62,810 nt of DNA from Burkholderiaceae bacterium. Its GTDB lineage: Bacteria > Pseudomonadota > Gammaproteobacteria > Burkholderiales > Rhodocyclaceae. The stretch covers positions 1 through 62,810 of the forward strand of contig JAIPCT010000008.1 of NCBI GenBank assembly GCA_021738065.1, read 5' to 3'. The notes under the pieces were generated by a model, which did not search any database, had not been told where the DNA came from, and saw only the letters and a list, made by a program, of their open reading frames with translations. How positions within the stretch are numbered: the first letter of the stretch is position 1; every line of letters begins with the position of its first letter. The translations under genes and the position numbers were made by a program. Positions 1 through 62,810 of this stretch are shown in pieces.

Positions 1-1995
1 CGCAGCGGCGAGATCGAAGTCAGCGGCGACATGATCTCGGCCTTGCTCAAGGGTTGCGATCATATTGGTGCCCTGCTCAATGTCGTGCAGACGGAGGGTG
101 GTGCGCCGGATGCGGATCTGACACAAGCGGGCGAACTGATTGCCGCGGCCTTGCGCCCCTTCCTCGGCGGCAATGAGGGGGCCAAGGCCGGCGCGGCAGG
201 CAGCCTGACCGAGACCGGCGAAATGGAAGTGTCGCGCAGCGATCGTGATGGCGAGATTTCCGACTGCTGGCATATTTCGATTCGCTTCGGTCAGGATGTG
301 CTCAGAAACGGCATGGATCCGCTGTCCTTCCTGCGCTATCTGCTGAATCTGGGCGAGATTGCGCACATCACGACCTTGATCGACGCGCTGCCCGAGGCTG
401 ACGCAATGGACCCCGAGTCCTGCTATCTGGGATTTGAAATCAGCTTCCGCAGCCATGCCACCAAGGACGCGATCGAGCGCATATTCGATTTTTGTCGCGA
501 TGACTGTGAGCTGCATATCCTGCCGCCAAACAGCAAAGTGGCCGATTTCATTCAACTGATCGAGGCCCTTCCCGAAGAGACCATGCGCCTGGGCGAGATT
601 CTGGTCAAAAGCGGCGCGCTCACGGAAGAAGAGCTGGAAGACGGGCTGCGCCAGCAAACCGACGGAAAAGTCGGCGCTGACGAGACGGCGCCGAGCTCGC
701 CGCTGGGCGATATTCTGGTGCAGCAGCACAGTGTGCAACCGGAACTGGTTGCTGCCGCTGCGGCCAAGCAAAAAGCCGTCTCGGAAAAAAAGGCGGCCGA
801 GTCGAATCTGATCCGGGTTCACGCGGACAAGCTCGATCAGCTTATTGATCTGGTGGGCGAGCTGGTTATCGCCGGCGCTTCGGCCAATCTGCTGGCAAAG
901 AACAGCCGTGAAGCCGCCTTGGTCGAAGCCACGTCGGTGCTGACCCGACTGGTCGAAAACATACGCGATGCAGCCTTGCAATTACGCATGGTGCAAATCG
1001 GCGATACCTTCAATCGCTTCCACCGCGTTGCACGCGATGTATCCAAAGAGCTGAGCAAGGAAATCGAACTGGTGATAACCGGGGCCGAAACCGAGCTCGA
1101 CAAATCCGTGGTCGAGAAGATCGGCGATCCGCTGATGCATCTGGTCAGGAACGCCATGGATCACGGAATCGAATCGGCTGCGGTGCGCGCCGCCAACGGC
1201 AAGCCGGTCAAGGGCCGGGTCGAACTCAACGCCTTCCATGATTCCGGCAGCATCGTGATCGAAGTGATCGATGACGGAGGCGGCCTGAACAAGGACCGGA
1301 TTCTGGCCAAAGCCATCGAAAAGGGCTTGGTCCAGCCGGGCCAAACACCGGCAGAGCAGGACATACTCAATCTGATTTTTGAGGCCGGTTTTTCAACAGT
1401 CGAGAAGGTCACCAACCTTTCCGGTCGCGGTGTCGGCATGGATGTAGTGAGAAAAAACATCAGCGCGCTGCGTGGCAGCGTCGATGTCAAGACCGAACTC
1501 GGAGTCGGCTCGCGTTTCACCATTCGCTTGCCATTGACACTGGCCATCATCGATGGCTTTCTTACCGGAGTCGGCAAGGCGTCCTACGTGATTCCGCTGG
1601 ACATGGTGATCGAATGCATCGAACTGACCAATACCAGCGTCGATCGCGACTACCTGAATCTGCGTGGCGAAGTCTTGCCCTTTGTTCGCTTGCGCGAGTT
1701 GTTCGAAACGACCGGCAGCCGTCCACCTCGAGAAAACGTGGTGGTGGTGCAGTACGCCGGGCAAAAGGCCGGCCTGGTGGTCGACCAGTTGCTGGGTGAG
1801 TTCCAGACCGTGATCAAACCTCTGGGAACGCTGTTTCGCAACATTCGCGGCATCGGCGGCTCGACCATCCTGGGCAGCGGCGAAGTCGCCCTGATCCTCG
1901 ACGTGCAGGCCCTGGTCAGTCGCTGCGCGCGCAATGAAGAACACCTGGCACTCGGCAACACAGGTTCACGCCGGCTTGAAGTCCAAACGGCATGA
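1..1995 (+). CDS. cheA: Chemotaxis histidine kinase CheA (first copy, 5' end outside window)
   Basis: The frame is open from base 1, so the start and the phosphorylated P1 histidine lie upstream. About 664 residues are visible. The order is: end of a P1/HPt helix bundle; a P2-like response-regulator-docking domain (about nt 265-525); two LG-x-IL half-motifs (nt 583-650 and 703-775) resembling the paired motifs of MshEN/GspE N-terminal domains; P3 dimerisation (about 800-990); the P4 ATPase with N-box [13 protein letters not shown]1 DDGGGLN and G2 GRGVGMDVV; and a C-terminal CheW-like P5 domain. It should autophosphorylate and pass phosphate to CheY/CheB in receptor arrays. A chemoreceptor and cheW follow directly. 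A copy of the dispersed 25-bp repeat lies between the two LG motifs and encodes KVGADETA. CheA assignment is secure; the MshEN-like reading is inference. Confidence 0.95.
666..690 (+). repeat. Dispersed 25-bp repeat, copy 1 (in cheA)
   Basis: It begins AAAAGTCGGCGCTG and ends GACGGCG, with one mismatch to the shared pattern (A for G at position 15). It is read in the sense direction as KVGADETA, in the linker between two LG-x-IL motifs of CheA. Confidence 0.85.
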
Positions 1996-2056
1996 ACTGC
2001 ATTTTCCTGTTTCATTTCTCCCTTCCCCCTGCGTTTGTCACTACGGAGCACACATC

Positions 2057-3673
2057 ATGCTGAACAATCTAAAAATCGGAGTGCGGCTCGGAATTGGCTT
2101 TGCCGTGACGCTGGCCCTACTGGTCACCATCGCGGTTGTCAGTTACGTGCGGATAACGGACCTTGACATCGCGGTACAGCGCCTGGTCAACGACCGTTTT
2201 CCAAAGACAGTGCAGGCCAACAATGTTATCGATGGCATCAACAACATCGCCCGCTTCTTGCGCAATGCCTATATTTTTAGCGGGGCCGAACGACAGAAGG
2301 CGCTGGATCAGATCCCGGACCAACGCAAGATCATCATGGAGAACCTGGCAAAGCTGGAAAAATCGCTTTACCTGGAGAAGGGCAAGGAAATGCTCAAAAA
2401 GATCAACACGAATCGTGTTGCCTATGTCAAGGATCAGGACATATTCATCGAGAATCTGAAGGCCGACAAGCGCGATGCGATTGTCGACTTGATGCAAAAC
2501 AGCTTGCGCCAGACGCAGACGGACTACATAGCCAGTGTCGTCGAACTGATTGAATTCCAGACCGAGCTGATGAGCGAAGAAGGCAAGGCAGCCGCAGACA
2601 TGGCGACGGCAACCGAACGCCTGATCGTGATTCTTGCCCTGATTGCAGCGCTCTTGACCGTGCTCTTTGGCTGGTTCATCACACGCAGCATCACCAAACC
2701 GGTCAGCGAGGCCCTGGCGGTTACCCGGCGACTGGCCGAGGGTGACCTCACGGTGACCATCGATGACGCCAGCAAGGACGAAATCGGCCAGATGCTGAGC
2801 GCGCAGCAAGTCTTGATCGCCAAACTCAACCAGATCATCGGCGAGGTCAAGAGCGCAGCCAGCGCCTTGTCCAACGCGGCGGGTCAGGTTTCGGAAACCG
2901 CACAGTCACTGTCGCAATCCTCCAGTGAGCAAGCCGCGTCGGTGGAAGAAACCACGGCCAGCATCGAGCAGATGACGGCCTCGATCAACCAGAATACCGA
3001 GAACGCCAAGGTGACCGACAACATGGCTTCGAAATCGTCCGGCGAAGCCGCCGAGGGCGGCAGCGCGGTCAAGAACACGGTCGAAGCCATGAAGTCGATT
3101 GCCGGCAAGATCGGCATCATCGACGATATTGCCTACCAGACCAACCTGCTGGCCTTGAACGCGGCAATTGAAGCGGCGCGGGCGGGTGAGCATGGCAAGG
3201 GCTTCGCGGTAGTTGCGGCGGAAGTGCGCAAGTTGGCCGAACGCAGCCAGGTCGCCGCCCAGGAGATTGGCGAACTGGCCGGCTCCAGCGTCAAGATGGC
3301 CGAGCAGGCCGGAAAGCTGCTCGACGAAATGGTGCCCTCGATCAGAAAGACCTCCGATCTTGTTCAGGAGATCGCCGCCGCCAGCCAGGAACAGTCGGCT
3401 GGTGTAGGACAGATCAACGGTGCCATGGGTCAACTCAACAAGGCCACACAGCAAAATGCCTCGGCATCCGAGGAACTCGCCGCCACGTCCGAAGAAATGG
3501 GCGGCCAGGCCGCACAACTGCAGGATTTGATGGACTTCTTCAAGATCGGGGAGTCCTCGGTAAAAGTCGGCGCTGGCGCGACGGCGAGAAATTCTCGCCC
3601 AGCCACACCAAAGATGCCGCCGGCGCACGCAGCGCGGCTGGCGACTACCGAAGGTGATTTCGAACGCTTCTGA
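2057..3673 (+). CDS. Methyl-accepting chemotaxis protein, 4-helix-bundle sensor
   Basis: A 538-residue inner-membrane chemoreceptor. It has TM1 (about 10-30), a periplasmic four-helix-bundle ligand domain (31-187), TM2 (188-210), HAMP (210-262) and a cytoplasmic signalling hairpin with the conserved tip [20 protein letters not shown] (residues 358-377). Heptads rich in [13 protein letters not shown] and [12 protein letters not shown] are likely methylation helices. The frame opens further upstream, but the ATG at 2057 has GGAG in front and begins the TM1 leader; earlier starts overlap cheA. The protein ends in GDFERF, resembling the CheR/CheB-tethering pentapeptide (aromatic-x-x-aromatic). 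A dispersed repeat encodes part of the flexible tail (KVGAGATA, about 503-510). The ligand cannot be predicted. Confidence 0.95.
3562..3586 (+). repeat. Dispersed 25-bp repeat, copy 2 (in MCP tail)
   Basis: It carries AAAAGTCGGCGCTGGCG followed by CGACGGCG, one mismatch to the shared pattern. It is sense in the chemoreceptor and gives KVGAGATA between the signalling hairpin and the C-terminal DFERF. Confidence 0.88.
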
Positions 3674-3701
3674 CCCCAGGGACTCAACCAAGGAGAACAC
3701 C

Positions 3702-4280
3702 ATGGGAAACGTCGTTCAGACCCCCCACGCAGCCGGCACCCCGGCTGCAAAACACGGCGGCAAGCAAGCGCTGGTCGCCACTGCGGCCGATCTTCACCAA
3801 TACCTGACCTTCCTGCTCGGCGGCGAGATGTACGCGGTGGGCATTCTCAATGTCAAGGAGATCATCGAATACGGCCAGCTCACCGAGATTCCGATGTTGC
3901 CGGCCTTCATTCGCGGCGTGATCAATTTGCGCGGCGCGGTGGTGCCGGTAATCGATCTGGCGGCCCGCTTCGGCGGCCAGCAGTCCGAGGCCTCGCGCCG
4001 CACCTGCAACGTGATCATTGAACTCTCCAACGGCGACGAGCATCACGACATCGGCGTGGTGGTCGACGCGGTGTCGGAAGTCCTGGAGGTTTCAGCCGCC
4101 GACATTGAGCCCGCCCCTGCCTTCGGCGCGAAAATCCGTGCCGATTTCATTCAGGGCATGGCCAAGATCAACGGCAAGTTCGTCATCATTCTCGATATCC
4201 AGCGCGTCCTGTCCGTCGATGAAATTGCCGAACTCGCCACCGCGGTGGACCGCAGCGCGGATACCGTTACCAGCGATTGA
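3702..4280 (+). CDS. cheW: Chemotaxis adaptor CheW
   Basis: A 192-residue protein made of one CheW (SH3-like) domain, about residues 30-175, after a roughly 28-residue Ala/Gly/Lys-rich lead. Family hallmarks include YAVGILNVKEIIEY, FIRGVINLRGAVVPVIDLAARFG and DIQRVLSVDEI. It couples CheA to chemoreceptors. The ATG at 3702 follows AAGGAG by 7 bases. It lies 28 bp after the receptor gene and is probably co-transcribed with it and with the upstream cheA. No residue oddities were noticed. Confidence 0.95.
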   Translation: MGNVVQTPHAAGTPAAKHGGKQALVATAADLHQYLTFLLGGEMYAVGILNVKEIIEYGQLTEIPMLPAFIRGVINLRGAVVPVIDLAARFGGQQSEASRRTCNVIIELSNGDEHHDIGVVVDAVSEVLEVSAADIEPAPAFGAKIRADFIQGMAKINGKFVIILDIQRVLSVDEIAELATAVDRSADTVTSD

Positions 4281-4404
4281 TACATCATGGTGGCGCAAAT
4301 GGTGACCCTGTCCGTCGCGCTTCGCCCGCCCGAGGCTTTCGGGTAGTCAATCGCGTCGAGCGCAGATTCCGGACTCAAGGCGGTATCCCTTGCAGGAGCC
4401 ACAA

Positions 4405-5610
4405 ATGGACAACACTACAGCCCTCAAACCAAGAATCGACTTGGCCCGGTCCGAACGCTTGACGGCTGGGCTGCGGTCCAATCGATATCCGCAAAACGAC
4501 ATTGCGCTCTCGGCAGATGCGGTAAAGGGTTCGCTGCTGTTGATCGTGGACGATGTGCCGACCAACCTGAGTGTTCTCGGCGACTTGCTGCACCGCGCCG
4601 GATATCAGGTCAAGGCGGCCAACTCGGGACGCGCCGCCCTGCGCTATGCCGCACAGGTACCGCAGCCTGCGTTGATCCTGCTCGACGTAATGATGCCGGA
4701 AATGGATGGATATCAGGTTCTGGCCGAACTCAGACGTGACCCGGCAACTCGCGATATCCCGATTGTTTTTCTGACCGCTCTGGACAGCCCGCGGGACGAA
4801 GAGCGCGGTTTTCAGCATGGGGCCGCCGATTACATCACCAAGCCGATCAAACCTGACGTCGTTCTGGCCCGCGTACGCAGCCAGTTGCTGGCGCGGCTGG
4901 CAGGCAACTGGCTACGTGATCAGAACGCCGCACTCGAGGTCGAGGTGCTCAGGCGCATGGAAGAGAACGAGATGATCCAGACCGCCAGCATCCGGGCGCT
5001 GGCGCATCTGGCGGAAACCCGTGACCTCGAAACCGGAAACCATATTCTGCGAACCCAGAATTACGTTCGTCTGCTTGCCACCCGCCTGCAAAGTCATCCA
5101 CGCTTTTCAGAAACACTGGATGACGCCTACATCAGAATGCTGACGCATTCGGCACCTTTGCACGATATCGGCAAGGTCGGCATACCAGACTCGATTCTGC
5201 GCAAACCCGGCAAGCTTGACGCGGAGGAGTGGGAGATCATGAAGACCCATGCCGGTCTGGGCAGCAATGCGATCGAGCACGCGGAGCGAGACATGGCCAG
5301 GCCGGTCGAATTTCTGGTGCTGGCCAAGGAGATCGCGCGCTGGCATCACGAACGATGGAATGGCAAGGGATACCCGGACGGACTGTCTGGAGAGGCCATC
5401 CCGATTTCGGCCCGGATCATGGCCGTCGCCGATGTTTTCGATGCGCTGATCTCGCGACGGGTCTACAAGGAAGCCATGCCGCTTGATCAGGTTCGCGAGA
5501 TCATGCAGGCGGAGCGTGGCGAGCAGTTTGATCCGGATGTAATCGATGCGTTTCTCGCCGACTTCTCGGAATTCGCGGCCATAGGCTGGCGCCATCGAGA
5601 CAGCGTCTGA
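4405..5610 (+). CDS. Receiver-HD-GYP protein (RpfG-type c-di-GMP phosphodiesterase)
   Basis: A 401-residue protein. An N-terminal receiver (residues 44-160) has the phospho-acceptor Asp94 in LLDVMMPEMDG and Lys146 in TKP. The HD-GYP domain (about 195-390) has HD at 253-254 (HDIGK), HH at 314-315 and GYP at 322-324. The family hydrolyses c-di-GMP, usually under control of phosphorylation. The ATG at 4405 has CAGGAG 7 bases upstream and is preferred to the in-frame TTG at 4390. It lies 124 bp after cheW, consistent with a cognate kinase nearby (CheA or the downstream hybrid kinase), though partnership is inferred. Confidence 0.92.
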   Translation: MDNTTALKPRIDLARSERLTAGLRSNRYPQNDIALSADAVKGSLLLIVDDVPTNLSVLGDLLHRAGYQVKAANSGRAALRYAAQVPQPALILLDVMMPEMDGYQVLAELRRDPATRDIPIVFLTALDSPRDEERGFQHGAADYITKPIKPDVVLARVRSQLLARLAGNWLRDQNAALEVEVLRRMEENEMIQTASIRALAHLAETRDLETGNHILRTQNYVRLLATRLQSHPRFSETLDDAYIRMLTHSAPLHDIGKVGIPDSILRKPGKLDAEEWEIMKTHAGLGSNAIEHAERDMARPVEFLVLAKEIARWHHERWNGKGYPDGLSGEAIPISARIMAVADVFDALISRRVYKEAMPLDQVREIMQAERGEQFDPDVIDAFLADFSEFAAIGWRHRDSV

Positions 5611-5971
5611 TCTCTTGCGAACGCTGATGAGCCAGGAATGCCTTCGATGACTTCGCCGCGCCTGCCTGACCCGGATCGGGCCAGGGCCATCGCTTGGACG
5701 ACGCGCAACAGATGTTGGCAAAGAATGCCGATTAGGTTGCCGCGCCGACGCGCCATGTGCCAACCCGCGCCGCGCGCGCCGAACCCCATCCGCTTGCGCC
5801 TGGAAGGTGTTGCCGCCAGTCGGGATGCGCACTCCAGTGTTCCTGGTCGATTTCACACCGCTCAGACCTGCCCGACACGACAAAAACCGCTCCAGAAGAG
5901 ACTGTTGCTGGAATCATTCGTCGGCCCCTGCCGTCGAAAGGACGCCACTCACCCACTGCCATCGGGATACC
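5611..5971. other. 361-bp gap without a supported gene
   Basis: This separates the HD-GYP gene from the hybrid kinase. Open frames across it (for example 5638-5979, plus strand) are Arg/Pro-rich, match no family I recognise and lack good ribosome-binding sites. The kinase frame itself stays open back to 5807, but its first residues that look like a membrane anchor start at 5972. No confident promoter or terminator was seen. Confidence 0.5.
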
Positions 5972-8900
5972 ATGCTTGAAGCCGGCTGGCCCGATCCGTG
6001 GATCGTCCTGGGCGGCGCCTTGTGTCTGCTGGTGATCATTGGCGGCTCCTTCCTGGTGCGACAAAACAAGCGTCTGGAGAGTATTCGCAAGGTACGCGAA
6101 CATCAGGCCGAGCAACTGCGGGCTCTGGAACTGCTTGACGCACTCGCCGAAAACTCAGATGACTGCATGTACGTCAAGGATACGGAAGGCCGCTATCTGC
6201 TCTTCAATCGTGCCGCGTGTGCCATGGTCGGCAAGTCCCAGGCGGAGGTGTTGGGACGGGATTGTTTCGCTATCTTTCCAGCGGAAGATGCGACTGAATT
6301 GGCACGGGTCGACAAGGAGGTTGTCGCCAATGACTGCCGCGCGACGAGTGAAGTGTGCATCGCCACCGTACAAGGCCCCAGAACCTTTCATGTCACCAAG
6401 GGCCCGCTGCACGACGCCAAGGGCAAGATCATCGGTGTCTTTGGCACCTCACGCGACATCACCGAGCGCATTGAAGCAGAAAACCGTCTCAAGGCTTCCA
6501 AGCAGCAGTTTCACGACCTGGTCGACACCACCGACGGTATCGTCTGGGAAGCCGATGCCCGCAGCTTCGATTTCACCTATGTCAGCCAGAAGGCCGAGCG
6601 CCTGCTGGGTTTTCCGGTAGCGGACTGGTCGCAGCCGGGCTTTTGGGCGGAACACATTCATCCTGACGACACGGTGTGGGCCGTAGAGTACTGTGTCGCC
6701 CACACGGCCCAGCTAAAACCGCATGATTTTGAGTACCGCTTCATCGCGCGGGACGGCCGCACGATCTGGCTGCACGACATTGTTACCGTTGCAACCGAGA
6801 ATGGCCAGCCACGATGGTTGCGTGGAATCATGATCGACGTTACGGAACGCAAACGCCGGGACGAGTTGTTGCTCAAGCTCTCTCTGGCAGTGGAACAAAG
6901 TCCCGACAGCATCATCATCACCGACATCGACGCAAATATCGAGTACGTCAACGAAGCTTTCATCCGAAACACGGGCTATGGCCTTGACGAGGTCATCGGA
7001 AAGAACCCGAACCTGCTTCGCTCGGGCCAGACTCCGCGGGAAACCTACCGGTCCATGTGGGCCTCGCTCTCTCAGGGACAAGCATGGAAGGGCGAGTTCA
7101 TCAACCGGCGCAAGGACGGCAGCGACAATGTGGAGCTTTCGATTATCGCGCCCATTCGCCAGACCGATGGAAAGATCAGCCACTATGTGGCGATTTCAGA
7201 AGACATCACCGAGAGAAAACGGATGGGTCATGAACTTGACCAGCACCGTCACAATCTCGAAGAGCTGGTGGCCAGACGCACCCTGCAACTGGAAGAGGCA
7301 CGCCAGCGCGCAGAGGTCGCCACTCGCGCCAAGAGTGCCTTTCTGGCCAATGTGAGCCATGAAATCCTGACACCAATGAATGCCATCCTGGGCCTCACCC
7401 ACATTCTGCGGCGTGGCCTGCCGACACCGGAGCAAGCCGACAAACTGGGCAAGATTGCCGCCGCCGCCGAGCATCTGCTTTCCATCATCAATAATGTGCT
7501 CGACCTTTCCAGAATCGAGACCGGGAAACTTGTTCTCGCAAATACCAACTTCTCGCTCGAGTCAGTACTCAACCATACCCGCTCCATGATCGCCGAGACA
7601 GCGCGAATCAAGGGAATTGCCTTGAATGTGGATTGCGCTGGACTCCCTTCCTGGTTGCGAGGCGATCCGACGCGATTGCGGCAAGCCTTGCTTATCTTCG
7701 CCGGCAATGCGGTGAAATTCACCCACCACGGCAGCATTTCCCTGCGCGCTCGCCTGGTCGAAGCCAATGACCGTGGCGCACCGGAAGCCGCGACAGGAGA
7801 TGCCGAAGACAAGCTGCTGATTCGTTTTGAGGTGGAAGATACGGGTGTTGGCATTCCTGCCGACAAGTTGTCCGGGCTTTTCCAGCCTTTTGTGCAGGTC
7901 GATGCATCAAGTACCCGCAAGTATGGCGGCACGGGTATTGGACTCGCCATCAGCCGATTGCTGGCTACCGAGATGGGCGGCGATGTTGGCGTCGAAAGCC
8001 AAGTCGGGCGCGGCAGTACCTTCTGGATGACTGCTCGCCTGTCCCGTGGTCAGGATGTCGCGCCGCCGGTTCTGGCTCCGGCAGACTTGCCTGCCAACAG
8101 CAGCGCCGAGTCCTTGTTGCGCCATCACCATCGCAACGCGCTGGTCCTGCTCGCCGAAGACAATGAAATCAGCCAGGAAACCACCCTGGAGTTGATCTAC
8201 GCTGTCGGCCTCAACGCCGACACGGCGGCAAATGGTCGCGAAGCGGTCGCCCGAGCCGCAACCGTTCCCTACGATCTGATCTTGATGAATACTCGCATGC
8301 CCCTGCTGAACGGACTTGATGCCGCCCGTGAAATTCGGGCCCAGGCCAGCACTGCGGCCACGCCGATTCTTGCCATCACGGCCAGTGATTTCGACAATGA
8401 TCGGGTTGCCTGTCAGGAAGCCGGCATCAATGATTTCATTCACAAACCAATCAGTCCGTCGATGTTCTACGATACTCTGCTCAAGTGGCTGCCAAAACCG
8501 GCTCCACCGTCCGCCGTTGTCGAGCAAACACACGATATGCCCGCAAACAAAGAGAATCTACAGCAACGCCTGACTGCCATTCGTGGACTCGACCTTGAAT
8601 CCGGTCTGGCTATCCTGCGTGGCGATGTCGGCAAATACGCAAGACTTCTGAAGCTTTTTGCCGACAGCTATCGCAATCGCTCGAAGCTGATTCACGGCGC
8701 TCTGGCAAAAGGAGAAATCGCATCGCTTGAGTCCATCGCCCATTCTCTGCGCGGATCGGCAAGCATGCTGGGTGCGCAATCCGTATCTGAAACTGCGAAC
8801 TCCGTGTTGTTGGCAGTGCGCGGCGGCCAGATGGATGACGCGGCGCGGTTCGGCGCGGTTCTTGCGGAACAACTCTCAACGCTGATTGATGACATCCTGC

Positions 8901-9196
8901 ACGCCGTGTCGGACAGCCCTGAGGCTGATGAACCGGCTCCAATACACACCCGTCTGCCCATCGTACTGGCCCAACTGGAAGAGCATCTGGCGCACGGGGA
9001 TTTGGCCGCCACGTATCTCGCCACAGAGGAGGCCCCCCTGTTGCGCGCTGTCCTGGGTGAGGCCGCGCAGTCTCTTATTGGCCACATCGACGCATTCGAG
9101 TATGAAGAAGCTGCCACTGAACTGAGCAGGATTCTCAGGCAACTGAATGCTGTGCCAATCGAAAGCGCCCCGCCATCACCTGAGGGAACCAGGTGA
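5972..9196 (+). CDS. PAS-containing hybrid sensor histidine kinase with atypical receiver and HPt
   Basis: A 1074-residue inner-membrane kinase. One N-terminal TM (about 9-30) is followed by three PAS modules (about 48-170, 172-300, 302-425), a coiled coil, HisKA with His463 in VSHEILTPMN (Leu where Arg is usual), HATPase_c with VEDTGVGIP and GGTGIGLAIS, a receiver (about 725-850) and an HPt domain with His924 in AHSLRGSA. The receiver keeps acidic residues (AEDN) and Lys (IHKP), but the phospho-acceptor site reads LILMNTRMP, so Asn773 replaces Asp. The usual His-Asp-His relay within one chain therefore looks broken. The ATG at 5972 follows GGGATACC; the frame is open upstream. It converges with a FixJ-type regulator 12 bp away, a plausible partner. 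Confidence 0.9.
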   Translation: MLEAGWPDPWIVLGGALCLLVIIGGSFLVRQNKRLESIRKVREHQAEQLRALELLDALAENSDDCMYVKDTEGRYLLFNRAACAMVGKSQAEVLGRDCFAIFPAEDATELARVDKEVVANDCRATSEVCIATVQGPRTFHVTKGPLHDAKGKIIGVFGTSRDITERIEAENRLKASKQQFHDLVDTTDGIVWEADARSFDFTYVSQKAERLLGFPVADWSQPGFWAEHIHPDDTVWAVEYCVAHTAQLKPHDFEYRFIARDGRTIWLHDIVTVATENGQPRWLRGIMIDVTERKRRDELLLKLSLAVEQSPDSIIITDIDANIEYVNEAFIRNTGYGLDEVIGKNPNLLRSGQTPRETYRSMWASLSQGQAWKGEFINRRKDGSDNVELSIIAPIRQTDGKISHYVAISEDITERKRMGHELDQHRHNLEELVARRTLQLEEARQRAEVATRAKSAFLANVSHEILTPMNAILGLTHILRRGLPTPEQADKLGKIAAAAEHLLSIINNVLDLSRIETGKLVLANTNFSLESVLNHTRSMIAETARIKGIALNVDCAGLPSWLRGDPTRLRQALLIFAGNAVKFTHHGSISLRARLVEANDRGAPEAATGDAEDKLLIRFEVEDTGVGIPADKLSGLFQPFVQVDASSTRKYGGTGIGLAISRLLATEMGGDVGVESQVGRGSTFWMTARLSRGQDVAPPVLAPADLPANSSAESLLRHHHRNALVLLAEDNEISQETTLELIYAVGLNADTAANGREAVARAATVPYDLILMNTRMPLLNGLDAAREIRAQASTAATPILAITASDFDNDRVACQEAGINDFIHKPISPSMFYDTLLKWLPKPAPPSAVVEQTHDMPANKENLQQRLTAIRGLDLESGLAILRGDVGKYARLLKLFADSYRNRSKLIHGALAKGEIASLESIAHSLRGSASMLGAQSVSETANSVLLAVRGGQMDDAARFGAVLAEQLSTLIDDILHAVSDSPEADEPAPIHTRLPIVLAQLEEHLAHGDLAATYLATEEAPLLRAVLGEAAQSLIGHIDAFEYEEAATELSRILRQLNAVPIESAPPSPEGTR

Positions 9197-9208
9197 GACA
9201 GATATTGC

Positions 9209-9847
9209 CTACGAAGATTTTCGAGGCATGAACTCCATGGTCAGACGTACCAGTTCGGCAATCGATCCGGCCTGAAGTTTTTGCATGATGAGGTGTCGAT
9301 AAGTCTCGGCGGTGCGCTGACTGATGCCCAACTCATGAGCAATCACCTTGGTGAGTTTTCCTTCAAAAACACCTTCCAGTACTACTTTCTCGCGCGGCGT
9401 CAAGGTCGCCATCCGCTCGCCGACGTCGCGGCTGTTGGCCTGGATGTCGGCGCGAGCCTTGCCTATCCTTAAACCATCCTGGATCCGATCAAGAAGCTGC
9501 TGAGTGGAAAACGGCTTCTGGAAGAAATCCAAAGCACCGCCGCGCATGGCGCGCACCACCAGAGGAACTTCCGGATAGCTTGAAATAAAAATGATCGGCA
9601 GGTCGATACCTTGAAACCGGAGTTCGTCCTGAAGTTCCAGCCCGCTCGTTCCCGGCATGCGCACATCCGTGACGATGCAACCGGAAAGTTCAGACAAATC
9701 CTGCTGCAAGAAAGAGGCGGCATCATTAAAAACCGCATAAGGCAAACCCACCGATTCGACCAGGTCGACCAGCAGAAAGCTGATCACCGGGTCGTCATCT
9801 ATCAAATAGACCTTCGGTTCTATTTGGGTTGGTTGTTTAGTGTTCAT
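9209..9847 (-). CDS. FixJ/NarL-type response regulator
   Basis: A 212-residue transcription factor. The receiver (12-125) has the acidic pair DDD (17-19), phospho-acceptor Asp61 in VTDVRMPG and Lys in QKPF. The LuxR-type helix-turn-helix (about 145-205) contains LTPREKVVLEGVFEG and a recognition helix around ISQRTAETYRHLIMQKL. FixJ-type REC-LuxR architecture is clear. The ATG at 9847 is preferred to an in-frame start 30 bp upstream because the receiver starts soon after it. It converges with the hybrid kinase and diverges from cheR across 250 bp, so it might regulate either. Targets are unknown. Confidence 0.9.
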   Translation of the reverse strand: MNTKQPTQIEPKVYLIDDDPVISFLLVDLVESVGLPYAVFNDAASFLQQDLSELSGCIVTDVRMPGTSGLELQDELRFQGIDLPIIFISSYPEVPLVVRAMRGGALDFFQKPFSTQQLLDRIQDGLRIGKARADIQANSRDVGERMATLTPREKVVLEGVFEGKLTKVIAHELGISQRTAETYRHLIMQKLQAGSIAELVRLTMEFMPRKSS

Positions 9848-10097
9848 CGATTTACCATAATTGCGGGCACGCCACAAAGACCTGTGCCTGCAGTGTGTTT
9901 GTGTACTATTCCTGAACCTACGTATATCCCGCAGTTTGTAGCGTTATTCCCGGATGCACAAATGTGGACCGCTTTGAGACTATTTGAGCGACAGCCTCAA
10001 AACATGAAGAAGTCAGATTTTAGCTTCGATTCAATGCTATTGGGCAGCCAAAATCCCTGCAGTCCCTTAAGCGCAGCGAAGGTAGCTTAGAACTCAC

Positions 10098-10922
10098 ATG
10101 GCACCCAACGATAATCAAGACATCAGCACTGCCGAATTTGCCCAGTTTCAGAAGCTGATCTACAAGATCGCCGGAATCAGCCTGGCCGACTCCAAGAAAG
10201 TGCTGTTGGTGGGCCGCCTGGGGCGGCGGATCAAGCACTACAAGTTGTCAAGCTTCGGCGAATACTATCGTCTGGTGTCCAGCGGGACCGCAACCGACGA
10301 GTTGCAGATCATGGTCGATTTGCTGACCACCAACGAGACCTATTTCTTTCGCGAAGCGGCGCACTTCGAGTTCCTCACCAAGACCATTCTTGGCGGACGC
10401 TCGACGACCAGCCCATTCAGTATCTGGAGCGCCGCATCGTCAACCGGTGAAGAAATCTACACCCTGGCATTCGTGCTCGCCGACACACTGGGTCTCGATG
10501 CACCCTGGAGTATTACCGGTTCGGACATCTCGACCAGTGTTCTGGCAACCGCCGAGCGCGGTCTGTACTGGCTGGATCGGACGCGGGGCCTTCCTCAGTC
10601 CTACCTGCGCAAATACTGCCTGAAGGGCGTGCGCAGCCAGGAGGGCGGCTTCATGATCGCACCCGAGATCAAGCGACACACCAAGTTCCTCCAAGTCAAT
10701 CTGAATCAGTCCCTGCCTGCGGCCATCGGCAAGTTCAATGTTATTTTTCTGCGTAATGTCATGATCTATTTCGACGCTGAAACCAAGCGCCAGGTTGTGT
10801 CGCGACTGGTCGAGAAACTGCACCCCGGTGGCTATTTCATAGTCGGCCATTCAGAAAGCCTGAACGGGCTCACGGACAGTCTGCGCGTCGTCAAACCCAC
10901 CATTTATCAACTTCCAGAATAG
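10098..10922 (+). CDS. cheR: Chemoreceptor glutamate methyltransferase CheR
   Basis: A 274-residue enzyme that methylates receptor glutamates using S-adenosylmethionine. The all-alpha N-terminal domain (about 1-85) is followed by the SAM-binding fold. It has TTNETYFFRE, the SAM loop WSAASSTGEEIYTLA, and FLRNVMIYFD near the end, all CheR hallmarks. It starts the main chemotaxis run and cheB follows after 9 bp. The 250 bp before it separates it from the divergent FixJ-type gene; I saw only weak promoter-like hexamers there and do not call one. Confidence 0.96.
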   Translation: MAPNDNQDISTAEFAQFQKLIYKIAGISLADSKKVLLVGRLGRRIKHYKLSSFGEYYRLVSSGTATDELQIMVDLLTTNETYFFREAAHFEFLTKTILGGRSTTSPFSIWSAASSTGEEIYTLAFVLADTLGLDAPWSITGSDISTSVLATAERGLYWLDRTRGLPQSYLRKYCLKGVRSQEGGFMIAPEIKRHTKFLQVNLNQSLPAAIGKFNVIFLRNVMIYFDAETKRQVVSRLVEKLHPGGYFIVGHSESLNGLTDSLRVVKPTIYQLPE

Positions 10923-10931
10923 ATCCAGGGC

Positions 10932-12011
10932 ATGGTAAACAAAATCAAGGTAATGATCGTCGATGATTCGGCGGTGGTTCGCCAGGTGAATCGGGAGACC
11001 CTTGAGCGTGAACCCGACATCGAAGTCATCGGGGCAGCCGCGGATCCACTCTACGCCCTCGAAAAGATGAAAATCCAGTGGCCTGACGTGCTGGTCATCG
11101 ATATCGAAATGCCGCGCATGGATGGCCTGACTTTCCTCAAAAAGATCATGGCCGAGCACCCGACACCCACGATCATCTGTTCTTCGCTGGCCGAAAAAGG
11201 AGCGTCCGCAACCATCGACGCCCTGGCGGCCGGCGCCCTCTCCATCATCACCAAACCAAAATTGGGGGTGAAACAGTTTTTGCAGGATGCCGGAAACGAT
11301 CTAGCCATGGCAGTGCGCGCGGCGGCTCGCGCCAACATGCGGCGCGTCAGCCCAGGTGCGACTCGCCACACTTCGCCGCCACCCAAACTGACCGCCGACG
11401 CAGTGTTGGCGGCACAGGTCGCAAGCACTCGTGCCATGGCTGACACCACAGACCGGGTCGTCGCCATCGGCACCTCCACCGGCGGCACTCAGGCGCTCGA
11501 AGCCGTGCTGACCCGCTTACCGAACGTCGGCAGCGGCATCGTCATCGTGCAGCACATGCCGGAAAAATTCACCGCCATGTTTGCCGCGCGCTTGAACGGA
11601 CTGTGCAAACTGGAAGTGCGTGAAGCGCAGAACGGCGACAGGGTAATGCCCGGACGCGCGCTGATTGCACCAGGAGGCCGGCACATGATGCTGCGGCGCA
11701 GCGGCGCGCAATATTACGTTGAAGTTGCCGATGGCCCGCTGGTCAATCGGCACAAGCCCTCGGTCGATGTGCTGTTTCGTTCCGTGGCACAGATTGCGGG
11801 ACGCAATGCTTTGGGTGTGATCATGACGGGCATGGGCGACGACGGCGCCCGCGGCATGAAGGAAATGCACGACGCGGGAGCGAAGACCGTCGCCGAAGAC
11901 GAGTCGACCTGCGTTGTGTTTGGCATGCCCAAAGAAGCCATCAAATTGGGCGGGGTCGATCGCGTTGTGCCGCTGGGCCGCATACCTGAAGAAATCATAG
12001 CCTACGGCTGA
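10932..12011 (+). CDS. cheB: Chemoreceptor methylesterase/deamidase CheB
   Basis: A 359-residue protein. The receiver (1-125) has Asp57 in [11 protein letters not shown] and Lys in TKPK. A linker leads to the catalytic domain (about 172-355) with the triad Ser182 (GTSTGG), His208 (VQHMP) and Asp304 (TGMGDDGA). Phosphorylation by CheA relieves inhibition, and the enzyme then demethylates receptors. It follows cheR by 9 bp and precedes cheD by 30 bp, so the three adaptation genes look like one unit (order R-B-D). Confidence 0.96.
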
Positions 12012-12041
12012 TGGCCGACTGGAACCCGATCAAGCCGCGCC

Positions 12042-12632
12042 ATGTCTCCCACTAATCAAAACGCCAAGAATCTGGAACGAATCGGCCGCAATATAAATCC
12101 GGGTGGATGGGCTGTCGAAGTCGAACGCCCCATCACCACTTTGCTGGGGTCTTGCGTCGCGGTCTGCCTCTACGATCCGAAGCTGCGCATGGCCGGTATG
12201 AATCACTTTCTGTTGCCTAGCCGCACCAAATCGTCAGTCGATGACACGGATGTCATTCTGGCCGGTGACTATTCGATGGAAGTGCTGTTGAACACCATGC
12301 TCAACAAAGGGGCCGCAAAAAATCGCCTGATCGCCAAGGCCTTCGGCGGGGGAACTATTGTGACCTCGATTTTAATGGCCATCGGGCAACGCAATGCCGA
12401 GTTTGCCAAAGAATGGCTGGAGCGCGAAGAAATACCTCTGGTGGCCCAGGATTTTGGCGGCGCCTGGTCGCGCAAGGTCATCTTTACGCCGGACGGCGGA
12501 GATGCCTTTTGTCGACGCTTGCCAATCAGTCAGCCCGGCGTGCAGGCCGTTGTCAGTGCCGAGCGTGACTACGAAAAATCATTGGAAAGCCCCGCTAAAA
12601 CATCGACCGAAAAGAGGATCGAACTATTTTGA
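12042..12632 (+). CDS. cheD: Chemoreceptor glutamine deamidase CheD
   Basis: A 196-residue protein. The catalytic Cys38 lies in TTLLGSCVAVCLYDP and His55 in AGMNHFLLP, with the conserved KAFGGG and the NAEFAKEWLEREEIPLVAQD segment following. CheD deamidates receptor Gln to Glu and in some species cooperates with other adaptation proteins. The start ATG lies 30 bp after cheB. The C-terminal about 25 residues are polar and probably disordered. Confidence 0.95.
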   Translation: MSPTNQNAKNLERIGRNINPGGWAVEVERPITTLLGSCVAVCLYDPKLRMAGMNHFLLPSRTKSSVDDTDVILAGDYSMEVLLNTMLNKGAAKNRLIAKAFGGGTIVTSILMAIGQRNAEFAKEWLEREEIPLVAQDFGGAWSRKVIFTPDGGDAFCRRLPISQPGVQAVVSAERDYEKSLESPAKTSTEKRIELF

Positions 12633-12702
12633 GTGCCAACATGCGCGTAACCCAACGACGCCGTGTTTCTCCGCTTTTTCATTTGGCGCAAGGATAGCCA
12701 GA

Positions 12703-13548
12703 GTGGATGCGAAAACAATTCTGTCCCGGATTGCCGAAGTCGCCGAGAGTGACACCATGGCTTTTCCAAGCACGACGGAACTGGCACTCAAGGTGCAACG
12801 TGTTCTGGACGATCCGGACTGTTCGGTCGATCAACTGGCAAAACTTGTGCAAGCCGATCCCCTGCTGGCAGCCCGTGTCGTTGCCGTGGCGAATTCGGTG
12901 GCCTACAATCGGTCGGGTCAAGCGATTTCCAATGTGCGCAGCGCCGTGTTGCGTATCGGCTCCAAATCCTTGAGAGGTTTGGCCGCCGCTGTGGTGGTGC
13001 GGCAAATGGAGAGTATGGCGAGCAATCCCGTGCATCGTCAGATGGCCATGAAATTGTGGGAGCATACGGCGCATGTTGCGGCTCTCGCGCAGACCATTGC
13101 GCGCCGCTTTACTCATGTTGACCCGGATGCGGCCTTTTTTGCCGGTATCCTGCACGAGGTGGGCGGCTTCTATCTGATCGCCCGTGCTCCAGAGTATCCG
13201 GGATTGCTGGATGGCGAGCATGGCAGCCTGTTGGCATGGGATAGTGGCGGCGCCGCCGAAGTCGGGCGCGCGGTGCTTAAAGGACTGGGCGTACCCGCAA
13301 CGGCAATGGAAGCAATTGAAGGCATGTGGGAAGGCTACCTCGCGATGCCGCCACATTCTCTCGCTGACACACTGCTGTTGGCCGACCATTTGGCGCCCGT
13401 GGAGTCGCCACTGTCTTTGCTGGCAGGCACCGGCAAAGAAGGCACTGAAGCTCAGATTGACGTTGCACTTGATGATTCGACACTCAGTGGGCTCCTTGCC
13501 GAATCGGCCGAGGAAGTCAGATCGCTGATTGATGCGTTGCGCTCCTAG
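12703..13548 (+). CDS. HDOD-domain signalling protein
   Basis: A 281-residue protein with an HDOD domain (about 20-215). Signatures are FPSTTELALKVQRVLDDP, ADPLLAARVVAVANS, SNVRSAVLRIG and the degenerate metal site in FAGILHEVGGFYL, where HD is replaced by HE. HDOD proteins are non-enzymatic relatives of HD hydrolases, often found beside chemotaxis or c-di-GMP genes. The GTG at 12703 is chosen because AAGGA lies 8-12 bases upstream and the homologous region begins there; the frame is open back into cheD. It sits between cheD and cheV, so a role in receptor-array output is inferred only. Confidence 0.82.
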   Translation: MDAKTILSRIAEVAESDTMAFPSTTELALKVQRVLDDPDCSVDQLAKLVQADPLLAARVVAVANSVAYNRSGQAISNVRSAVLRIGSKSLRGLAAAVVVRQMESMASNPVHRQMAMKLWEHTAHVAALAQTIARRFTHVDPDAAFFAGILHEVGGFYLIARAPEYPGLLDGEHGSLLAWDSGGAAEVGRAVLKGLGVPATAMEAIEGMWEGYLAMPPHSLADTLLLADHLAPVESPLSLLAGTGKEGTEAQIDVALDDSTLSGLLAESAEEVRSLIDALRS

Positions 13549-13612
13549 ATTAGAATGAGTTTTCTCATGCGATATCGTTCAGTTTTACCCTGTCTCACGG
13601 GCGCTGAGAGGA

Positions 13613-13659
13613 AATGAGCCAGACCAGGCACCGACCGGTCGTCGGCACCCGGGCTCATT
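13613..13659 (+). promoter_or_regulatory. Possible structured leader upstream of cheV
   Basis: The arms AATGAGCC (13613-13620) and GGCTCATT (13652-13659) are perfectly complementary over 8 bp. They enclose a smaller stem, CCGAC/GTCGG, with a CGGTC loop. It lies in the 165-bp gap before cheV, 55 bp ahead of its start. It has no T-run, so a terminator is unlikely. Function is unknown. Confidence 0.4.
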
Positions 13660-13713
13660 CCGGCAAGGGGAGACAGGGGTGCTGCAGGCCAAGGCTTGAT
13701 GAAAGGTTTGATC

Positions 13714-15648
13714 ATGTCTGAACTATTGAAGAATATCGATGCCCGTACCCGTCTGGCGGGAACCAACAAACTCGAAATTTTGTTGTTCTCCCTGGCAACC
13801 GACCCACGCACCGGGCGGCGCGAGACTTTCGGTATCAACGTCTTCAAGGTGCGTGAAGTCATCCCCACGCCCGCTTTGACGGTTGCTCCGGATATGGCGA
13901 CAGCGGTAAAAGGCATGGTCAGCTTGCGCGGTGCACTCGTGCCCGTGGTCGACTTGAGTGAATTTGTCGGTGTTGTCTCGGACACCCCGCGCGAAATCAT
14001 GATCGTCACCGAATACAACGGTAGAACCCAGGGATTCCTGGTTGAGTCGGTCGATACCATCCTCCGTCTCGACTGGTCGCAGATGCGCGTACCGCCAGAA
14101 ATGCTGACCGCCAACCTGGGTGGGCTGGTGACGGCTGTCACGGAACTGGAAGATGGCCGCCTGGTCATGTTGCTGGACGTCGAAAGGATACTGTCCGAAA
14201 CCGCCAAGTCCGACGATAGCGCTGCTTTTCAGGACATTCCCCACCTCGGTCGCGATGACTTGACGGTGCTTTTCGCCGATGACTCCTCCGTGGCGCGCGG
14301 GCAGATCAAGCGCACGCTGGACGCCATGGGCTTGCACTCGATCAGCGCGGTGAACGGCCGCGCGGCATGGGACGAGTTGAGACGCATCGCCGAGAAAGCG
14401 GAAGCTGCCGGACGGCCCGTGAGCGATTTTATTCAACTGATCCTGACCGACGTCGAGATGCCGGAAATGGATGGCTATCTCCTGACGCGCAGCATCAAGG
14501 GAGATCCGCGCTTCAATGGCATTCCGGTGCTGATGCACTCGTCCCTGTCTTCGATGTCCAATCAACAGTTGGGCCGCTCTGTCGGAGTCGACGATTACAT
14601 TCCAAAATTCGAGCCGCATCGCCTGGCGGAAACATTGGTTTATCGGCTGCTGGGCAAGAACGCCAGCGCATTGGTGCCGATGAAGAACGCGCTTGTACCA
14701 GCGTTTACGAATCCAGCCGGAATGCTCGCCAGCGTCGATGCACGCACCAAGCTGGCCGGTTCCAATCAGATGGAGATCCTGTTGTTTTCACTGGGAACTC
14801 ATGAGCTGTTCGGGATCAATGTGTTCAAGATACGCGAAGTCAGCCATACGCCCGACATTACCCGGACACCCAACATGCCGCGCGGCGTTGAGGGACTTGT
14901 CAGCCTGCGCGGTAGCGTGATTCCGGTTTTGTCGCTGTCCGTGGTCATGCAACTCAATGATGCGCCTTCTACCCTGGCACCGTCGATGATGGTTGCGGAA
15001 TACAACAAGCGCAACCTCGGGTTTCTTGTCGAGCAAGTTGATCGGATCATTCGTGTTGCCTGGGACAAAGTCCGGGCAACCGAGTCCGTCACCGGCGAAA
15101 CGCATGGCTACATTTCCGCCATCACGGAATTGCCCGATGGCCGCCTGGTTTCGATCCTCGATGTGGAACAGATCATGGCAAACACTTTTGGCGAAGCTGT
15201 CGTCGGACCGCTGGATCCGATTACCGGCGGTGATGCGATGAATATTTTCTTTGTCGATGACTCGATGGTGGCGCGGAAAAAGATTGCCGAGGTTCTGGAC
15301 AAACTATCCCTCAGGCACAAGCATGCACAGAATGGAATGGAAGCGTGGACCCGACTGTCCGGCATGGCAGCTCACGCACACCAGGCGGGGCATAGCGTGC
15401 GCGAGGAGCTGAATCTGATCCTGGTGGATGCGGAGATGCCGGAAATGGATGGCTATGTGCTGACCAAGAACATCAAATCCGACAGACGTTTTGATGGTAT
15501 CCCGGTGGTCATGCACTCGTCACTGTCGTCCGAGGCAAATCATGCCATGGGAAAAAGCGTCGGCGTCGATGCCTACGTCGCGAAGTTCGACGCTGAGGTC
15601 TTGTCGCAGACCCTGCGGGCGCAGTTGCAAATGAACACTCGAAACTGA
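13714..15648 (+). CDS. cheV: Tandem CheV: CheW-REC-CheW-REC fusion
   Basis: A 644-residue protein built of two complete CheV units. Unit 1 spans residues 1-320 (CheW about 20-165, receiver 183-315, Asp246 in TDVEMPEMDG) and unit 2 spans 335-644 (CheW 350-492, receiver 508-640, Asp572 in VDAEMPEMDG). The units begin alike, IDARTRLAGTNK against VDARTKLAGSNQ, indicating internal duplication. CheV couples receptors to CheA and has a phospho-tunable receiver. Usual CheV length is about 300-330 residues, so this is twice that. The ATG at 13714 has AAAGG 6 bases upstream. cheY follows after 12 bp. Both phospho-acceptors are intact, so both halves could act as phosphate sinks. Confidence 0.93.
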   Translation: MSELLKNIDARTRLAGTNKLEILLFSLATDPRTGRRETFGINVFKVREVIPTPALTVAPDMATAVKGMVSLRGALVPVVDLSEFVGVVSDTPREIMIVTEYNGRTQGFLVESVDTILRLDWSQMRVPPEMLTANLGGLVTAVTELEDGRLVMLLDVERILSETAKSDDSAAFQDIPHLGRDDLTVLFADDSSVARGQIKRTLDAMGLHSISAVNGRAAWDELRRIAEKAEAAGRPVSDFIQLILTDVEMPEMDGYLLTRSIKGDPRFNGIPVLMHSSLSSMSNQQLGRSVGVDDYIPKFEPHRLAETLVYRLLGKNASALVPMKNALVPAFTNPAGMLASVDARTKLAGSNQMEILLFSLGTHELFGINVFKIREVSHTPDITRTPNMPRGVEGLVSLRGSVIPVLSLSVVMQLNDAPSTLAPSMMVAEYNKRNLGFLVEQVDRIIRVAWDKVRATESVTGETHGYISAITELPDGRLVSILDVEQIMANTFGEAVVGPLDPITGGDAMNIFFVDDSMVARKKIAEVLDKLSLRHKHAQNGMEAWTRLSGMAAHAHQAGHSVREELNLILVDAEMPEMDGYVLTKNIKSDRRFDGIPVVMHSSLSSEANHAMGKSVGVDAYVAKFDAEVLSQTLRAQLQMNTRN

Positions 15649-15660
15649 AAAGGAATAGTC

Positions 15661-16062
15661 ATGGTGGTAGAACCGGCAAAATTGAAGTTTCTCGTGGTTG
15701 ACGATTTTTCAACGATGCGAAGAATCGTCCGCAATCTGCTCAAGGAATTGGGCTACACCAACGCTGACGAGGCCGAAGATGGCGCCATCGCCCTGCAGAA
15801 ACTCCAGGCAGGCGGGTTTGATTTTGTCGTCACCGACTGGAACATGCCGAATATGGACGGACTCCAGCTGCTGCAGGCAGTGCGCGCCGATCCTGCGCTG
15901 AAACATTTGCCAGTTCTCATGATTACTGCCGAAGCGAAAAAGGAAAACATCATCAGCGCCGCCCAGGCAGGGGCTTCGGGGTACATCGTCAAGCCATTTA
16001 CAGCGGGAACTTTGGGCGAAAAACTCACAAAAGTGTTTGAAAAGCTGGGATGGACCATCTGA
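15661..16062 (+). CDS. cheY: Chemotaxis response regulator CheY
   Basis: A 133-residue single-domain receiver. It has the acidic pair Asp14-Asp15 ([10 protein letters not shown]), phospho-acceptor Asp59 ([10 protein letters not shown]), Thr in [11 protein letters not shown] and Lys in VKPFTAGTL. The phosphorylated form binds FliM at the motor switch. The ATG at 15661 follows AAAAGGAATAGTC. Its TGA overlaps the cheZ ATG by one base (TGATG), suggesting translational coupling. Confidence 0.97.
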
Positions 16063-16931
16063 TGACGGAGAGCAATCCAATAGGTTCCGGCCACATGGAC
16101 AATCCAATCACACATGACGACGGTAGCGACTCGGACGATCTACAGGCATTGTTCGACAGCATCGCTGCCGGTGCGCCGCCCTCGCCGCCCATTGCAGCGC
16201 CTGCCAGCCCTAGCCCGGATTTGACCGGCGATTCGGACGATCTGCAGGCATTGTTTGATAGCGTCAGCGCCAATGCTTCACCCGATACCCCTCCTGCGCC
16301 AAGTGCGTCGACCGGCGTGACCGATCCGCAAGAAGTGGTTTTCAATCGCCTCGGCCATCTGGCCCGGCAGTTGCATGAAAGTCTGCGTGGTCTGGGAGTA
16401 GACAAGCTGCTGGAGGATTCGGCGCGACAGATACCCGATGCCCGCGAACGCCTGACGTATATCGCGCAAATGACCGAGCAGGCAGCCTCCCGTGTCCTGA
16501 ACGCGACAGATATCGCCAAGCCGCTGCAGGACGAACTCATAGCGAAATCGGAAGGTCTCGCTCAAGCTTGGGAAAAAATGTTCGCAAACCAGTTGTCAGT
16601 GGATGAGTTCAAGACACTGGCGACCGACACCCGCAGTTTCTTCCTGATGGCGCCGGCCAGCTTGAAGCTGACCAACGAGCAGTTGACCGAGATCATGATG
16701 GCCCAGGACTTTCAGGACCTGACCGGCCAGGTCATCAAGAAAGTTGTGGATATCGTGCAAGGGCTGGAGTCGCAACTACTGAACCTGTTACTCGAAGCCA
16801 TGCCTGAACAACGCAAGGCCATGACCTCCGATGGACTGCTCAACGGCCCGGTGATCAGCAAAGAGGGACGCACGGACATTGTCGAAGACCAGGCTCAGGT
16901 GGATTCACTATTGGACAGCCTGGGTTTCTAG
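16062..16931 (+). CDS. cheZ: CheY-P phosphatase CheZ
   Basis: A 289-residue protein. The four-helix catalytic hairpin includes QDFQDLTGQVIKKV with the Gln and Asp family residues. The C-terminus QVDSLLDSLGF is the CheY-binding peptide. The ATG overlapping the cheY stop is used here; an in-frame ATG 33 bp later is an alternative. The N-terminus is odd: two near-identical segments, DSDDLQALFDS at residues 23-33 and 57-67, separated by a Pro/Ala-rich linker. They resemble the C-terminal CheY-docking peptide. Standard CheZ is about 210-220 residues, so the N-terminal extension explains the extra length. Confidence 0.94.
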   Translation: MTESNPIGSGHMDNPITHDDGSDSDDLQALFDSIAAGAPPSPPIAAPASPSPDLTGDSDDLQALFDSVSANASPDTPPAPSASTGVTDPQEVVFNRLGHLARQLHESLRGLGVDKLLEDSARQIPDARERLTYIAQMTEQAASRVLNATDIAKPLQDELIAKSEGLAQAWEKMFANQLSVDEFKTLATDTRSFFLMAPASLKLTNEQLTEIMMAQDFQDLTGQVIKKVVDIVQGLESQLLNLLLEAMPEQRKAMTSDGLLNGPVISKEGRTDIVEDQAQVDSLLDSLGF

Positions 16932-16962
16932 ACCCCAATGTCCAGGACACTAGGAGTAGGGA

Positions 16963-18867
16963 ATGAGTGATTTTCAGGGAATGGAAGACCTGCTCCAGGA
17001 TTTCATGGTCGAAGCGGGTGACTTGCTTTCCAGTGTCGACAACAAACTGGTGGATCTCGAGCAAAACCCCAATGACCAGGCGCTGCTCAATGACATTTTC
17101 CGTGGATTTCACACCATCAAGGGCGGCGCGGGCTTCCTCAATGCAACGGAGCTGGTGACGCTTTGTCATTTGACAGAGAATCTTTTCGACCTGCTGCGAA
17201 ACAATCAGCTGCGTATCAGCGGCGAAATCATGGATGTAATACTCGCCGCCACGGGTGGCGTTCGTACCATGTTCGATACACTCGAACTCGGCATGCTCCC
17301 CTCTCCGGCCGATCCGCGCTTGCTGGCCAATTTGAAATCCGCTCTTGCCGGCGAGACGATTGCACCAATCGCCTCATTGCCTGCCGCGAACGCTGCCGCA
17401 GTCACGCCGGAGTTGCCTGCCGGTTCCGGCGGCCCCGATTGGAATGGCTTGTTTGCCGCGGTGACTGGCACTGTGCCGCCATCGCCCCAGTTCGCACCTG
17501 CAATCGAAAGCGTGGTCCCGCCGGATATGAGTCACAGTCTGGCGGGAGCGACGCCTGAACAAATCATCCATGCCGCAGTTGGCCGACGCGCCAGCGACGT
17601 GCCGGGGGCTGCCGCTCCTGTCGGACGGCGAGAAAATGAAAAGACTCGCGACAGTTCCATTCGAGTCGACACCACGCGCCTCGACCAGGTGCTCAATTTG
17701 TCGGGAGAAATCGGCCTGACCAAGAATCGCCTGACCGCGCTGCGCACCGACATCCTGAATGGCCATACCAGCCCGGAAATGCTTCAAGCGCTCGACCAGG
17801 CCGTGAGTCAGCTTGATTTGCTGGTATCGGACATGCAAAGCGCGGTGATGAAAACCCGCATGCAACCGATCGGCCGTCTGTTTCAGAAGTATCCGCGTAT
17901 CGCCCGCGATCTTGCCCGCAGCCTGGGCAAGGATGTTGAATTGGTCCTGGTCGGCGAAAACACCGAAATCGACAAGACGATGATCGAGGATCTGTCCGAT
18001 CCGATCATTCACTTGATCCGCAACGCGGTTGATCACGGCATCGAGTCGCCCGAGATTCGGCGCGCCGCAGGCAAACCGGAAAAGTCCCGGCTCCGGCTCG
18101 AAGCGCGTCAGGAAGGTGATCATATTGTCATTTTGATTGCCGATGACGGCCACGGCATGAATGCTGAAAGCTTGCGCGCCAAGGCGATCCAGAAAGGCCT
18201 GATTTCAGACGAGCAGGCCAACATGATGGATGAGCGGGAAAGCTTCAATCTCATCATGTTGCCGGGGTTCTCGACCAAGGATGTGAGTTCCAATGTTTCC
18301 GGTCGTGGCGTCGGCATGGACGTTGTCAAGACGAACATCCAAAAACTCAAGGGCAACATTGATATTCAATCAAATCTCGGGCAGGGATCGACATTTGTCA
18401 TTTCCCTGCCGTTGACGCTGGCAATTCTTCCCGTCCTGCTGGTGGAGCTTGGCCAACAACCGTTTGCCGTGCCACTTTCCATGGTGCGCGAAATTATTCC
18501 CCTTAATCCGACAGAAGTGCAGGAAGTCGGCGGCTGTGCCAATCTGGTAGTACGCGGCGAAGTCATGCCTTTGTTTCCCCTCTGTTATTTGCTGGGCTGG
18601 CAGTCTGAACGCCCACCCCGGTATGGTGTCCTGATGCAAACCGCGACGCACTCCTTCGTTCTTGCGGTCGATGGCTTCATGGGACGCGAGGACGCCGTAA
18701 TCAAATCGCTCGATGACTTCCGTCCCAAGGGAGTCGCCGGTGTCACCAATCTGTCGAACGGCAAGATCGTCCTGATTCTCGACATGAAGGAATTGTTCGC
18801 CATGGTCGGCGAATCGCGCGGAGTGCCGCGATCGGTGTTCATGCCGGCCGTAGCCTTGGCGGCCTGA
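16963..18867 (+). CDS. cheA: Chemotaxis histidine kinase CheA (second copy)
   Basis: A 634-residue kinase. P1/HPt has phospho-His50 in FRGFHTIKGGAGF. An Ala/Pro-rich linker (about 130-220) has no obvious CheY-docking P2 domain. P3 follows (about 222-300), then P4 ATPase with HLIRNAVDHGIE, ADDGHGMN and GRGVGMDVV, then the P5 CheW-like domain (about 490-625). It is distinct from the first CheA of the window, which does carry a P2-like domain. The ATG at 16963 follows AGGAGTAGGGA. It closes the cheV-cheY-cheZ-cheA unit and is the likely main kinase for this CheY. Confidence 0.95.
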   Translation: MSDFQGMEDLLQDFMVEAGDLLSSVDNKLVDLEQNPNDQALLNDIFRGFHTIKGGAGFLNATELVTLCHLTENLFDLLRNNQLRISGEIMDVILAATGGVRTMFDTLELGMLPSPADPRLLANLKSALAGETIAPIASLPAANAAAVTPELPAGSGGPDWNGLFAAVTGTVPPSPQFAPAIESVVPPDMSHSLAGATPEQIIHAAVGRRASDVPGAAAPVGRRENEKTRDSSIRVDTTRLDQVLNLSGEIGLTKNRLTALRTDILNGHTSPEMLQALDQAVSQLDLLVSDMQSAVMKTRMQPIGRLFQKYPRIARDLARSLGKDVELVLVGENTEIDKTMIEDLSDPIIHLIRNAVDHGIESPEIRRAAGKPEKSRLRLEARQEGDHIVILIADDGHGMNAESLRAKAIQKGLISDEQANMMDERESFNLIMLPGFSTKDVSSNVSGRGVGMDVVKTNIQKLKGNIDIQSNLGQGSTFVISLPLTLAILPVLLVELGQQPFAVPLSMVREIIPLNPTEVQEVGGCANLVVRGEVMPLFPLCYLLGWQSERPPRYGVLMQTATHSFVLAVDGFMGREDAVIKSLDDFRPKGVAGVTNLSNGKIVLILDMKELFAMVGESRGVPRSVFMPAVALAA

Positions 18868-18930
18868 TCTCTCCAGACTCCAAGCGCGGCAGATGGCGAG
18901 CGCCGTCGCTCCGGCTCCAAAGATTTCGGC

Positions 18931-20361
18931 ATGATTATGGTCAGTAGCACACGCCTTCGACCTCCACCCACTGGCATTGATGCAAGCGCTGTCGCCCGCC
19001 GGGCTGCGGCATGGTTCGATTGCCTCTCGGGCGCTTCGCGCCGCGCTATGCCGCACGAAGAGGATCTGCCGGAGCAGCCGTTGGCCACGCTCGCGGCATT
19101 TGTCGGAATTGCACTCGCGGCAGGCCGCAGCGTGTTGATATTGGTACCCGACGACGACCCCCTGCCCGAACTTTCGAATGCGCTTGATCTTTCGATCCGG
19201 CCGCTTTGTCTGGTCCTGCCCGCAGCGGATTTTGCCGCCCAGATCGCATTGCGAGCGACCTTGTCCTTGCTCAAAAGTCGGCTCTGGCGAGACGGCGAAG
19301 AAGCGCAATCCGATACCTGGACGCAACAGCGCCATCATATCGAGGCCAAAGCTGATCTTTGGCAAGAAGCGCAGTCATGGGTGGCGAATGGGGATCGCAG
19401 CGACGCGCCGCTTGCCGTGGCCGAACTGTTTCCCGTGCGCATTCTGCCGGTGGCCGCATGGCGCAAATTGCGCCTTACTGCGACCGATATCACGGTGCTC
19501 TATCGCTGTGACGCTCCGGTGCAACTCATCGCGGCGGCCGGCGGCCTGCTGCGCATCGGGATGCGCAGCGACCTATCCCAACAGCACGCCGTCGTCCTGG
19601 AGGATGTGCAAGGTCGTTTGGTGATGGAACGGAACCAACTCACCCGGGATATAGCCGATCTGGAACTGGAGTTGGCAACCGTACAGGCAGAAGTGGTCGA
19701 ATTCATGCATCAGTACTACGCCAGAATCGGCAGCCGCATGGCTGAAGTCGATGCTCTGCAAGCTCGATTGGCGCGCAGCGAGGCCGAACGGGCTCCGGCA
19801 GACTCACAAGCACATGCTGCTGCGGAAAAACTGAAGCAACAGGCAGATCAGTCGGCGCGTGAATCACAGCAGTACACCGAAGCAACCGCTGATGACGCTC
19901 CCGCGTTTCATCCGAGCGACCAAATCAAGCGTTTGTTTCGCAAGATCGCCCAGCAAATTCATCCCGATCGCGCGGTCGATGACGACGATCGAACCTGGCG
20001 TACCCGTTTGATGAGCGAGGCCAATCGCGCTTATCGCCATGGCGATGAAAACGCCTTGCATGAGATCGCCGCCTTGTGGGCGGAAGGACGCGGTGCGTCA
20101 GCGGAGGATGGCGTCGCCGGCGCGACATCGACCGCCGTACCGTCAGCACCGACTTTGCGACATCAAGTGGAGAGTCTGCGCTCGCGCCTGAGCGAAATTG
20201 AACGCGAACTGCATCGGATTTTTGGTTCGCGCTTGTATGAGCTTTACATCGCTGTCCGCCAGGCCAGCCGTCAGGGGCGCGATCTCCTCGCCGAAATGGA
20301 GGGACAACTCGACGCGTCTCTCGAACAACTACGACATCGCTGCCCGGTTGACCGCGGCTGA
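18931..20361 (+). CDS. J-domain-like coiled-coil protein after cheA
   Basis: A 476-residue soluble protein of no named family. An N-terminal alpha/beta region (1-200) is followed by coiled coil (about 225-315), then a J-like segment LFRKIAQQIHPDRA with HPD at 344-346 and SEANRAYRHGDENAL after it, then a C-terminal coiled coil (410-476). The HPD tripeptide is what J-proteins use to stimulate Hsp70, so a DnaK co-chaperone role is possible but unproven. Start choice is uncertain; the ATG at 18931 has no clear ribosome-binding site and another ATG is 6 bp on. It carries two copies of the dispersed 25-bp repeat in opposite orientations, and converges with the Sel1 gene. Confidence 0.72.
   Translation: MIMVSSTRLRPPPTGIDASAVARRAAAWFDCLSGASRRAMPHEEDLPEQPLATLAAFVGIALAAGRSVLILVPDDDPLPELSNALDLSIRPLCLVLPAADFAAQIALRATLSLLKSRLWRDGEEAQSDTWTQQRHHIEAKADLWQEAQSWVANGDRSDAPLAVAELFPVRILPVAAWRKLRLTATDITVLYRCDAPVQLIAAAGGLLRIGMRSDLSQQHAVVLEDVQGRLVMERNQLTRDIADLELELATVQAEVVEFMHQYYARIGSRMAEVDALQARLARSEAERAPADSQAHAAAEKLKQQADQSARESQQYTEATADDAPAFHPSDQIKRLFRKIAQQIHPDRAVDDDDRTWRTRLMSEANRAYRHGDENALHEIAALWAEGRGASAEDGVAGATSTAVPSAPTLRHQVESLRSRLSEIERELHRIFGSRLYELYIAVRQASRQGRDLLAEMEGQLDASLEQLRHRCPVDRG
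19273..19297 (+). repeat. Dispersed 25-bp repeat, copy 3 (in J-domain gene)
   Basis: One mismatch to the shared pattern (T for G at position 11). It is sense in the gene but in a different frame from the CheA and MCP copies, encoding KSRLWRDG. Confidence 0.82.
20133..20157 (-). repeat. Dispersed 25-bp repeat, copy 4, degenerate (in J-domain gene)
   Basis: Four mismatches to the shared pattern, so this is the weakest copy listed. It is antisense to the gene and encodes AVPSAPTL in a polar linker before the C-terminal coiled coil. Confidence 0.55.
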
Positions 20362-20404
20362 GGGCTTCGATGGTGAGATTGGACGCGATTCCGAAGCCAG
20401 GCGC

Positions 20405-22279
20405 TCAAGCGGGCGCTTCGCCATGTTTCATTCGAGTCAGGCTCGCGCGGGATGCCGCATGCCCTTGCCCAGCGGCCACCCGCAGCCATTTGGATGCCAG
20501 GCGCAGGCTTTGTTTCACGCCCTCGCCGCGATGGTAGAGCATGGCCAACTCGTAACAGGCATCGAGTTCGCCAAGCATGGCGGCGCGGCGCAGCCACTGC
20601 GCACCAGTCGCCGCATCACGCCCGACACCTTCGCCACGCAACAAGCAGTAGCCGCAACTGTACATGGCGTAGGCATCGGTATGGCCCAGTGCGGCCTGTT
20701 GGTACCAATCAAATGCCTCGGGCAGATCGCGTTTGACGCCCTGCCCAAAATAATAGATATCGCCGAGTATCACTTTCACTTCCGGCAGAACGGCGGCCTT
20801 GCGATACCAGACCAGCGCCTCGGCGAGATCGATGGCACAGCCCGTGCCATGCCGGAGGCACTCGGCCAACAGGAACATGGCACGGCGATGGCCGCTCGCC
20901 GCCGCACCCCGGAAACAGCTCACCGCCTGCGGGAAACCGCCATCGTCCACTGTGTCATACAGTAGCGACTGGCCGCGCTCGAACCAGTAACGCTCAAGCT
21001 CCCGACTGGCCTGTACCCAGCCCTCCCGGGCTGCCTCTTGCAGCAGCGCTTCGCCACGCTCCACGGAAACTTCGCCACCAATGCCCAACAACAGGCAACG
21101 GCCATATTCCGCCTTGCCATGAACGTCACCCCCCTTGGCAGCGGAGAAATAAGCATCACGCGCGGCAACCGGATCGACGCTGCAGCCCTCGCCGCGTTCA
21201 TGGCATTCGCCCCGCCAGACCCAGGCCGACGCATCGCCCAGTTCAGCAGCGCGACGATACCAGCTCACTCCCAGTGGCTTGTTCTCGGCGACTCCATCTC
21301 CCCAGCGATGGGCGTGAGCTATCTTGAGATGAGCCCGCACATGTCCGTGTCGCGCCGCCGCACGCCACCAGCGCAAGGCTTCGGACAAATCGCGTCCGCC
21401 ACTGCCCAGACCATAGGCAAAGCATTCTCCCAGTTCGAACTCGGCATCTCGGCTGCCGTTCCGGGCTGCCCGCCGATACCAATCCATGCCGGCTTCTGGA
21501 TCGCGCGTCATGCCGAGACCGAAATTCGCACATTGCCCAAGCAACAGCATCGCCCCGGTGACGCCCTTGTCAGCGGCTTCCTTGAAATGCGTCACCGCCG
21601 CGGCATGATCGGAGACCGTGCCCTCACCCACGTAGAGGCACATCCCGAGACAAAAACTCGCGCTGGCAATACCACCGCTGGCGGCTTCACGCCACAGTCG
21701 AACGGCTGCAGCGCGGTCTTGCTCGACCCCGCGGCCAAAATAATGGCAACGCGCCAACAAGTCGAGCGCAGCGGCATGTCCTTGCCTCGCAGCTCGCTGC
21801 AAGCTGCTCGCTGCCTGCCCAAAATCACGACTCAGCCCAATGCCGAAATAGCGCATTCGCCCGAGCCAGTAGTGGGCCAACAGCACATCTTTGGCGGCAG
21901 CCCGCGCGAACAAGCGCCCCGCCTCGGAGTGATCGCGGGGCAGGCCTTGCCCGTGAAACAGCAGCCAAGCCAGCACCGCAACGCCAGCCGGGCAATCCGC
22001 CTCGGCGCTGCGCACGGCCCAGCGCACGGCATCCGTTGAACTTTTTCTGGCGCGATCACCTGTCGCATGACGCCAGGCCAGTTCTGCTTGCGCGCCACTA
22101 TTGCCGCCCGCCGCCATGCGCTGCAATTCCGCCAACGGTAAACTGCCCCAGAAATCGCCGGCATTCCCGAACAACTCCAGACCTTGGGCCGCGCCACGTT
22201 CGATCACCGCGCTTTCGAGCGCGGCACGAAGAATCCCCAGCAGCGCTGAAGATCCGAGTGGAACCAAGGATGCCTTCAT
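20405..22279 (-). CDS. Sel1-repeat protein
   Basis: A 624-residue protein composed of roughly 14 Sel1-like (SLR/TPR-type) repeats of 36-37 residues from about residue 50 to the end. Each repeat has patterns such as A-x-x-x-LG-x-x-Y-x-x-G-x-GV-x-x-D and a WYRRAA helix. Such solenoids are protein-interaction scaffolds, known in signalling and secretion. The ATG at 22279 has GGAG 12 bases upstream and starts a plausible N-terminus; the frame is open 123 bp further. No convincing signal peptide. It is convergent with the J-domain gene (43-bp gap) and may have its promoter in the 352-bp region upstream. Partner unknown. Confidence 0.85.
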   Translation of the reverse strand: MKASLVPLGSSALLGILRAALESAVIERGAAQGLELFGNAGDFWGSLPLAELQRMAAGGNSGAQAELAWRHATGDRARKSSTDAVRWAVRSAEADCPAGVAVLAWLLFHGQGLPRDHSEAGRLFARAAAKDVLLAHYWLGRMRYFGIGLSRDFGQAASSLQRAARQGHAAALDLLARCHYFGRGVEQDRAAAVRLWREAASGGIASASFCLGMCLYVGEGTVSDHAAAVTHFKEAADKGVTGAMLLLGQCANFGLGMTRDPEAGMDWYRRAARNGSRDAEFELGECFAYGLGSGGRDLSEALRWWRAAARHGHVRAHLKIAHAHRWGDGVAENKPLGVSWYRRAAELGDASAWVWRGECHERGEGCSVDPVAARDAYFSAAKGGDVHGKAEYGRCLLLGIGGEVSVERGEALLQEAAREGWVQASRELERYWFERGQSLLYDTVDDGGFPQAVSCFRGAAASGHRRAMFLLAECLRHGTGCAIDLAEALVWYRKAAVLPEVKVILGDIYYFGQGVKRDLPEAFDWYQQAALGHTDAYAMYSCGYCLLRGEGVGRDAATGAQWLRRAAMLGELDACYELAMLYHRGEGVKQSLRLASKWLRVAAGQGHAASRASLTRMKHGEAPA

Positions 22280-22631
22280 GACTGTCAGAAATCTCCTAGC
22301 ATCTACAGAAAACAGCTCAACTGGCGCAGGCGGAAACAACACGCAGATGTAATCCAATGCGCAAACTCTGCGGGCAAACGTTGCCCGGTCGCTTCGCAAC
22401 AACGGATCTGCCGATATTTCCGGCCGCCAGGCGCCCTGATGCGGGTTCTAACCGTGTTGCGCACACCGGGCCAGACAATAAGGGCCAGACAATAATCGGG
22501 CATCGCCTCTGACCTGCGTATCAGCGCACTCCAGGCGATTCAGGCTCGAGCTGCAGTACGCCGTACAGGATCGGAAGAACGCATGTCCGCGATGGCGTTC
22601 CGCTCATTTTGACACCGCTTTTTGACACGCA
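22280..22631. other. 352-bp intergenic region with a tandem 14-mer
   Basis: This lies between the divergent-side start of the Sel1 gene and the end of the diguanylate cyclase gene, both on the minus strand. No gene is supported. It contains a perfect tandem 14-bp duplication (22468-22495). It probably holds the Sel1 promoter, but I see no confident promoter hexamers. Confidence 0.5.
22468..22495. repeat. Perfect tandem duplication, 2 x 14 bp
   Basis: The unit GGGCCAGACAATAA occurs at 22468-22481 and again at 22482-22495 without a spacer. It is in non-coding DNA upstream of the Sel1-repeat gene. Confidence 0.9.
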
Positions 22632-24443
22632 CTAAGCAGGAACAACACGGTTCTTTCCGGCGCGTTTTGCCAGGTACATGGCAGCATCGGCCCGTTTCAG
22701 CGTTTCATAGGGATCTTCGTCAATCCGTGTCTCCGCGACACCGCAACTGAACGTAATCAGTATTTTTTCATTCTTGTTCAGAAAAAACCGCCGGGTGAGC
22801 TCGCGTTGAACCCGTGTCATGGCGGCGACCGCGTCGGTCATCGAGGTGCTGGGCAACAGAACGACGAACTCCTCACCACCGTAGCGGGCCAAGGTATCCT
22901 GCGGTCGAATCGTTTCCTGAACAACGCTCGCCAGATGCACCAGGGCCGCATCGCCGACAAAATGTCCCAGCGTATCGTTGAGTTTCTTGAAGTTGTCGAT
23001 GTCAAGCATGGCCAGGCTGAGCATTCCGCCCTGGCGTTGCAGGCGCGAGATTTCTTTCTCCAGCGCTTCATCAAGTCCCTTGCGATTGAGTACGCCGGTC
23101 AAGGCATCGTGACGAACCAGTTCGCTGGCGCTGGACAGTTCGTCCTGCAAGCGCGAAACAATCTGCTCCGCTTCGATCACCCTGTTGCGCATGTCGTTCA
23201 GCTCATCGCGTGAGCGCGCGGCATCGATTTGCACAATGCGGGTTTCGCGCATCACTTCGTCGAGCACATCGGTGAGCTCCGAAATATCATGCGCCTTGCT
23301 TATCTTGTGCGAGAACACCTCAATCTTGCCGTGATAGTCACTGGTGGTCTCGGAAAATCCTGCCAGGCGATCAACGAATGTCGATAGCATGGTCTTGAGC
23401 CGGTTTTTTGCTTCATTCAGATTCTGTTTGAGCGAGCTTTGCTTGACGATCACATCCTTCATGCGTCGTTCGACATCGTCCAGGCGGCGCAAATCCAGTG
23501 GCTGCAAAACAAGCTCGCGAACCGAGTCGATCTGACCCGACAGCCACTGGTCCTCGACGACCAGTTCGCTGATGTTCTCCATGATGAGCTGGACCAGATG
23601 GATCAATCCGGTACTGATCTCGGCCTGATCTTCGGCGATGAAGTGCGCCCGATAGCATAGTTTTTTCAGGCGCTCCGAAAGGCCGTTCAGCGCATCGGCA
23701 TCTTTTGCCGCCTTCACGGCAGCTGATATTTCGGCCGTCTCCCGCGCCAGATCTGGTTTGTCGCGCAGAATGATCGAGAGTGTATTGTCGAGCAGTTGCG
23801 CAATAATTTCCCGCAATTCAACAATGCCGCCTGCCCAGGCCGGCGGTGCCGTCTGGGCTTTGGGCGTGGCCGATGGTGTTGCGGCCGCTGGGGTCACACC
23901 CGTAGCTGTAGCCGGAGCCGGAGTAGAAGCTGGACTAGAAGCTGAAGCTGCGGACTTTTCAGCCGCCGGATTGAGTGCCCATGATCGAATCAGCGACAAC
24001 AACCGGGTAAGCAGAAGCTCCGGGGTACCGGAAACGGACAAGACATGATCGAGCGCTTCCTTCTTCTTGGCGGCGGTCAAGCCGGCGTGATGCGTATCGA
24101 GCTGATGCAGCAGATCACGAATCAAGCCGGGCCACTGCGACTGTTCACTGCCAAGCTTGCCAATGAATTCCTTGAGCAGCGCGCCGACGCCGTCCCAATT
24201 GCCGTCAGCGATGGCGGTTTCAAGTTGGCGAGAAAACCGATTCTGCTCCTGGTTCGCTCGCGGCAGGGCGGCGAGGACGGCTTTGAATTCCCGCTCGGGA
24301 AATGCCGTCGTCGCCGGAGCGCCGGATATCTCGAAGTACAGAGCGCGGTAGTTGTCCGGCGTCGGCGGCACCTTGGTCATCGCCAGGCGGCGCAGGGTTT
24401 CGCGAGCGACTTCTATCTCGGACAACTTGGTGGTTTCAGCCAT
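22632..24443 (-). CDS. Diguanylate cyclase (GGDEF domain) with long regulatory N-terminus
   Basis: A 603-residue protein. The GGDEF domain (about 438-603) has the active-site GGEEF at 522-526 and an intact inhibitory I-site RPQD at 513-516, five residues upstream. The metal-binding LDIDNFKKLNDTLGH is present, so it should make c-di-GMP and be product-inhibited. The N-terminal 430 residues are cytoplasmic: an alpha-helical region, an Ala/Pro/Thr-rich linker (about 165-200) and coiled coils. No membrane segment. The ATG follows AGGTG. It is close to two HD-GYP genes, so c-di-GMP metabolism clusters here. Confidence 0.93.
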   Translation of the reverse strand: MAETTKLSEIEVARETLRRLAMTKVPPTPDNYRALYFEISGAPATTAFPEREFKAVLAALPRANQEQNRFSRQLETAIADGNWDGVGALLKEFIGKLGSEQSQWPGLIRDLLHQLDTHHAGLTAAKKKEALDHVLSVSGTPELLLTRLLSLIRSWALNPAAEKSAASASSPASTPAPATATGVTPAAATPSATPKAQTAPPAWAGGIVELREIIAQLLDNTLSIILRDKPDLARETAEISAAVKAAKDADALNGLSERLKKLCYRAHFIAEDQAEISTGLIHLVQLIMENISELVVEDQWLSGQIDSVRELVLQPLDLRRLDDVERRMKDVIVKQSSLKQNLNEAKNRLKTMLSTFVDRLAGFSETTSDYHGKIEVFSHKISKAHDISELTDVLDEVMRETRIVQIDAARSRDELNDMRNRVIEAEQIVSRLQDELSSASELVRHDALTGVLNRKGLDEALEKEISRLQRQGGMLSLAMLDIDNFKKLNDTLGHFVGDAALVHLASVVQETIRPQDTLARYGGEEFVVLLPSTSMTDAVAAMTRVQRELTRRFFLNKNEKILITFSCGVAETRIDEDPYETLKRADAAMYLAKRAGKNRVVPA

Positions 24444-24640
24444 GATTCACCTATAAATACTTGATTCAGCACCAGCAACCAAACTCGCGCCGGAAGACTG
24501 GCGGACAGCACCGCGATGTTGCCGGGTCATTGCAGTTCCGCTTGGTCGTTGCCGACTATTCCGCAAAGCCGGCCAAGCGCAACCCACATTCTATTCCCGC
24601 CCGCGATACACGCCCAAGAAACCAGACACCCGGCCATCAG

Positions 24641-25525
24641 CTACGGCTCCGAAGAGTGCTTCGCATAAACAAAAAGCCGCGTCCGACGCCTGTCGTCAAC
24701 ATCGATAACCGACAGCGGTTCCTGTCCGGAAACAGGGAAACTGTTGCTGACCAGACAGGCATCGGGTGCCATCTCCTCCCTGGCCTTGGCCCAGAGCCGA
24801 CCCATCGGCACTGGCGAAAGAAACACATAGACAAGGTCGTAGGCGGCCAACGAGTGAGTCCAGATACTTTCTCGACGAACGCGAATATTGTGGAAGCCGA
24901 ACGCGCGCAACCTGGCCCAGGCCCAGGTCAGCGGCGCATGTTCGACCCCCACAAACAGACAATCCGGGCGCGCACGCGCCAGAAAACGCAGCAGACCGCC
25001 GTCGCCGCAGCCCAGATCGACAACGCGACAGGCTTTTGCCGGCAGCAAGGTCAATAGCGCCCTGCAGCTCTGGCGGTTGGTCAGATACAGAGGTACCCGA
25101 CTGGTATCGGTACGCCAGAAAACCAGCAAGAGAAAAATAAAACCGCCGAGCCAGAACCCTGCAGGAAATTCAAGGCCACGGGCGAGTACAACGAGCGGCA
25201 TGAAGATCAGATGGATGATTCGCCACCAGACCGGCGCCCGCAGCCCCCAGGCGACAAGCATGGCGCAGAAACCCTGGAGCGATGCAAGCGCCAACGGATG
25301 ATCGAGCGGTGAAGGCAATATCATCCACACCGCACTCGCCGCCACCAAAGTACCGAGACCTTGTGCCAGCAAAGCGGAGCGCAGCGGATGCGGCCCGGAC
25401 GAATCTATTGCCGGCCAGCTCTCGCCTGGGTCAAGCTTCGGTGCATTCAAGATCCAATCCCGTTTCTGTCCCGCAGCGCCGCGTGGCGGTCGCCAAAAGT
25501 CGGCGCTGGCGACACGGCGACACAC
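24641..25525 (-). CDS. Membrane-anchored class I SAM methyltransferase
   Basis: A 294-residue protein. Three or four hydrophobic segments (about 50-70, 77-95, 99-135) precede a methyltransferase fold with motif I VVDLGCGDGGLL and the acidic residue in FVGVEHAP. Substrate unknown. The GTG at 25525 overlaps the upstream TAG by one base (TAGTG), pointing to translational coupling with the HD-GYP gene. Odd: codons 3-10 (RRVASADF) come from a copy of the dispersed repeat, and family-like sequence begins later, so the true start could be a downstream codon such as the TTG of LNAPKL. The 197 bp after it, before the diguanylate cyclase, shows no gene. Confidence 0.75.
   Translation of the reverse strand: MCRRVASADFWRPPRGAAGQKRDWILNAPKLDPGESWPAIDSSGPHPLRSALLAQGLGTLVAASAVWMILPSPLDHPLALASLQGFCAMLVAWGLRAPVWWRIIHLIFMPLVVLARGLEFPAGFWLGGFIFLLLVFWRTDTSRVPLYLTNRQSCRALLTLLPAKACRVVDLGCGDGGLLRFLARARPDCLFVGVEHAPLTWAWARLRAFGFHNIRVRRESIWTHSLAAYDLVYVFLSPVPMGRLWAKAREEMAPDACLVSNSFPVSGQEPLSVIDVDDRRRTRLFVYAKHSSEP
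25495..25519 (+). repeat. Dispersed 25-bp repeat, copy 5 (N-terminus of methyltransferase)
   Basis: No mismatch to the shared pattern (AAAAGTCGGCGCTGGCGA then CACGGCG). It is antisense to the methyltransferase gene and gives RRVASADF as residues 3-10. Confidence 0.9.
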
Positions 25526-26757
25526 TAGGGTACCCAGAACTGTTCGATATTTGTCAGACCCCAGGCACCCGCGTCTTCGCGGCTGACGATCTTTTCCTTA
25601 ACGAGAGAATCCGACAGGTCAATGAGTTCGGGAGAAATATGGGTTTTCGACTTTGTCGAAAAGAACACCTTCACGTGCGGCATCAGCAGCGACTTCTCCG
25701 ACTGGTCGATGACCACGGCCAAGCGCTCCGAACTCAATCGCACCAGTGACCCGATCGGATAAATCCCAATGCATTTGACGAAGGCCTGAAAAATCCGTTC
25801 ATCGAAATGGCCATTGCACCATTCCGCCATTTTGCGAATCGATTCCGCGGGCCCCCATCCATTTTTGTAGGGTCGATTCGAGGTAATCGCGTCATACACA
25901 TCGCACACGGCGCCCATTCGAGAATACAGGCTGAGCTCCTCGCCTTTAAGCCGGCCGGGATAACCGCTGCCATCCATCTTTTCATGATGATGCAGCACGA
26001 CTTCCAGCGGAATCGGTCCCACTGCTGCGCCCTGAACCAGAATCTTGTGCCCCGCCTCGGGGTGGCCCTTGATGATGGCAAACTCTTCATCGCTCAGTTT
26101 GCCGGGTTTGTTCAAAACGTCCATCGGCATCAGTGCCTTGCCCAGGTCGTGCAGAAGTCCCGCCAATCCCAGTTCTTGCGTGCTTGCCTCGTCCAGTCCC
26201 AATTGACGAGCCAGAGCCACCATCAGCGCGCATACCGCGACAGAATGCATGTAGGTGTAATCGTCGGCGGTTTTCAGTCGCGCCAGGCTGATCAGTGCGC
26301 CCGGATTGCGCATCACCGAACTGGAGATGTCTTCTACCAGCGCTCCCGCGGCATCAGTTGAAATCGCCTGACCCATGCGAACTTCCTGAAACATCGAAAC
26401 CACTGCGGCCTTGCCTTGCTCACAAATCCGGGATGCTTTTCGCATCTCCTCGCCAATATCTACCTTCTCGGTAGTTCTTGCGGGTGGATTGCGAATCTCC
26501 GTTTTTGCCAAGGTTGTGTCCACCTCCACCTCGACCTCGGCTTCGCCTTTCACCGGTGCCTCCTCGGAAATGACGTCAAGGCCTTTGCCGGTGTCGATCC
26601 AGAGTTCGCTGATGCCGCTTTCCCGAATGCGGCGAAGATCGTCAGCATCTTTCAGCGTGAATTTGGAGCGCCAGAAAGGATGTTCCATCCACGAGCCACA
26701 CAGCTCATGAACATACATTCCGCGACGCAGGCTCGCGACACCTATTTTCTTCAACAT
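25525..26757 (-). CDS. HD-GYP domain protein with DUF3391-type N-terminus
   Basis: A 410-residue cytoplasmic protein. The N-terminal region (about 1-130) resembles DUF3391, commonly paired with HD-GYP. The HD-GYP domain (about 150-330) has HD at 203-204 (LLHDLGKALMP), the metal-binding HHHEK at 256-260 and GYP at 265-267. It is a probable c-di-GMP phosphodiesterase. A Glu/Val-rich stretch (about 70-80) is a likely linker. It has no receiver, unlike the other HD-GYP protein. The methyltransferase gene overlaps its stop codon by one base, and the 160 bp upstream separates it from the lipoprotein gene. Confidence 0.92.
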   Translation of the reverse strand: MLKKIGVASLRRGMYVHELCGSWMEHPFWRSKFTLKDADDLRRIRESGISELWIDTGKGLDVISEEAPVKGEAEVEVEVDTTLAKTEIRNPPARTTEKVDIGEEMRKASRICEQGKAAVVSMFQEVRMGQAISTDAAGALVEDISSSVMRNPGALISLARLKTADDYTYMHSVAVCALMVALARQLGLDEASTQELGLAGLLHDLGKALMPMDVLNKPGKLSDEEFAIIKGHPEAGHKILVQGAAVGPIPLEVVLHHHEKMDGSGYPGRLKGEELSLYSRMGAVCDVYDAITSNRPYKNGWGPAESIRKMAEWCNGHFDERIFQAFVKCIGIYPIGSLVRLSSERLAVVIDQSEKSLLMPHVKVFFSTKSKTHISPELIDLSDSLVKEKIVSREDAGAWGLTNIEQFWVP

Positions 26758-26917
26758 GCGGAGTTTCCGGAAGTCACGCGGCCTTGGCCGATGTTTTTGC
26801 GGTTGGCGGTATAAACGCGCTCCGACCCGACACCTCCTACCAACTCAGGTGACGAAAGCAGTTGCGCCGGTGCCTTCAAAAAACCCAAGTCCAGTTCAAA
26901 GCATTTCGCGTCGCGGC

Positions 26918-27397
26918 TCACCGACCGACCTCCGGTGCTGCGGCGACACCGCGGGAGGATCTTCCGCCGGAACTCTTCCCGACAAATCGCAGCAGGTCAC
27001 TCTCGACTTGAAAACTGCCGATCAGTTCCCCCGGTTCCGGCGGCGGCTTTTCGTAGGTTTGAAAAGCGCAGTTTTCGAAAGATGTGACATGCCAACGTCT
27101 GTCCGCAAAAAAGATATACACACCAGCCTCGGGCCGGTACACATCGATTCGGAGTTGATCGGCGGTTAAAGTTTTTAGGGAATAGCGCCGCTGACATCGA
27201 GGGTCGGCAGCGACGATCAGGGTTGATTGCCAGGGGCCACCGGCGTAGGACTGCTCGCGCACCAGAGATATTGACTGGCTGGGGTCATCGCCTTTGAAAA
27301 AAGCCATCTGGTTGTCGCCGCACGCCGCGAGTAGCAGGCTTGAAAGCAGTGCAACGAACACACGCGAGCGTTTCCAATTGCGCGCTTCCGCAAACAT
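26918..27397 (-). CDS. Predicted lipoprotein
   Basis: A 159-residue protein with a lipoprotein signal: basic n-region RNWKRSR, hydrophobic VFVALLSSLLLAA, then Cys at about residue 27 (lipobox LLAAC). I do not recognise the mature domain; it contains four further Cys-poor beta-like stretches such as STLIVAADPRCQRRYSLKTL and VYIFFADRRWHVTSFENC. The ATG at 27397 is preferred because GGGAG lies 7 bases upstream; an ATG 27 bp earlier is possible. The C-terminal about 20 residues are Gly/Arg/Ala-rich. It lies downstream of the carbonic anhydrase gene, same strand. Confidence 0.7.
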   Translation of the reverse strand: MFAEARNWKRSRVFVALLSSLLLAACGDNQMAFFKGDDPSQSISLVREQSYAGGPWQSTLIVAADPRCQRRYSLKTLTADQLRIDVYRPEAGVYIFFADRRWHVTSFENCAFQTYEKPPPEPGELIGSFQVESDLLRFVGKSSGGRSSRGVAAAPEVGR

Positions 27398-27572
27398 CTG
27401 ACTGCTCCCTGGGTTTCCATTCATGACGTGTTCAAAATCCTTTGCTGCCAGTCTCCATGCGGTGGATTTCCACCATCCATCTTCGGTACCGTTGGAGGCC
27501 AAAGAGCATCGCTACTTTAACCGAGATATCAAACCCCGGGGCTGCCCGCCTCGATCGAAGTTCGCTCCGTGA

Positions 27573-29144
27573 TCAGCGCGATCCTTTTATCAGTCGCGCG
27601 TTCGCCGCCTGTACCGGACGGGCATTGTTGCGATACACATGCGAGAAGATGCTCACTTGCTCGGGAGAAATCTGAACAGCCTGTTTCATCACCATCCACA
27701 GCACGCCTTCGCTGCAGGGCGGCGTCGTCAGCGATCCCATGTAGGTCCAGTAAGTGCGGCCTTCCGGCAGAAGTTTGTTCAGATCGATGACATCGTCCGG
27801 CGTTACGTCGGTTTCACGTTCCAGCGGCAGGTTGTTCCATAGTGTCTGTATCAGCGGATGCTCGCTGCCGTTCTCCAGCAGTATGGCGACCACCGCCAAT
27901 TGTCCCTCGTCATTCCTGTGCACCAGATGCACGACCATGTCATAAGCCCGACCGTTGACGCGTTCCTCCGAGGGACGATGGAAGTGAAACTGTTGCAGTT
28001 CGTAGCGTTTTCCCATTACCGTCAGTCCCATCCCGTGGCCGACATGAACTTCCACGGTATGCCCGGTGTCCGTTATGCGGAACTGTGTCGGTTTGTAGTC
28101 AAACTTGATGTCTTCAAGGTTAACCTTGATCCCTTCCCGGATGTCGATTGGCGACTGACGCTGGCCGTTGCCGCAGGTGGCGTAGTCTGAACGCAATTGC
28201 GCCCAGTTCGCCGGTCCGCCCTCACCCTCGTAAGACCACTTGACGGCTTTTGGCACCGTAACTGCATCCGGCACGTTCGTTTGAGTTTCCGGAGCCTTTT
28301 TCTTCGCTCGCCTGGGCGGTCCGGAAGTCGCGTAGTGCAGTTCGCGCAGGCGCTTGTCGGCCGCATTTTCCGCCGGCGGAGGCGCGCCAGGTTCCCGAAT
28401 CGGCGCCGCGAGCGGCGCTTGAGCCCGCTCCGGTGCTGCTTTGGGGCTCGATATGGGGGCCTCCGCTTTCGACTTGCCAGCAACTTTGCCACCGGCGTCC
28501 GTCATATCCATTGCAGCCCTGTCCGCAGCTGCCTTGTCGATCGCAGGCAGAATGATCATTTTTGGCTTGCCAGCCGCGACCACGGGGGTGGTATCGGCAA
28601 CCGGCGTTAGCTTGGGCGTCGGTTGCGAATTCGCCAGCGTACGCATATCGGCGTGCATCGCCGCGGGCCGTTCAGCCTCCTGCTGAAGCAGAATCTTAAC
28701 TTCAGCCTCAGCGCCGATGCCAGCCTCGGCGGGCAACCCGCCTTTGGTGACAGCTACGCAGGCCAAGCTGAGCAGACGCTCATCGACGCTGCCGACCTCA
28801 ACCCGATTGGCTCGCTGACGCGACACTTCCTCATCGCGCAACGGTGTGTCGCTGTTGAAGTAGGCGCGGCGCAATGTCGTGAAACGACGTCCCGCGCAGT
28901 CATACTGAATCAGCGCCCGAATGGAGTCATAACTACCGCTGGCATCGCTGACGTTCCGATCAAGTCGGATCCGGCTCCAGGCCGTGGCACTCGCGGCACT
29001 TCGGGATACGCTGAGCATATCCATCTCGATGGTTTCGTTTTTCCCGGCAGCAACTTTTTGCCAACCGCCGGCCACTGCGGTTCCTTGCAAACCGATGATC
29101 AGGACGAAAACTCCAATAGCGGCTGATGCAGGAAGTACAGACAT
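27573..29144 (-). CDS. Exported alpha-carbonic anhydrase with N-terminal adhesin-E-like domain
   Basis: A 523-residue protein. The signal peptide (about 1-26) is followed by a domain resembling surface-adhesin protein E (about 27-135), a long Ala/Pro/Lys-rich linker (135-290) and a C-terminal alpha-class carbonic anhydrase (about 300-520). The last has GQRQSPIDI, zinc ligands His387, His389 and His406 (QFHFHRPSEE, VVHLVHR) and SLTTPPCSEGVLW. It should interconvert CO2 and bicarbonate in the periplasm or at the surface. The ATG at 29144 has GGGGA 7 bases upstream, better than two earlier in-frame ATGs. Most alpha enzymes are about 250 residues, so the N-terminal fusion is notable. No link to motility is evident. 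Confidence 0.88.
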   Translation of the reverse strand: MSVLPASAAIGVFVLIIGLQGTAVAGGWQKVAAGKNETIEMDMLSVSRSAASATAWSRIRLDRNVSDASGSYDSIRALIQYDCAGRRFTTLRRAYFNSDTPLRDEEVSRQRANRVEVGSVDERLLSLACVAVTKGGLPAEAGIGAEAEVKILLQQEAERPAAMHADMRTLANSQPTPKLTPVADTTPVVAAGKPKMIILPAIDKAAADRAAMDMTDAGGKVAGKSKAEAPISSPKAAPERAQAPLAAPIREPGAPPPAENAADKRLRELHYATSGPPRRAKKKAPETQTNVPDAVTVPKAVKWSYEGEGGPANWAQLRSDYATCGNGQRQSPIDIREGIKVNLEDIKFDYKPTQFRITDTGHTVEVHVGHGMGLTVMGKRYELQQFHFHRPSEERVNGRAYDMVVHLVHRNDEGQLAVVAILLENGSEHPLIQTLWNNLPLERETDVTPDDVIDLNKLLPEGRTYWTYMGSLTTPPCSEGVLWMVMKQAVQISPEQVSIFSHVYRNNARPVQAANARLIKGSR

Positions 29145-29403
29145 GGTTTCCCCAAAATTCATTGATGGCGCATCCCAATTCACGGCACGGCAGCCAAAAT
29201 CTTTAGTGGGTGCTGGAAACCTGAACCGAGCGGGTCAGGCGCGACCTGCTGGAGCGATCCGGTGCTTTGCCGCCAAAGCAAGGCACGTTCTGCATTGATA
29301 CGGATTTGTGATTCAGCGAGCTGCCGCGGCCAAACCGTGTTTCAGAGAAGGCAAGCGTCGGGCATGAACACAGCCGACAAATGGCTTCGCGGGCAGTGCG
29401 CCC

Positions 29404-29733
29404 TCAGACCTGAATATTCATGATGTCGTGATAGGCCGAGACCAGCTTATTGCGCACTTGCACCATTTGCTGGAAGGACAGGCTGGCTTTCTGAAGATTG
29501 ATCATTACGTCCTGCAGATTGACGTCGCTCTGGCCAACCGAAAAGTCCTCGGCCATTTTGTGGGCATCCTGCTGCGCGGCATTGACCTGATCGATCGTGC
29601 TCTTCAGCACCTCGGCAAAATCCGGACCGCCGGCTGGCGCTTCATTTTTGCCTCCGGTCTTTCCGCTCGCAAGAGACGATGTCGAACGAAGTTCGGAGAT
29701 CATCTGTTCCAATTGACGTGTGTCGATGGCCAT
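29404..29733 (-). CDS. fliE: Flagellar hook-basal body protein FliE
   Basis: A 109-residue rod-adaptor protein joining the MS ring to the rod. The C-terminal half has SDVNLQDVMINLQKASLSFQQM and VRNKLVSAYHDIMNIQV, the FliE signature. It is set apart from fliF by the flrBC genes and lies on the opposite strand. A sigma-54 promoter at 29947-29962 drives it with a leader of about 200 nt carrying a G-rich element. The ribosome-binding site is weak, which makes leader control of interest. Confidence 0.95.
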   Translation of the reverse strand: MAIDTRQLEQMISELRSTSSLASGKTGGKNEAPAGGPDFAEVLKSTIDQVNAAQQDAHKMAEDFSVGQSDVNLQDVMINLQKASLSFQQMVQVRNKLVSAYHDIMNIQV

Positions 29734-29828
29734 GGCGCTAAGCTTACCCTAAGCCGGTCAAGCCGGAACCCAACAGGGAAGGCTTCGATGAAGAATCTTG
29801 ACGCTCGGCCGGGAAAACGAATTGAAGG

Positions 29829-29860
29829 CCCCCCACCCCCATCCCCGCCCCAGGGCGGGG
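29829..29860 (-). promoter_or_regulatory. G-quadruplex/hairpin element in fliE leader
   Basis: On the transcribed (minus-strand-sense) side, 29851-29829 reads as G4-C-G4-AT-G5-T-G6: four G-tracts with loops of 1, 2 and 1 nt. The same G4-C-G4 region can instead form a perfect 8-bp hairpin with 2-nt loop (29843-29860, CCCCGCCC/GGGCGGGG). The two folds exclude each other. It lies between the sigma-54 promoter and the fliE start, about 75-105 nt into the predicted leader. Confidence 0.6.
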
Positions 29861-29946
29861 CTACGGATCAGCTCGCTTCGCTCGAAATTCTTCGCAGGAT
29901 TTGTCATGACTTGGTCGCTGAGTGATTAAAAGATCAGAATTGAAAA

Positions 29947-29962
29947 AGCAACCATCGTGCCA
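29947..29962 (-). promoter_or_regulatory. Sigma-54 promoter for fliE
   Basis: Minus strand reads TGGCAC-GATGG-TTGCT, a full match to the -24/-12 consensus with the right 5-base spacer. Transcription would begin near 29935 and run to fliE. It lies just past the flrC stop, the likely activator gene. Confidence 0.85.
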
Positions 29963-29977
29963 GAGCGTTCATTTAAC

Positions 29978-31381
29978 TCAGTCTTTTTCTGCTTCATTGA
30001 AAAAACCTTCCGCGCGATACTGGTTCAGCTTGTTTCTCAGAGTGCGTTCCGATATCCCTAGCACCTCAACAGCCTTCTTGCGCGATCCGCCGACACTGAC
30101 CAGAGTATCCCAGATATGCTGCCGTTCAAGCGCCTTCATATTCGCTGGAACGCTCTCTGTGACAGGGTTTGCGTTCAAAGCAGCTGACTGGACCGGACGC
30201 GCCGTCAGCGAAGCGGCTGCGCCCTCCTCGCCCGGTGACCTTGCCGATTTTGCAAGTGTGGCCAAATACTCCGGCAGACCCTCTGCGCTGATGATCTCGC
30301 TCGGCTCGACAATCAGCGCGCGCTGAACGACATTTTCCAGCTCCCTGACATTGCCCGGCCAGCCATGGGCGAGCAGCCGGGCCTCGGCGGAAGCGGCAAA
30401 TCCTGCCGTGCGTCGTGCCGCAGCGGCCATTTTTGCCAGTATCCGGCGTGCCAAGGGCAGGATATCCCCGGGCCGTTCGCGCAGCGGCGGAATTTCCAGC
30501 GGAAAAACATTGAGCCGGTAGAACAGATCTTCACGAAACCGCCCCGCGCGGACTTCTCCGGCCATGTCCCGATTGGATGTGGCCAAAACGCGAATATCCA
30601 GCGCCACAGGTTTTTTGCCGCCGACGCGCTCCACTTCGCGCTCCTGCAGTACGCGCAACAACTTGGCCTGCAGGCCCAGCGGCATTTCGGATATTTCGTC
30701 GAGCAACAGGGTGCCGCCATTGGCTTGTTCGAATTTCCCGGCCTGGGCGGTCTGGGCACCTGTATACGCACCTTTTTCGTAACCAAACAGTGTCGCCTCA
30801 AGCAGCGTATCGGGTATTGCCGCGCAGTTGATGGCGACAAAGGTGCCCTTCGATCGAGGCGACTGATCGTGGATGTAACGCGCAAAGACTTCCTTGCCGA
30901 CACCCGATTCGCCCGTCAGCAGCACCGTGGCATCGGTCCTCGCCACCCGTGCGGCGAGCAACAGGGTGGAGTGCGTCTTCGCATCGACTGCAATGACACC
31001 ATCCGGAGGCGGTGGTGGCGTCGCATAGCGGGCGATCTGATCAATCAGCGCCTTGGGCTCGAAGGGCTTGAGCATGAAATCACAGGCGCCGCCTCGCATC
31101 GCCGCCACGGCCTTGTCGACATCACCGAAGGCTGTCATCAACAACACTGGCAAGCCCGGGTGGCGGCTGCGGATTTCTGCCAGCAGGGCAAGCCCATCCA
31201 TCGGGCTCATCCGCAGATCCGACACCACCATGTTGCAGGCCTTGCGTCTCAACGATTCAAGTGCCGCTGGGCCACCGTCGACGCCAGCTACATCATGACC
31301 GGCCGACTCCAGGGTAATTTGCAGCGCGTCGCGCAAGGCGTCGTCGTCCTCGACGACCAGGATTTTCAGTTTTCCGGACAT
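29978..31381 (-). CDS. flrC: Sigma-54-dependent flagellar response regulator FlrC/FleR
   Basis: A 467-residue NtrC-type activator. The receiver (1-120) has Asp55 in VSDLRMSPMDG and Lys in LKPF. The AAA+ domain (about 128-360) has Walker A GESGVGKE, the sigma-54 contact loop GAYTGA and Walker B TLLLDEISEM. The C-terminal Fis-type helix-turn-helix has RKKAVEVLGISERTLRNKL. It should activate class III flagellar promoters after phosphorylation by FlrB. Its start overlaps the end of flrB by 16 bp. Sigma-54 sites before fliE, fliK and flgB are likely targets. Confidence 0.94.
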   Translation of the reverse strand: MSGKLKILVVEDDDALRDALQITLESAGHDVAGVDGGPAALESLRRKACNMVVSDLRMSPMDGLALLAEIRSRHPGLPVLLMTAFGDVDKAVAAMRGGACDFMLKPFEPKALIDQIARYATPPPPPDGVIAVDAKTHSTLLLAARVARTDATVLLTGESGVGKEVFARYIHDQSPRSKGTFVAINCAAIPDTLLEATLFGYEKGAYTGAQTAQAGKFEQANGGTLLLDEISEMPLGLQAKLLRVLQEREVERVGGKKPVALDIRVLATSNRDMAGEVRAGRFREDLFYRLNVFPLEIPPLRERPGDILPLARRILAKMAAAARRTAGFAASAEARLLAHGWPGNVRELENVVQRALIVEPSEIISAEGLPEYLATLAKSARSPGEEGAAASLTARPVQSAALNANPVTESVPANMKALERQHIWDTLVSVGGSRKKAVEVLGISERTLRNKLNQYRAEGFFNEAEKD

Positions 31382-32568
31382 GGCAGACTCAGGATGAATT
31401 CGGCTCCCGCACTCGGGTCGGACACGACTTCGATTCCGCCACCATGGGCTCGCGCAACGCCACGTGCAATGGCAAGACCGAGGCCTGTGCCGTCACTACG
31501 TGTAGTGTAAAAAGGTTCAAACAAACGGGCGGCGGTCGCCCTGTCCATACCGCAGCCATTGTCCCGCACCGCCAGATAAACCACGCCTTCCTTGCGTCGA
31601 GCGGACAGCCCGATACAGCCTTCATTCACACCATCAAGCGCCTGCAAGGCGTTCTCCAGGAGGCTCGTCAAAGCGCCCACCAGTGATTCGCGCTTGCCCG
31701 TAAGAGGCGCGCCGCCGCTGTCATCGGTCACCATGAAGCGAACGCCGCGGGTCTGGGCCAAGGGCTCGAAGTTTTGCGCCAGCTCTCCCAGTAATTCCGT
31801 CACCGAAAAACGTTCGCGACCGAGGGCTTCGCCGCGGGCAAACAAGAGCATGTTCTGGATCAATTGTTCGATGTGCTTCAGGCGCGCCACGGTTTTATTT
31901 GCGATGGATTGGGTACTGGTGGCGGAAAGTTCCGGGTTTTCCAGGTTGCCGGCATACAGCAGCGCGGCAGCCAATGGCGTGCGCAACTGATGCGCCAACT
32001 GGGCCGCCATTTCACCCATTGCCGCCAGACGCTGGTTGCGCTCGGCCCGCGTTTTCAAGGCCTGGGCTTCGGTAATGTCGTTCAGCAGCACGATGCGACC
32101 GCCCGCCGAATCCAGCGGAGTCACGGCAATGGCCAGGCGCCGCTCGCCACCAAGGAACTCCCCCGGGGTGTCGCCTGGCGACAGCGTCTCCGACTCTATC
32201 GCCGTCCAGCCAGCGCCGACTTTTACGCCACCCAGGAAACGGCTGGCGGCGGGATTGATTTGCACCACGGTACCGGCGTCATCGAGCACCACCACGCCGG
32301 CAGGCAAGGCGTCGAGCAACAGGCTCAGCCGCTCGGTCAACGCGGCTTTCTCCTGATACTGCTGGCGCAAGGCCCCATTTGCCGCAGCAAGCTCCTCGCT
32401 CAAGCGCGAAACTTGGCCCTGCAATTCGCTGTAGGCACCCGCCAGTTCCTCTGACGCCTGGCTGAAGATGTGAAACGCTTCGGCCAGACGCAGAGCTTCC
32501 TGTGGCGCGACCTGGGGCGATGGCGCAGGATCCAGACTTGGCGCGATGGGGACTGGCGAGGGTGGCAT
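31366..32568 (-). CDS. flrB: Flagellar sensor kinase FlrB/FleS
   Basis: A 400-residue cytoplasmic kinase with no TM segment. An N-terminal coiled coil (about 25-75) leads to a PAS domain (about 80-165), HisKA with phospho-His in AAQLAHQLRTPLAA and HATPase_c with NALQALDG, DNGCGMD and GTGLGLAI. It phosphorylates FlrC, whose gene overlaps its 3' end. The PAS domain contains a copy of the dispersed repeat (residues VKVGAGWTA). It is divergent from fliF across 178 bp. The ribosome-binding site is weak. Confidence 0.93.
   Translation of the reverse strand: MPPSPVPIAPSLDPAPSPQVAPQEALRLAEAFHIFSQASEELAGAYSELQGQVSRLSEELAAANGALRQQYQEKAALTERLSLLLDALPAGVVVLDDAGTVVQINPAASRFLGGVKVGAGWTAIESETLSPGDTPGEFLGGERRLAIAVTPLDSAGGRIVLLNDITEAQALKTRAERNQRLAAMGEMAAQLAHQLRTPLAAALLYAGNLENPELSATSTQSIANKTVARLKHIEQLIQNMLLFARGEALGRERFSVTELLGELAQNFEPLAQTRGVRFMVTDDSGGAPLTGKRESLVGALTSLLENALQALDGVNEGCIGLSARRKEGVVYLAVRDNGCGMDRATAARLFEPFYTTRSDGTGLGLAIARGVARAHGGGIEVVSDPSAGAEFILSLPCPEN
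32200..32224 (-). repeat. Dispersed 25-bp repeat, copy 6 (in flrB)
   Basis: Two mismatches to the shared pattern (TG for GA at positions 17-18). It is sense in flrB and encodes KVGAGWTA within the PAS domain, the same frame as in CheA, MCP and FlhF. Confidence 0.8.
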
Positions 32569-32746
32569 GACTTGATGATGGCAGAATCACGGCCTGCAAA
32601 CAAGAAGATAGGCGGCTTTCCGGGATGCGATATGCCGGTAAAAATTGCCGCTTCTTTCAGGAACCAGGCTTGGCGCGGCAGTTCATACTTTGCACGCAGG
32701 CGAATTGACCCGAAATATTGACTGAAATCTGGACACACCGCACAAC

Positions 32747-34357
32747 ATGGCAGAAACCGCAACGGCCGCAAACCCGTTCCCGATATCACTTGATGCATTC
32801 ATTCGCATGGATGCCCGGCAGAAGTTCATCGCCATGATCGGCACCGCCATGTTCCTGGCGATCATGATCGGCGGTTTGCTTTGGGCCCGCGAACCATCTT
32901 ACGCCGTGCTGTTTTCCATCCAGGATGAAAAGGATGGTGGCCAGATAGTCGCCGCCCTGCAGCAGCAAAACATTGCCTATCGATTCAGCGAGGGCGGCCA
33001 CACCATCCTTGTGCCGCAAGCTGTCGTTCATGACACGCGCCTGCGCCTGGCAGCGCAGGGAATGCCCAAGGGCGGCCTGGTCGGATTCGAGTTGCTTGAG
33101 AATCAGAAAATCGGCATCAGCCAGTTTGCCGAACAGGTCAACTACCAGCGCGGGCTGGAAGGTGAGCTTTCGCGCTCTATTCAGTCACTGGCTGCCGTCA
33201 AGGGTGCGCGAGTGCACCTGGCCATTCCCAAGCAATCCGCTTTCCTGCGCGATGACCAGAAACCTTCGGCCTCGGTGCTGGTCAGCCTCTATGCCGGGCG
33301 CCGACTGGAGCCTGCGCAGGTGGTCGGCATCGTCAATCTGGTTGCCTCCAGCGTGCCGCAACTTCTTCCCAAGAACGTGAGCGTGATCGACCAGGAGGGT
33401 GCCCTGCTCTCGCAGCAGAAAGATCCTTCGCGCGATGCAGGACTCGACGCCTCCCAGCTCAAGTACGTACGAGAGATCGAAACCGGTTACGTAAGGAATA
33501 TCGAGGCAATTCTTGCGCCGATTGTCGGCAACAGCAATGTCAGGGCCCAAGTCGCTGCGGATATAGACTTTGCGCAAGTTGACCATGTCGCGGAAACATT
33601 CAAGCCCAATCCCAGCCCGGATACCGTCATCCGCAGCCAGCAAATTGCCGAGTCCGGCAATGGTTCTCCGCCGGCGGCCGGCATTCCCGGCGCACTCAGC
33701 AATCAGCCGCCCGCTCCGGCAACGGCAACTCCAGGTGCGGCGGCGGCCGGTGTTAGCCTCGAAGGTGACACCGCAGCCGATCGGAACTACAGTAAAAATG
33801 CCACCATCAACTACGAAGTCGATAAGTCGATCCGCCATACCAAGAATGCCCCGGGCGGAATTCGGCGCCTGTCTGTCGCCGTGGTGGTCAACTACAAAAA
33901 AGACCCTGCGAAACCCAAGCCGCTGCCGCTCACAGCGGCTGATATCAAGCAAATCACGGAACTTGCACGCGAGGCCGTGGGTTTTAACAAAGAGCGCGGC
34001 GATTCCCTGAATGTGGCCAACGCACCATTTGCGACGATAGAAAAGGAGATCATTCCCGATATCCCGCTCTGGGCGAATTCCGAACTCATGTCGACGCTTA
34101 AAGAACTGGGCAAATACTTGCTCATCCTGGGCATCATCTACTGGTTGTGGACCCGCATCTTGAAACCATTGCTGGAGAAACTCATGGAAGCCGTCCCTCC
34201 CGCTCCGGTGCATGCGGAAACTGGTTCCGAAACACGCTCGCACATGGCTCAGATGAGCTATGAAGGCAAGCTTGCCGCCGCTCGCGAAATGGCGAAGCAG
34301 GACCCCAAGGCCGTGGCCAGCATGATCAAGGATTGGGTCGGCGGCAGTGAGCGCTGA
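32747..34357 (+). CDS. fliF: Flagellar MS-ring protein FliF
   Basis: A 536-residue inner-membrane protein. TM1 (about 25-45) starts the periplasmic ring-building domains, with family sequence LRLAAQGMPKGGLVGFELL and RALEGELSRSI-like LEGELSRSIQSL. An Ala/Pro-rich loop (about 310-340) follows, then TM2 near 450-470 and a cytoplasmic tail that binds FliG (DPKAVASMIKDWV). The ATG at 32747 follows no strong ribosome-binding site. It overlaps fliG by 11 bp. No consensus sigma-54 site was found just upstream, unlike the other flagellar units here. Confidence 0.96.
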   Translation: MAETATAANPFPISLDAFIRMDARQKFIAMIGTAMFLAIMIGGLLWAREPSYAVLFSIQDEKDGGQIVAALQQQNIAYRFSEGGHTILVPQAVVHDTRLRLAAQGMPKGGLVGFELLENQKIGISQFAEQVNYQRGLEGELSRSIQSLAAVKGARVHLAIPKQSAFLRDDQKPSASVLVSLYAGRRLEPAQVVGIVNLVASSVPQLLPKNVSVIDQEGALLSQQKDPSRDAGLDASQLKYVREIETGYVRNIEAILAPIVGNSNVRAQVAADIDFAQVDHVAETFKPNPSPDTVIRSQQIAESGNGSPPAAGIPGALSNQPPAPATATPGAAAAGVSLEGDTAADRNYSKNATINYEVDKSIRHTKNAPGGIRRLSVAVVVNYKKDPAKPKPLPLTAADIKQITELAREAVGFNKERGDSLNVANAPFATIEKEIIPDIPLWANSELMSTLKELGKYLLILGIIYWLWTRILKPLLEKLMEAVPPAPVHAETGSETRSHMAQMSYEGKLAAAREMAKQDPKAVASMIKDWVGGSER

Positions 34358-35351
34358 AAGCGAAGGCATCGAGAAGAGCGCGATTCTGTTGCTCTCGCTG
34401 GGCCAGGATGAAGCCGCCGAAATACTGAAGAACCTCGGACCAAAAGAAGTCCAGAAGCTGGGTCACGCCATGGCTGCGCTGAAACAGGTCGAGCGCGTGC
34501 GCATCGAGTCGGTCATCGATGAATTCACGGCGCAGTCGGCCAAGGGCGCGCCGGTTTCAATCGACAACGAAACCATCAAGGCCATGCTGACCAAGGCCCT
34601 GGGAGATGATCGCGCCGCGGGCATCATCAGTCGCATCATGTCGGGCAACGACACGGCTGGCATTGAAGGACTGAAATGGATGGATGCGGCCAGCGTAGCC
34701 GACCTGATTCGCAATGAGCACCCGCAGATCATCGCCACCATACTCGTGCATCTGGAATACGATCATGCGGGCGATATTCTCAAGCAGTTCACCGATCGCT
34801 TGCGTAATGATGTCCTGCTGCGTATCGCGACATTGGATGGAGTACAGCCAACCGCCTTGCGCGAACTGAACGAAGCGCTGACACGAATTCTCTCCGGCGC
34901 CGCGGTCAGCGCCAAGAAAACCGCCATCGGCGGCATTCGGCACGCCGCAGAAATCCTCAACTTTGTCGGTCAGTCCAATGAAACCGCCATTATTGACAAC
35001 GTCCGCGAATACGATGCGGACCTGGCGCAAAAAATCCTCGACGAAATGTTCATCTTCGAGAACTTGCTGGATGTTGACGATCGCGGAATTCAATTGCTGC
35101 TGCGTGAAGTGCAATCCGATGCGCTGATCATTGCCTTGAAAGGGGCGTCGCCGGAACTGCGCGAAAAGATATTTAAAAACATGTCGCAACGCGCCGCCGA
35201 AATGCTCCGGGAAGACCTCGAGTCAAAAGGTCCGGTGCGTCTTTCGGAAGTTGAAAATGAGCAAAAAGAAATCCTCAAGGTCGCCCGACGCCTGGCCGAG
35301 GAAGGACAGATCCAGCTTGGTGGCGGGGGCGAGGGCGACGCCTTCGTCTGA
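34347..35351 (+). CDS. fliG: Flagellar motor switch protein FliG
   Basis: A 334-residue rotor protein. The N-terminal domain binds FliF, the middle domain has the EHPQ motif (NEHPQIIATILVHL) and the C-terminal domain has the charged torque helix (MSQRAAEMLREDLESKGPV). Start is a GTG inside fliF. A Gly-rich tail GGGGEGDAFV ends the protein. It is normally followed tightly by fliH; here 301 bp intervene. Confidence 0.96.
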   Translation: MSAESEGIEKSAILLLSLGQDEAAEILKNLGPKEVQKLGHAMAALKQVERVRIESVIDEFTAQSAKGAPVSIDNETIKAMLTKALGDDRAAGIISRIMSGNDTAGIEGLKWMDAASVADLIRNEHPQIIATILVHLEYDHAGDILKQFTDRLRNDVLLRIATLDGVQPTALRELNEALTRILSGAAVSAKKTAIGGIRHAAEILNFVGQSNETAIIDNVREYDADLAQKILDEMFIFENLLDVDDRGIQLLLREVQSDALIIALKGASPELREKIFKNMSQRAAEMLREDLESKGPVRLSEVENEQKEILKVARRLAEEGQIQLGGGGEGDAFV

Positions 35352-35395
35352 TATCCGGCGTTAGTGTGCGTTTGCGCGCGCATTGGACACAATCC

Positions 35396-35423
35396 TTGCG
35401 ACTTCGAAATACTCTCCTATACT
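35396..35423 (+). promoter_or_regulatory. Sigma-70-like promoter in the fliG-fliH gap
   Basis: A -35-like TTGCGA (35396-35401) is 16 bases from a -10-like TATACT (35418-35423). It matches 4/6 and 5/6 of the consensus. Transcription would start near 35430, about 220 nt before fliH. Confidence 0.45.
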
Positions 35424-35614
35424 GGTTTGATCGATGCATATTTGGTAGGAGTGAATCTTCGTCCAACGATGAAGGCGCTGGGTCTGCTTGGTCTGTTCGG
35501 TTACGTATATACCGCAACATCCTGCGTCATTCACGGATTAACGAAACGCCTCGCCCATGAGAGGATTTAATCTCGGGAGACAACCAAGTAATCATTCAAC
35601 CCACTATTGGTAGG

Positions 35615-35642
35615 CTGAAAGAAAGCCTCGATATTCTTTCGG
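35615..35642 (+). promoter_or_regulatory. Hairpin immediately upstream of fliH
   Basis: The arms GAAAGAA (35617-35623) and TTCTTTC (35634-35640) pair perfectly, with two further outer pairs including a G-U. The loop is 10 nt. It ends 10 bases before the fliH ATG, overlapping where a ribosome-binding site would lie. Confidence 0.4.
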
Positions 35643-35652
35643 ATTGATCGCT

Positions 35653-36327
35653 ATGAGCAACACCAATTCACGTGCCACATGGGAACCTTGGGAACTGGAG
35701 AGTTTCAACGGTCCCAGCCAAGCCAAAGCCAGCATCACAACAATCGGCAAAGTTGCCGCTCCGGCTGATGCCGAGGTCGACGGCACCCGATCACGCGAAT
35801 CCGAGGGACAAAAAGGCTTTCAGGCAGGGTACGACGCCGGCCATGCGGAAGGCTTGCTTGCGGGAACTGAGCAGGCGCAAAAAATTGAAGGAGAACTGGC
35901 CAACCAATTGGGCCAGATCATTTCCCGATTCGATTCCGGGATTGCTGAACTTGAGCATGCCGTAGGTAATGAGTTGCTGGCGCTTGCGCTCGAAATCGCC
36001 CGCAAAATCACTCATCAGACTGTCAAACTACGTCCCGAGATCATTCTCGATGTCATTCACGAAGCTTTGGGCCAATTACCCGCGCTACATGCAACCATTC
36101 ACCTGAATCCGTTGGACGCCGCGCGGGTACGTCAAACCACAGATGATCATTTGACGCGTGGCGGACATCGCATTCTGGATGACTCCAGCCTTGAGCGTGG
36201 CGATGTCGTCATTGAAGCGGGCGGCACCAATCTCGATGCCCGCCTCGCCACGCGTTGGCAGCGTGTTACCGCAGCGCTTGATCAAGACACTTCCTGGCTT
36301 GCCGAGGACGCTCCGGAACAGCCATGA
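35653..36327 (+). CDS. fliH: Flagellar export regulator FliH
   Basis: A 224-residue protein that binds and restrains the export ATPase FliI. It has a charged N-terminus (WEPWELES), GxxxG-type repeats ([15 protein letters not shown]), then the C-terminal alpha/beta region with [33 protein letters not shown]. The ATG at 35653 is preferred to a TTG 9 bp earlier. Its stop overlaps the fliI start (ATGA). Confidence 0.93.
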
Positions 36328-37712
36328 ACCCGCAGCGGCTCGCCCAGCACCTCGATCAGTGCCGTGCCCAGGTCGCGGCAATTCAACCATGGCAAGTTGC
36401 CGGCCGGCTGACGCGCATCAACGGCCTGGTCATGGAGGCTTCTGGCCTCAAACTGCCGCTGGGTGCCGCGGTTCGTATCCGTCTGCCGGGCGAAGGAATG
36501 GTTGAAGCCGAAATAGTCGGCTTTTCGGGTGACCGACTGTTCATGATGCCTACCGAGGATGTCTATGGCTTGGCCCCAGGCGCTCAAGTGCTGCCACTGG
36601 AGCCGCCTCCTGCGGCTCTGATCGTAGGAAAGAACCCGCCCGCAAAGCGCCGCGCCCCGGATCGAACCAAGCACTTGCCGGTGGGTGACGAACTCCTCGG
36701 TCGGGTGGTCGATGGCAATGGCCGGCCCCTGGATAATCTCGGCCCGCTGGAAGGACACCATTTGCGTTCTTTGGCCAGCCGACCTCTGAATCCTTTGCAG
36801 CGGGAACCGATCCGCCACACCATGGATGTCGGCATTCGTGCCATCAACGCCTTGCTGACGGTAGGTCGTGGTCAGCGATTGGGATTATTTGCCGGCTCGG
36901 GCGTGGGCAAGAGCGTACTTCTAGGCATGATGGCCAGCTATACCGCGGCCGATAGGATCGTAGTCGGCCTGATCGGCGAACGAGGTCGCGAAGTCCAGGA
37001 ATTCATAGAACAAAACCTAGGCAGTACAGGTCGCGCACGCTCTGTGGTGGTTGCCGCTCCCGCCGACGTCAGCCCGTTGCTGCGCTTGCAAGGCGCTGCC
37101 TACGCGACAGCCATCGCAGAGCATTTTCGCGACCAAGGGCAGCATGTACTACTGATCATGGACTCGCTTACACGATACGCGATGGCCCAGCGCGAAATCG
37201 CCCTTGCCATTGGCGAGCCTCCGGTCACGCGAGGCTATCCGCCGTCGGTTTTCGCCCGTCTACCCCAATTGGTGGAGCGTGCAGGCAACGGTCCCGTTGG
37301 AGGTGGCTCGATTACTGCTTTCTACACCGTGCTTACCGAAGGTGATGATCCGCAGGATCCAATTGCAGATGCGGCACGCGCCATTCTCGACGGGCATATT
37401 GTGCTGGCTCGTCATCTCGCGGATGCCGGACACTATCCAGCCATTGATATCGAGCAATCCATTTCACGCGTTATGAACCAATTGATCATGCCGGAGCAAT
37501 TTGATCGTGTCCGCCAATTCAAGCAGCTCTATGCCCGCTATCAGCGCGCGCGCGACCTGCTGGCAGTTGGCGCCTATTCGGCCGGTGGCGACCCATTGCT
37601 CGATCGAGCCATTTCAATCTTTCCGACGCTGGAAGCCTTTCTGCAGCAACCCATCGCAGAGCGCGCCGGCAGCGAGGCTTCACGTCAGCGCCTTGAAGCA
37701 ATATTCGAATAA
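36324..37712 (+). CDS. fliI: Flagellum-specific ATP synthase FliI
   Basis: A 462-residue F1-beta-like ATPase of the flagellar type III export apparatus. Walker [16 protein letters not shown] and Walker [13 protein letters not shown] are intact, with [26 protein letters not shown] as family signature. It overlaps fliH by 4 bp and is followed by fliJ after 44 bp. Confidence 0.97.
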
Positions 37713-37756
37713 CCAAGCCAAAGGCCTAATTCAAGCATCACACCATTTCTCCGACC

Positions 37757-38203
37757 ATGTCTCCACACTTTCCTCTTCAGCCATTGCTAGACCTCTCCCA
37801 TATGCGTCTTGATGAAGCGGCGCGCAAATTAGGTGAATTGATTGCCGGCGAGCAGGAGGCATCGCAACGCCACCGTCTGCTCGTGGAATACCGGGAGGAA
37901 TACTATTCAAGATTTCTGGAGGCGGCAAAGAGCGGCATAGGACCTGGCGAATGGAACAATTACATCAATTTTCTCGCTCGCATCGACGCTGCCATTGCGC
38001 CAGCCGCCCAATCGATGACATTAAGCCAGGAACAAACGCTTGCCGGCCAACAGGACTGGATGGGAAAACAAGGCCGCGTCAAAGCATTTGACACGCTGGC
38101 AAACCGGCATCGCTCCAAACTTGCAGGCAAGGAACAGCGCGCGGAACAGCAAGCGAGTGACGAACATGGCGCGAGGACTTGCGGAAGCAGCACACCCGAT
38201 TGA
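37757..38203 (+). CDS. fliJ: Flagellar export protein FliJ
   Basis: A 148-residue protein, predicted to be a long coiled-coil hairpin, with LDLSHMRLDEAARKLGELIAGEQEA near the start. FliJ is the central stalk of the FliI ring and an escort for chaperones. Sequence conservation is low in this family, so position between fliI and fliK carries much of the call. The C-terminal tail (GARTCGSSTPD) is polar. Confidence 0.88.
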   Translation: MSPHFPLQPLLDLSHMRLDEAARKLGELIAGEQEASQRHRLLVEYREEYYSRFLEAAKSGIGPGEWNNYINFLARIDAAIAPAAQSMTLSQEQTLAGQQDWMGKQGRVKAFDTLANRHRSKLAGKEQRAEQQASDEHGARTCGSSTPD

Positions 38204-38244
38204 GTTCTGACTAGGACCTATCCGGGAAGATTTGCCCTGGGTCA

Positions 38245-38260
38245 TGGCACAAGCCTTGCT
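38245..38260 (+). promoter_or_regulatory. Sigma-54 promoter for fliK-fliR
   Basis: It reads TGGCAC-AAGCC-TTGCT, a full match to the -24/-12 consensus with a 5-base spacer. Transcription would start near 38272, about 29 nt before the fliK ATG. It probably drives fliKLMNOPQR. Confidence 0.85.
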
Positions 38261-38300
38261 TAATCAAGTCCACGATCATTCATGCCGAAAGACAATCCTC

Positions 38301-39467
38301 ATGGCTGACATTCTTATAGCTCCCCAGACGGCCAGTGCAGTGCCGCCTGTGTCCGGTCGCGGCAAAGACCCAGGCACGCATGACGCCGCCCCTGACAACA
38401 TGGATGCCGGTGCGAGTCCGACATTCGCAACGGTGCTGAAATCCAGAAGCGAAACCGTCCCGGCGGATACCGACAAGCAAAATCCAGCGGAAGTGGACTC
38501 GGTTTTTGTTGCCAGCAATATCGCGCCGCCTGAGGTCGCAAGCGCGGTCTTGAGCCTGCTGCGAGCCGATTCGTCTCTCGGTTTGCGGGATCTGCACCAA
38601 GTCTCATTGACAGGCACTGCAACAGCCGCCTCGCTTGTCAAACCATCAGCGGATCGGAGCGATCCCGAATTGCTCACCCAACTGCCGTCAGAATCTCCTG
38701 AGTTTCCATTGTCACGGTCGTTGATACCTCCCACATCCGCGTCCACCGCAAGTCCAATCTCCCCAGCACCTGCCGCACAGGAACCACCTCGTGGAGTTGG
38801 AGCTTCTGCGGGGCTATTGCGAGAGCGCAGCTTCGTTGCGGACAAGCTTGCCGCCAAAGCGGCAATTGCTGCCGATACCGGCGTGACCGGGAAACTTCCG
38901 TCAATTCAGGAGACTGGCAGCGGAGACTTTTCCGACATCATGGATCAAATGGCACACAGCGCGACCACGAACTCACTGCCGTCATCCCTCGCTGCCCCCG
39001 CGACATCGGCAACATCAACAGCGGGAATGAAACTCGAGACCCCGCTAGGCCATGCCGGATGGCGCGATGAATTTGGCCAGAAACTGACCTGGATGGTGAG
39101 CAATAGCCGGCAACAGGCCGAAATAGTCTTGAATCCGCCGCAACTCGGACGCATCGAAGTGACCTTGACGCTTGATGGTGATCGAGCCAGTGCGCTCTTT
39201 GTCTCACCCCATGCTGCCGTGCGTGAAGCGCTGGAAAGTTCTATGATTCGCTTGCGCGAGGTGCTCGCCGATGCTGGAGTCACCCTCGGGCAGACCCATG
39301 TCGGCGCAGAAGCGCGCCGAGATCCGGACGCGGCGAATCTGAAACATGACGAGATCGCCCTGGTTCGCAAGAACGCCGAACAAATTGCCTTGAACATTGA
39401 TGCGGCGGGCAACGGAGCACGATCGCACTCTGCCTATGGGCGCGGGATGGTGGACGTCTTCGCCTAA
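38301..39467 (+). CDS. fliK: Flagellar hook-length control protein FliK
   Basis: A 388-residue protein. The N-terminal 260 residues are Ser/Thr/Ala/Pro-rich and poorly conserved, as usual for the molecular-ruler part. The C-terminal domain (about 270-370) has ILNPPQLGRIEVTLTLDGDRASALFV and LREVLADAGVTLGQTHV, the Flg_hook signature that switches export specificity. The ATG at 38301 is taken because the sigma-54 promoter lies inside the longer open frame, so earlier starts would not be transcribed from it. Confidence 0.93.
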   Translation: MADILIAPQTASAVPPVSGRGKDPGTHDAAPDNMDAGASPTFATVLKSRSETVPADTDKQNPAEVDSVFVASNIAPPEVASAVLSLLRADSSLGLRDLHQVSLTGTATAASLVKPSADRSDPELLTQLPSESPEFPLSRSLIPPTSASTASPISPAPAAQEPPRGVGASAGLLRERSFVADKLAAKAAIAADTGVTGKLPSIQETGSGDFSDIMDQMAHSATTNSLPSSLAAPATSATSTAGMKLETPLGHAGWRDEFGQKLTWMVSNSRQQAEIVLNPPQLGRIEVTLTLDGDRASALFVSPHAAVREALESSMIRLREVLADAGVTLGQTHVGAEARRDPDAANLKHDEIALVRKNAEQIALNIDAAGNGARSHSAYGRGMVDVFA

Positions 39468-39586
39468 AGTGCAACACTGCGGCGCCTAGCCGCTCGCAGA
39501 CCGAATCGCAATAGCTGGAAGCGGCTGATGACACGGGACGCACGCCGTGATTCTTCAGTCTGATCAGCATACCCTGGAGAGTCGAA

Positions 39587-40159
39587 ATGGCTGAAGCCAA
39601 AAAAACCGAAGCTGAAGCAAGCCCTGCGCCGCCGAAGAGCAAAAGCAAACTGATGCTATTTATCATCATCGGCGTTGTCGTAGTGCTATTGGCCGGTGGC
39701 GGCGCATTTTTCATGCTGAAAAAGAATGCTCCTGCTCACGGCGAGGGCGGCGCAGATACATCAAGCGAAGGAGCAAAAAAACAGAAGACCGATCTTGGCG
39801 CGCCTCCCGCTTACTATAAGTTCGACAAAGCCTTTACCGTCAAGCTGCAATCCGAGCAACAAGATGCCTATTTGCAGACTGAAGTGCAATTCAGGCTCGA
39901 AAATGCCCTGGATCAGGACTTGTTGAAGCAATACGAACCGGAATTGAAACATCGGATCACCCTGACTCTGATGAGCAAGCAGGCAACCGAGCTTGCAACA
40001 GCCGCCGGGGTTCAAAAGCTGGCCAACGAATTACGCAATGTTGCCAATCAGGTACTCGGATCACCTGCCAAGACAGGCGGTGGCACCGCTCCGGCGGACA
40101 CCGCTGATCCCGGCGACCCCGTACAATCCGTGCTATTCTCAACCTTCATTGTCCAGTAA
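39587..40159 (+). CDS. fliL: Flagellar basal body protein FliL
   Basis: A 190-residue protein with one TM (about 20-40, LMLFIIIGVVVVLLAGGGAFFML) and a periplasmic domain with AFTVKLQSEQQDAYLQTEVQFRL. FliL rings surround the stator and support torque. The ATG follows GGAGAGTCGAA. It lies 119 bp after fliK. Confidence 0.94.
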   Translation: MAEAKKTEAEASPAPPKSKSKLMLFIIIGVVVVLLAGGGAFFMLKKNAPAHGEGGADTSSEGAKKQKTDLGAPPAYYKFDKAFTVKLQSEQQDAYLQTEVQFRLENALDQDLLKQYEPELKHRITLTLMSKQATELATAAGVQKLANELRNVANQVLGSPAKTGGGTAPADTADPGDPVQSVLFSTFIVQ

Positions 40160-40185
40160 CTTATGACCCTTTCCAGACGCTGACT

Positions 40186-41163
40186 ATGGCTCAGGATTTT
40201 CTCTCCCAGGAAGAAGTTGATGCCCTGCTCAAGGGTGTTACCGGGGAAGCCGACGAAACACCAGCGGAAGCTGGCGAAACCGGGGGCGTCAAGAACTACG
40301 ACATTGGCCGCCAGGAACGTATCGTTCGCGGACGCATGCCGACGATGGAACTCATCAACGAGCGGTTTGCCCGATTCCTCCGCATTGGGCTGTTCAACTA
40401 CATGCATCGCGGCATCGAGATCTCCATCGGGCCGATAAAAGTCCAGAAGTACAGCGAATTCATTCGCAATCTCGTGGTGCCGACAAACCTCAATCTGATT
40501 AATGCCAAGCCCTTGCGTGGCACGGGCCTGATCGTGCTGGACCCAAATTTGGTTTTTCTCGTTGTCGACAACATGTTTGGTGGCAATGGCCGCTTCCATA
40601 CCCGCGTCGAAGGCCGCGACTTCACGGCGACCGAGCAGCGAATCATCCAGGGCCTGCTTGGCGTCATTTTCGAGGAATACGAGAAAGCCTGGCAACCTGA
40701 GTTCCCGCTCAAGTTTGAGTACATAAGATCGGAAATGAACACGCAGTTCGCCAATATTGCGACACCGTCCGAGGTCGTGATCGCAATTACCTTCAATCTC
40801 GAACTTGGCGGCAATTCATCAGATCTTCACATTTGCCTGCCCTACTCGATGGTGGAGCCGATTCGGGATACTCTCTACAGCGCAATGCATAGTGAGCAAG
40901 CTTCTTCCGACAACCGCTGGACCGGATTACTGACCCGGCAGTTGCAGACGGCGGAGGTTGAAATGGTCGCCACACTGGGGGCCACAAACGTAACTTTTGG
41001 CGAAATCGTAAACATGAAAATCGGTGACATCATTCCACTGACAATCGACGAAAACATTCTCGCCACGGTCGATGGCGTGCCGGTCATCGAGTCGCGCTAC
41101 GGCATACAGAATGGGCAGTACGCGCTGAAAATCGAACGTTTTCTCGCCGAAAAAGAAGCGTGA
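40186..41163 (+). CDS. fliM: Flagellar motor switch protein FliM
   Basis: A 325-residue C-ring protein. The N-terminal CheY-P-binding peptide FLSQEEVDALLKGV is intact. A middle domain and a C-terminal SpoA domain follow (VNMKIGDIIPLTIDENI). It follows fliL by 26 bp and precedes fliN by 48 bp. Confidence 0.97.
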   Translation: MAQDFLSQEEVDALLKGVTGEADETPAEAGETGGVKNYDIGRQERIVRGRMPTMELINERFARFLRIGLFNYMHRGIEISIGPIKVQKYSEFIRNLVVPTNLNLINAKPLRGTGLIVLDPNLVFLVVDNMFGGNGRFHTRVEGRDFTATEQRIIQGLLGVIFEEYEKAWQPEFPLKFEYIRSEMNTQFANIATPSEVVIAITFNLELGGNSSDLHICLPYSMVEPIRDTLYSAMHSEQASSDNRWTGLLTRQLQTAEVEMVATLGATNVTFGEIVNMKIGDIIPLTIDENILATVDGVPVIESRYGIQNGQYALKIERFLAEKEA

Positions 41164-41211
41164 TCAATACACCAGACGCCCCTTCGGGCGCCGCGATGTC
41201 AGGGGCATAAC

Positions 41212-41637
41212 ATGAGCGATACAGAACCGTCCGTCAGCACAGAGCAACAGACTACCGAAGACGACTGGGCTGCCGCCATGGGCGAACAGGACGCGGCAAC
41301 TGCGGTTGGTGCGGAGGCGCAGCCCGCGCAGATTTTCGAGCAGTTTTCCGAAGCCGGTGGAAAATTATCGGCACCGCAGGGTTTCGACATGATCATGGAT
41401 ATCCCGGTCGCGCTGACTGTGGAACTCGGGCGGACCAAAATTTCCATTCGCAACCTGTTGCAATTGGCCCACGGCTCAATCGTCGAACTCGACGGACTGG
41501 CCGGAGAACCTATGGATGTCCTGATCAATGGCACACTCATCGCACAGGGTGAAGTCGTGGTCGTCAATGATAAGTTCGGCATCCGCCTGACAGACATCAT
41601 CACGCCACAGGAACGCGTGCGCAAACTAAACCGCTGA
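41212..41637 (+). CDS. fliN: Flagellar motor switch protein FliN
   Basis: A 141-residue C-ring protein with a SpoA domain at the C-terminus (IPVALTVELGRTKISIRNLL, LAGEPMDVLINGTLIAQGEVVVVNDKFGIRLTDI). The N-terminal about 60 residues are acidic and Ala-rich. Just after its stop (41639-41649) is an 11-base partial match to the dispersed repeat. The ribosome-binding site is AGGGG. Confidence 0.96.
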   Translation: MSDTEPSVSTEQQTTEDDWAAAMGEQDAATAVGAEAQPAQIFEQFSEAGGKLSAPQGFDMIMDIPVALTVELGRTKISIRNLLQLAHGSIVELDGLAGEPMDVLINGTLIAQGEVVVVNDKFGIRLTDIITPQERVRKLNR

Positions 41638-41745
41638 TAAGTCGGCGCTTAGGCCCTTTGCTTCGCGGCTTTTCCCAGCGCCAATCGCTTTAAGCTGGAG
41701 TTAATTCATCCGTCGCTATCGCGCCCTTGTCCGGCGCGGTTTCAC

Positions 41746-42153
41746 ATGCGCATGCGCTACCAGCTGTTTGTCCTTATCGGTCTGTCCATTCTTGCCACCG
41801 AAGCGTCGGCGCAAGCAACTGTCGTCCCTTCAACGAGCGGGAGCCTGACACAAATGGCTCTTGCCCTGATCGGCGTTCTGGCACTTCTGATCGGCAGCCT
41901 CTGGTTGTTGAAAAAACTCACGGTGCAGCGTGGCGATGCAGGATTGATGCGAATAGTCTCCGCCACGGCTGTCGGTGGACGTGAGCGCATCGTAATAGTC
42001 GAGGTCGGCAGCACCTGGTTGGTGTTGGGAGTTGCTCCGGGGCGTGTTTCCGCACTTGCTGAAATACCCCGCCAATCACTACCCGAGCCGGCGCCGAACT
42101 CTGCCGCCGCAGCCCTACCCGATTGGTTGCAGAAGTTCATGCGCGGACGCTGA
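41746..42153 (+). CDS. fliO: Flagellar export component FliO
   Basis: A 135-residue protein. An N-terminal signal-like segment (1-23) is followed by a single TM (about 35-55, [19 protein letters not shown]) and a small cytoplasmic domain with [20 protein letters not shown]. FliO helps assemble the FliP ring. The start ATG begins MRMRYQ; an in-frame ATG lies 6 bp on. fliP starts 2 bases after its stop. Confidence 0.92.
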
Positions 42154-42155
42154 AC

Positions 42156-42887
42156 ATGCGAGCGGGCCTGATTTGCCTTTTTCTGCTTTTACCGAGCCTA
42201 GCGTTTGCCCAGGCCATGCCGGCAATCACAAGTACGCCGGCGGCGGGTGGCGGCGTGCAGTGGTCGCTGTCGATCCAGACCCTGCTGCTACTCACCAGCC
42301 TGACCTTCCTGCCCGCACTGATTCTGATGATGACCAGCTTCACCCGCATCATCATCGTCTTTTCGCTCCTGCGCCATGCCTTGGGAACTCAGACTTCTCC
42401 ACCGAATCAAGTGCTGGTTGGTCTGGCGCTGTTCCTGACTTTTTTCATCATGGCACCTGTGGGCGATCGCATCTACAAAGATGCCTATCTGCCTCTCACT
42501 GAAAACAAGATCAACTTTCAGGAAGCGCTCGACAAGGGTGCTGTTCCACTCCGGGCGTTCATGCTCAAGCAAGTTCGCGCCGCCGACCTCGCAACTTTCT
42601 CGCGTGTCGCCAAGGAAGCGGTGCCGACCGAGGTGGATCAGATACCGATGCGGGTCTTGATCCCCGCTTTCGTGACTTCCGAGCTCAAAACCGCTTTCCA
42701 GATCGGTTTCATCGTATTTATTCCGTTCCTGATCATCGACATGATCGTCGCTTCGGTGTTGATGTCGATGGGCATGATGATGATGTCGCCGGTCATCGTC
42801 GCCCTGCCCTTCAAGATCATGCTCTTCGTCCTGGTCGATGGCTGGAACCTGCTGATCGGATCGCTCGTCCTGAGTTTCGGCGCATGA
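42156..42887 (+). CDS. fliP: Flagellar export gate protein FliP
   Basis: A 243-residue integral membrane protein with a cleavable signal peptide (about 1-19) and four TM helices. Family sequences are [43 protein letters not shown] and [16 protein letters not shown]. It forms the export-gate core with FliQ and FliR. It overlaps fliQ by 4 bp (ATGA). Confidence 0.97.
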
Positions 42888-43153
42888 CACCCACCACGGT
42901 TATCGAGATCGGGCGCGGCGCGCTGGAACTTACCTTGATGATTTCCGCGCCCTTGTTCATTGCAGCCCTGGTCACCGGGCTCATTGTCAGCATCTTTCAG
43001 GCGGCGACCCAGATCAACGAAGCGACCTTGTCCTTTGTGCCGAAGCTCCTCGCCATATTCATTACCCTGATTCTTGCCGGGCCATGGATGATCACCATGA
43101 TCACCGACTACATGCGCCGCCTTTACGAGTCGATTCCCGGAGTCATCGGCTAG
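42884..43153 (+). CDS. fliQ: Flagellar export gate protein FliQ
   Basis: An 89-residue protein of two TM helices with [26 protein letters not shown], the FliQ signature. Its stop codon TAG overlaps the GTG start of fliR by one base. Confidence 0.97.
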
Positions 43154-43938
43154 TGATATCCATCAGCTCGGTACAACTCGATACCTGGCTCGGCTTGTTC
43201 ATCTACCCTCTGACGCGAATTCTCGCCCTGCTGGCGACGGCGCCGGTGTTCAACAATGCGGCAATGCCGGTGCGCGCACGCTTGATTGCGGGCTTGGCCA
43301 TCACGCTGCCCCTCGTCTCAGTGCTGCCAGCGCCACCGGCGGTTCCGGCGGGATCGTGGCTGGGCCTGACCATCCTCGGCGAGCAATTGCTGATCGGTGT
43401 GCTGATGGGCTATTCGCTACGTATCGCGTTTACCGCCTTGGACGTTGCGGGAGAAATGATCGGCCTGCAAATGGGACTGTCGTTCGCCACGTTTTTCGAT
43501 CCCGGCAGTGGCGGCCAGACGCCGGTAATGGCCCAGTTCCTGGGTCTGATGACAGCCCTGGTCTTTCTCGCCATGAACGGTCATCTGCTGATGCTGACAT
43601 TGCTGGCCGAGAGCTTCACGTTGCTGCCGGTGAGCGCGACACCTTTTCATGCGGCAGCGTTTTCTTCATTGCTGACATCGGCGGCGATGATGTTTTCGCT
43701 TGGCGTGATGCTGGCCTTGCCATTGGTGACCGCCTTGCTGGTGACCAATATATCGCTGGGAGTGCTGGCAAGAGTCGCACCCACGCTGAATCTGTTTGCG
43801 GTTGGCTTTCCGGTAACGCTGGCACTGGGGTTTGTCGTGCTGATGTTGTCCCTGCCTTATATCGGTGATGCCATGGACGGTGTTTTCAGCCGAGGTTTTG
43901 AGACACTGGAAACCGTGCTGCGCGCCGCCGCTGGATGA
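43153..43938 (+). CDS. fliR: Flagellar export gate protein FliR
   Basis: A 261-residue protein with several TM helices and motifs FIYPLTRILALLATAPVF, LDVAGEMIGLQMGLSFATFFDP and APTLNLFAVGFPVTL. Start is a GTG sharing its first base with the fliQ TAG. This ends the fliK-fliR run; it converges with the lipoprotein gene 9 bp away. flhB and flhA are not in the window. Confidence 0.95.
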   Translation: MISISSVQLDTWLGLFIYPLTRILALLATAPVFNNAAMPVRARLIAGLAITLPLVSVLPAPPAVPAGSWLGLTILGEQLLIGVLMGYSLRIAFTALDVAGEMIGLQMGLSFATFFDPGSGGQTPVMAQFLGLMTALVFLAMNGHLLMLTLLAESFTLLPVSATPFHAAAFSSLLTSAAMMFSLGVMLALPLVTALLVTNISLGVLARVAPTLNLFAVGFPVTLALGFVVLMLSLPYIGDAMDGVFSRGFETLETVLRAAAG

Positions 43939-43947
43939 CGGCGCGAC

Positions 43948-44433
43948 TCACATTCGTGTCAATTGAATCACGCCTTGTGCCACCCGCTGCGATCCCAGTA
44001 TCGACGAATCGAGCCCTTCGGTGTATTCAATAACCGAGTAGGTATCAAAACCATTCCGGCGCATCAATTCCTTGGCGCGCTGATGGAACACGACACGCGC
44101 TTCGCCGGCACCGCCGGTATAAACGCGCTTCATTTTCAATGACAAATGATAGTGACTGTCGGGGAAGGTTGCTTGCTCGATTTCCCAGTTGGGTGCGAGC
44201 GGGTCGAGTATCAGCCATGCAGCGCCCGCATACAAACCCCAGGTTACAACTTTCTCCAACGGAATCTGGATCGACTTCGTCACGTTGAGCGTTGTATCCG
44301 GGATGATTGGCCCTTGCGCGGGGAAATTTCCGTCGAGACTCGTCGGCCCGGGATAATCGAGCACACTGCAGCCGGCGAGACCCCAGGCTGTGGCGATGGC
44401 AAGCAAAAGTCGGCGCTGGCGAGACGGTATCAT
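43948..44433 (-). CDS. Predicted lipoprotein, co-transcribed with flgL
   Basis: A 161-residue protein of no recognised family. Its signal peptide has a basic start SRQRRLLLA, hydrophobic core AIATAWGL and lipobox LAGC (Cys at about 22). The mature part has ITKSIQIPLEKVVTWGLYAGAAWLILDPLAPNW and a beta-rich end. The ATG overlaps the flgL stop (ATGA), so it is probably translated with flgL. The basic n-region of the signal peptide is encoded by a copy of the dispersed repeat read antisense. Confidence 0.75.
   Translation of the reverse strand: MIPSRQRRLLLAIATAWGLAGCSVLDYPGPTSLDGNFPAQGPIIPDTTLNVTKSIQIPLEKVVTWGLYAGAAWLILDPLAPNWEIEQATFPDSHYHLSLKMKRVYTGGAGEARVVFHQRAKELMRRNGFDTYSVIEYTEGLDSSILGSQRVAQGVIQLTRM
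44405..44429 (+). repeat. Dispersed 25-bp repeat, copy 7 (signal peptide of lipoprotein)
   Basis: Two terminal mismatches to the shared pattern. It lies antisense at codons 2-9 of the lipoprotein gene, giving PSRQRRLL, and supplies the positive charges of the signal peptide. Confidence 0.85.
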
Positions 44434-45728
44434 CGCAGATAGTTGAACAGTGAGAGTTGCGATATTTTGGCGAAAGACAGCTGCGCCGCCTCCAGATTGG
44501 TCTGCTTGCGCGTCAGATCCGTAATCGTCTTGGCGTAGTCGATGTCTTGCAATTCAGACAACGTCTGCTGGTACTGCAATTCCAGGTCCTGGGTCAGATT
44601 GGCTATCGAGTCAACCTCGTTCATGCGGGAACCGACTTGGGCACGAACTCGCAAGATGTTGTCGCTGGCTTTGTCGATGTTGGTCACCGCAAAGCCGATT
44701 TCGTTTGACAGCTTGGTATTCGCGACTGGCGAAGCTCCGGGTGCCTCAAGCGCACCAATCAATTTTGACAGCGTGGCAAAAATACTCTGGGAACTGCTGG
44801 GCACGATGGAAAAACTGTCTCCAGTCGCAGGGTCACCTGTGATGGCGAGACTGGCACCCAGGTCAAAGGCCGGCTCAGCGCCCTGGGATTGCAGAACAAT
44901 CGGCTGGCCTGGTTGAAACAAACGCTGACTCACCAGAGGCGCAGGTGCTGCGGCTCCGGTCAGGAGCGAGTCGCCACTGGCAGTATCGACCAGATCGTAG
45001 CTGGTAACGCCTGCAGTTATGGTCATTCGGACCTCAATGTTCTTCGTGGTCGCCGCATTCCAGCTTGCTTGATTGGTGACCGAGCCCGAATCGATCACTC
45101 CCGTGCCGGTATTGCCAGCAGTGTAACCAGTGACAAAGTCGCCGTTGCCATTCCGGATGCGCCTGAACACATCACTGCCTGAATTGCTGACTTCGATAAA
45201 CCGGTTCGGCGAGACTTGCAGTTTGCGCTGACCGTCGTCGCCCTGATACGCAATTTCATTTCCGGCGAGTATGTTGTCAACCGATCCGCCGAACGGTGTG
45301 GTCGAACTCATGAATCCGCCAAAAATATGGTTGCCGGTGCCATCCGTAGAGTTTGCGATGTTGAGTAAGGCGTCAAAGTGCATGCGCAATTCTGTCGCGA
45401 TACTTTTCCGGTCGCTAACCGAAAGACTCGAATTTCCGCCCAAAACAGCAAGTTCGCGTGCCCTTGCCAGAATGCCTCCGGTACTTGTCAGGTAGGTCTC
45501 TTCCAGGCCCAGGGCCGAGGTAGCGTAATCCTGGTTCTGCTTGAACTGGGCAACGACATCGCTGGCCTGGGTGACTTCCAGTGCTCTGGCTGCGGCGACC
45601 GGGTCATCGCTGGGCGTCAGAATCCGTCGACCGCTAGCCACCTGTTGCTGGGTGTGCAACAGCGAGGCGGTTTGTCGATTGATTGACGCGACCCCCGCAT
45701 CAAAAATCATTCCGGTACTAACACGCAT
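44430..45728 (-). CDS. flgL: Flagellar hook-filament junction protein FlgL
   Basis: A 432-residue protein. N-terminal MRVSTGMIFDAGVASINRQ and C-terminal EAAQLSFAKISQLSLFNYLR are the FlgL/flagellin-like termini. QQQVASGRRILTPSDDPVAAARALE is the family signature. The ATG at 45728 follows AAGGAG. It comes 26 bp after flgK, and its stop overlaps the downstream lipoprotein start. Confidence 0.95.
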   Translation of the reverse strand: MRVSTGMIFDAGVASINRQTASLLHTQQQVASGRRILTPSDDPVAAARALEVTQASDVVAQFKQNQDYATSALGLEETYLTSTGGILARARELAVLGGNSSLSVSDRKSIATELRMHFDALLNIANSTDGTGNHIFGGFMSSTTPFGGSVDNILAGNEIAYQGDDGQRKLQVSPNRFIEVSNSGSDVFRRIRNGNGDFVTGYTAGNTGTGVIDSGSVTNQASWNAATTKNIEVRMTITAGVTSYDLVDTASGDSLLTGAAAPAPLVSQRLFQPGQPIVLQSQGAEPAFDLGASLAITGDPATGDSFSIVPSSSQSIFATLSKLIGALEAPGASPVANTKLSNEIGFAVTNIDKASDNILRVRAQVGSRMNEVDSIANLTQDLELQYQQTLSELQDIDYAKTITDLTRKQTNLEAAQLSFAKISQLSLFNYLR

Positions 45729-45754
45729 GGGACACTCCTTCATTCATCGGCATA

Positions 45755-47686
45755 TCAACGGCCAAGGGCAAGAATTTCATCGAAAACCCTGCCGGCGATG
45801 TCCAGAACCTTGGCCGACGCCTGATAGGCCTGCTGATAACGCAACAGGTTCGCCGCTTCCTCATCCAGGTTGACGCCGGATAGCGATTGCATGGCCTGCG
45901 TCGCGTGATCGGCGAATCCTTGCTGAGCGGCGCCGATAGCCTTCACTTCGTTGGTTTTACTGCCAACGGCGCTGACGATCTGACCATAGGCTGATTGATA
46001 ATTTGCTGTCGCGACCGAGCTGGCCCCGGCACCCATGGTGTTGCGCGTCTGCAGAGCACCAAGCAGCGCCGCGTTGCGATTGTCGGCAATGCCGTTCGCG
46101 TTGGACTCCAGAGTGAAGACATCGCCACTCGCCGGATTGCCGCTAATCTGCGCTGTCCAGCCGTTGTATGCGATATTCGCGCCTGCTGTGTAGGCAACCC
46201 CACTGGCCAAGGTGGTAGCTGTCGTGACATCAAACACATCAAACGTCGTCGCACTGGTAAATGTCAATGTCACGGTATGCTGGAGATTGGCATTGGTTGG
46301 TGGTGGCGCGTTCACGGTTCCCGCGCCGATGGCGGCGGTGCCCGTGTTGTTCAGCGCGGCGGCTGTGCGTATGGGTGCGGCGGCGGCAATCTGGCGCCCG
46401 TCCGAAAACGCCACGGCGATATTCTGGGCGCCATGTCGCGTCGGCTGAATCAGATAGCTGTCACCCACCACGGGAACCCCGCCAACCGCAATCGTGAAAC
46501 CATCCACGCTGGCGGGCAAGGCTGCGTTGTTCACCAGGACCGTGCTGTCTGATAGGCGGGTCAGTGTGTAATTGACCCCGCCGTTGTAGACCAACCGGTA
46601 GTCACTAGCCGTCAATTGCGAGATTGTCGCCGCATCGATGCTTACAGTGGCTGTCCCTGTCCCGCTATTGAGGCTGCTTGATAGCGCTGCGGGGGAAGAA
46701 ACATTGAAGAAGTTTTGCCCCAATGCTCCCGTCAGATCTTGCCCAAGGCGATGTTGGTCATTGAAGTTCTGGGCCAGCGTCAGCGCAATGCGGCCAAGCG
46801 AATTTTGCGTCGCGTCCAGCGTCTGCGATCTGAAATTGAGCAATCCGCCAAGACTGCCGCCGGTAATCTGCGATTCGGGCAATGACAGACTCGTGCCACC
46901 CACGCCGATAATTCCAATGGTGGTGCGCCCCGACTCGTCAGGGGCGTTGATAGCCTGCAATTGATAGGCCTGCCCCCCCACCACCAAGGCCTGTCCGCTG
47001 CCAATAAACACGCTAAGACTGCCATCGCTTTGCGTCAGGGTGCTGACGCGAACGAGCTTGTTCAGATCCTTGAGCATCTGGTCGCGCTGATCAAGCAGAT
47101 CGTTGGGCAACTGCTCATTATTGCCATTCTGCGCCAAGATAATTTTCTGGTTGATATCGGCGAGCTGCGAACTGTAGGTGTTGATCTGCGTGATCTGTCC
47201 GCCAATTTGCTGGTTGATGCCCTGGCGAATATCCGACAGGCGCTGGTCCAGTGCCTGAAACCGAGCAGTCAACGCCTGTGCGGCTGAAAGCATCGATTGA
47301 CGGCCTGGAATCGAAGTCGGATTGGCGGCGACATCCTGCACACCCTTGAAAAAAGCGGCGAGCGTCGGTGAGAGTCCGGCATCGGGATCGGCCAAGAGAT
47401 TGTCGATCTGGCTGATCTGGCTGCGATAGCTCTCCATCTCGGCGGCGCCGGCCTCGGCACTCAATACCTGGCGGTTGAGGAACTGGTCGTAAATGCGCTT
47501 CACGGTTTGCACGTTGGTGCCTTGTCCGATAAAGCCCGCACCCGACACCATGGGCGCATTGCTGCCCTGCACGATCGACTGGCGGTTGAAACCGGGAGTC
47601 GACGCGTTTGCGATATTGTGACTGGACGTCAGCAGGCCCGCCTGTGCCGCATTGAGCCCGCTGACCCCAATAGTAAAAATGCTCAT
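45755..47686 (-). CDS. flgK: Flagellar hook-associated protein FlgK
   Basis: A 643-residue protein. The N-terminus SIFTIGVSGLNAAQAGLLTSSHNIANASTPGFNRQ and the C-terminus VNLDEEAANLLRYQQAYQASAKVLDIAGRVFDEIL are the FlgK signatures. Length is somewhat above the common 450-560. The ATG at 47686 follows GGAG. A 15-bp palindrome lies upstream at 47720-47734. Confidence 0.95.
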   Translation of the reverse strand: MSIFTIGVSGLNAAQAGLLTSSHNIANASTPGFNRQSIVQGSNAPMVSGAGFIGQGTNVQTVKRIYDQFLNRQVLSAEAGAAEMESYRSQISQIDNLLADPDAGLSPTLAAFFKGVQDVAANPTSIPGRQSMLSAAQALTARFQALDQRLSDIRQGINQQIGGQITQINTYSSQLADINQKIILAQNGNNEQLPNDLLDQRDQMLKDLNKLVRVSTLTQSDGSLSVFIGSGQALVVGGQAYQLQAINAPDESGRTTIGIIGVGGTSLSLPESQITGGSLGGLLNFRSQTLDATQNSLGRIALTLAQNFNDQHRLGQDLTGALGQNFFNVSSPAALSSSLNSGTGTATVSIDAATISQLTASDYRLVYNGGVNYTLTRLSDSTVLVNNAALPASVDGFTIAVGGVPVVGDSYLIQPTRHGAQNIAVAFSDGRQIAAAAPIRTAAALNNTGTAAIGAGTVNAPPPTNANLQHTVTLTFTSATTFDVFDVTTATTLASGVAYTAGANIAYNGWTAQISGNPASGDVFTLESNANGIADNRNAALLGALQTRNTMGAGASSVATANYQSAYGQIVSAVGSKTNEVKAIGAAQQGFADHATQAMQSLSGVNLDEEAANLLRYQQAYQASAKVLDIAGRVFDEILALGR

Positions 47687-47719
47687 GTCCGCTCCAGCTA
47701 TGAACCTCGATAACGGCAA

Positions 47720-47734
47720 AACTTGCCGCAAGTT
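47720..47734. promoter_or_regulatory. 15-bp palindrome upstream of flgK
   Basis: AACTTGC-C-GCAAGTT is a perfect inverted repeat with one central base, 34-48 bp before the flgK ATG. It could be an operator or a small hairpin in the flgJ-flgK gap. No known consensus was matched. Confidence 0.4.
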
Positions 47735-47831
47735 GAGGGTTCAGCGTTAATAGAGCAACGTGCGTGCCAGCCTCTATCTATGGAAGTCTGGGCGACCCTC
47801 GGTGAGCCCACCAAAATCAATGCCGCCGCCG

Positions 47832-48812
47832 TCAAGCGGCGGCCGTCTGCCGAAATGCCGGACTGCCGATGACGCGTTCAAGTTTGATCGCGTACTGCGG
47901 ATCAGTCGCGTAGCCAGCCGCCTGCAAACCACGAGCGAAACCCGCAGCCTCCTGATTGCCCAGAACCCGCGTATAGCGCGGCGTGTCCGTCAGAATCCTG
48001 GCATAGTCTTGAAACGCTTCGTCATAGGAAGCATAGGCGCGGAAGCGCTCGACCCTGACCTGCGCCTTGCCGACAATGACTTCTGTCGTACTGGCATCGA
48101 CGGTTTCACCCTGCCAGCCGGCGCCGGCTTTGATGCCGAAGATATTGAAACTCGAACTTCCATCAGCGCGCCGCGGCTCGGACCGGCCCCAGCCGGTTTC
48201 CAGGGCCGCCTGTGCCACCATGAAATGGGCCGGGATGCCGGTACGAAGCGAAGCCGCATTCGCCGCTGGCAGCATACGCTCGACAAAGGCGCTTTGCGCC
48301 GCCGGGGCCACGCCGGGCGCAAAAGTCGGCGCTGGCGATACGGCGCTGGCGGGAGCCGGTGACGGATTGCGCGGAGAAAGCGAATTCTTTGCCGCATCCA
48401 GCGGCAAGGGCGCGGCCAAGTTCGGCTTCAATAGGTATTCGCGCGCCGCGGGTTGCAAGGGCAGCGGCCCGGCGAATGGCTCGGCCGGCAGATTCTGCCG
48501 CGCCAGTTGTGCCTCGATCATGGCCGCCAGGCCCGTGCCATGACTGCTACTGCCCATCGCCTTGCCCAGTTGCTGATCCAGCAGTGATTCGTACAAGCGC
48601 GTCTGCTCGCTATGAAACAAACCCTCGCTGGGTGTCGCATCGCGCATGGACTTCAAGACCATCTGCAAAAACAGGGCCTCGAACTCTTTGGCTACGGCTT
48701 TGTTCGCTTCGGGATCGCCGGTCCGGAGCCGCCCCTTGAGCGTGGTCAGGCTGCCGACATCAAAGATGTTGGAAGTTGCGGACAGAGTGCTCAAATCCTG
48801 GTTGGCAACCAT
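47832..48812 (-). CDS. flgJ: Flagellar rod-assembly peptidoglycan hydrolase FlgJ
   Basis: A 326-residue bifunctional protein. The N-terminal rod-capping domain (about 30-115) has KEFEALFLQMVLKSMRDATP. The C-terminal glucosaminidase (about 175-320) has MVAQAALETGWGRSE with the catalytic Glu. A copy of the dispersed repeat lies in the inter-domain linker (AVSPAPTFA, about 155-163). It follows flgI by 72 bp. Confidence 0.95.
   Translation of the reverse strand: MVANQDLSTLSATSNIFDVGSLTTLKGRLRTGDPEANKAVAKEFEALFLQMVLKSMRDATPSEGLFHSEQTRLYESLLDQQLGKAMGSSSHGTGLAAMIEAQLARQNLPAEPFAGPLPLQPAAREYLLKPNLAAPLPLDAAKNSLSPRNPSPAPASAVSPAPTFAPGVAPAAQSAFVERMLPAANAASLRTGIPAHFMVAQAALETGWGRSEPRRADGSSSFNIFGIKAGAGWQGETVDASTTEVIVGKAQVRVERFRAYASYDEAFQDYARILTDTPRYTRVLGNQEAAGFARGLQAAGYATDPQYAIKLERVIGSPAFRQTAAA
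48321..48345 (+). repeat. Dispersed 25-bp repeat, copy 8 (in flgJ linker)
   Basis: No mismatch to the shared pattern (ends TACGGCG). It is antisense to flgJ and encodes AVSPAPTF in the Pro/Ala-rich linker between the rod-capping and hydrolase domains. Confidence 0.9.
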
Positions 48813-48884
48813 TGCGATGATCTGATTTCTATGAACAGGGCAGTTGCCTGCCGGAGTTGCAGGCGCCAGTGCGAACTTGCATGA

Positions 48885-49997
48885 TCAGATGATCTCAAGC
48901 TCGGCGCGCAAAGCGCCCACGGCTTTCATTGCCTGCAGGATCGCAACCAGGTCTTGCGGATTCGCACCCAGCGAGTTCAGTGCCTTGATGATTTCTCCCA
49001 GGTCGGCACCGGCTTTCAGGTTCATCAACGCACCGCCTTCCTGGGCGATCTCGACCGTCGCGTTGGTGACGCCCACGGTCTGGCCGCCGGAACGGCCCCG
49101 CGGTTGGCTCACCGTGTTTGCGGCGCTGACCGAGACAGAAAGACTGCCGTGCGCTACAGCGACATTCTCCAGTTGCACCGACTGATTCATCACCACGGAA
49201 CCGGTGCGGCTGTTCACGATCACTTTGGCTGCCATTCTGACTGGCGTCACCTCGATACTCTCGATGCGACCGATGAAACTCACACGCTCGTCAGCATTGG
49301 TCGGCGCCCGAATCCTTATCTGACGCGCATCGGCCGCGGTGGCCACGCCCGGTTCCTTGATATTGATGGCTTCAACCATGCGCTGCGCCGTGCCGAAATC
49401 GCTTCGATTCAACTCAAGGTAGACAAACTCGCCCTGCCCCACCGGCATCGGAACTTCGCGTTCCACCGTCGCTCCCCCGGAAATGCGGCCGACCGAAAGA
49501 TGATTCACGACCACTTTTGAACCGCCGCTCGAGGCGCCCGCACCCACCACGACGACATTGCCCTGGGCCATGGCGTAGATCTGCCCATCGGCGCCTTTCA
49601 TCGGCGTGAGAATCAGGGTGCCGCCTTTCAGGCTCTTGGCGTTGCCGATCGAAGACACGGTGATATCAATGCCTTGCCCGGCACGGGCAAAGGGTGGCAG
49701 ATCGGCTGTCACCATCACGGCCGCGACGTTTTTCAGTTGCAGCGATTGTCCGGGCGGCAAATTGACACCCATCGCCGAGAGCATGCTGATCATGCTTTGC
49801 ACAGTGAATGGTGTCTGCGTGGTCTGGTCGCCGCTGCCGTCGAGGCCGACGACAATACCGTAGCCAACCAACTGGTTGTTTCTCACCCCGGCAATCGACG
49901 CGAGATCCTTGATGCGCTCGGCCTGCGCCGGGCTGACGCTCAGCAGCGCGGTCAGTACCAGCAATAGTGACTTGAAATGTCTAATTGTTCTGATCAT
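48885..49997 (-). CDS. flgI: Flagellar P-ring protein FlgI
   Basis: A 370-residue periplasmic protein with a signal peptide (about 1-26, ending SPAQA). Family motifs are RIKDLASIAGVRNNQLVGYGIVVGLDGSGDQT and SMLSAMGVNLPPGQ. It polymerises around the rod in the peptidoglycan layer. It follows flgH by 10 bp. Confidence 0.97.
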   Translation of the reverse strand: MIRTIRHFKSLLLVLTALLSVSPAQAERIKDLASIAGVRNNQLVGYGIVVGLDGSGDQTTQTPFTVQSMISMLSAMGVNLPPGQSLQLKNVAAVMVTADLPPFARAGQGIDITVSSIGNAKSLKGGTLILTPMKGADGQIYAMAQGNVVVVGAGASSGGSKVVVNHLSVGRISGGATVEREVPMPVGQGEFVYLELNRSDFGTAQRMVEAINIKEPGVATAADARQIRIRAPTNADERVSFIGRIESIEVTPVRMAAKVIVNSRTGSVVMNQSVQLENVAVAHGSLSVSVSAANTVSQPRGRSGGQTVGVTNATVEIAQEGGALMNLKAGADLGEIIKALNSLGANPQDLVAILQAMKAVGALRAELEII

Positions 49998-50007
49998 GTC
50001 AGTGTCC

Positions 50008-50673
50008 TCAGAATGGCATGAAGGTCAGGAAGAAACGTCCCAACCAGCCCATGACCTGGGCCGAATCAAGGAACCCGTTTGCCTTGTATTCAATGCGTGC
50101 ATCGGCCACCTGGGTCGATGTCACGGTATTGGCGGAAGTGATGGTGTTGGGATTGATCACCCCGGAGAAGCGAACGAACTCCTCGCCTTCCTTCAGGCCG
50201 ATCTGCTTTTCACCCGACACCAGCAGGTTGCCATTCGGATACACCTCGATCACGGTGACGGTTATCGTGCCGGTGAAATCGTTGGAGGAGGTGTTCTCGC
50301 CCTTGCCGGTGAAATTGTTGCTGTCGCTGGCGGCAAGCGTCGTACCCTGAACGCCCTTGAACGGCAATCCGATGATGGTCGGCACGCTGACGTTGACGGA
50401 CTGGCTGCGCGACGCCTTGTTCTCGGACTTCTTGGAAGCCTGAACTTTCTCGGCGATATTGATGGTAATCGTATCGCCGACGAAGCGAGCCCGGCGATCC
50501 TCGAACAGCGGGCGCGCCGATGCAACGTTGAAGATCGCGCCATTGCTTGGCGATACGTAGCTTCTTGGCTCCGGACGGGCGCTCATCGGCTGGTGAATCG
50601 CCGTACTCGGTGCGGTCGTAACGCATCCGGTCAATGCGGCGACATAGCTGGCAATCAGGAGAATTTTTTTCAT
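50008..50673 (-). CDS. flgH: Flagellar L-ring protein FlgH
   Basis: A 221-residue outer-membrane lipoprotein. The signal peptide MKKILLIASYVAALTGC ends at the lipobox Cys17. Motifs are GAIFNVASARPLFEDRRARFVGDTITI and NLLVSGEKQIGLKEGEEFVRFSG, typical of FlgH. It lies 13 bp after flgG. Confidence 0.96.
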   Translation of the reverse strand: MKKILLIASYVAALTGCVTTAPSTAIHQPMSARPEPRSYVSPSNGAIFNVASARPLFEDRRARFVGDTITINIAEKVQASKKSENKASRSQSVNVSVPTIIGLPFKGVQGTTLAASDSNNFTGKGENTSSNDFTGTITVTVIEVYPNGNLLVSGEKQIGLKEGEEFVRFSGVINPNTITSANTVTSTQVADARIEYKANGFLDSAQVMGWLGRFFLTFMPF

Positions 50674-50686
50674 GATGTCACTCGAT

Positions 50687-51469
50687 CTAGATCTGAGACA
50701 GTCGGGCCAGCATCTGGTCGGAAGTTGTTATGGCCTTGGAATTCATCTCGTAGCCACGCTGCGCCACGATCATGTTGACCAGTTCTTCGGCCACATTGAC
50801 ATTGGAGGTCTCGACGTAACCTTGATTGAGCAGACCCGTGCCGTTGCTTCCCGGATTGTTCGGCGTTGGCGTACCCGACGACGCCGTCTCGACGAACAGG
50901 TTTTGCCCTGTGCTTTGCAGGCCGCCCGCATTGATGAAACTCGCCAACTGGATATTGCCAATCTGAGTTGGCGCGGTAACGCCAGCCTGGGTGTAGGAAA
51001 CGATGCCATCAGTGGTGATCGACACGCTGATCGCATTTGACGGAATGGTAATTGCCGGACTCAAGGAGTAACCATTGGCTGTCACGATTTGGCCGTTGGC
51101 ATCCTTGGTGAAGGAGCCATCGCGCGTATAGGAAAGCGTGCCGTCGGGCATTTGCACCTGAAAAAAGCCATTGCCCTGAATCGCCAGGTCGAGCGGGTTT
51201 TCGGTGCGCAACACACTGCCCTGAGTCAGAATATGCTCCGTGCCGATGGCCCGCACACCCGTGCCGATCATCAGACCGGAAGGCACGGTGGTCGCCTGTG
51301 AAGACGCCACGCCAGGCTGACGCAAGGTCTGATAGAGCAGATCCTCGAACACCGGCCGTGAACGCTTGAAGCCATTGGTGCTGACGTTGGCCAGGTTGTT
51401 GGTGATGACATCCATCGACGTCTGATGCGCATCCAGACCTGTCTTGGCAGTCCAAAGAGAGCGAATCAT
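50687..51469 (-). CDS. flgG: Flagellar distal rod protein FlgG
   Basis: A 260-residue axial protein with [34 protein letters not shown] at the N-terminus and [20 protein letters not shown] at the C-terminus. Length is exactly that usual for FlgG. A 133-bp gap separates it from the second flgE-like gene upstream. Confidence 0.97.
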
Positions 51470-51602
51470 CGGGGCAGACTCCTGGCTAAAAGCAACGGAT
51501 TGAACGGTTTTCCAAGCGCCTGCCCGACGACGGATTGTCTTTCGGATTGACGACTGGTTGAATTGAGATTCACGACAGGTATTTCGCGATTACCAGGATT
51601 CA

Positions 51603-52874
51603 TCATCGCGTCGCATTCTGGAGATTCTGTAGAACCTGATCGAGAATCTTGAAAGTCTGGGCACTGGCCTGGTAGTTGCGTTGTTGCTCGATCAAGGCCA
51701 CCAGTTCGCTGCTCAAATCCACATTGGACTGCTCCGTGGCGTTTGCCTGTATTGAACCAAACCCTAGGCCACCGCTGCCCGGAGTCGCGAGAACCTCTTT
51801 GCCTGAGCCTTTGACAGGGTCCGTGTTTTCGATCCACTGGTTATCGCCGATGCTGAACAAGGCGTTGGGATTGTTGAAGTTGGCGAGCACGACCTGCGCA
51901 ACCTTGCGCGACTGCCCGTTGGAGTAGAACGCCTGAATCACGCCATCAGCACCTACGCTGAATCCACTCGAGCTGTTCTGTACGCCTTCGCGGTAGCCGT
52001 CCTGCCGGATTCCATCGACGCTGAAAGCGTTGCCGTACTGGACGGTTCCGCTCAGATCGAGCGCAACAGACAGACTTGCGCCACCAGGCAAGGCAAAAGT
52101 TTGGGGAGCCAGCGGCATGGCCGTGCTGATCCGTCCACTGGTATCGAAAGCCAAACTGATGGGTCCGGTCTGGCTGGCGCTATCAAGAGTGGTATAGAGA
52201 TCCCAAACATTACCAACGGGCGTCTTGCTGAAGTACATCCGCATATCACGCGCGGCGCCGGTCGAATCAAAGACGTCAATGGCGGTCGAGTGGCTGTAGC
52301 TCAGCGGATTGCCGGCGGCGAAAGGAGCAATCGCCGGAGGCGCGACGCGCGCGTCCAGGGTGGCGCCCAGTTTTACCGAACTGGTCGCAAGTGCCGGCAT
52401 CACCGGATCAATCAGTATTCTCTGCGGGGCGGCGGTCGTCACGATCACGCCTTGCGGATCGGTCGTGTATTCGGCCGAGTATCCGGTGACTCCGAAACCG
52501 GAACGATTGACCAATACGCGCATGTCGGGCTGGCCGGCGTCAAAGGCCATCCGGAACTGGCCGTCCCGGGTGTAGCTGATCTCGCCGGCATTGTCGAGGC
52601 GGAAGAAACCCAACCCGCCAATCGCCATGTCGAGCGGATTACTGCTCAAGGCCAGACTGCCTTGAGAGAATCTCTGGTTGATTATCGCCGCACTGACCCC
52701 TGCGCTCGAACCACTGTCGGAAGGACCACCCGCAGTTGTCGCCGCCAGGACGTTGGCGAACTGCGCCTTGGATGTCTTGAAGCCAACGGTTTGCGCATTG
52801 GCGATATTGTTGCCGATGATGTCGATGGCGCGCGCGGCGCTGGTCAAACCGCTCATGCTGGCTGCGATACTCAT
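51603..52874 (-). CDS. Second hook-protein-like FlgE paralogue
   Basis: A 423-residue flagellar axial protein of the FlgE type. The N-terminus is ARAIDIIGNNIANAQTVGFKTSKAQFANVLA and the C-terminus NVDLSSELVALIEQQRNYQASAQTFKILDQVL. The middle has the FlgE D2-type sequence STAIDVFDSTGAARDMRMYF, so it is not FlgF or FlgG. It lies between flgF and flgG, where no hook protein is expected; the canonical flgE is at 53738-55018 and is nearly the same length (426). Possibly a second hook subunit, a rod-hook adaptor, or an alternative hook. Confidence 0.88.
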   Translation of the reverse strand: MSIAASMSGLTSAARAIDIIGNNIANAQTVGFKTSKAQFANVLAATTAGGPSDSGSSAGVSAAIINQRFSQGSLALSSNPLDMAIGGLGFFRLDNAGEISYTRDGQFRMAFDAGQPDMRVLVNRSGFGVTGYSAEYTTDPQGVIVTTAAPQRILIDPVMPALATSSVKLGATLDARVAPPAIAPFAAGNPLSYSHSTAIDVFDSTGAARDMRMYFSKTPVGNVWDLYTTLDSASQTGPISLAFDTSGRISTAMPLAPQTFALPGGASLSVALDLSGTVQYGNAFSVDGIRQDGYREGVQNSSSGFSVGADGVIQAFYSNGQSRKVAQVVLANFNNPNALFSIGDNQWIENTDPVKGSGKEVLATPGSGGLGFGSIQANATEQSNVDLSSELVALIEQQRNYQASAQTFKILDQVLQNLQNATR

Positions 52875-52947
52875 TTCTCGATGACTCCTCTTGGCTGCCG
52901 CCGATTCATTTCCTGTGTAAAAAAGAGCGCGCGGTTCATGGCCGGAA

Positions 52948-53700
52948 CTAGCGTGTGCTCAGAATCTGGGTTGCGGAGCGATCATTGGCCTCAGCCGTTG
53001 TCAACACCTTCATTTGCATTTCGAACTGTCGTGCCAAAGAAATCATGCTCACCATTTGCTCGGCGGGATTGACATTGCTGCTTTCCAGATTTCCTGCCGC
53101 GACCCGGATGCTTTCGTCTGCGGGCGCGGCAGACCGGTCACGCATGCGAAAAAGTCCATCTTCGCCGCGAACCAGTTCAGACAAAGGTGGATTGACCAGC
53201 TTGACGCGGCCAATCACGCTCACCGTGGTCTTGGCGCCCGACTCCGGCAGCGCTGAGATCGTGCCATCGACGCCGACGCTGATTCGGGTATCGGGTGGGA
53301 TCGAAATCGATCCGCCATCACCTTGCAAGGTCACACCATTCCGCGTCTGGACAATGCCATTGGCGTTGGTCTCGAAACTGTTGCTGCGGGTATAGGCCTC
53401 ACTCCCATCGGGCAACTGCAGCGCAATCCAACCGGCGCCTTGCACCGCCAGGTCAAGCGGTCGCCCGGTGAGCATCATCGGTCCCGGCGTGAAGTCGGTA
53501 TGGCTGCTGGCGTCCATGGCGAAGGCGCGCGTCGCCAAACCTTTTTGCTGAGCATTTGATTGCACCTGAACGGCTTGCAAGCGATTCTCGGCGGCACGGT
53601 AGCCCGTGGTGCTGACGTTGGCGAGATTCTGCGCCACCGCTGCCTGCCGGCTCAGCGTCTGGCTGGCGCCGCTCATTGCCGTGTAGATCAATCTGTCCAT
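52948..53700 (-). CDS. flgF: Flagellar proximal rod protein FlgF
   Basis: A 250-residue axial protein. The N-terminus MDRLIYTAMSGASQTLSRQ and C-terminal VNPAEQMVSMISLARQFEMQMKVL are FlgF signatures. The size matches the family. It lies 37 bp after flgE with a repeat copy in the gap. Confidence 0.95.
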   Translation of the reverse strand: MDRLIYTAMSGASQTLSRQAAVAQNLANVSTTGYRAAENRLQAVQVQSNAQQKGLATRAFAMDASSHTDFTPGPMMLTGRPLDLAVQGAGWIALQLPDGSEAYTRSNSFETNANGIVQTRNGVTLQGDGGSISIPPDTRISVGVDGTISALPESGAKTTVSVIGRVKLVNPPLSELVRGEDGLFRMRDRSAAPADESIRVAAGNLESSNVNPAEQMVSMISLARQFEMQMKVLTTAEANDRSATQILSTR

Positions 53701-53714
53701 GGTGTCGTCTGGTT

Positions 53715-53739
53715 TGCCGTATCGTCAGCGCCGACTTTT
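53715..53739 (-). repeat. Dispersed 25-bp repeat, copy 9 (flgE stop/flgF junction)
   Basis: Two mismatches to the shared pattern. The leading A-run forms part of the flgE TAA stop, and the rest fills the gap before flgF. This is the only copy mostly outside a coding sequence. Confidence 0.85.
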
Positions 53740-55018
53740 AGCGCAAGTTGACCAGGGTCTGCAGGATGCTGTCCTGCGTCTTGATGGTCTGGGCGTTGGC
53801 CTGATAAACCCGCTGCTGGGTAATCATGCTGACCAGTTCGGCCGTCAGATCGACGTTGGCCTCTTCCAGCGCGGCGGACTGCAAGCCACCAAACTGACCG
53901 GACGAGCCCGGTGTGCCGAGGATTGACGCACCACTTTCCGGCGTCTGCGACCAGATGTTATTGCCCAGGGGTTGCAAGCCCTGCGGATTCCGGAAAGTTG
54001 CCAGAACCGCCTGGCCGACCACTTGGGTCTGACCATTGGTGTAGTTACCCAACAGGGTCCCGTCGTTGCCGATCTTGAATCCAGCCAGCGTACCCGCGGC
54101 ATATCCGTCCTGGAGCAGCGTATTGACGGCAAACGGCGAGCCATACTGCGTGCTGCCCGAGAAGTTGACATTGAACGCCATGTTGGTCACGGCGCCGGCA
54201 TAACCCAACTGCGCTCCAGAGATCGTCTCGGCGATAGGCGCCGACGTCAACTGGCCCGATGTGTTGAACGATAACGCGCCGGTCAGTCCCAAGTCGGTAA
54301 ACGCGGGGGCGGCTCCGGTCGGATTGGTGACGGTCGCATACACATCCCATGCGTTGGCGGCCGTCTTGCGGAAATACATTGAGTAGGTGTGCGGATTGCC
54401 GAGGCTGTCGTAGGTGGTTACCGCCGTCGATTGATTGAACGTTGTCGGGTCAGCGTAGTTGAATGCCGGAAGCGCCGGCAGCGCCGCCAGCCGGGAATCA
54501 AGATTCAAGTTGGCCTGCACCCCGGTGGCGCCAACACTGGCGCCCGTCGCCTGGGGCGATCCGGTCAGGCTTTGGGTGGGGTCGAACAGACGCAGTGCCA
54601 CATTGGGGCTGCCGGGTGAAACCACGCCATTCACCGCCATGATGCCCTTGAGTTGCAGGCCCTGCGCATTGACAATGAAGCCGTCCTTGTCGAGCTGGAA
54701 CTGCCCGTTGCGACTGTAGAGCGTGCTGCCCAGACCATCGTCCACCTGGAAGAAACCGCCACCATTGATGGCGACATCCAGCGGGTTGTTGCTGATGGAA
54801 ATATTGCCTTGCGTAAATTGCTGCACGACCGCGGAAATCCGCGTCCCCAGTCCGACCGGGGCCGCACCGGCGCCATTCAGCGAGGCGGAAAAGACATCGG
54901 CAAATTGCGTCGAGCCCGACTTGAAGCCGATGGTGCCGGAGTTGGCGATATTGTTGCCAATGGTATCCAGCGCTTTGGAAGTTGCATTCAGTCCGCTCAA
55001 ACCTTGTTGAAAGCTCAT
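53738..55018 (-). CDS. flgE: Flagellar hook protein FlgE
   Basis: A 426-residue hook subunit. The N-terminus is FQQGLSGLNATSKALDTIGNNIANSGTIGFK and the C-terminus NVDLTAELVSMITQQRVYQANAQTIKTQDSIL. The middle has VTTYDSLGNPHTYSMYFRK. It follows flgD by 13 bp. Its stop codon is inside a dispersed repeat copy. Confidence 0.96.
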   Translation of the reverse strand: MSFQQGLSGLNATSKALDTIGNNIANSGTIGFKSGSTQFADVFSASLNGAGAAPVGLGTRISAVVQQFTQGNISISNNPLDVAINGGGFFQVDDGLGSTLYSRNGQFQLDKDGFIVNAQGLQLKGIMAVNGVVSPGSPNVALRLFDPTQSLTGSPQATGASVGATGVQANLNLDSRLAALPALPAFNYADPTTFNQSTAVTTYDSLGNPHTYSMYFRKTAANAWDVYATVTNPTGAAPAFTDLGLTGALSFNTSGQLTSAPIAETISGAQLGYAGAVTNMAFNVNFSGSTQYGSPFAVNTLLQDGYAAGTLAGFKIGNDGTLLGNYTNGQTQVVGQAVLATFRNPQGLQPLGNNIWSQTPESGASILGTPGSSGQFGGLQSAALEEANVDLTAELVSMITQQRVYQANAQTIKTQDSILQTLVNLR

Positions 55019-55031
55019 GGTGTACTCCCGC

Positions 55032-55709
55032 TCAGAAAATCTGTTTGATGTTGTTCATGGTGACCAGGCGCGATGACCCAAGATTCAAGGTCACGCCCTG
55101 GCTGCTGTAATTGATGTTCTGCACGCCGGTAAGCTCCAGCGCCGTCGCCGCGACTTTGTCGGCGCCCCGGGTTGCCGCGACCGAGACGCTGTAGGCGCCG
55201 TTTACCGCCTGAACGCCGGCATCGGTCTTGCCGTCCCAGACATAGTTGTGCAGGCCGGCATCGAGGCGGCCCAGATTCACCGTATTCATCACAATCCCGT
55301 TGGCATCCTTGATGGTGACCGAAACCTGATCGGCTGCCGCGCCCATTTCAATCCCGCCGACCGCGCCGGCGTCGGTGAGCGTGAGACCGCTGCCGTCAAC
55401 CATGACCTGGCGTCCGACCAGAGCAGCCGCTTGCAGTGCCTCGGCATCAACGCTTGAAGACAACAGCTTGTTCAATGTCGCGTTGAGTTTCTCGATGCCG
55501 TCAACCGTGCTGATCTGAGCCAGTTGTGAAGTCATCTGGGCGTTGTCCAGCGGATTCAGCGGATCCTGGTTCTTGAGTTGCGTCGTCAAGAGTTTGAGGA
55601 AACGATCCTGCGCCTCGCTCGACACACTGGCTGTTTGCCGCGTGGAGCCATTGACTGAGTCCAGCAAAGCCTGCGTTGCCGAGTTGCCTGTCGTAACCGT
55701 GTTTACCAT
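55032..55709 (-). CDS. flgD: Flagellar hook cap protein FlgD
   Basis: A 225-residue hook-capping scaffold. Motifs are FLKLLTTQLKNQDPLNPLDNAQMTSQLAQISTVDGIEKLN and the C-terminal FlgD Tudor/Ig-like region (VNLGRLDAGLHNYVWDGKTDAGV). It follows flgC by 20 bp. Confidence 0.96.
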   Translation of the reverse strand: MVNTVTTGNSATQALLDSVNGSTRQTASVSSEAQDRFLKLLTTQLKNQDPLNPLDNAQMTSQLAQISTVDGIEKLNATLNKLLSSSVDAEALQAAALVGRQVMVDGSGLTLTDAGAVGGIEMGAAADQVSVTIKDANGIVMNTVNLGRLDAGLHNYVWDGKTDAGVQAVNGAYSVSVAATRGADKVAATALELTGVQNINYSSQGVTLNLGSSRLVTMNNIKQIF

Positions 55710-55729
55710 CTCATCTCTCCTGAAAAATT

Positions 55730-56131
55730 CTACTGGCCTATCGCCAATGTCTTCTGTATCAGTGACTTGGCGGCATTCATGACCTCGACGTTGTTCTGAT
55801 ACGCGCGCGAGGCGGAAATCATGTTGACCATTTCGTCGACCACGTTGACGTTCGGCATCGACAAATAGCCTTGTTCGTCGGCGGCCGGATTCTGCGGCTC
55901 ATACACCTGGCGAAAGGGAGCACTGCTTTCCACCACCTGGGTGACACGAACGCCAAGTCCGCCGCCTTCAACCGTGCTGGCCTTGAACACCACCTGCTTG
56001 GCACGGTAGGGCTGACCATTGGCTCCGGCTGTGCTATCGGCGTTCGCCAGATTGCTGGCGACGGCATTGAGACGCACGGACTGCGCGGTCAGCGCGGATC
56101 CGGCTATCGAGAAAACATTGAGCAGGCTCAT
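55730..56131 (-). CDS. flgC: Flagellar proximal rod protein FlgC
   Basis: A 133-residue rod protein with [26 protein letters not shown] at the N-terminus and [31 protein letters not shown] at the C-terminus. It is 4 bp downstream of flgB. Confidence 0.96.
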
Positions 56132-56135
56132 GGTT

Positions 56136-56540
56136 TTACTGGCTTATCGCCTGTTGAAGTGTCTTGAACCGACCGTTGATGAATGACAGCGCGGCCTCCA
56201 GCCGCAATGCGTTCTCCGCGAATGCGGCACGCTCGATATCCATGGTCACGGTATTGCCGTCGACGCTGGGTTGAAACTCGGTGCGGTATCTGATGGCGCT
56301 GGCGAAAGAAGACCCCGCGCCACCATCCATATGCCGGGATGAAGTAGTGCTCAAACCGACACCGCCGCGGCGCTGCCCGGCAAGGGCAGAATCCAGCGCG
56401 GACTTGAAGTCGATATCGCGGGCCTTGTAGTGCGGCGTGTCCGCGTTGGCGATATTGGAAGCCAACAATTCCTGCCGGTAACTCAAGGCGCCAAGAGCAG
56501 CGCGATGGATGCTGAGCTGGTGGTCAATTCGATCAATCAT
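56136..56540 (-). CDS. flgB: Flagellar proximal rod protein FlgB
   Basis: A 134-residue rod protein with [24 protein letters not shown] near the start. The ATG at 56540 gives MIDRIDHQL, the usual FlgB beginning; a GTG 12 bp upstream is in frame but less like the family. No strong ribosome-binding site was seen at either. It is the first gene of the flgB-flgL unit, 33 nt after the predicted start point of a sigma-54 promoter, and is divergent from flgA. Confidence 0.94.
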
Positions 56541-56584
56541 GTTGTCGGTCACGGGATGTTTGGCAAGTCAATGCGCTGAACCAA

Positions 56585-56600
56585 TGCACCAACCATGCCA
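56585..56600 (-). promoter_or_regulatory. Sigma-54 promoter for flgB operon
   Basis: Minus strand reads TGGCAT-GGTTG-GTGCA: all but two bases of the -24/-12 consensus with GG and GC 10 bases apart. Transcription would start near 56573 and enter flgB. Confidence 0.75.
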
Positions 56601-56785
56601 GATCCCGCAATGCCTTCTGCCGCAAGCAAAACCGATTACATCGTCGGCTTGCCTGGGCCGTGCCGGTGTTCCTTTGGCGAATTCGGCAAGGCGTTGCGGC
56701 AAAAGTTGCCGCTCGACCGCTGTACCGCCGCTTGCGATGGGTCGATGCAATAGCCGGAGGGCTCATGGTGTTGTAACCTTGACCC

Positions 56786-57481
56786 ATGCATTCAACTCAC
56801 TTTCGTGTTTTCGCCGCCCTCGTCGCGCTGTTGGTTTTGGGCAGCAGCCTTGCCCGGGCGGCCGATGCCGAGCCCATCAAGCAAGCTATCGCCGACTTCA
56901 TGCTGATTCAGAACAAGGGCTTGCCGGGCCCCGCCAAGTACAGTATCGGCGCGATCAATGCGGGGGGGCTGGCGGCAGGCTGTCGCCGCATCGATGTGAA
57001 AATGAATGCCGGGGCTCCGCCCTGGGGTCGCACGCATGTCAATGTCCGCTGCGTTGAAGGTGCCGCATGGAACCTGTTCGTCCCGGTACAGATTCATGTC
57101 ACGGTCGACTACCTGGTAAGCGCCCGTCCCCTGCGTGCCGGTCAATTGATCGTCGAAGCCGATATCGCGCGCCGCTCTGGCGATCTGGCTGAACTTCCAT
57201 CCGGTGTGCTGACCGATCCCGCACAAGCACTTGGCCATGCCACCCGTGTTTCGTTGCCAGCGGACCGGATCGTGCGCGCCGACATGTTGAGTCTGCCGGC
57301 GGCGGTGAAACAGGGCCAAAGCGTCAAAGTGCTCTCTGGGGGCGCAGGCTTCAAAGTTGCCAGCGAGGGGCGCGCCCTGAACAATGCGACTGTCGGCCAA
57401 GTCGTTCAGGTGCGCGTCGGTTCAGGTCAAGTCGTCAGCGGGATCGCACGTAGTGACGGCGTGGTCGAGGTAGCCCATTGA
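56786..57481 (+). CDS. flgA: Flagellar P-ring chaperone FlgA
   Basis: A 231-residue periplasmic protein with a signal peptide (about 1-25, ending SLARAAD). The SAF-type C-terminal region has VDYLVSARPLRAGQLIVEADIARRSGDL and VKQGQSVKVLSGGAGFKVASEG. It assists P-ring assembly. It is divergent from flgB across 245 bp; I found no consensus sigma-54 or sigma-28 site facing it. Confidence 0.94.
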   Translation: MHSTHFRVFAALVALLVLGSSLARAADAEPIKQAIADFMLIQNKGLPGPAKYSIGAINAGGLAAGCRRIDVKMNAGAPPWGRTHVNVRCVEGAAWNLFVPVQIHVTVDYLVSARPLRAGQLIVEADIARRSGDLAELPSGVLTDPAQALGHATRVSLPADRIVRADMLSLPAAVKQGQSVKVLSGGAGFKVASEGRALNNATVGQVVQVRVGSGQVVSGIARSDGVVEVAH

Positions 57482-57622
57482 ATTCGGAAATCGGCAGCAG
57501 AATCATGCCGACCGTCAAAGATCGAAGTACTTTTCCCTGTTTTTTTGGAGTTTTTTGTTCGGCGACCATGGTAAATTGCCGTCCAGTCGCTTCAAAATCT
57601 CTGGAAAGTTAGCCCCAAAAGC

Positions 57623-57649
57623 TAAAGTCTGCTGTTTTTTGGCCGATAA
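57623..57649 (+). promoter_or_regulatory. Sigma-28 (FliA) promoter for flgMN
   Basis: It has -35 TAAAGTCT (57623-57630), an 11-base spacer and -10 GCCGATAA (57642-57649), a near-perfect flagellar sigma-28 promoter. The flgM ATG is 35 bp after it. Confidence 0.9.
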
Positions 57650-57684
57650 GTCAGCCAAGTTCAGAATCCGATGCAGGTAAACAA

Positions 57685-57972
57685 ATGAAAATCAACTCTT
57701 CGACGCCGCCGACAGTCAAGCCGCCTAGCGTACGTCCGCAGGCTGCGACAAATTCCACGGCGACGGCAAAAACCAGCGGCGCGTCCACCGCCCCCCATCT
57801 GCAGCAGACAGGGGCACTTGACACGGCGACGGCGCCTTTTGACAGCCAGCGCGTCGCGGAAATTCGCCAGGCCATTGCCGAGGGTCGTTTTCAGATCGAC
57901 GCCGACAAAATCGCAACGGGCCTGATCGACAGCGTACGCGATCTGCTGGCCAACGACCGGCCGTCTGCCTGA
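57685..57972 (+). CDS. flgM: Anti-sigma-28 factor FlgM
   Basis: A 95-residue protein that holds FliA inactive until the hook is complete and it is exported. The N-terminal half is polar and disordered (Thr/Pro/Ala-rich). The C-terminal helices FDSQRVAEIRQAIAEGRFQIDADKIATGLIDSVRDLL form the sigma-binding part. Its own sigma-28 promoter is just upstream, making a feedback loop with FliA. Confidence 0.95.
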   Translation: MKINSSTPPTVKPPSVRPQAATNSTATAKTSGASTAPHLQQTGALDTATAPFDSQRVAEIRQAIAEGRFQIDADKIATGLIDSVRDLLANDRPSA

Positions 57973-57985
57973 TCGACGGATTGCC

Positions 57986-58456
57986 TTGATCGCGATCGAC
58001 ACGCTGCTGGAGCAAACCATTGCCGAGTTGCAGCGTTTCATCACCGTCATCGGATTGGAACGAAGTACGCTGATTAGCGGTGATATCAACAAATTGCCGG
58101 AGATCGCCGAAGAAAAGTCGGCGCTGGCGACACGGCTTTCCAGGTTGGAAACCCAGCGCGACGCGGCGCTTGGCACGGCCGGTTTTGGCGTTGGGAAATC
58201 GGGCGTTGATGCGTGGCTTGCCGCGAACCCGGTCAATTCGATATCTGCAAAAAAAACCAGCTGGAAGAAATGCATGGACCTGGCTGCCGAGGCCAACCGG
58301 GAAAACGAGATCAATGGAAAACTGATTGGCGCCAGCTTGCAACAGAACAAAAAAGCGCTTGCCACCCTGCTCGGCGAATCCGCCGACACCACGATCTACG
58401 GCGCCGACGGCCAACCCAAAACGAGTTCTGGAAGGCGGCCACTCGGCAGCGCCTGA
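57986..58456 (+). CDS. flgN: Flagellar export chaperone FlgN
   Basis: A 156-residue helical chaperone for FlgK and FlgL. The N-terminal helix LLEQTIAELQRFITVIGLERSTLISGDINKL and the C-terminal region with NGKLIGASLQQNKKALATLLG fit FlgN, and the position after flgM is standard. Start codon is a TTG at 57986 without a strong ribosome-binding site. A repeat copy encodes KSALATRL within a helix (about residues 44-51). It converges with motD. Confidence 0.88.
   Translation: MIAIDTLLEQTIAELQRFITVIGLERSTLISGDINKLPEIAEEKSALATRLSRLETQRDAALGTAGFGVGKSGVDAWLAANPVNSISAKKTSWKKCMDLAAEANRENEINGKLIGASLQQNKKALATLLGESADTTIYGADGQPKTSSGRRPLGSA
58113..58137 (+). repeat. Dispersed 25-bp repeat, copy 10 (in flgN)
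   Basis: One mismatch at the last base. It is sense in flgN in the third forward frame, encoding KSALATRL inside a predicted helix, unlike most copies which lie in linkers. Confidence 0.8.
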
Positions 58457-58491
58457 GTGCCCTTCCCATTTGCGGCGCTGAAAAACCCGCT

Positions 58492-59283
58492 TTACTCGGA
58501 CAGTGGCAGTTCCACCCTGTGGTCCGGTGCCAAGGACTCGATCCGGATGGCGACGCGGCGATTGCTTTGCCGACCCTCGGCCGTGGCATTGTCTGCAACC
58601 GGTCGCTGGGCGGCAAAGCCCACTGCGCTCATGCGTCGCGGATCCACGGCGGTATCAATGAACAAGCGCACCACGCTGGACGCACGCGCGGCAGAGAGTT
58701 CCCAGTTCGAGGGAAAATACACCGTACTGATTGGGATATTGTCCGTATGTCCCTCGACGACAATCTGGAAATCCGTTGCGGCGAGAACCCTGCCGACGGC
58801 TCCCAAGGCGCGCACCGCACCCAGATCGAGCCGCGCCTCGCCCGGCGCAAACAGAACGCTGGCGTTGATGTCCACCGTGATACCCAGGGCACCCTCGGTG
58901 ACTCTGACTTTGCCATCGGCCATCAAGGGTGCCAAAGCCTGATTGAGATCATTGGCCAGATTGCGCAGATGCTCCTTTTTCGTCTGGCGGGTCTGTTCAC
59001 CTTTGGCGCGCACGGGAATCGGAACTATCGGCACTGCCGGCGGCACGACAGCCATCGGGCTCGCCACGCCTATGCCCCCGGTGTCGGGACCGCTGCGAAA
59101 TGCGGAGACGATGGAACCGGACATGACGCGGTACTTGCCTTCGTTGATCGATGAAATACCGTACATCACGACAAAAAAGGCAAACAGCAGGGTAATGAAA
59201 TCCGCGTAGGAAACCAGCCAGCGGTCGTGGTTGTCAGGCTCGTCGGATTCGCGCCGGCGGCGGCGACGTTTGTAGAGTGCCAT
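58492..59283 (-). CDS. motD: Flagellar stator protein MotD (MotB family)
   Basis: A 263-residue stator subunit. A basic N-terminus (KRRRRRRE) leads to one TM with the proton-binding Asp in VSYADFITLLFAFFVVMYG. The OmpA-type peptidoglycan-binding domain has VVEGHTDNIPI and LSAARASSVVRLFI. Its start overlaps the motC stop by one base. MotCD stators are typical of pseudomonads and relatives that also have MotAB; no motAB is in the window. Confidence 0.93.
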   Translation of the reverse strand: MALYKRRRRRRESDEPDNHDRWLVSYADFITLLFAFFVVMYGISSINEGKYRVMSGSIVSAFRSGPDTGGIGVASPMAVVPPAVPIVPIPVRAKGEQTRQTKKEHLRNLANDLNQALAPLMADGKVRVTEGALGITVDINASVLFAPGEARLDLGAVRALGAVGRVLAATDFQIVVEGHTDNIPISTVYFPSNWELSAARASSVVRLFIDTAVDPRRMSAVGFAAQRPVADNATAEGRQSNRRVAIRIESLAPDHRVELPLSE

Positions 59284-60023
59284 CAGACAAAATAGCCTTG
59301 GAGCCGGCTTTCAACGATGCGCGGGTTGTCTCCATTGGCAATGCCGACCAGTCCATCCACCAGCATTTCGCGCAGGGTGATGACCTGGGAAATATTCGCC
59401 ATCAGCTTTTTGGCGATCGGCAGAAAAATCAGATTGGCCGCGCCCACCCCGTAGATCGTGGCAACGAAGGCAACGGCAATCCCGCTGCCCAGTTTGGATG
59501 GATCAGACAGATTCTCCATCACGTGAATCAGGCCCATCACCGCGCCAAGAATACCGATAGTGGGTGAATAGCCACCGGCGGATTCCCAGACTTTTGCGGC
59601 AGCCTTGAGGCTCGACTCGAGAGCCGTGATTTCGACATCCAGCACTTCGCGCAAACGCTCCGGCTCGGCGCCATCAGCCAGCAACTGCAGCCCTCTCGCC
59701 ACAAACGGATCACGCAGCGTGCGCACTTGAGCCTCCAGCGACAGCAAGCCCTCCTTGCGTGCCATCTGGCCCCAGTTGGAAATCTGCTTGATCAGTTTCT
59801 GAGGCTCGATAGGCGGTGGATACAACACCCATCGCGCCATTTTCACACCATCCAGAAAGACTCGCAGCGGGCTTTGCAGCATCACAGCACCCAATGTGCC
59901 GCCGAAGACAATCAGAAATGCGGTGGGCTGAAACAGTGAAGCAAGATGCCCGCCTTCCAGAATCTGTCCGCCGAGTATGGCGGTGAGACCGAGTACCAAG
60001 CCGACGATGCTGATTTTGTCCAC
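59283..60023 (-). CDS. motC: Flagellar stator protein MotC (MotA family)
   Basis: A 246-residue, four-TM stator subunit with ISIVGLVLGLTAILGGQILEGGHLASLFQPTAFLIVFGGTLGAV at the start and GGYSPTIGILGAVMGLIHVMENLSDPSKLGSGIAVAFVATIYGV at the third and fourth TMs. Start is a GTG 5 bp after the fliA stop, chosen because TM1 begins there; the frame is open upstream inside fliA. Co-transcribed with fliA and motD. Confidence 0.93.
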   Translation of the reverse strand: MDKISIVGLVLGLTAILGGQILEGGHLASLFQPTAFLIVFGGTLGAVMLQSPLRVFLDGVKMARWVLYPPPIEPQKLIKQISNWGQMARKEGLLSLEAQVRTLRDPFVARGLQLLADGAEPERLREVLDVEITALESSLKAAAKVWESAGGYSPTIGILGAVMGLIHVMENLSDPSKLGSGIAVAFVATIYGVGAANLIFLPIAKKLMANISQVITLREMLVDGLVGIANGDNPRIVESRLQGYFV

Positions 60024-60028
60024 GCGTC

Positions 60029-60787
60029 TCAGGCTCCGGCAGGTGGTGCCGAGCGGCGATGCGCCGGGCCTTTGGTTTTTCCCGTGCCGGTCATCGCCAC
60101 GCGCAGCCGTGCGACGGCCTGGCTGTGCAACTGGCAAACACGCGACTCAGTAACTCCGAGAACATCTCCGATTTCACGCAGGTTCAACTCCTGTTCGTAG
60201 TACAGCGCCATCATCAGCTTTTCCCGCTCCGGCAGCGCTTCGATCGCCTCGACCAGGGCGGCACGGGTTCCCGCCTCTTCCAGAATAGCTAGCGGATCGT
60301 GAGTGGTGGCGGGCGCGTGGCGCTCGAGAAAGTCGCTGCTTTCATCCGTCATGTCCTCGATATAGACAAGCTGATGGCCGCGCGCATCTAGCAGCAGTTT
60401 TTGATAGTCCGCCAGCGACATGCCCAAAGCGCCCGCAAGTTCGCTCTCGGTTGGCGCTCGCCCATTTTCGTGTTCAAGCTTGCGGATTGCCGTTTCGACT
60501 TGACGCATCTCGCGACGCACACTGCGTGGCAGCCAGTCCAGTTCACGCAAGCCATCCAGCATGGCGCCGCGGATGCGCTGGCTGGCATAGGTTTCGAATT
60601 GGGCGCCAAGACCTTCCTGGTAGCGCTCGATTGCATCGAGCAAGCCTATCATTCCGTTCTGGACCAGATCATTCACGTCGACGCTAGCTGGCAGCTTCGC
60701 CATCAATAGGTATGCGATGCGTTTTACCAACGGAACGTACTGGGCAACGTGCCGATCTTTGGCAAGTACGCCTTGGGCGGTGTACAT
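60029..60787 (-). CDS. fliA: Flagellar sigma factor FliA (sigma-28)
   Basis: A 252-residue sigma factor. Region 2 has YVPLVKRIAYLLMAKLPASVDVNDLVQNGMIGLLDAIERY and FETYASQRIRGAMLDGLRELDWLPRSVR. Region 4 has LPEREKLMMALYYEQELNLREIGDVLGVTESRVCQLHSQAVARLR. It reads promoters such as that of flgM. It follows flhG by 35 bp. Confidence 0.97.
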   Translation of the reverse strand: MYTAQGVLAKDRHVAQYVPLVKRIAYLLMAKLPASVDVNDLVQNGMIGLLDAIERYQEGLGAQFETYASQRIRGAMLDGLRELDWLPRSVRREMRQVETAIRKLEHENGRAPTESELAGALGMSLADYQKLLLDARGHQLVYIEDMTDESSDFLERHAPATTHDPLAILEEAGTRAALVEAIEALPEREKLMMALYYEQELNLREIGDVLGVTESRVCQLHSQAVARLRVAMTGTGKTKGPAHRRSAPPAGA

Positions 60788-60822
60788 CAGTGCTGTCGCT
60801 CGGGCCGTATATGACAGATTGA

Positions 60823-61653
60823 CTATAACACCGATTCCAGACGCTTCGCGCCCGCTGCCAGAGGACGCAAGGCTCCGGCAACCGGCAGAAAACCGCCATG
60901 ATCGCCGCCTTCAGACGCCAGCGGCAGTCGGCTCTGTAAAGCCTCGGCCACGTGGTCCACCGCCGGGTCTCGCACGCATCCCAGATAGTCAAGGCGTACC
61001 CCAAGATGCTCCCGAGCGGTTTGCCGCATATTGTGAAAAATCGACAAGGCTTCCTGCTCGGATCGTGGCCGGGTGATTGCAATATGAAACCCCGCACGCC
61101 CACGCTCGATCGCCAGCAACTTGATTAGCGCGTAGGCCCGGGTAATCCCCGAGCCCTGCGCAGCGACAACCACGGCCATATGCGGCGCGGCAGATGCCAG
61201 CGAAGACAACGGCTGACCGTCGCGCGACGTGCAATCGATCAGGACATAGGAGCAGCCTTCCTGTAGTTGCCTGAGAACGGCATCAAGTTTTTCTGCCGTA
61301 GATGCATTGAACTGACCCTCGGCCGAGGCGAATCGCGCGGCGGCAATCACGCTGAGCCGAGGCGCAATCGGTTGCACCACCCCTTCTATTGAACATGCGC
61401 CGTTGACCAAGTCCAGCAAGTCCCGCCGGACCTTCATGCCAAACGCAGAGTGAACGTTTTCCTTGCCTGAATTCTCGTCGATGATGACCACGCCCTCTCC
61501 CGCTTTTGCCAAGGCGGCAGCGGTGCGCAGCAGAAGTTTGGTGCGTCCGCAGGCGTCGCGCCCCGAGACGAAAGCAACGGCACGCGCGGCAGGAGCCCTG
61601 AACAGGCGCCGCAGTCCGGCGGCCTGATCCATCTCTAAAGCGACGTCAGGCAA
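60823..61653 (-). CDS. flhG: FlhG/FleN-like MinD-type protein with degenerate P-loop
   Basis: A 276-residue protein placed and folded like FlhG/FleN, the ATPase that limits flagellar number and represses the master regulator. It is odd: where family members have KGGVGKT, this has GRDACGRT (residues 31-38), lacking both P-loop lysines. The switch I-type site reads IIDENSG and the Walker B-like one VLIDCTSR. ATP hydrolysis is therefore doubtful. It overlaps flhF by 8 bp at its start and precedes fliA. Identity rests on context and the MinD-like pattern (AAVRLRGAL-type helices, QGSGITRAYALIKLL). Confidence 0.82.
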   Translation of the reverse strand: MPDVALEMDQAAGLRRLFRAPAARAVAFVSGRDACGRTKLLLRTAAALAKAGEGVVIIDENSGKENVHSAFGMKVRRDLLDLVNGACSIEGVVQPIAPRLSVIAAARFASAEGQFNASTAEKLDAVLRQLQEGCSYVLIDCTSRDGQPLSSLASAAPHMAVVVAAQGSGITRAYALIKLLAIERGRAGFHIAITRPRSEQEALSIFHNMRQTAREHLGVRLDYLGCVRDPAVDHVAEALQSRLPLASEGGDHGGFLPVAGALRPLAAGAKRLESVL

Positions 61654-62810
61654 GGAGAGCTCCCTGAGTCAGCCCCTGATTCTGGGCAAAAGTCAGCGCT
61701 ATTTCGTCCTTGCGCAGGCTGTGCGCCGTCTCGCCAGCACCGACTTTGAAGGCACGATGCAGCAAGTATTTACGATTCGGCAAATGGAGGTCTTCAGGCA
61801 CGCGCTGGCCGTTGGCGACATAGCTCAAGGTCAGACCATGGCGCACAATGCAATCAAGGACAGGAGCCAACGCAGTGGCCTCATCAACCTTGGTCAGAAT
61901 GCAGCCAGCCATGTCCTCGCCGCTATACGCCCGCACCACGTCGTCGAGCGTGTCTCCACGACTGCCCGCGTTGAGCAGCAACAATCGATTGACGGCTCCG
62001 GATCGCGTCAGCATCGCCGCCTGATCCGCGACCATTCGATCACGCTGGCTCATGCCCACTGTGTCGATCAGCACCATGTGCTTGTCACGCAGATCTTCGA
62101 GCGTTCGCTGCAAATCTTCGCCGTCACGCACGACGAATACCGGAACGCCAAGAATCCGGCCATAAATACGCAATTGCTCATGCGCGCCGATTCGATAGCC
62201 ATCCGTCGTGATCAGCGCCAGTCGCTCGGCTCCATAGCGCACCACACAGCGAGCAGCCAGCTTGGCGGTAGTCGTGGTCTTGCCGACTCCAGTCGGGCCG
62301 ACCAGCGCATAGATGCCGCCCCTGTCGATGAAGTCTGCGTCGGACGACAAGGTGCGCAGACGTCGATTGACCGCTGCCGTGAGCCATTTGCGCCCGTCAT
62401 CCAGACTCAGATCGGCAGACATTTCCTGCACCAGACGGCGAGTGAGCGCACCGGAAAACCCGGCCGCCAGCATCTCGCCCAAAAGCAAGGCCCGGTTCGG
62501 CGCTTCGCGCGCCATTTCACCCCAGGCAAAGCCCGCCAACTGCCGTTCGAGCAAGGTTTTGATGACTCGCATCTCGTCCATCAGCTTTGCCGTCTGGTTC
62601 GAGTCTTCGCCCGTATCCAGCTGCGGATTTCCGTTGCTCGCCGCCGTCGACAAGGTTTCGACCGAGGATATTGCAGCCCTGTCGGCAGGACTTCTTCTCG
62701 CGCCACTTGGCGGAGCTGGCGAATGCTCCGGCAACTTCTGCAAGGGCACGGAAGCCGCGCGCGGCGTCGCTTTCCCCTCGGCAGGCGTTGGCGAGGCCTT
62801 GCTGTCCGCT
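61646..62810 (-). CDS. flhF: Flagellar SRP-like GTPase FlhF (5' end outside window)
   Basis: The frame is open from 62810, so the N-terminal basic domain is missing from this window; 387 codons are visible. The GTPase NG domain has G1 LVGPTGVGKTTTTAKLAAR, ITTDGYRIGAHEQL, G3 DTVGMSQRD and G4 TKVDEA. FlhF places the flagellum at the pole. A Pro/Ser/Ala-rich linker precedes the NG domain. A dispersed repeat encodes KVGAGETA close to the C-terminus. The gene overlaps flhG by 8 bp. Confidence 0.94.
   Translation of the reverse strand, partial: ADSKASPTPAEGKATPRAASVPLQKLPEHSPAPPSGARRSPADRAAISSVETLSTAASNGNPQLDTGEDSNQTAKLMDEMRVIKTLLERQLAGFAWGEMAREAPNRALLLGEMLAAGFSGALTRRLVQEMSADLSLDDGRKWLTAAVNRRLRTLSSDADFIDRGGIYALVGPTGVGKTTTTAKLAARCVVRYGAERLALITTDGYRIGAHEQLRIYGRILGVPVFVVRDGEDLQRTLEDLRDKHMVLIDTVGMSQRDRMVADQAAMLTRSGAVNRLLLLNAGSRGDTLDDVVRAYSGEDMAGCILTKVDEATALAPVLDCIVRHGLTLSYVANGQRVPEDLHLPNRKYLLHRAFKVGAGETAHSLRKDEIALTFAQNQGLTQGALLA
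61724..61748 (-). repeat. Dispersed 25-bp repeat, copy 11 (in flhF)
   Basis: Two mismatches to the shared pattern (C at position 1, T at position 10). It is sense in flhF and gives KVGAGETA about 27 residues from the C-terminus, the same frame as the CheA, MCP and FlrB copies. Confidence 0.8.

Follow-up and report, generated by a model that had tools for sequence, protein, structure and literature searches.

A 25-bp word repeated genome-wide in environmental Rhodocyclales is a putative DNA-uptake sequence

The window analysed here, a contiguous stretch of 62,810 bp, carries chemotaxis and flagellar genes, and a 25-bp word, AAAAGTCGGCGCTGGCGANACGGCG, recurs in it in both orientations (Table 1). 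A match search allowing up to three mismatches recovered 10 copies of this word in the window, and the same search gave a mean of 0.00 matches in 100 dinucleotide shuffles of it. An eleventh copy (20133) has four mismatches, and the best remaining 25-mer of the window has eight. The original prediction had listed these 11 copies as more than chance would produce; coordinates and strands agreed with our search, and an origin by chance is contradicted by the shuffles and by the distance to the next best 25-mer. It had further placed ten copies inside genes and one across the flgE stop codon. With codon-scored gene models whose start sites were picked by script, eight of the 11 copies fell wholly within ORFs and the overlap with the flgE stop was confirmed. 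The copies at 25495 and 44405 lay outside ORFs because of these scripted start sites: the latter is probably genic, and the former is ambiguous and lies outside the gene models. Read by eye from its ATG, ORF 43948-44433, which had no Pfam match, probably begins with a signal peptide of lipoprotein type, and the word lies within the stretch encoding it.

Table 1. Copies of the 25-bp word in the window and the genes in which they lie.
Position	Strand	Mismatches	Orientation to gene	Location	Peptide
666..690	+	1	sense	within CheA-like kinase gene	KVGADETA
3562..3586	+	1	sense	close to 3' end of chemotaxis receptor gene	KVGAGATA
19273..19297	+	1	sense	ORF 19048-20361 (without Pfam match)	
20133..20157	-	4	antisense	ORF 19048-20361 (also holds the 19273 copy)	
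25495..25519	+	0		ambiguous: between gene models or at ORF start	
32200..32224	-	2	sense	PAS histidine kinase gene	KVGAGWTA
44405..44429	+	2	antisense	probably in first codons of ORF 43948-44433; outside scripted gene model	
48321..48345	+	0	antisense	between the two Pfam domains of a FlgJ-like gene	AVSPAPTF
53715..53739	-	2		overlaps flgE stop codon	
58113..58137	+	1	sense	FlgN gene	KSALATR
61724..61748	-	2	sense	close to 3' end of SRP54-type GTPase (FlhF-like) gene	KVGAGETA

Across the organism's whole genome of 3.40 Mb we counted 520 copies, or about one per 6.5 kb, of which 246 are on the forward and 274 on the reverse strand; the reversed word, used as a control, had none. A de novo k-mer search of 140 kb of the same genome returned the word as its top k-mer. 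Its 25 positions carry 38.9 bits of information in all. At 15 core positions, which were picked after the matrix had been viewed, 65 of 114 copies were perfect, 33 had one mismatch, 12 had two and four had three. When all 24 fixed positions were scored, 21 copies were perfect and 30 carried a single mismatch, so that perfect ones were not in excess; in DUS and USS, perfect copies of the core outnumber those with one mismatch. We found no report of the repeat in open-access papers, including in a search with 14 letters of the word.

The 114 copies come from a 503-kb sample of the genome, in which 63 were inside ORFs, 47 were intergenic and four lay at ORF edges. With a coding fraction of 0.872 in this sample, the copies are enriched in non-coding DNA, so that the description of the word as lying almost entirely within genes holds for the window and fails genome-wide. 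Gene models using the longest start gave a similar picture: 33 of 100 copies were outside ORFs, although only 9.8% of the sequence is. Copies within genes showed a reading-frame preference, with phase 2 used by 27 of the 36 copies in sense orientation and by 18 of the 27 in antisense. Thirteen of the 39 intergenic copies for which both neighbours were called lay between convergent genes, whose spacers account for 9.9 kb out of a total of about 62 kb.

The excess of copies extends beyond this genome to its genus: the word was present in all 31 genomes searched of the Sulfuritalea-like genus, at 24-580 copies each. In the family, 10 of 68 sampled genera had a genome with at least 20 copies, and other genera hold almost none, beside the copy-rich ones. 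Some clades have other spellings with little overlap, which we refer to as dialects; patterns A, B, C and D are sorted by genus, and a fifth, E, is tentative. Five genomes, two of them probably one and the same, carry 266-420 copies of pattern B, and the other 24 have at most nine, and pattern D reached 132-324 copies in five g144 genomes. In the spacer after flgE, 15 of 18 relatives had a copy at up to five mismatches, and four relatives outside the A group had B-like words at the same place. De novo k-mer searches in samples of three word-less genomes (142, 59 and 100 kb, one of them with masked bases) revealed no hidden dialect. In two other families, small clusters of the word adjoin an integrase or lie near transposase and transporter genes. 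A scan of IMG/VR listed at least 120 stretches, on contigs of a kind that may be host DNA.

We placed 20 genomes on a ComEC tree, where the distribution of the 13 word-bearing ones required three changes, a number as low in only one of 500 label shuffles. ComEC itself was found in all 20 genomes, including the seven without the word. For pilins, we collected pilin-like matches in four genomes, ran Pfam on ten of them and then searched for the ComP_DUS family over 40 genomes. A pilin of this family was present in the organism's own genome, in 21 of 21 genomes with the word and in 18 of 19 without it, and the seven strongest matches were all in word-less genomes. Both proteins occur with or without the word, so that their presence is uninformative on a receptor.

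Words of this kind could be read inside the cell. A cytoplasmic DNA-binding protein with co-evolving genome-wide sites might serve chromosome organisation, segregation, recombination or the marking of self DNA for defence, with transformation playing no part. Dialects, and the origin of copies by substitution described below, would suit any co-evolving pair of protein and word, and neither ComEC nor the ComP_DUS pilin correlates with the word. Copies are also somewhat evenly spread over the genome: the variance/mean ratio was 0.58 over 22 stretches (P 0.06) and the CV of 77 gaps was 0.82, which is only suggestive of a spacing more regular than random, such as uptake sequences have. KOPS/AIMS and Chi are genome-wide words read by one protein; they are about 8 bp long and polar along replichores, whereas this word is 25 bp long and non-polar. 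In a relative assembled as one contig of 3.8 Mb (G002), the 59 near-perfect of its 504 copies were counted, and 28 were on the plus and 31 on the minus strand, in 28 runs where 30.4 were expected. We did not detect replichore polarity among these 59 copies, the best two-arc polarity being reached by 294 of 300 shuffles, and a strand-sorted replichore layout in this genome was rejected. The word also lacks a palindrome or stable fold. Finally, about 500 sites of 25 bp, many of them in unrelated genes and on either strand, would each need to have fitness value, whereas biased uptake would spread copies without such a value at each site. Taken with the absence of polarity, this makes a cytoplasmic binder unlikely in our view.

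Alternatively, the word might be an element of very small size, mobile or spread by conversion, that inserts as whole units of 24-25 bp. Cyanobacterial small dispersed repeats and Rickettsia palindromic elements are short, dispersed and in some cases located in genes, and they are insertions. Near-identical copies throughout the genome, the clusters near mobile genes in other families and an array in which seven 24/25-bp units follow one another exactly head to tail, with no spacer between them, would fit such an element; the array is not predicted by biased uptake. Unlike the sites of those two repeat families, sites of the word in relatives are mostly ungapped. Among 119 comparisons with relatives that lack an intact copy, drawn from a single flagellar region with about six orthologous sites after 767 unaligned and 571 poor-flank comparisons had been dropped, 104 were ungapped, 14 were partly gapped and only one had a gap of at least 18 nt. 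The relatives mostly had DNA of equal length with substitutions at the site, rather than the precise gaps of about 24-27 nt that had been proposed as the sign of an insert. No clean 25-nt loss was found among eight absences in closer pairs, and we saw no target duplication or flank consensus around copies. At the sites tested, copies arose by substitution and not by insertion, and the suggestion of a conversion-spread insert is thus contradicted. The dialect also differs between genera at one and the same position behind flgE, which argues against an inserted element, a reading which we regard as very unlikely.

Identity was 0.920 in the element and 0.829 in the flanks (105 pairs), but a copy had to have few mismatches to be counted as present, which inflates the former figure, and we draw no conclusion from the difference. 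Ordinary conservation of the encoded peptides, raised with the original prediction as a possible explanation, does not account for the one site tested, 61724. Here, in six word-bearing relatives, codons for the same amino acid were identical at 38 of 45 positions in the word and at 342 of 714 outside it. This pattern of codon choice indicates that the word at this site is under constraint at the DNA level and not only through its peptide.

The enrichment between genes and the 13 copies between convergent genes might point to a signal acting in RNA, for example in termination, attenuation or as a regulatory hairpin. We regard this as highly improbable and rejected RNA structure, as five sequences folded no better than their shuffles, no Rfam match was found in the window and copies in ORFs occur in both orientations. 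The folds also gave no sign of a palindromic hairpin unit of the REP/BIME kind.

We favour the reading of the word as a DNA-uptake sequence that is spread over the genome and would mark DNA as self, and put the probability of this putative function at roughly 0.7. The observed copy number, even use of strands, intergenic enrichment, frame preference, origin by substitution at the sites tested, dialects and clustering on the ComEC tree support it and match features given for USS and DUS in the excerpted text of three papers (PMC1626085, PMC3630211, PMC12616744). Of the three options left by the original prediction, a DNA uptake signal, a conversion-spread insert and a protein- or RNA-binding site, the uptake signal is the best supported, by count, strands, dialects and substitution origin, and the insert is contradicted. 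From these features we infer a role of the word in uptake and the kind of protein that would bind it: the transformation machinery would have a receptor at the cell surface, presumably a pilus-associated DNA-binding protein, that binds the ~25-bp motif and so gives DNA of the same clade an advantage in uptake. Better-matching variants would be taken up and recombined more often, and copies would accumulate on both strands, by point mutation and biased transformation, where protein or spacer tolerates them. As the taste of the receptor drifts, the whole set of copies would follow and clade dialects would result.

According to the excerpted text of a 2025 paper (PMC12616744), selection of self DNA through a short word in the genome is known from Neisseriaceae and Pasteurellaceae and from no other family. 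The DUS of Neisseriaceae, whose receptor is ComP, resembles our word in that its numerous copies lie in both coding and non-coding DNA, its dialects differ by clade but keep a fixed core, and some members of the family have none, as the available portions of two papers describe (PMC3630211, PMC1626085). It differs in being 10-12 nt long, with a CTG core and low thousands of copies in several genomes (PMC3630211, in part), compared with 25 bp and about one copy per 6.5 kb in Rhodocyclales. Like our word, the USS of Pasteurellaceae shows no orientation bias, prefers non-coding DNA with many coding copies and does not consist of insertions, as stated in the excerpted text of PMC1626085. USS has a 9-nt core of other sequence and belongs to gammaproteobacteria. 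Known uptake motifs are ~9-12 nt long, compared with 25 bp here. Some copies of USS and DUS form inverted pairs at close spacing, whereas for the word we saw none within 80 bp, either in the window or in the other loci scanned. The reverse complement of the word contains GCCGTNT, which is close to part of DUS, a likeness too short to speak for common descent. Environmental Rhodocyclales thus probably have an uptake-sequence system of their own, the third of its kind and so far unreported, whose word (~25 bp) would be the longest and would come in four or five dialects, a putative assignment we hold with slightly less assurance than the function itself.

If this is true, sequence-selective transformation would have evolved once more, or would have a deeper root in betaproteobacteria. 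The word would then tag DNA that has gone from these bacteria into other families and would serve as a marker of DNA flow, as in the clusters near mobile genes in two other families. A third family would let one compare why such words arise, and test the joint change of receptor and word and the role of dialects as species barriers. For such comparisons this family offers copy-rich beside near-empty genera and several dialects.

The 25-bp word is a real, strong and genus-wide signal. In the window, AAAAGTCGGCGCTGGCGANACGGCG was recovered at up to three mismatches in 10 copies (100 shuffles: none expected), with an eleventh copy at four mismatches and the next best match at eight. A pattern search reproduced the coordinates and strands of the original prediction, and Pfam searches of the window ORFs bore out its claim that the host genes belong to unrelated families: a CheA-like kinase, a chemotaxis receptor, a PAS histidine kinase, FlgJ-like, FlgE and FlgN proteins, and an SRP54-type GTPase that is FlhF-like as judged by position and family. 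Two further word-bearing ORFs, one of them with two copies, had no Pfam match. Ten copies had been placed in genes and one at the flgE stop; eight lie inside ORFs and one over that stop, and the other two depend on start-site choice.

The predicted excess extended well beyond the window, with 246 forward and 274 reverse copies in the genome (3.40 Mb, 148 contigs, 87.6% complete) and 0 copies of a reversed control pattern. Genomes of the same genus carried 24 to 580 copies (31 genomes searched). Across the family sample, matches occurred in 147 of 297 genomes, and in 10 of 68 genera a genome reached at least 20. Copy number was uneven within genera: 10 of 11 g32 genomes had 181–705 and one, G573, had none, and in two of six g194 genomes the count was 7. 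The ComEC branch of G573 is long compared with those of its sister genomes, and its zero count is perhaps due to loss of competence. When 300 genomes were drawn from the order and a looser pattern was used, the 291 outside the family gave only 0–8 matches each (reversed control, 0–2).

We characterized the word in 503 kb of its own genome, comprising the window and 22 stretches selected for known copies or for lying on larger contigs. At up to five mismatches, 63 of 114 copies lay inside ORFs, 47 were intergenic and 4 were at ORF edges, in sequence with a coding fraction of 0.872. In a stricter count (longest possible starts, at most four mismatches, six units of one array excluded), 33 of 100 copies fell in the intergenic 9.8% of the sequence. 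Phase 2 prevailed within ORFs (27/36 sense and 18/27 antisense copies). The matrix holds 38.9 bits; positions 6–9 and 20–22 are almost fixed, position 19 is almost free, and in the flanks nothing stood out except a weak A at position 26. All 24 fixed positions were perfect in 21 copies and had one mismatch in 30; for 15 core positions, chosen after the matrix was seen, the values were 65/114 and 33/114. C replaced G at position 5 in 18 of the 114 copies, and this form (AAAACTCGG) is a possible sub-dialect. Copy counts per 20 kb showed a variance below Poisson expectation (variance/mean 0.58, P 0.06). In the one-contig relative G002, strands were intermixed all round among the 59 near-perfect copies listed, which showed no polarity along its chromosome.

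The original prediction had also raised an insert that leaves precise gaps at orthologous sites. With the word masked during alignment, a copy was present in 175 comparisons and no intact copy in 119, of which 104 were ungapped, 14 partly gapped and one had a gap of at least 18 nt; for random 25-mers, 503 cases were ungapped and 2 partly gapped. These alignments come from a single flagellar region, with some six orthologous sites, and contradict an inserted element there. A set of 15 closer pairs had the copy in 48 cases and lacked it in 8, of which 5 showed no gap and 3 had gaps, none a clean 25-nt loss (remainder: 1 with poor flanks, 12 not spanned, 7 without homologue). The spacer after flgE held a copy at up to five mismatches in 15 of the 18 dialect A relatives that have it, and none at that threshold in L041, L043 and L052. 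At a second site, coding by eye, relatives ranged from 3 to 13 mismatches with no gap in the element columns. Inspection of flanks revealed no target duplication. At the copy at 61724 (−), codons for the same amino acid were identical at 38/45 positions inside the word versus 342/714 outside in six relatives picked for having it, and at 2/9 versus 156/340 in three without it; P values are nominal, as the species are related.

Features of the word, its dialects (clade spellings) and pilin genes
Feature	Location or pattern	Remarks
Dialect A	AAAGTCGGCGCTGGCGANACGGCG	own genus; close forms in genera g36, g142, g169, g192
Dialect B	AAAGTCAGYCRTGGCGGNACGCCR	genomes G061–G064 and G446, genus g194
Dialect C	like A, but GGCA at end	genus g32
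Dialect D	AAAGTCAGTCNCGGCGRNACGGCG	genus g144
Dialect E (tentative)	AAAGTCGACG	12/13 listed copies, one g176 genome
Seven head-to-tail units, 24 or 25 bp, no spacer	L175:11466-11635 (own genome G000, contig 38)	directly after TGA stop
Five copies	L264:882-2239 (IMG/VR contig)	four within tandem array of 316-bp units (629-2123)
ComP_DUS-family pilin	L216:1423-1929 (G000 contig 130)	candidate receptor; family also in genomes without word
GspH-family pilin gene	L239	0.5 kb beyond ComP_DUS pilin of L216

The dialects have AAAGTC, GGCG, ACG and C in common at fixed places; D is softer, with GGCG broken in many copies that have one mismatch. Among 29 genomes, pattern B occurred 266–420 times in its five genomes and at most 9 times in the other 24, and pattern D 132–324 times in five g144 genomes. 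Counts of D were 22–91 in B genomes, 37 in G362 and no more than 7 in the rest. G063 and G446, whose counts are identical, are probably one genome. In G061–G064 (L057, L059, L060, L062), B-like words stand directly after flgE, the place of A words in dialect A relatives. Mapped on a ComEC tree of 20 genomes, of which 13 carry the word and 7 do not, its presence required three changes, possibly a single gain followed by two losses; 1/500 shuffles needed so few. The 316-bp unit of L264 includes a TAACG...GTTAGGC stretch, which we take to resemble an integron attC site.

Small clusters also turned up in genomes otherwise nearly free of the word. Two are from other families: that of L202 adjoins a phage-type integrase, and that of L203 lies close to transporter genes and a transposase of the Mutator family. 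Two more, L199 and L201, are from family members with low counts; all four are candidate imports of DNA from word-bearing bacteria. The L199 cluster lies amid nitrite reductase genes.

According to extracts of PMC1626085, the USS of Pasteurellaceae and DUS of Neisseriaceae lack an orientation bias, are spaced somewhat regularly, include some inverted pairs, favour non-coding DNA, occur in relatives and have an unusually tight consensus, and USS arose by substitution, not insertion; extracts of PMC3630211 describe clade dialects around a fixed core, with some family members lacking any. The word shares most of these features. Its regular spacing is only suggestive, the tightness of its consensus depends on whether the 15 core or all 24 fixed positions are counted, and no inverted pairs were seen in the window and loci scanned. 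ComEC was present in 20/20 genomes examined and a ComP_DUS-family pilin in 21/21 genomes with the word and 18/19 without; the machinery is thus present, yet its occurrence with or without the word is no evidence for uptake. On present evidence, the word appears to work like an uptake sequence and is a putative member of the DUS/USS class. Searches of an open-access library showed no earlier report of it. If this reading is true, the word would be longer than known uptake sequences, and in a new order.
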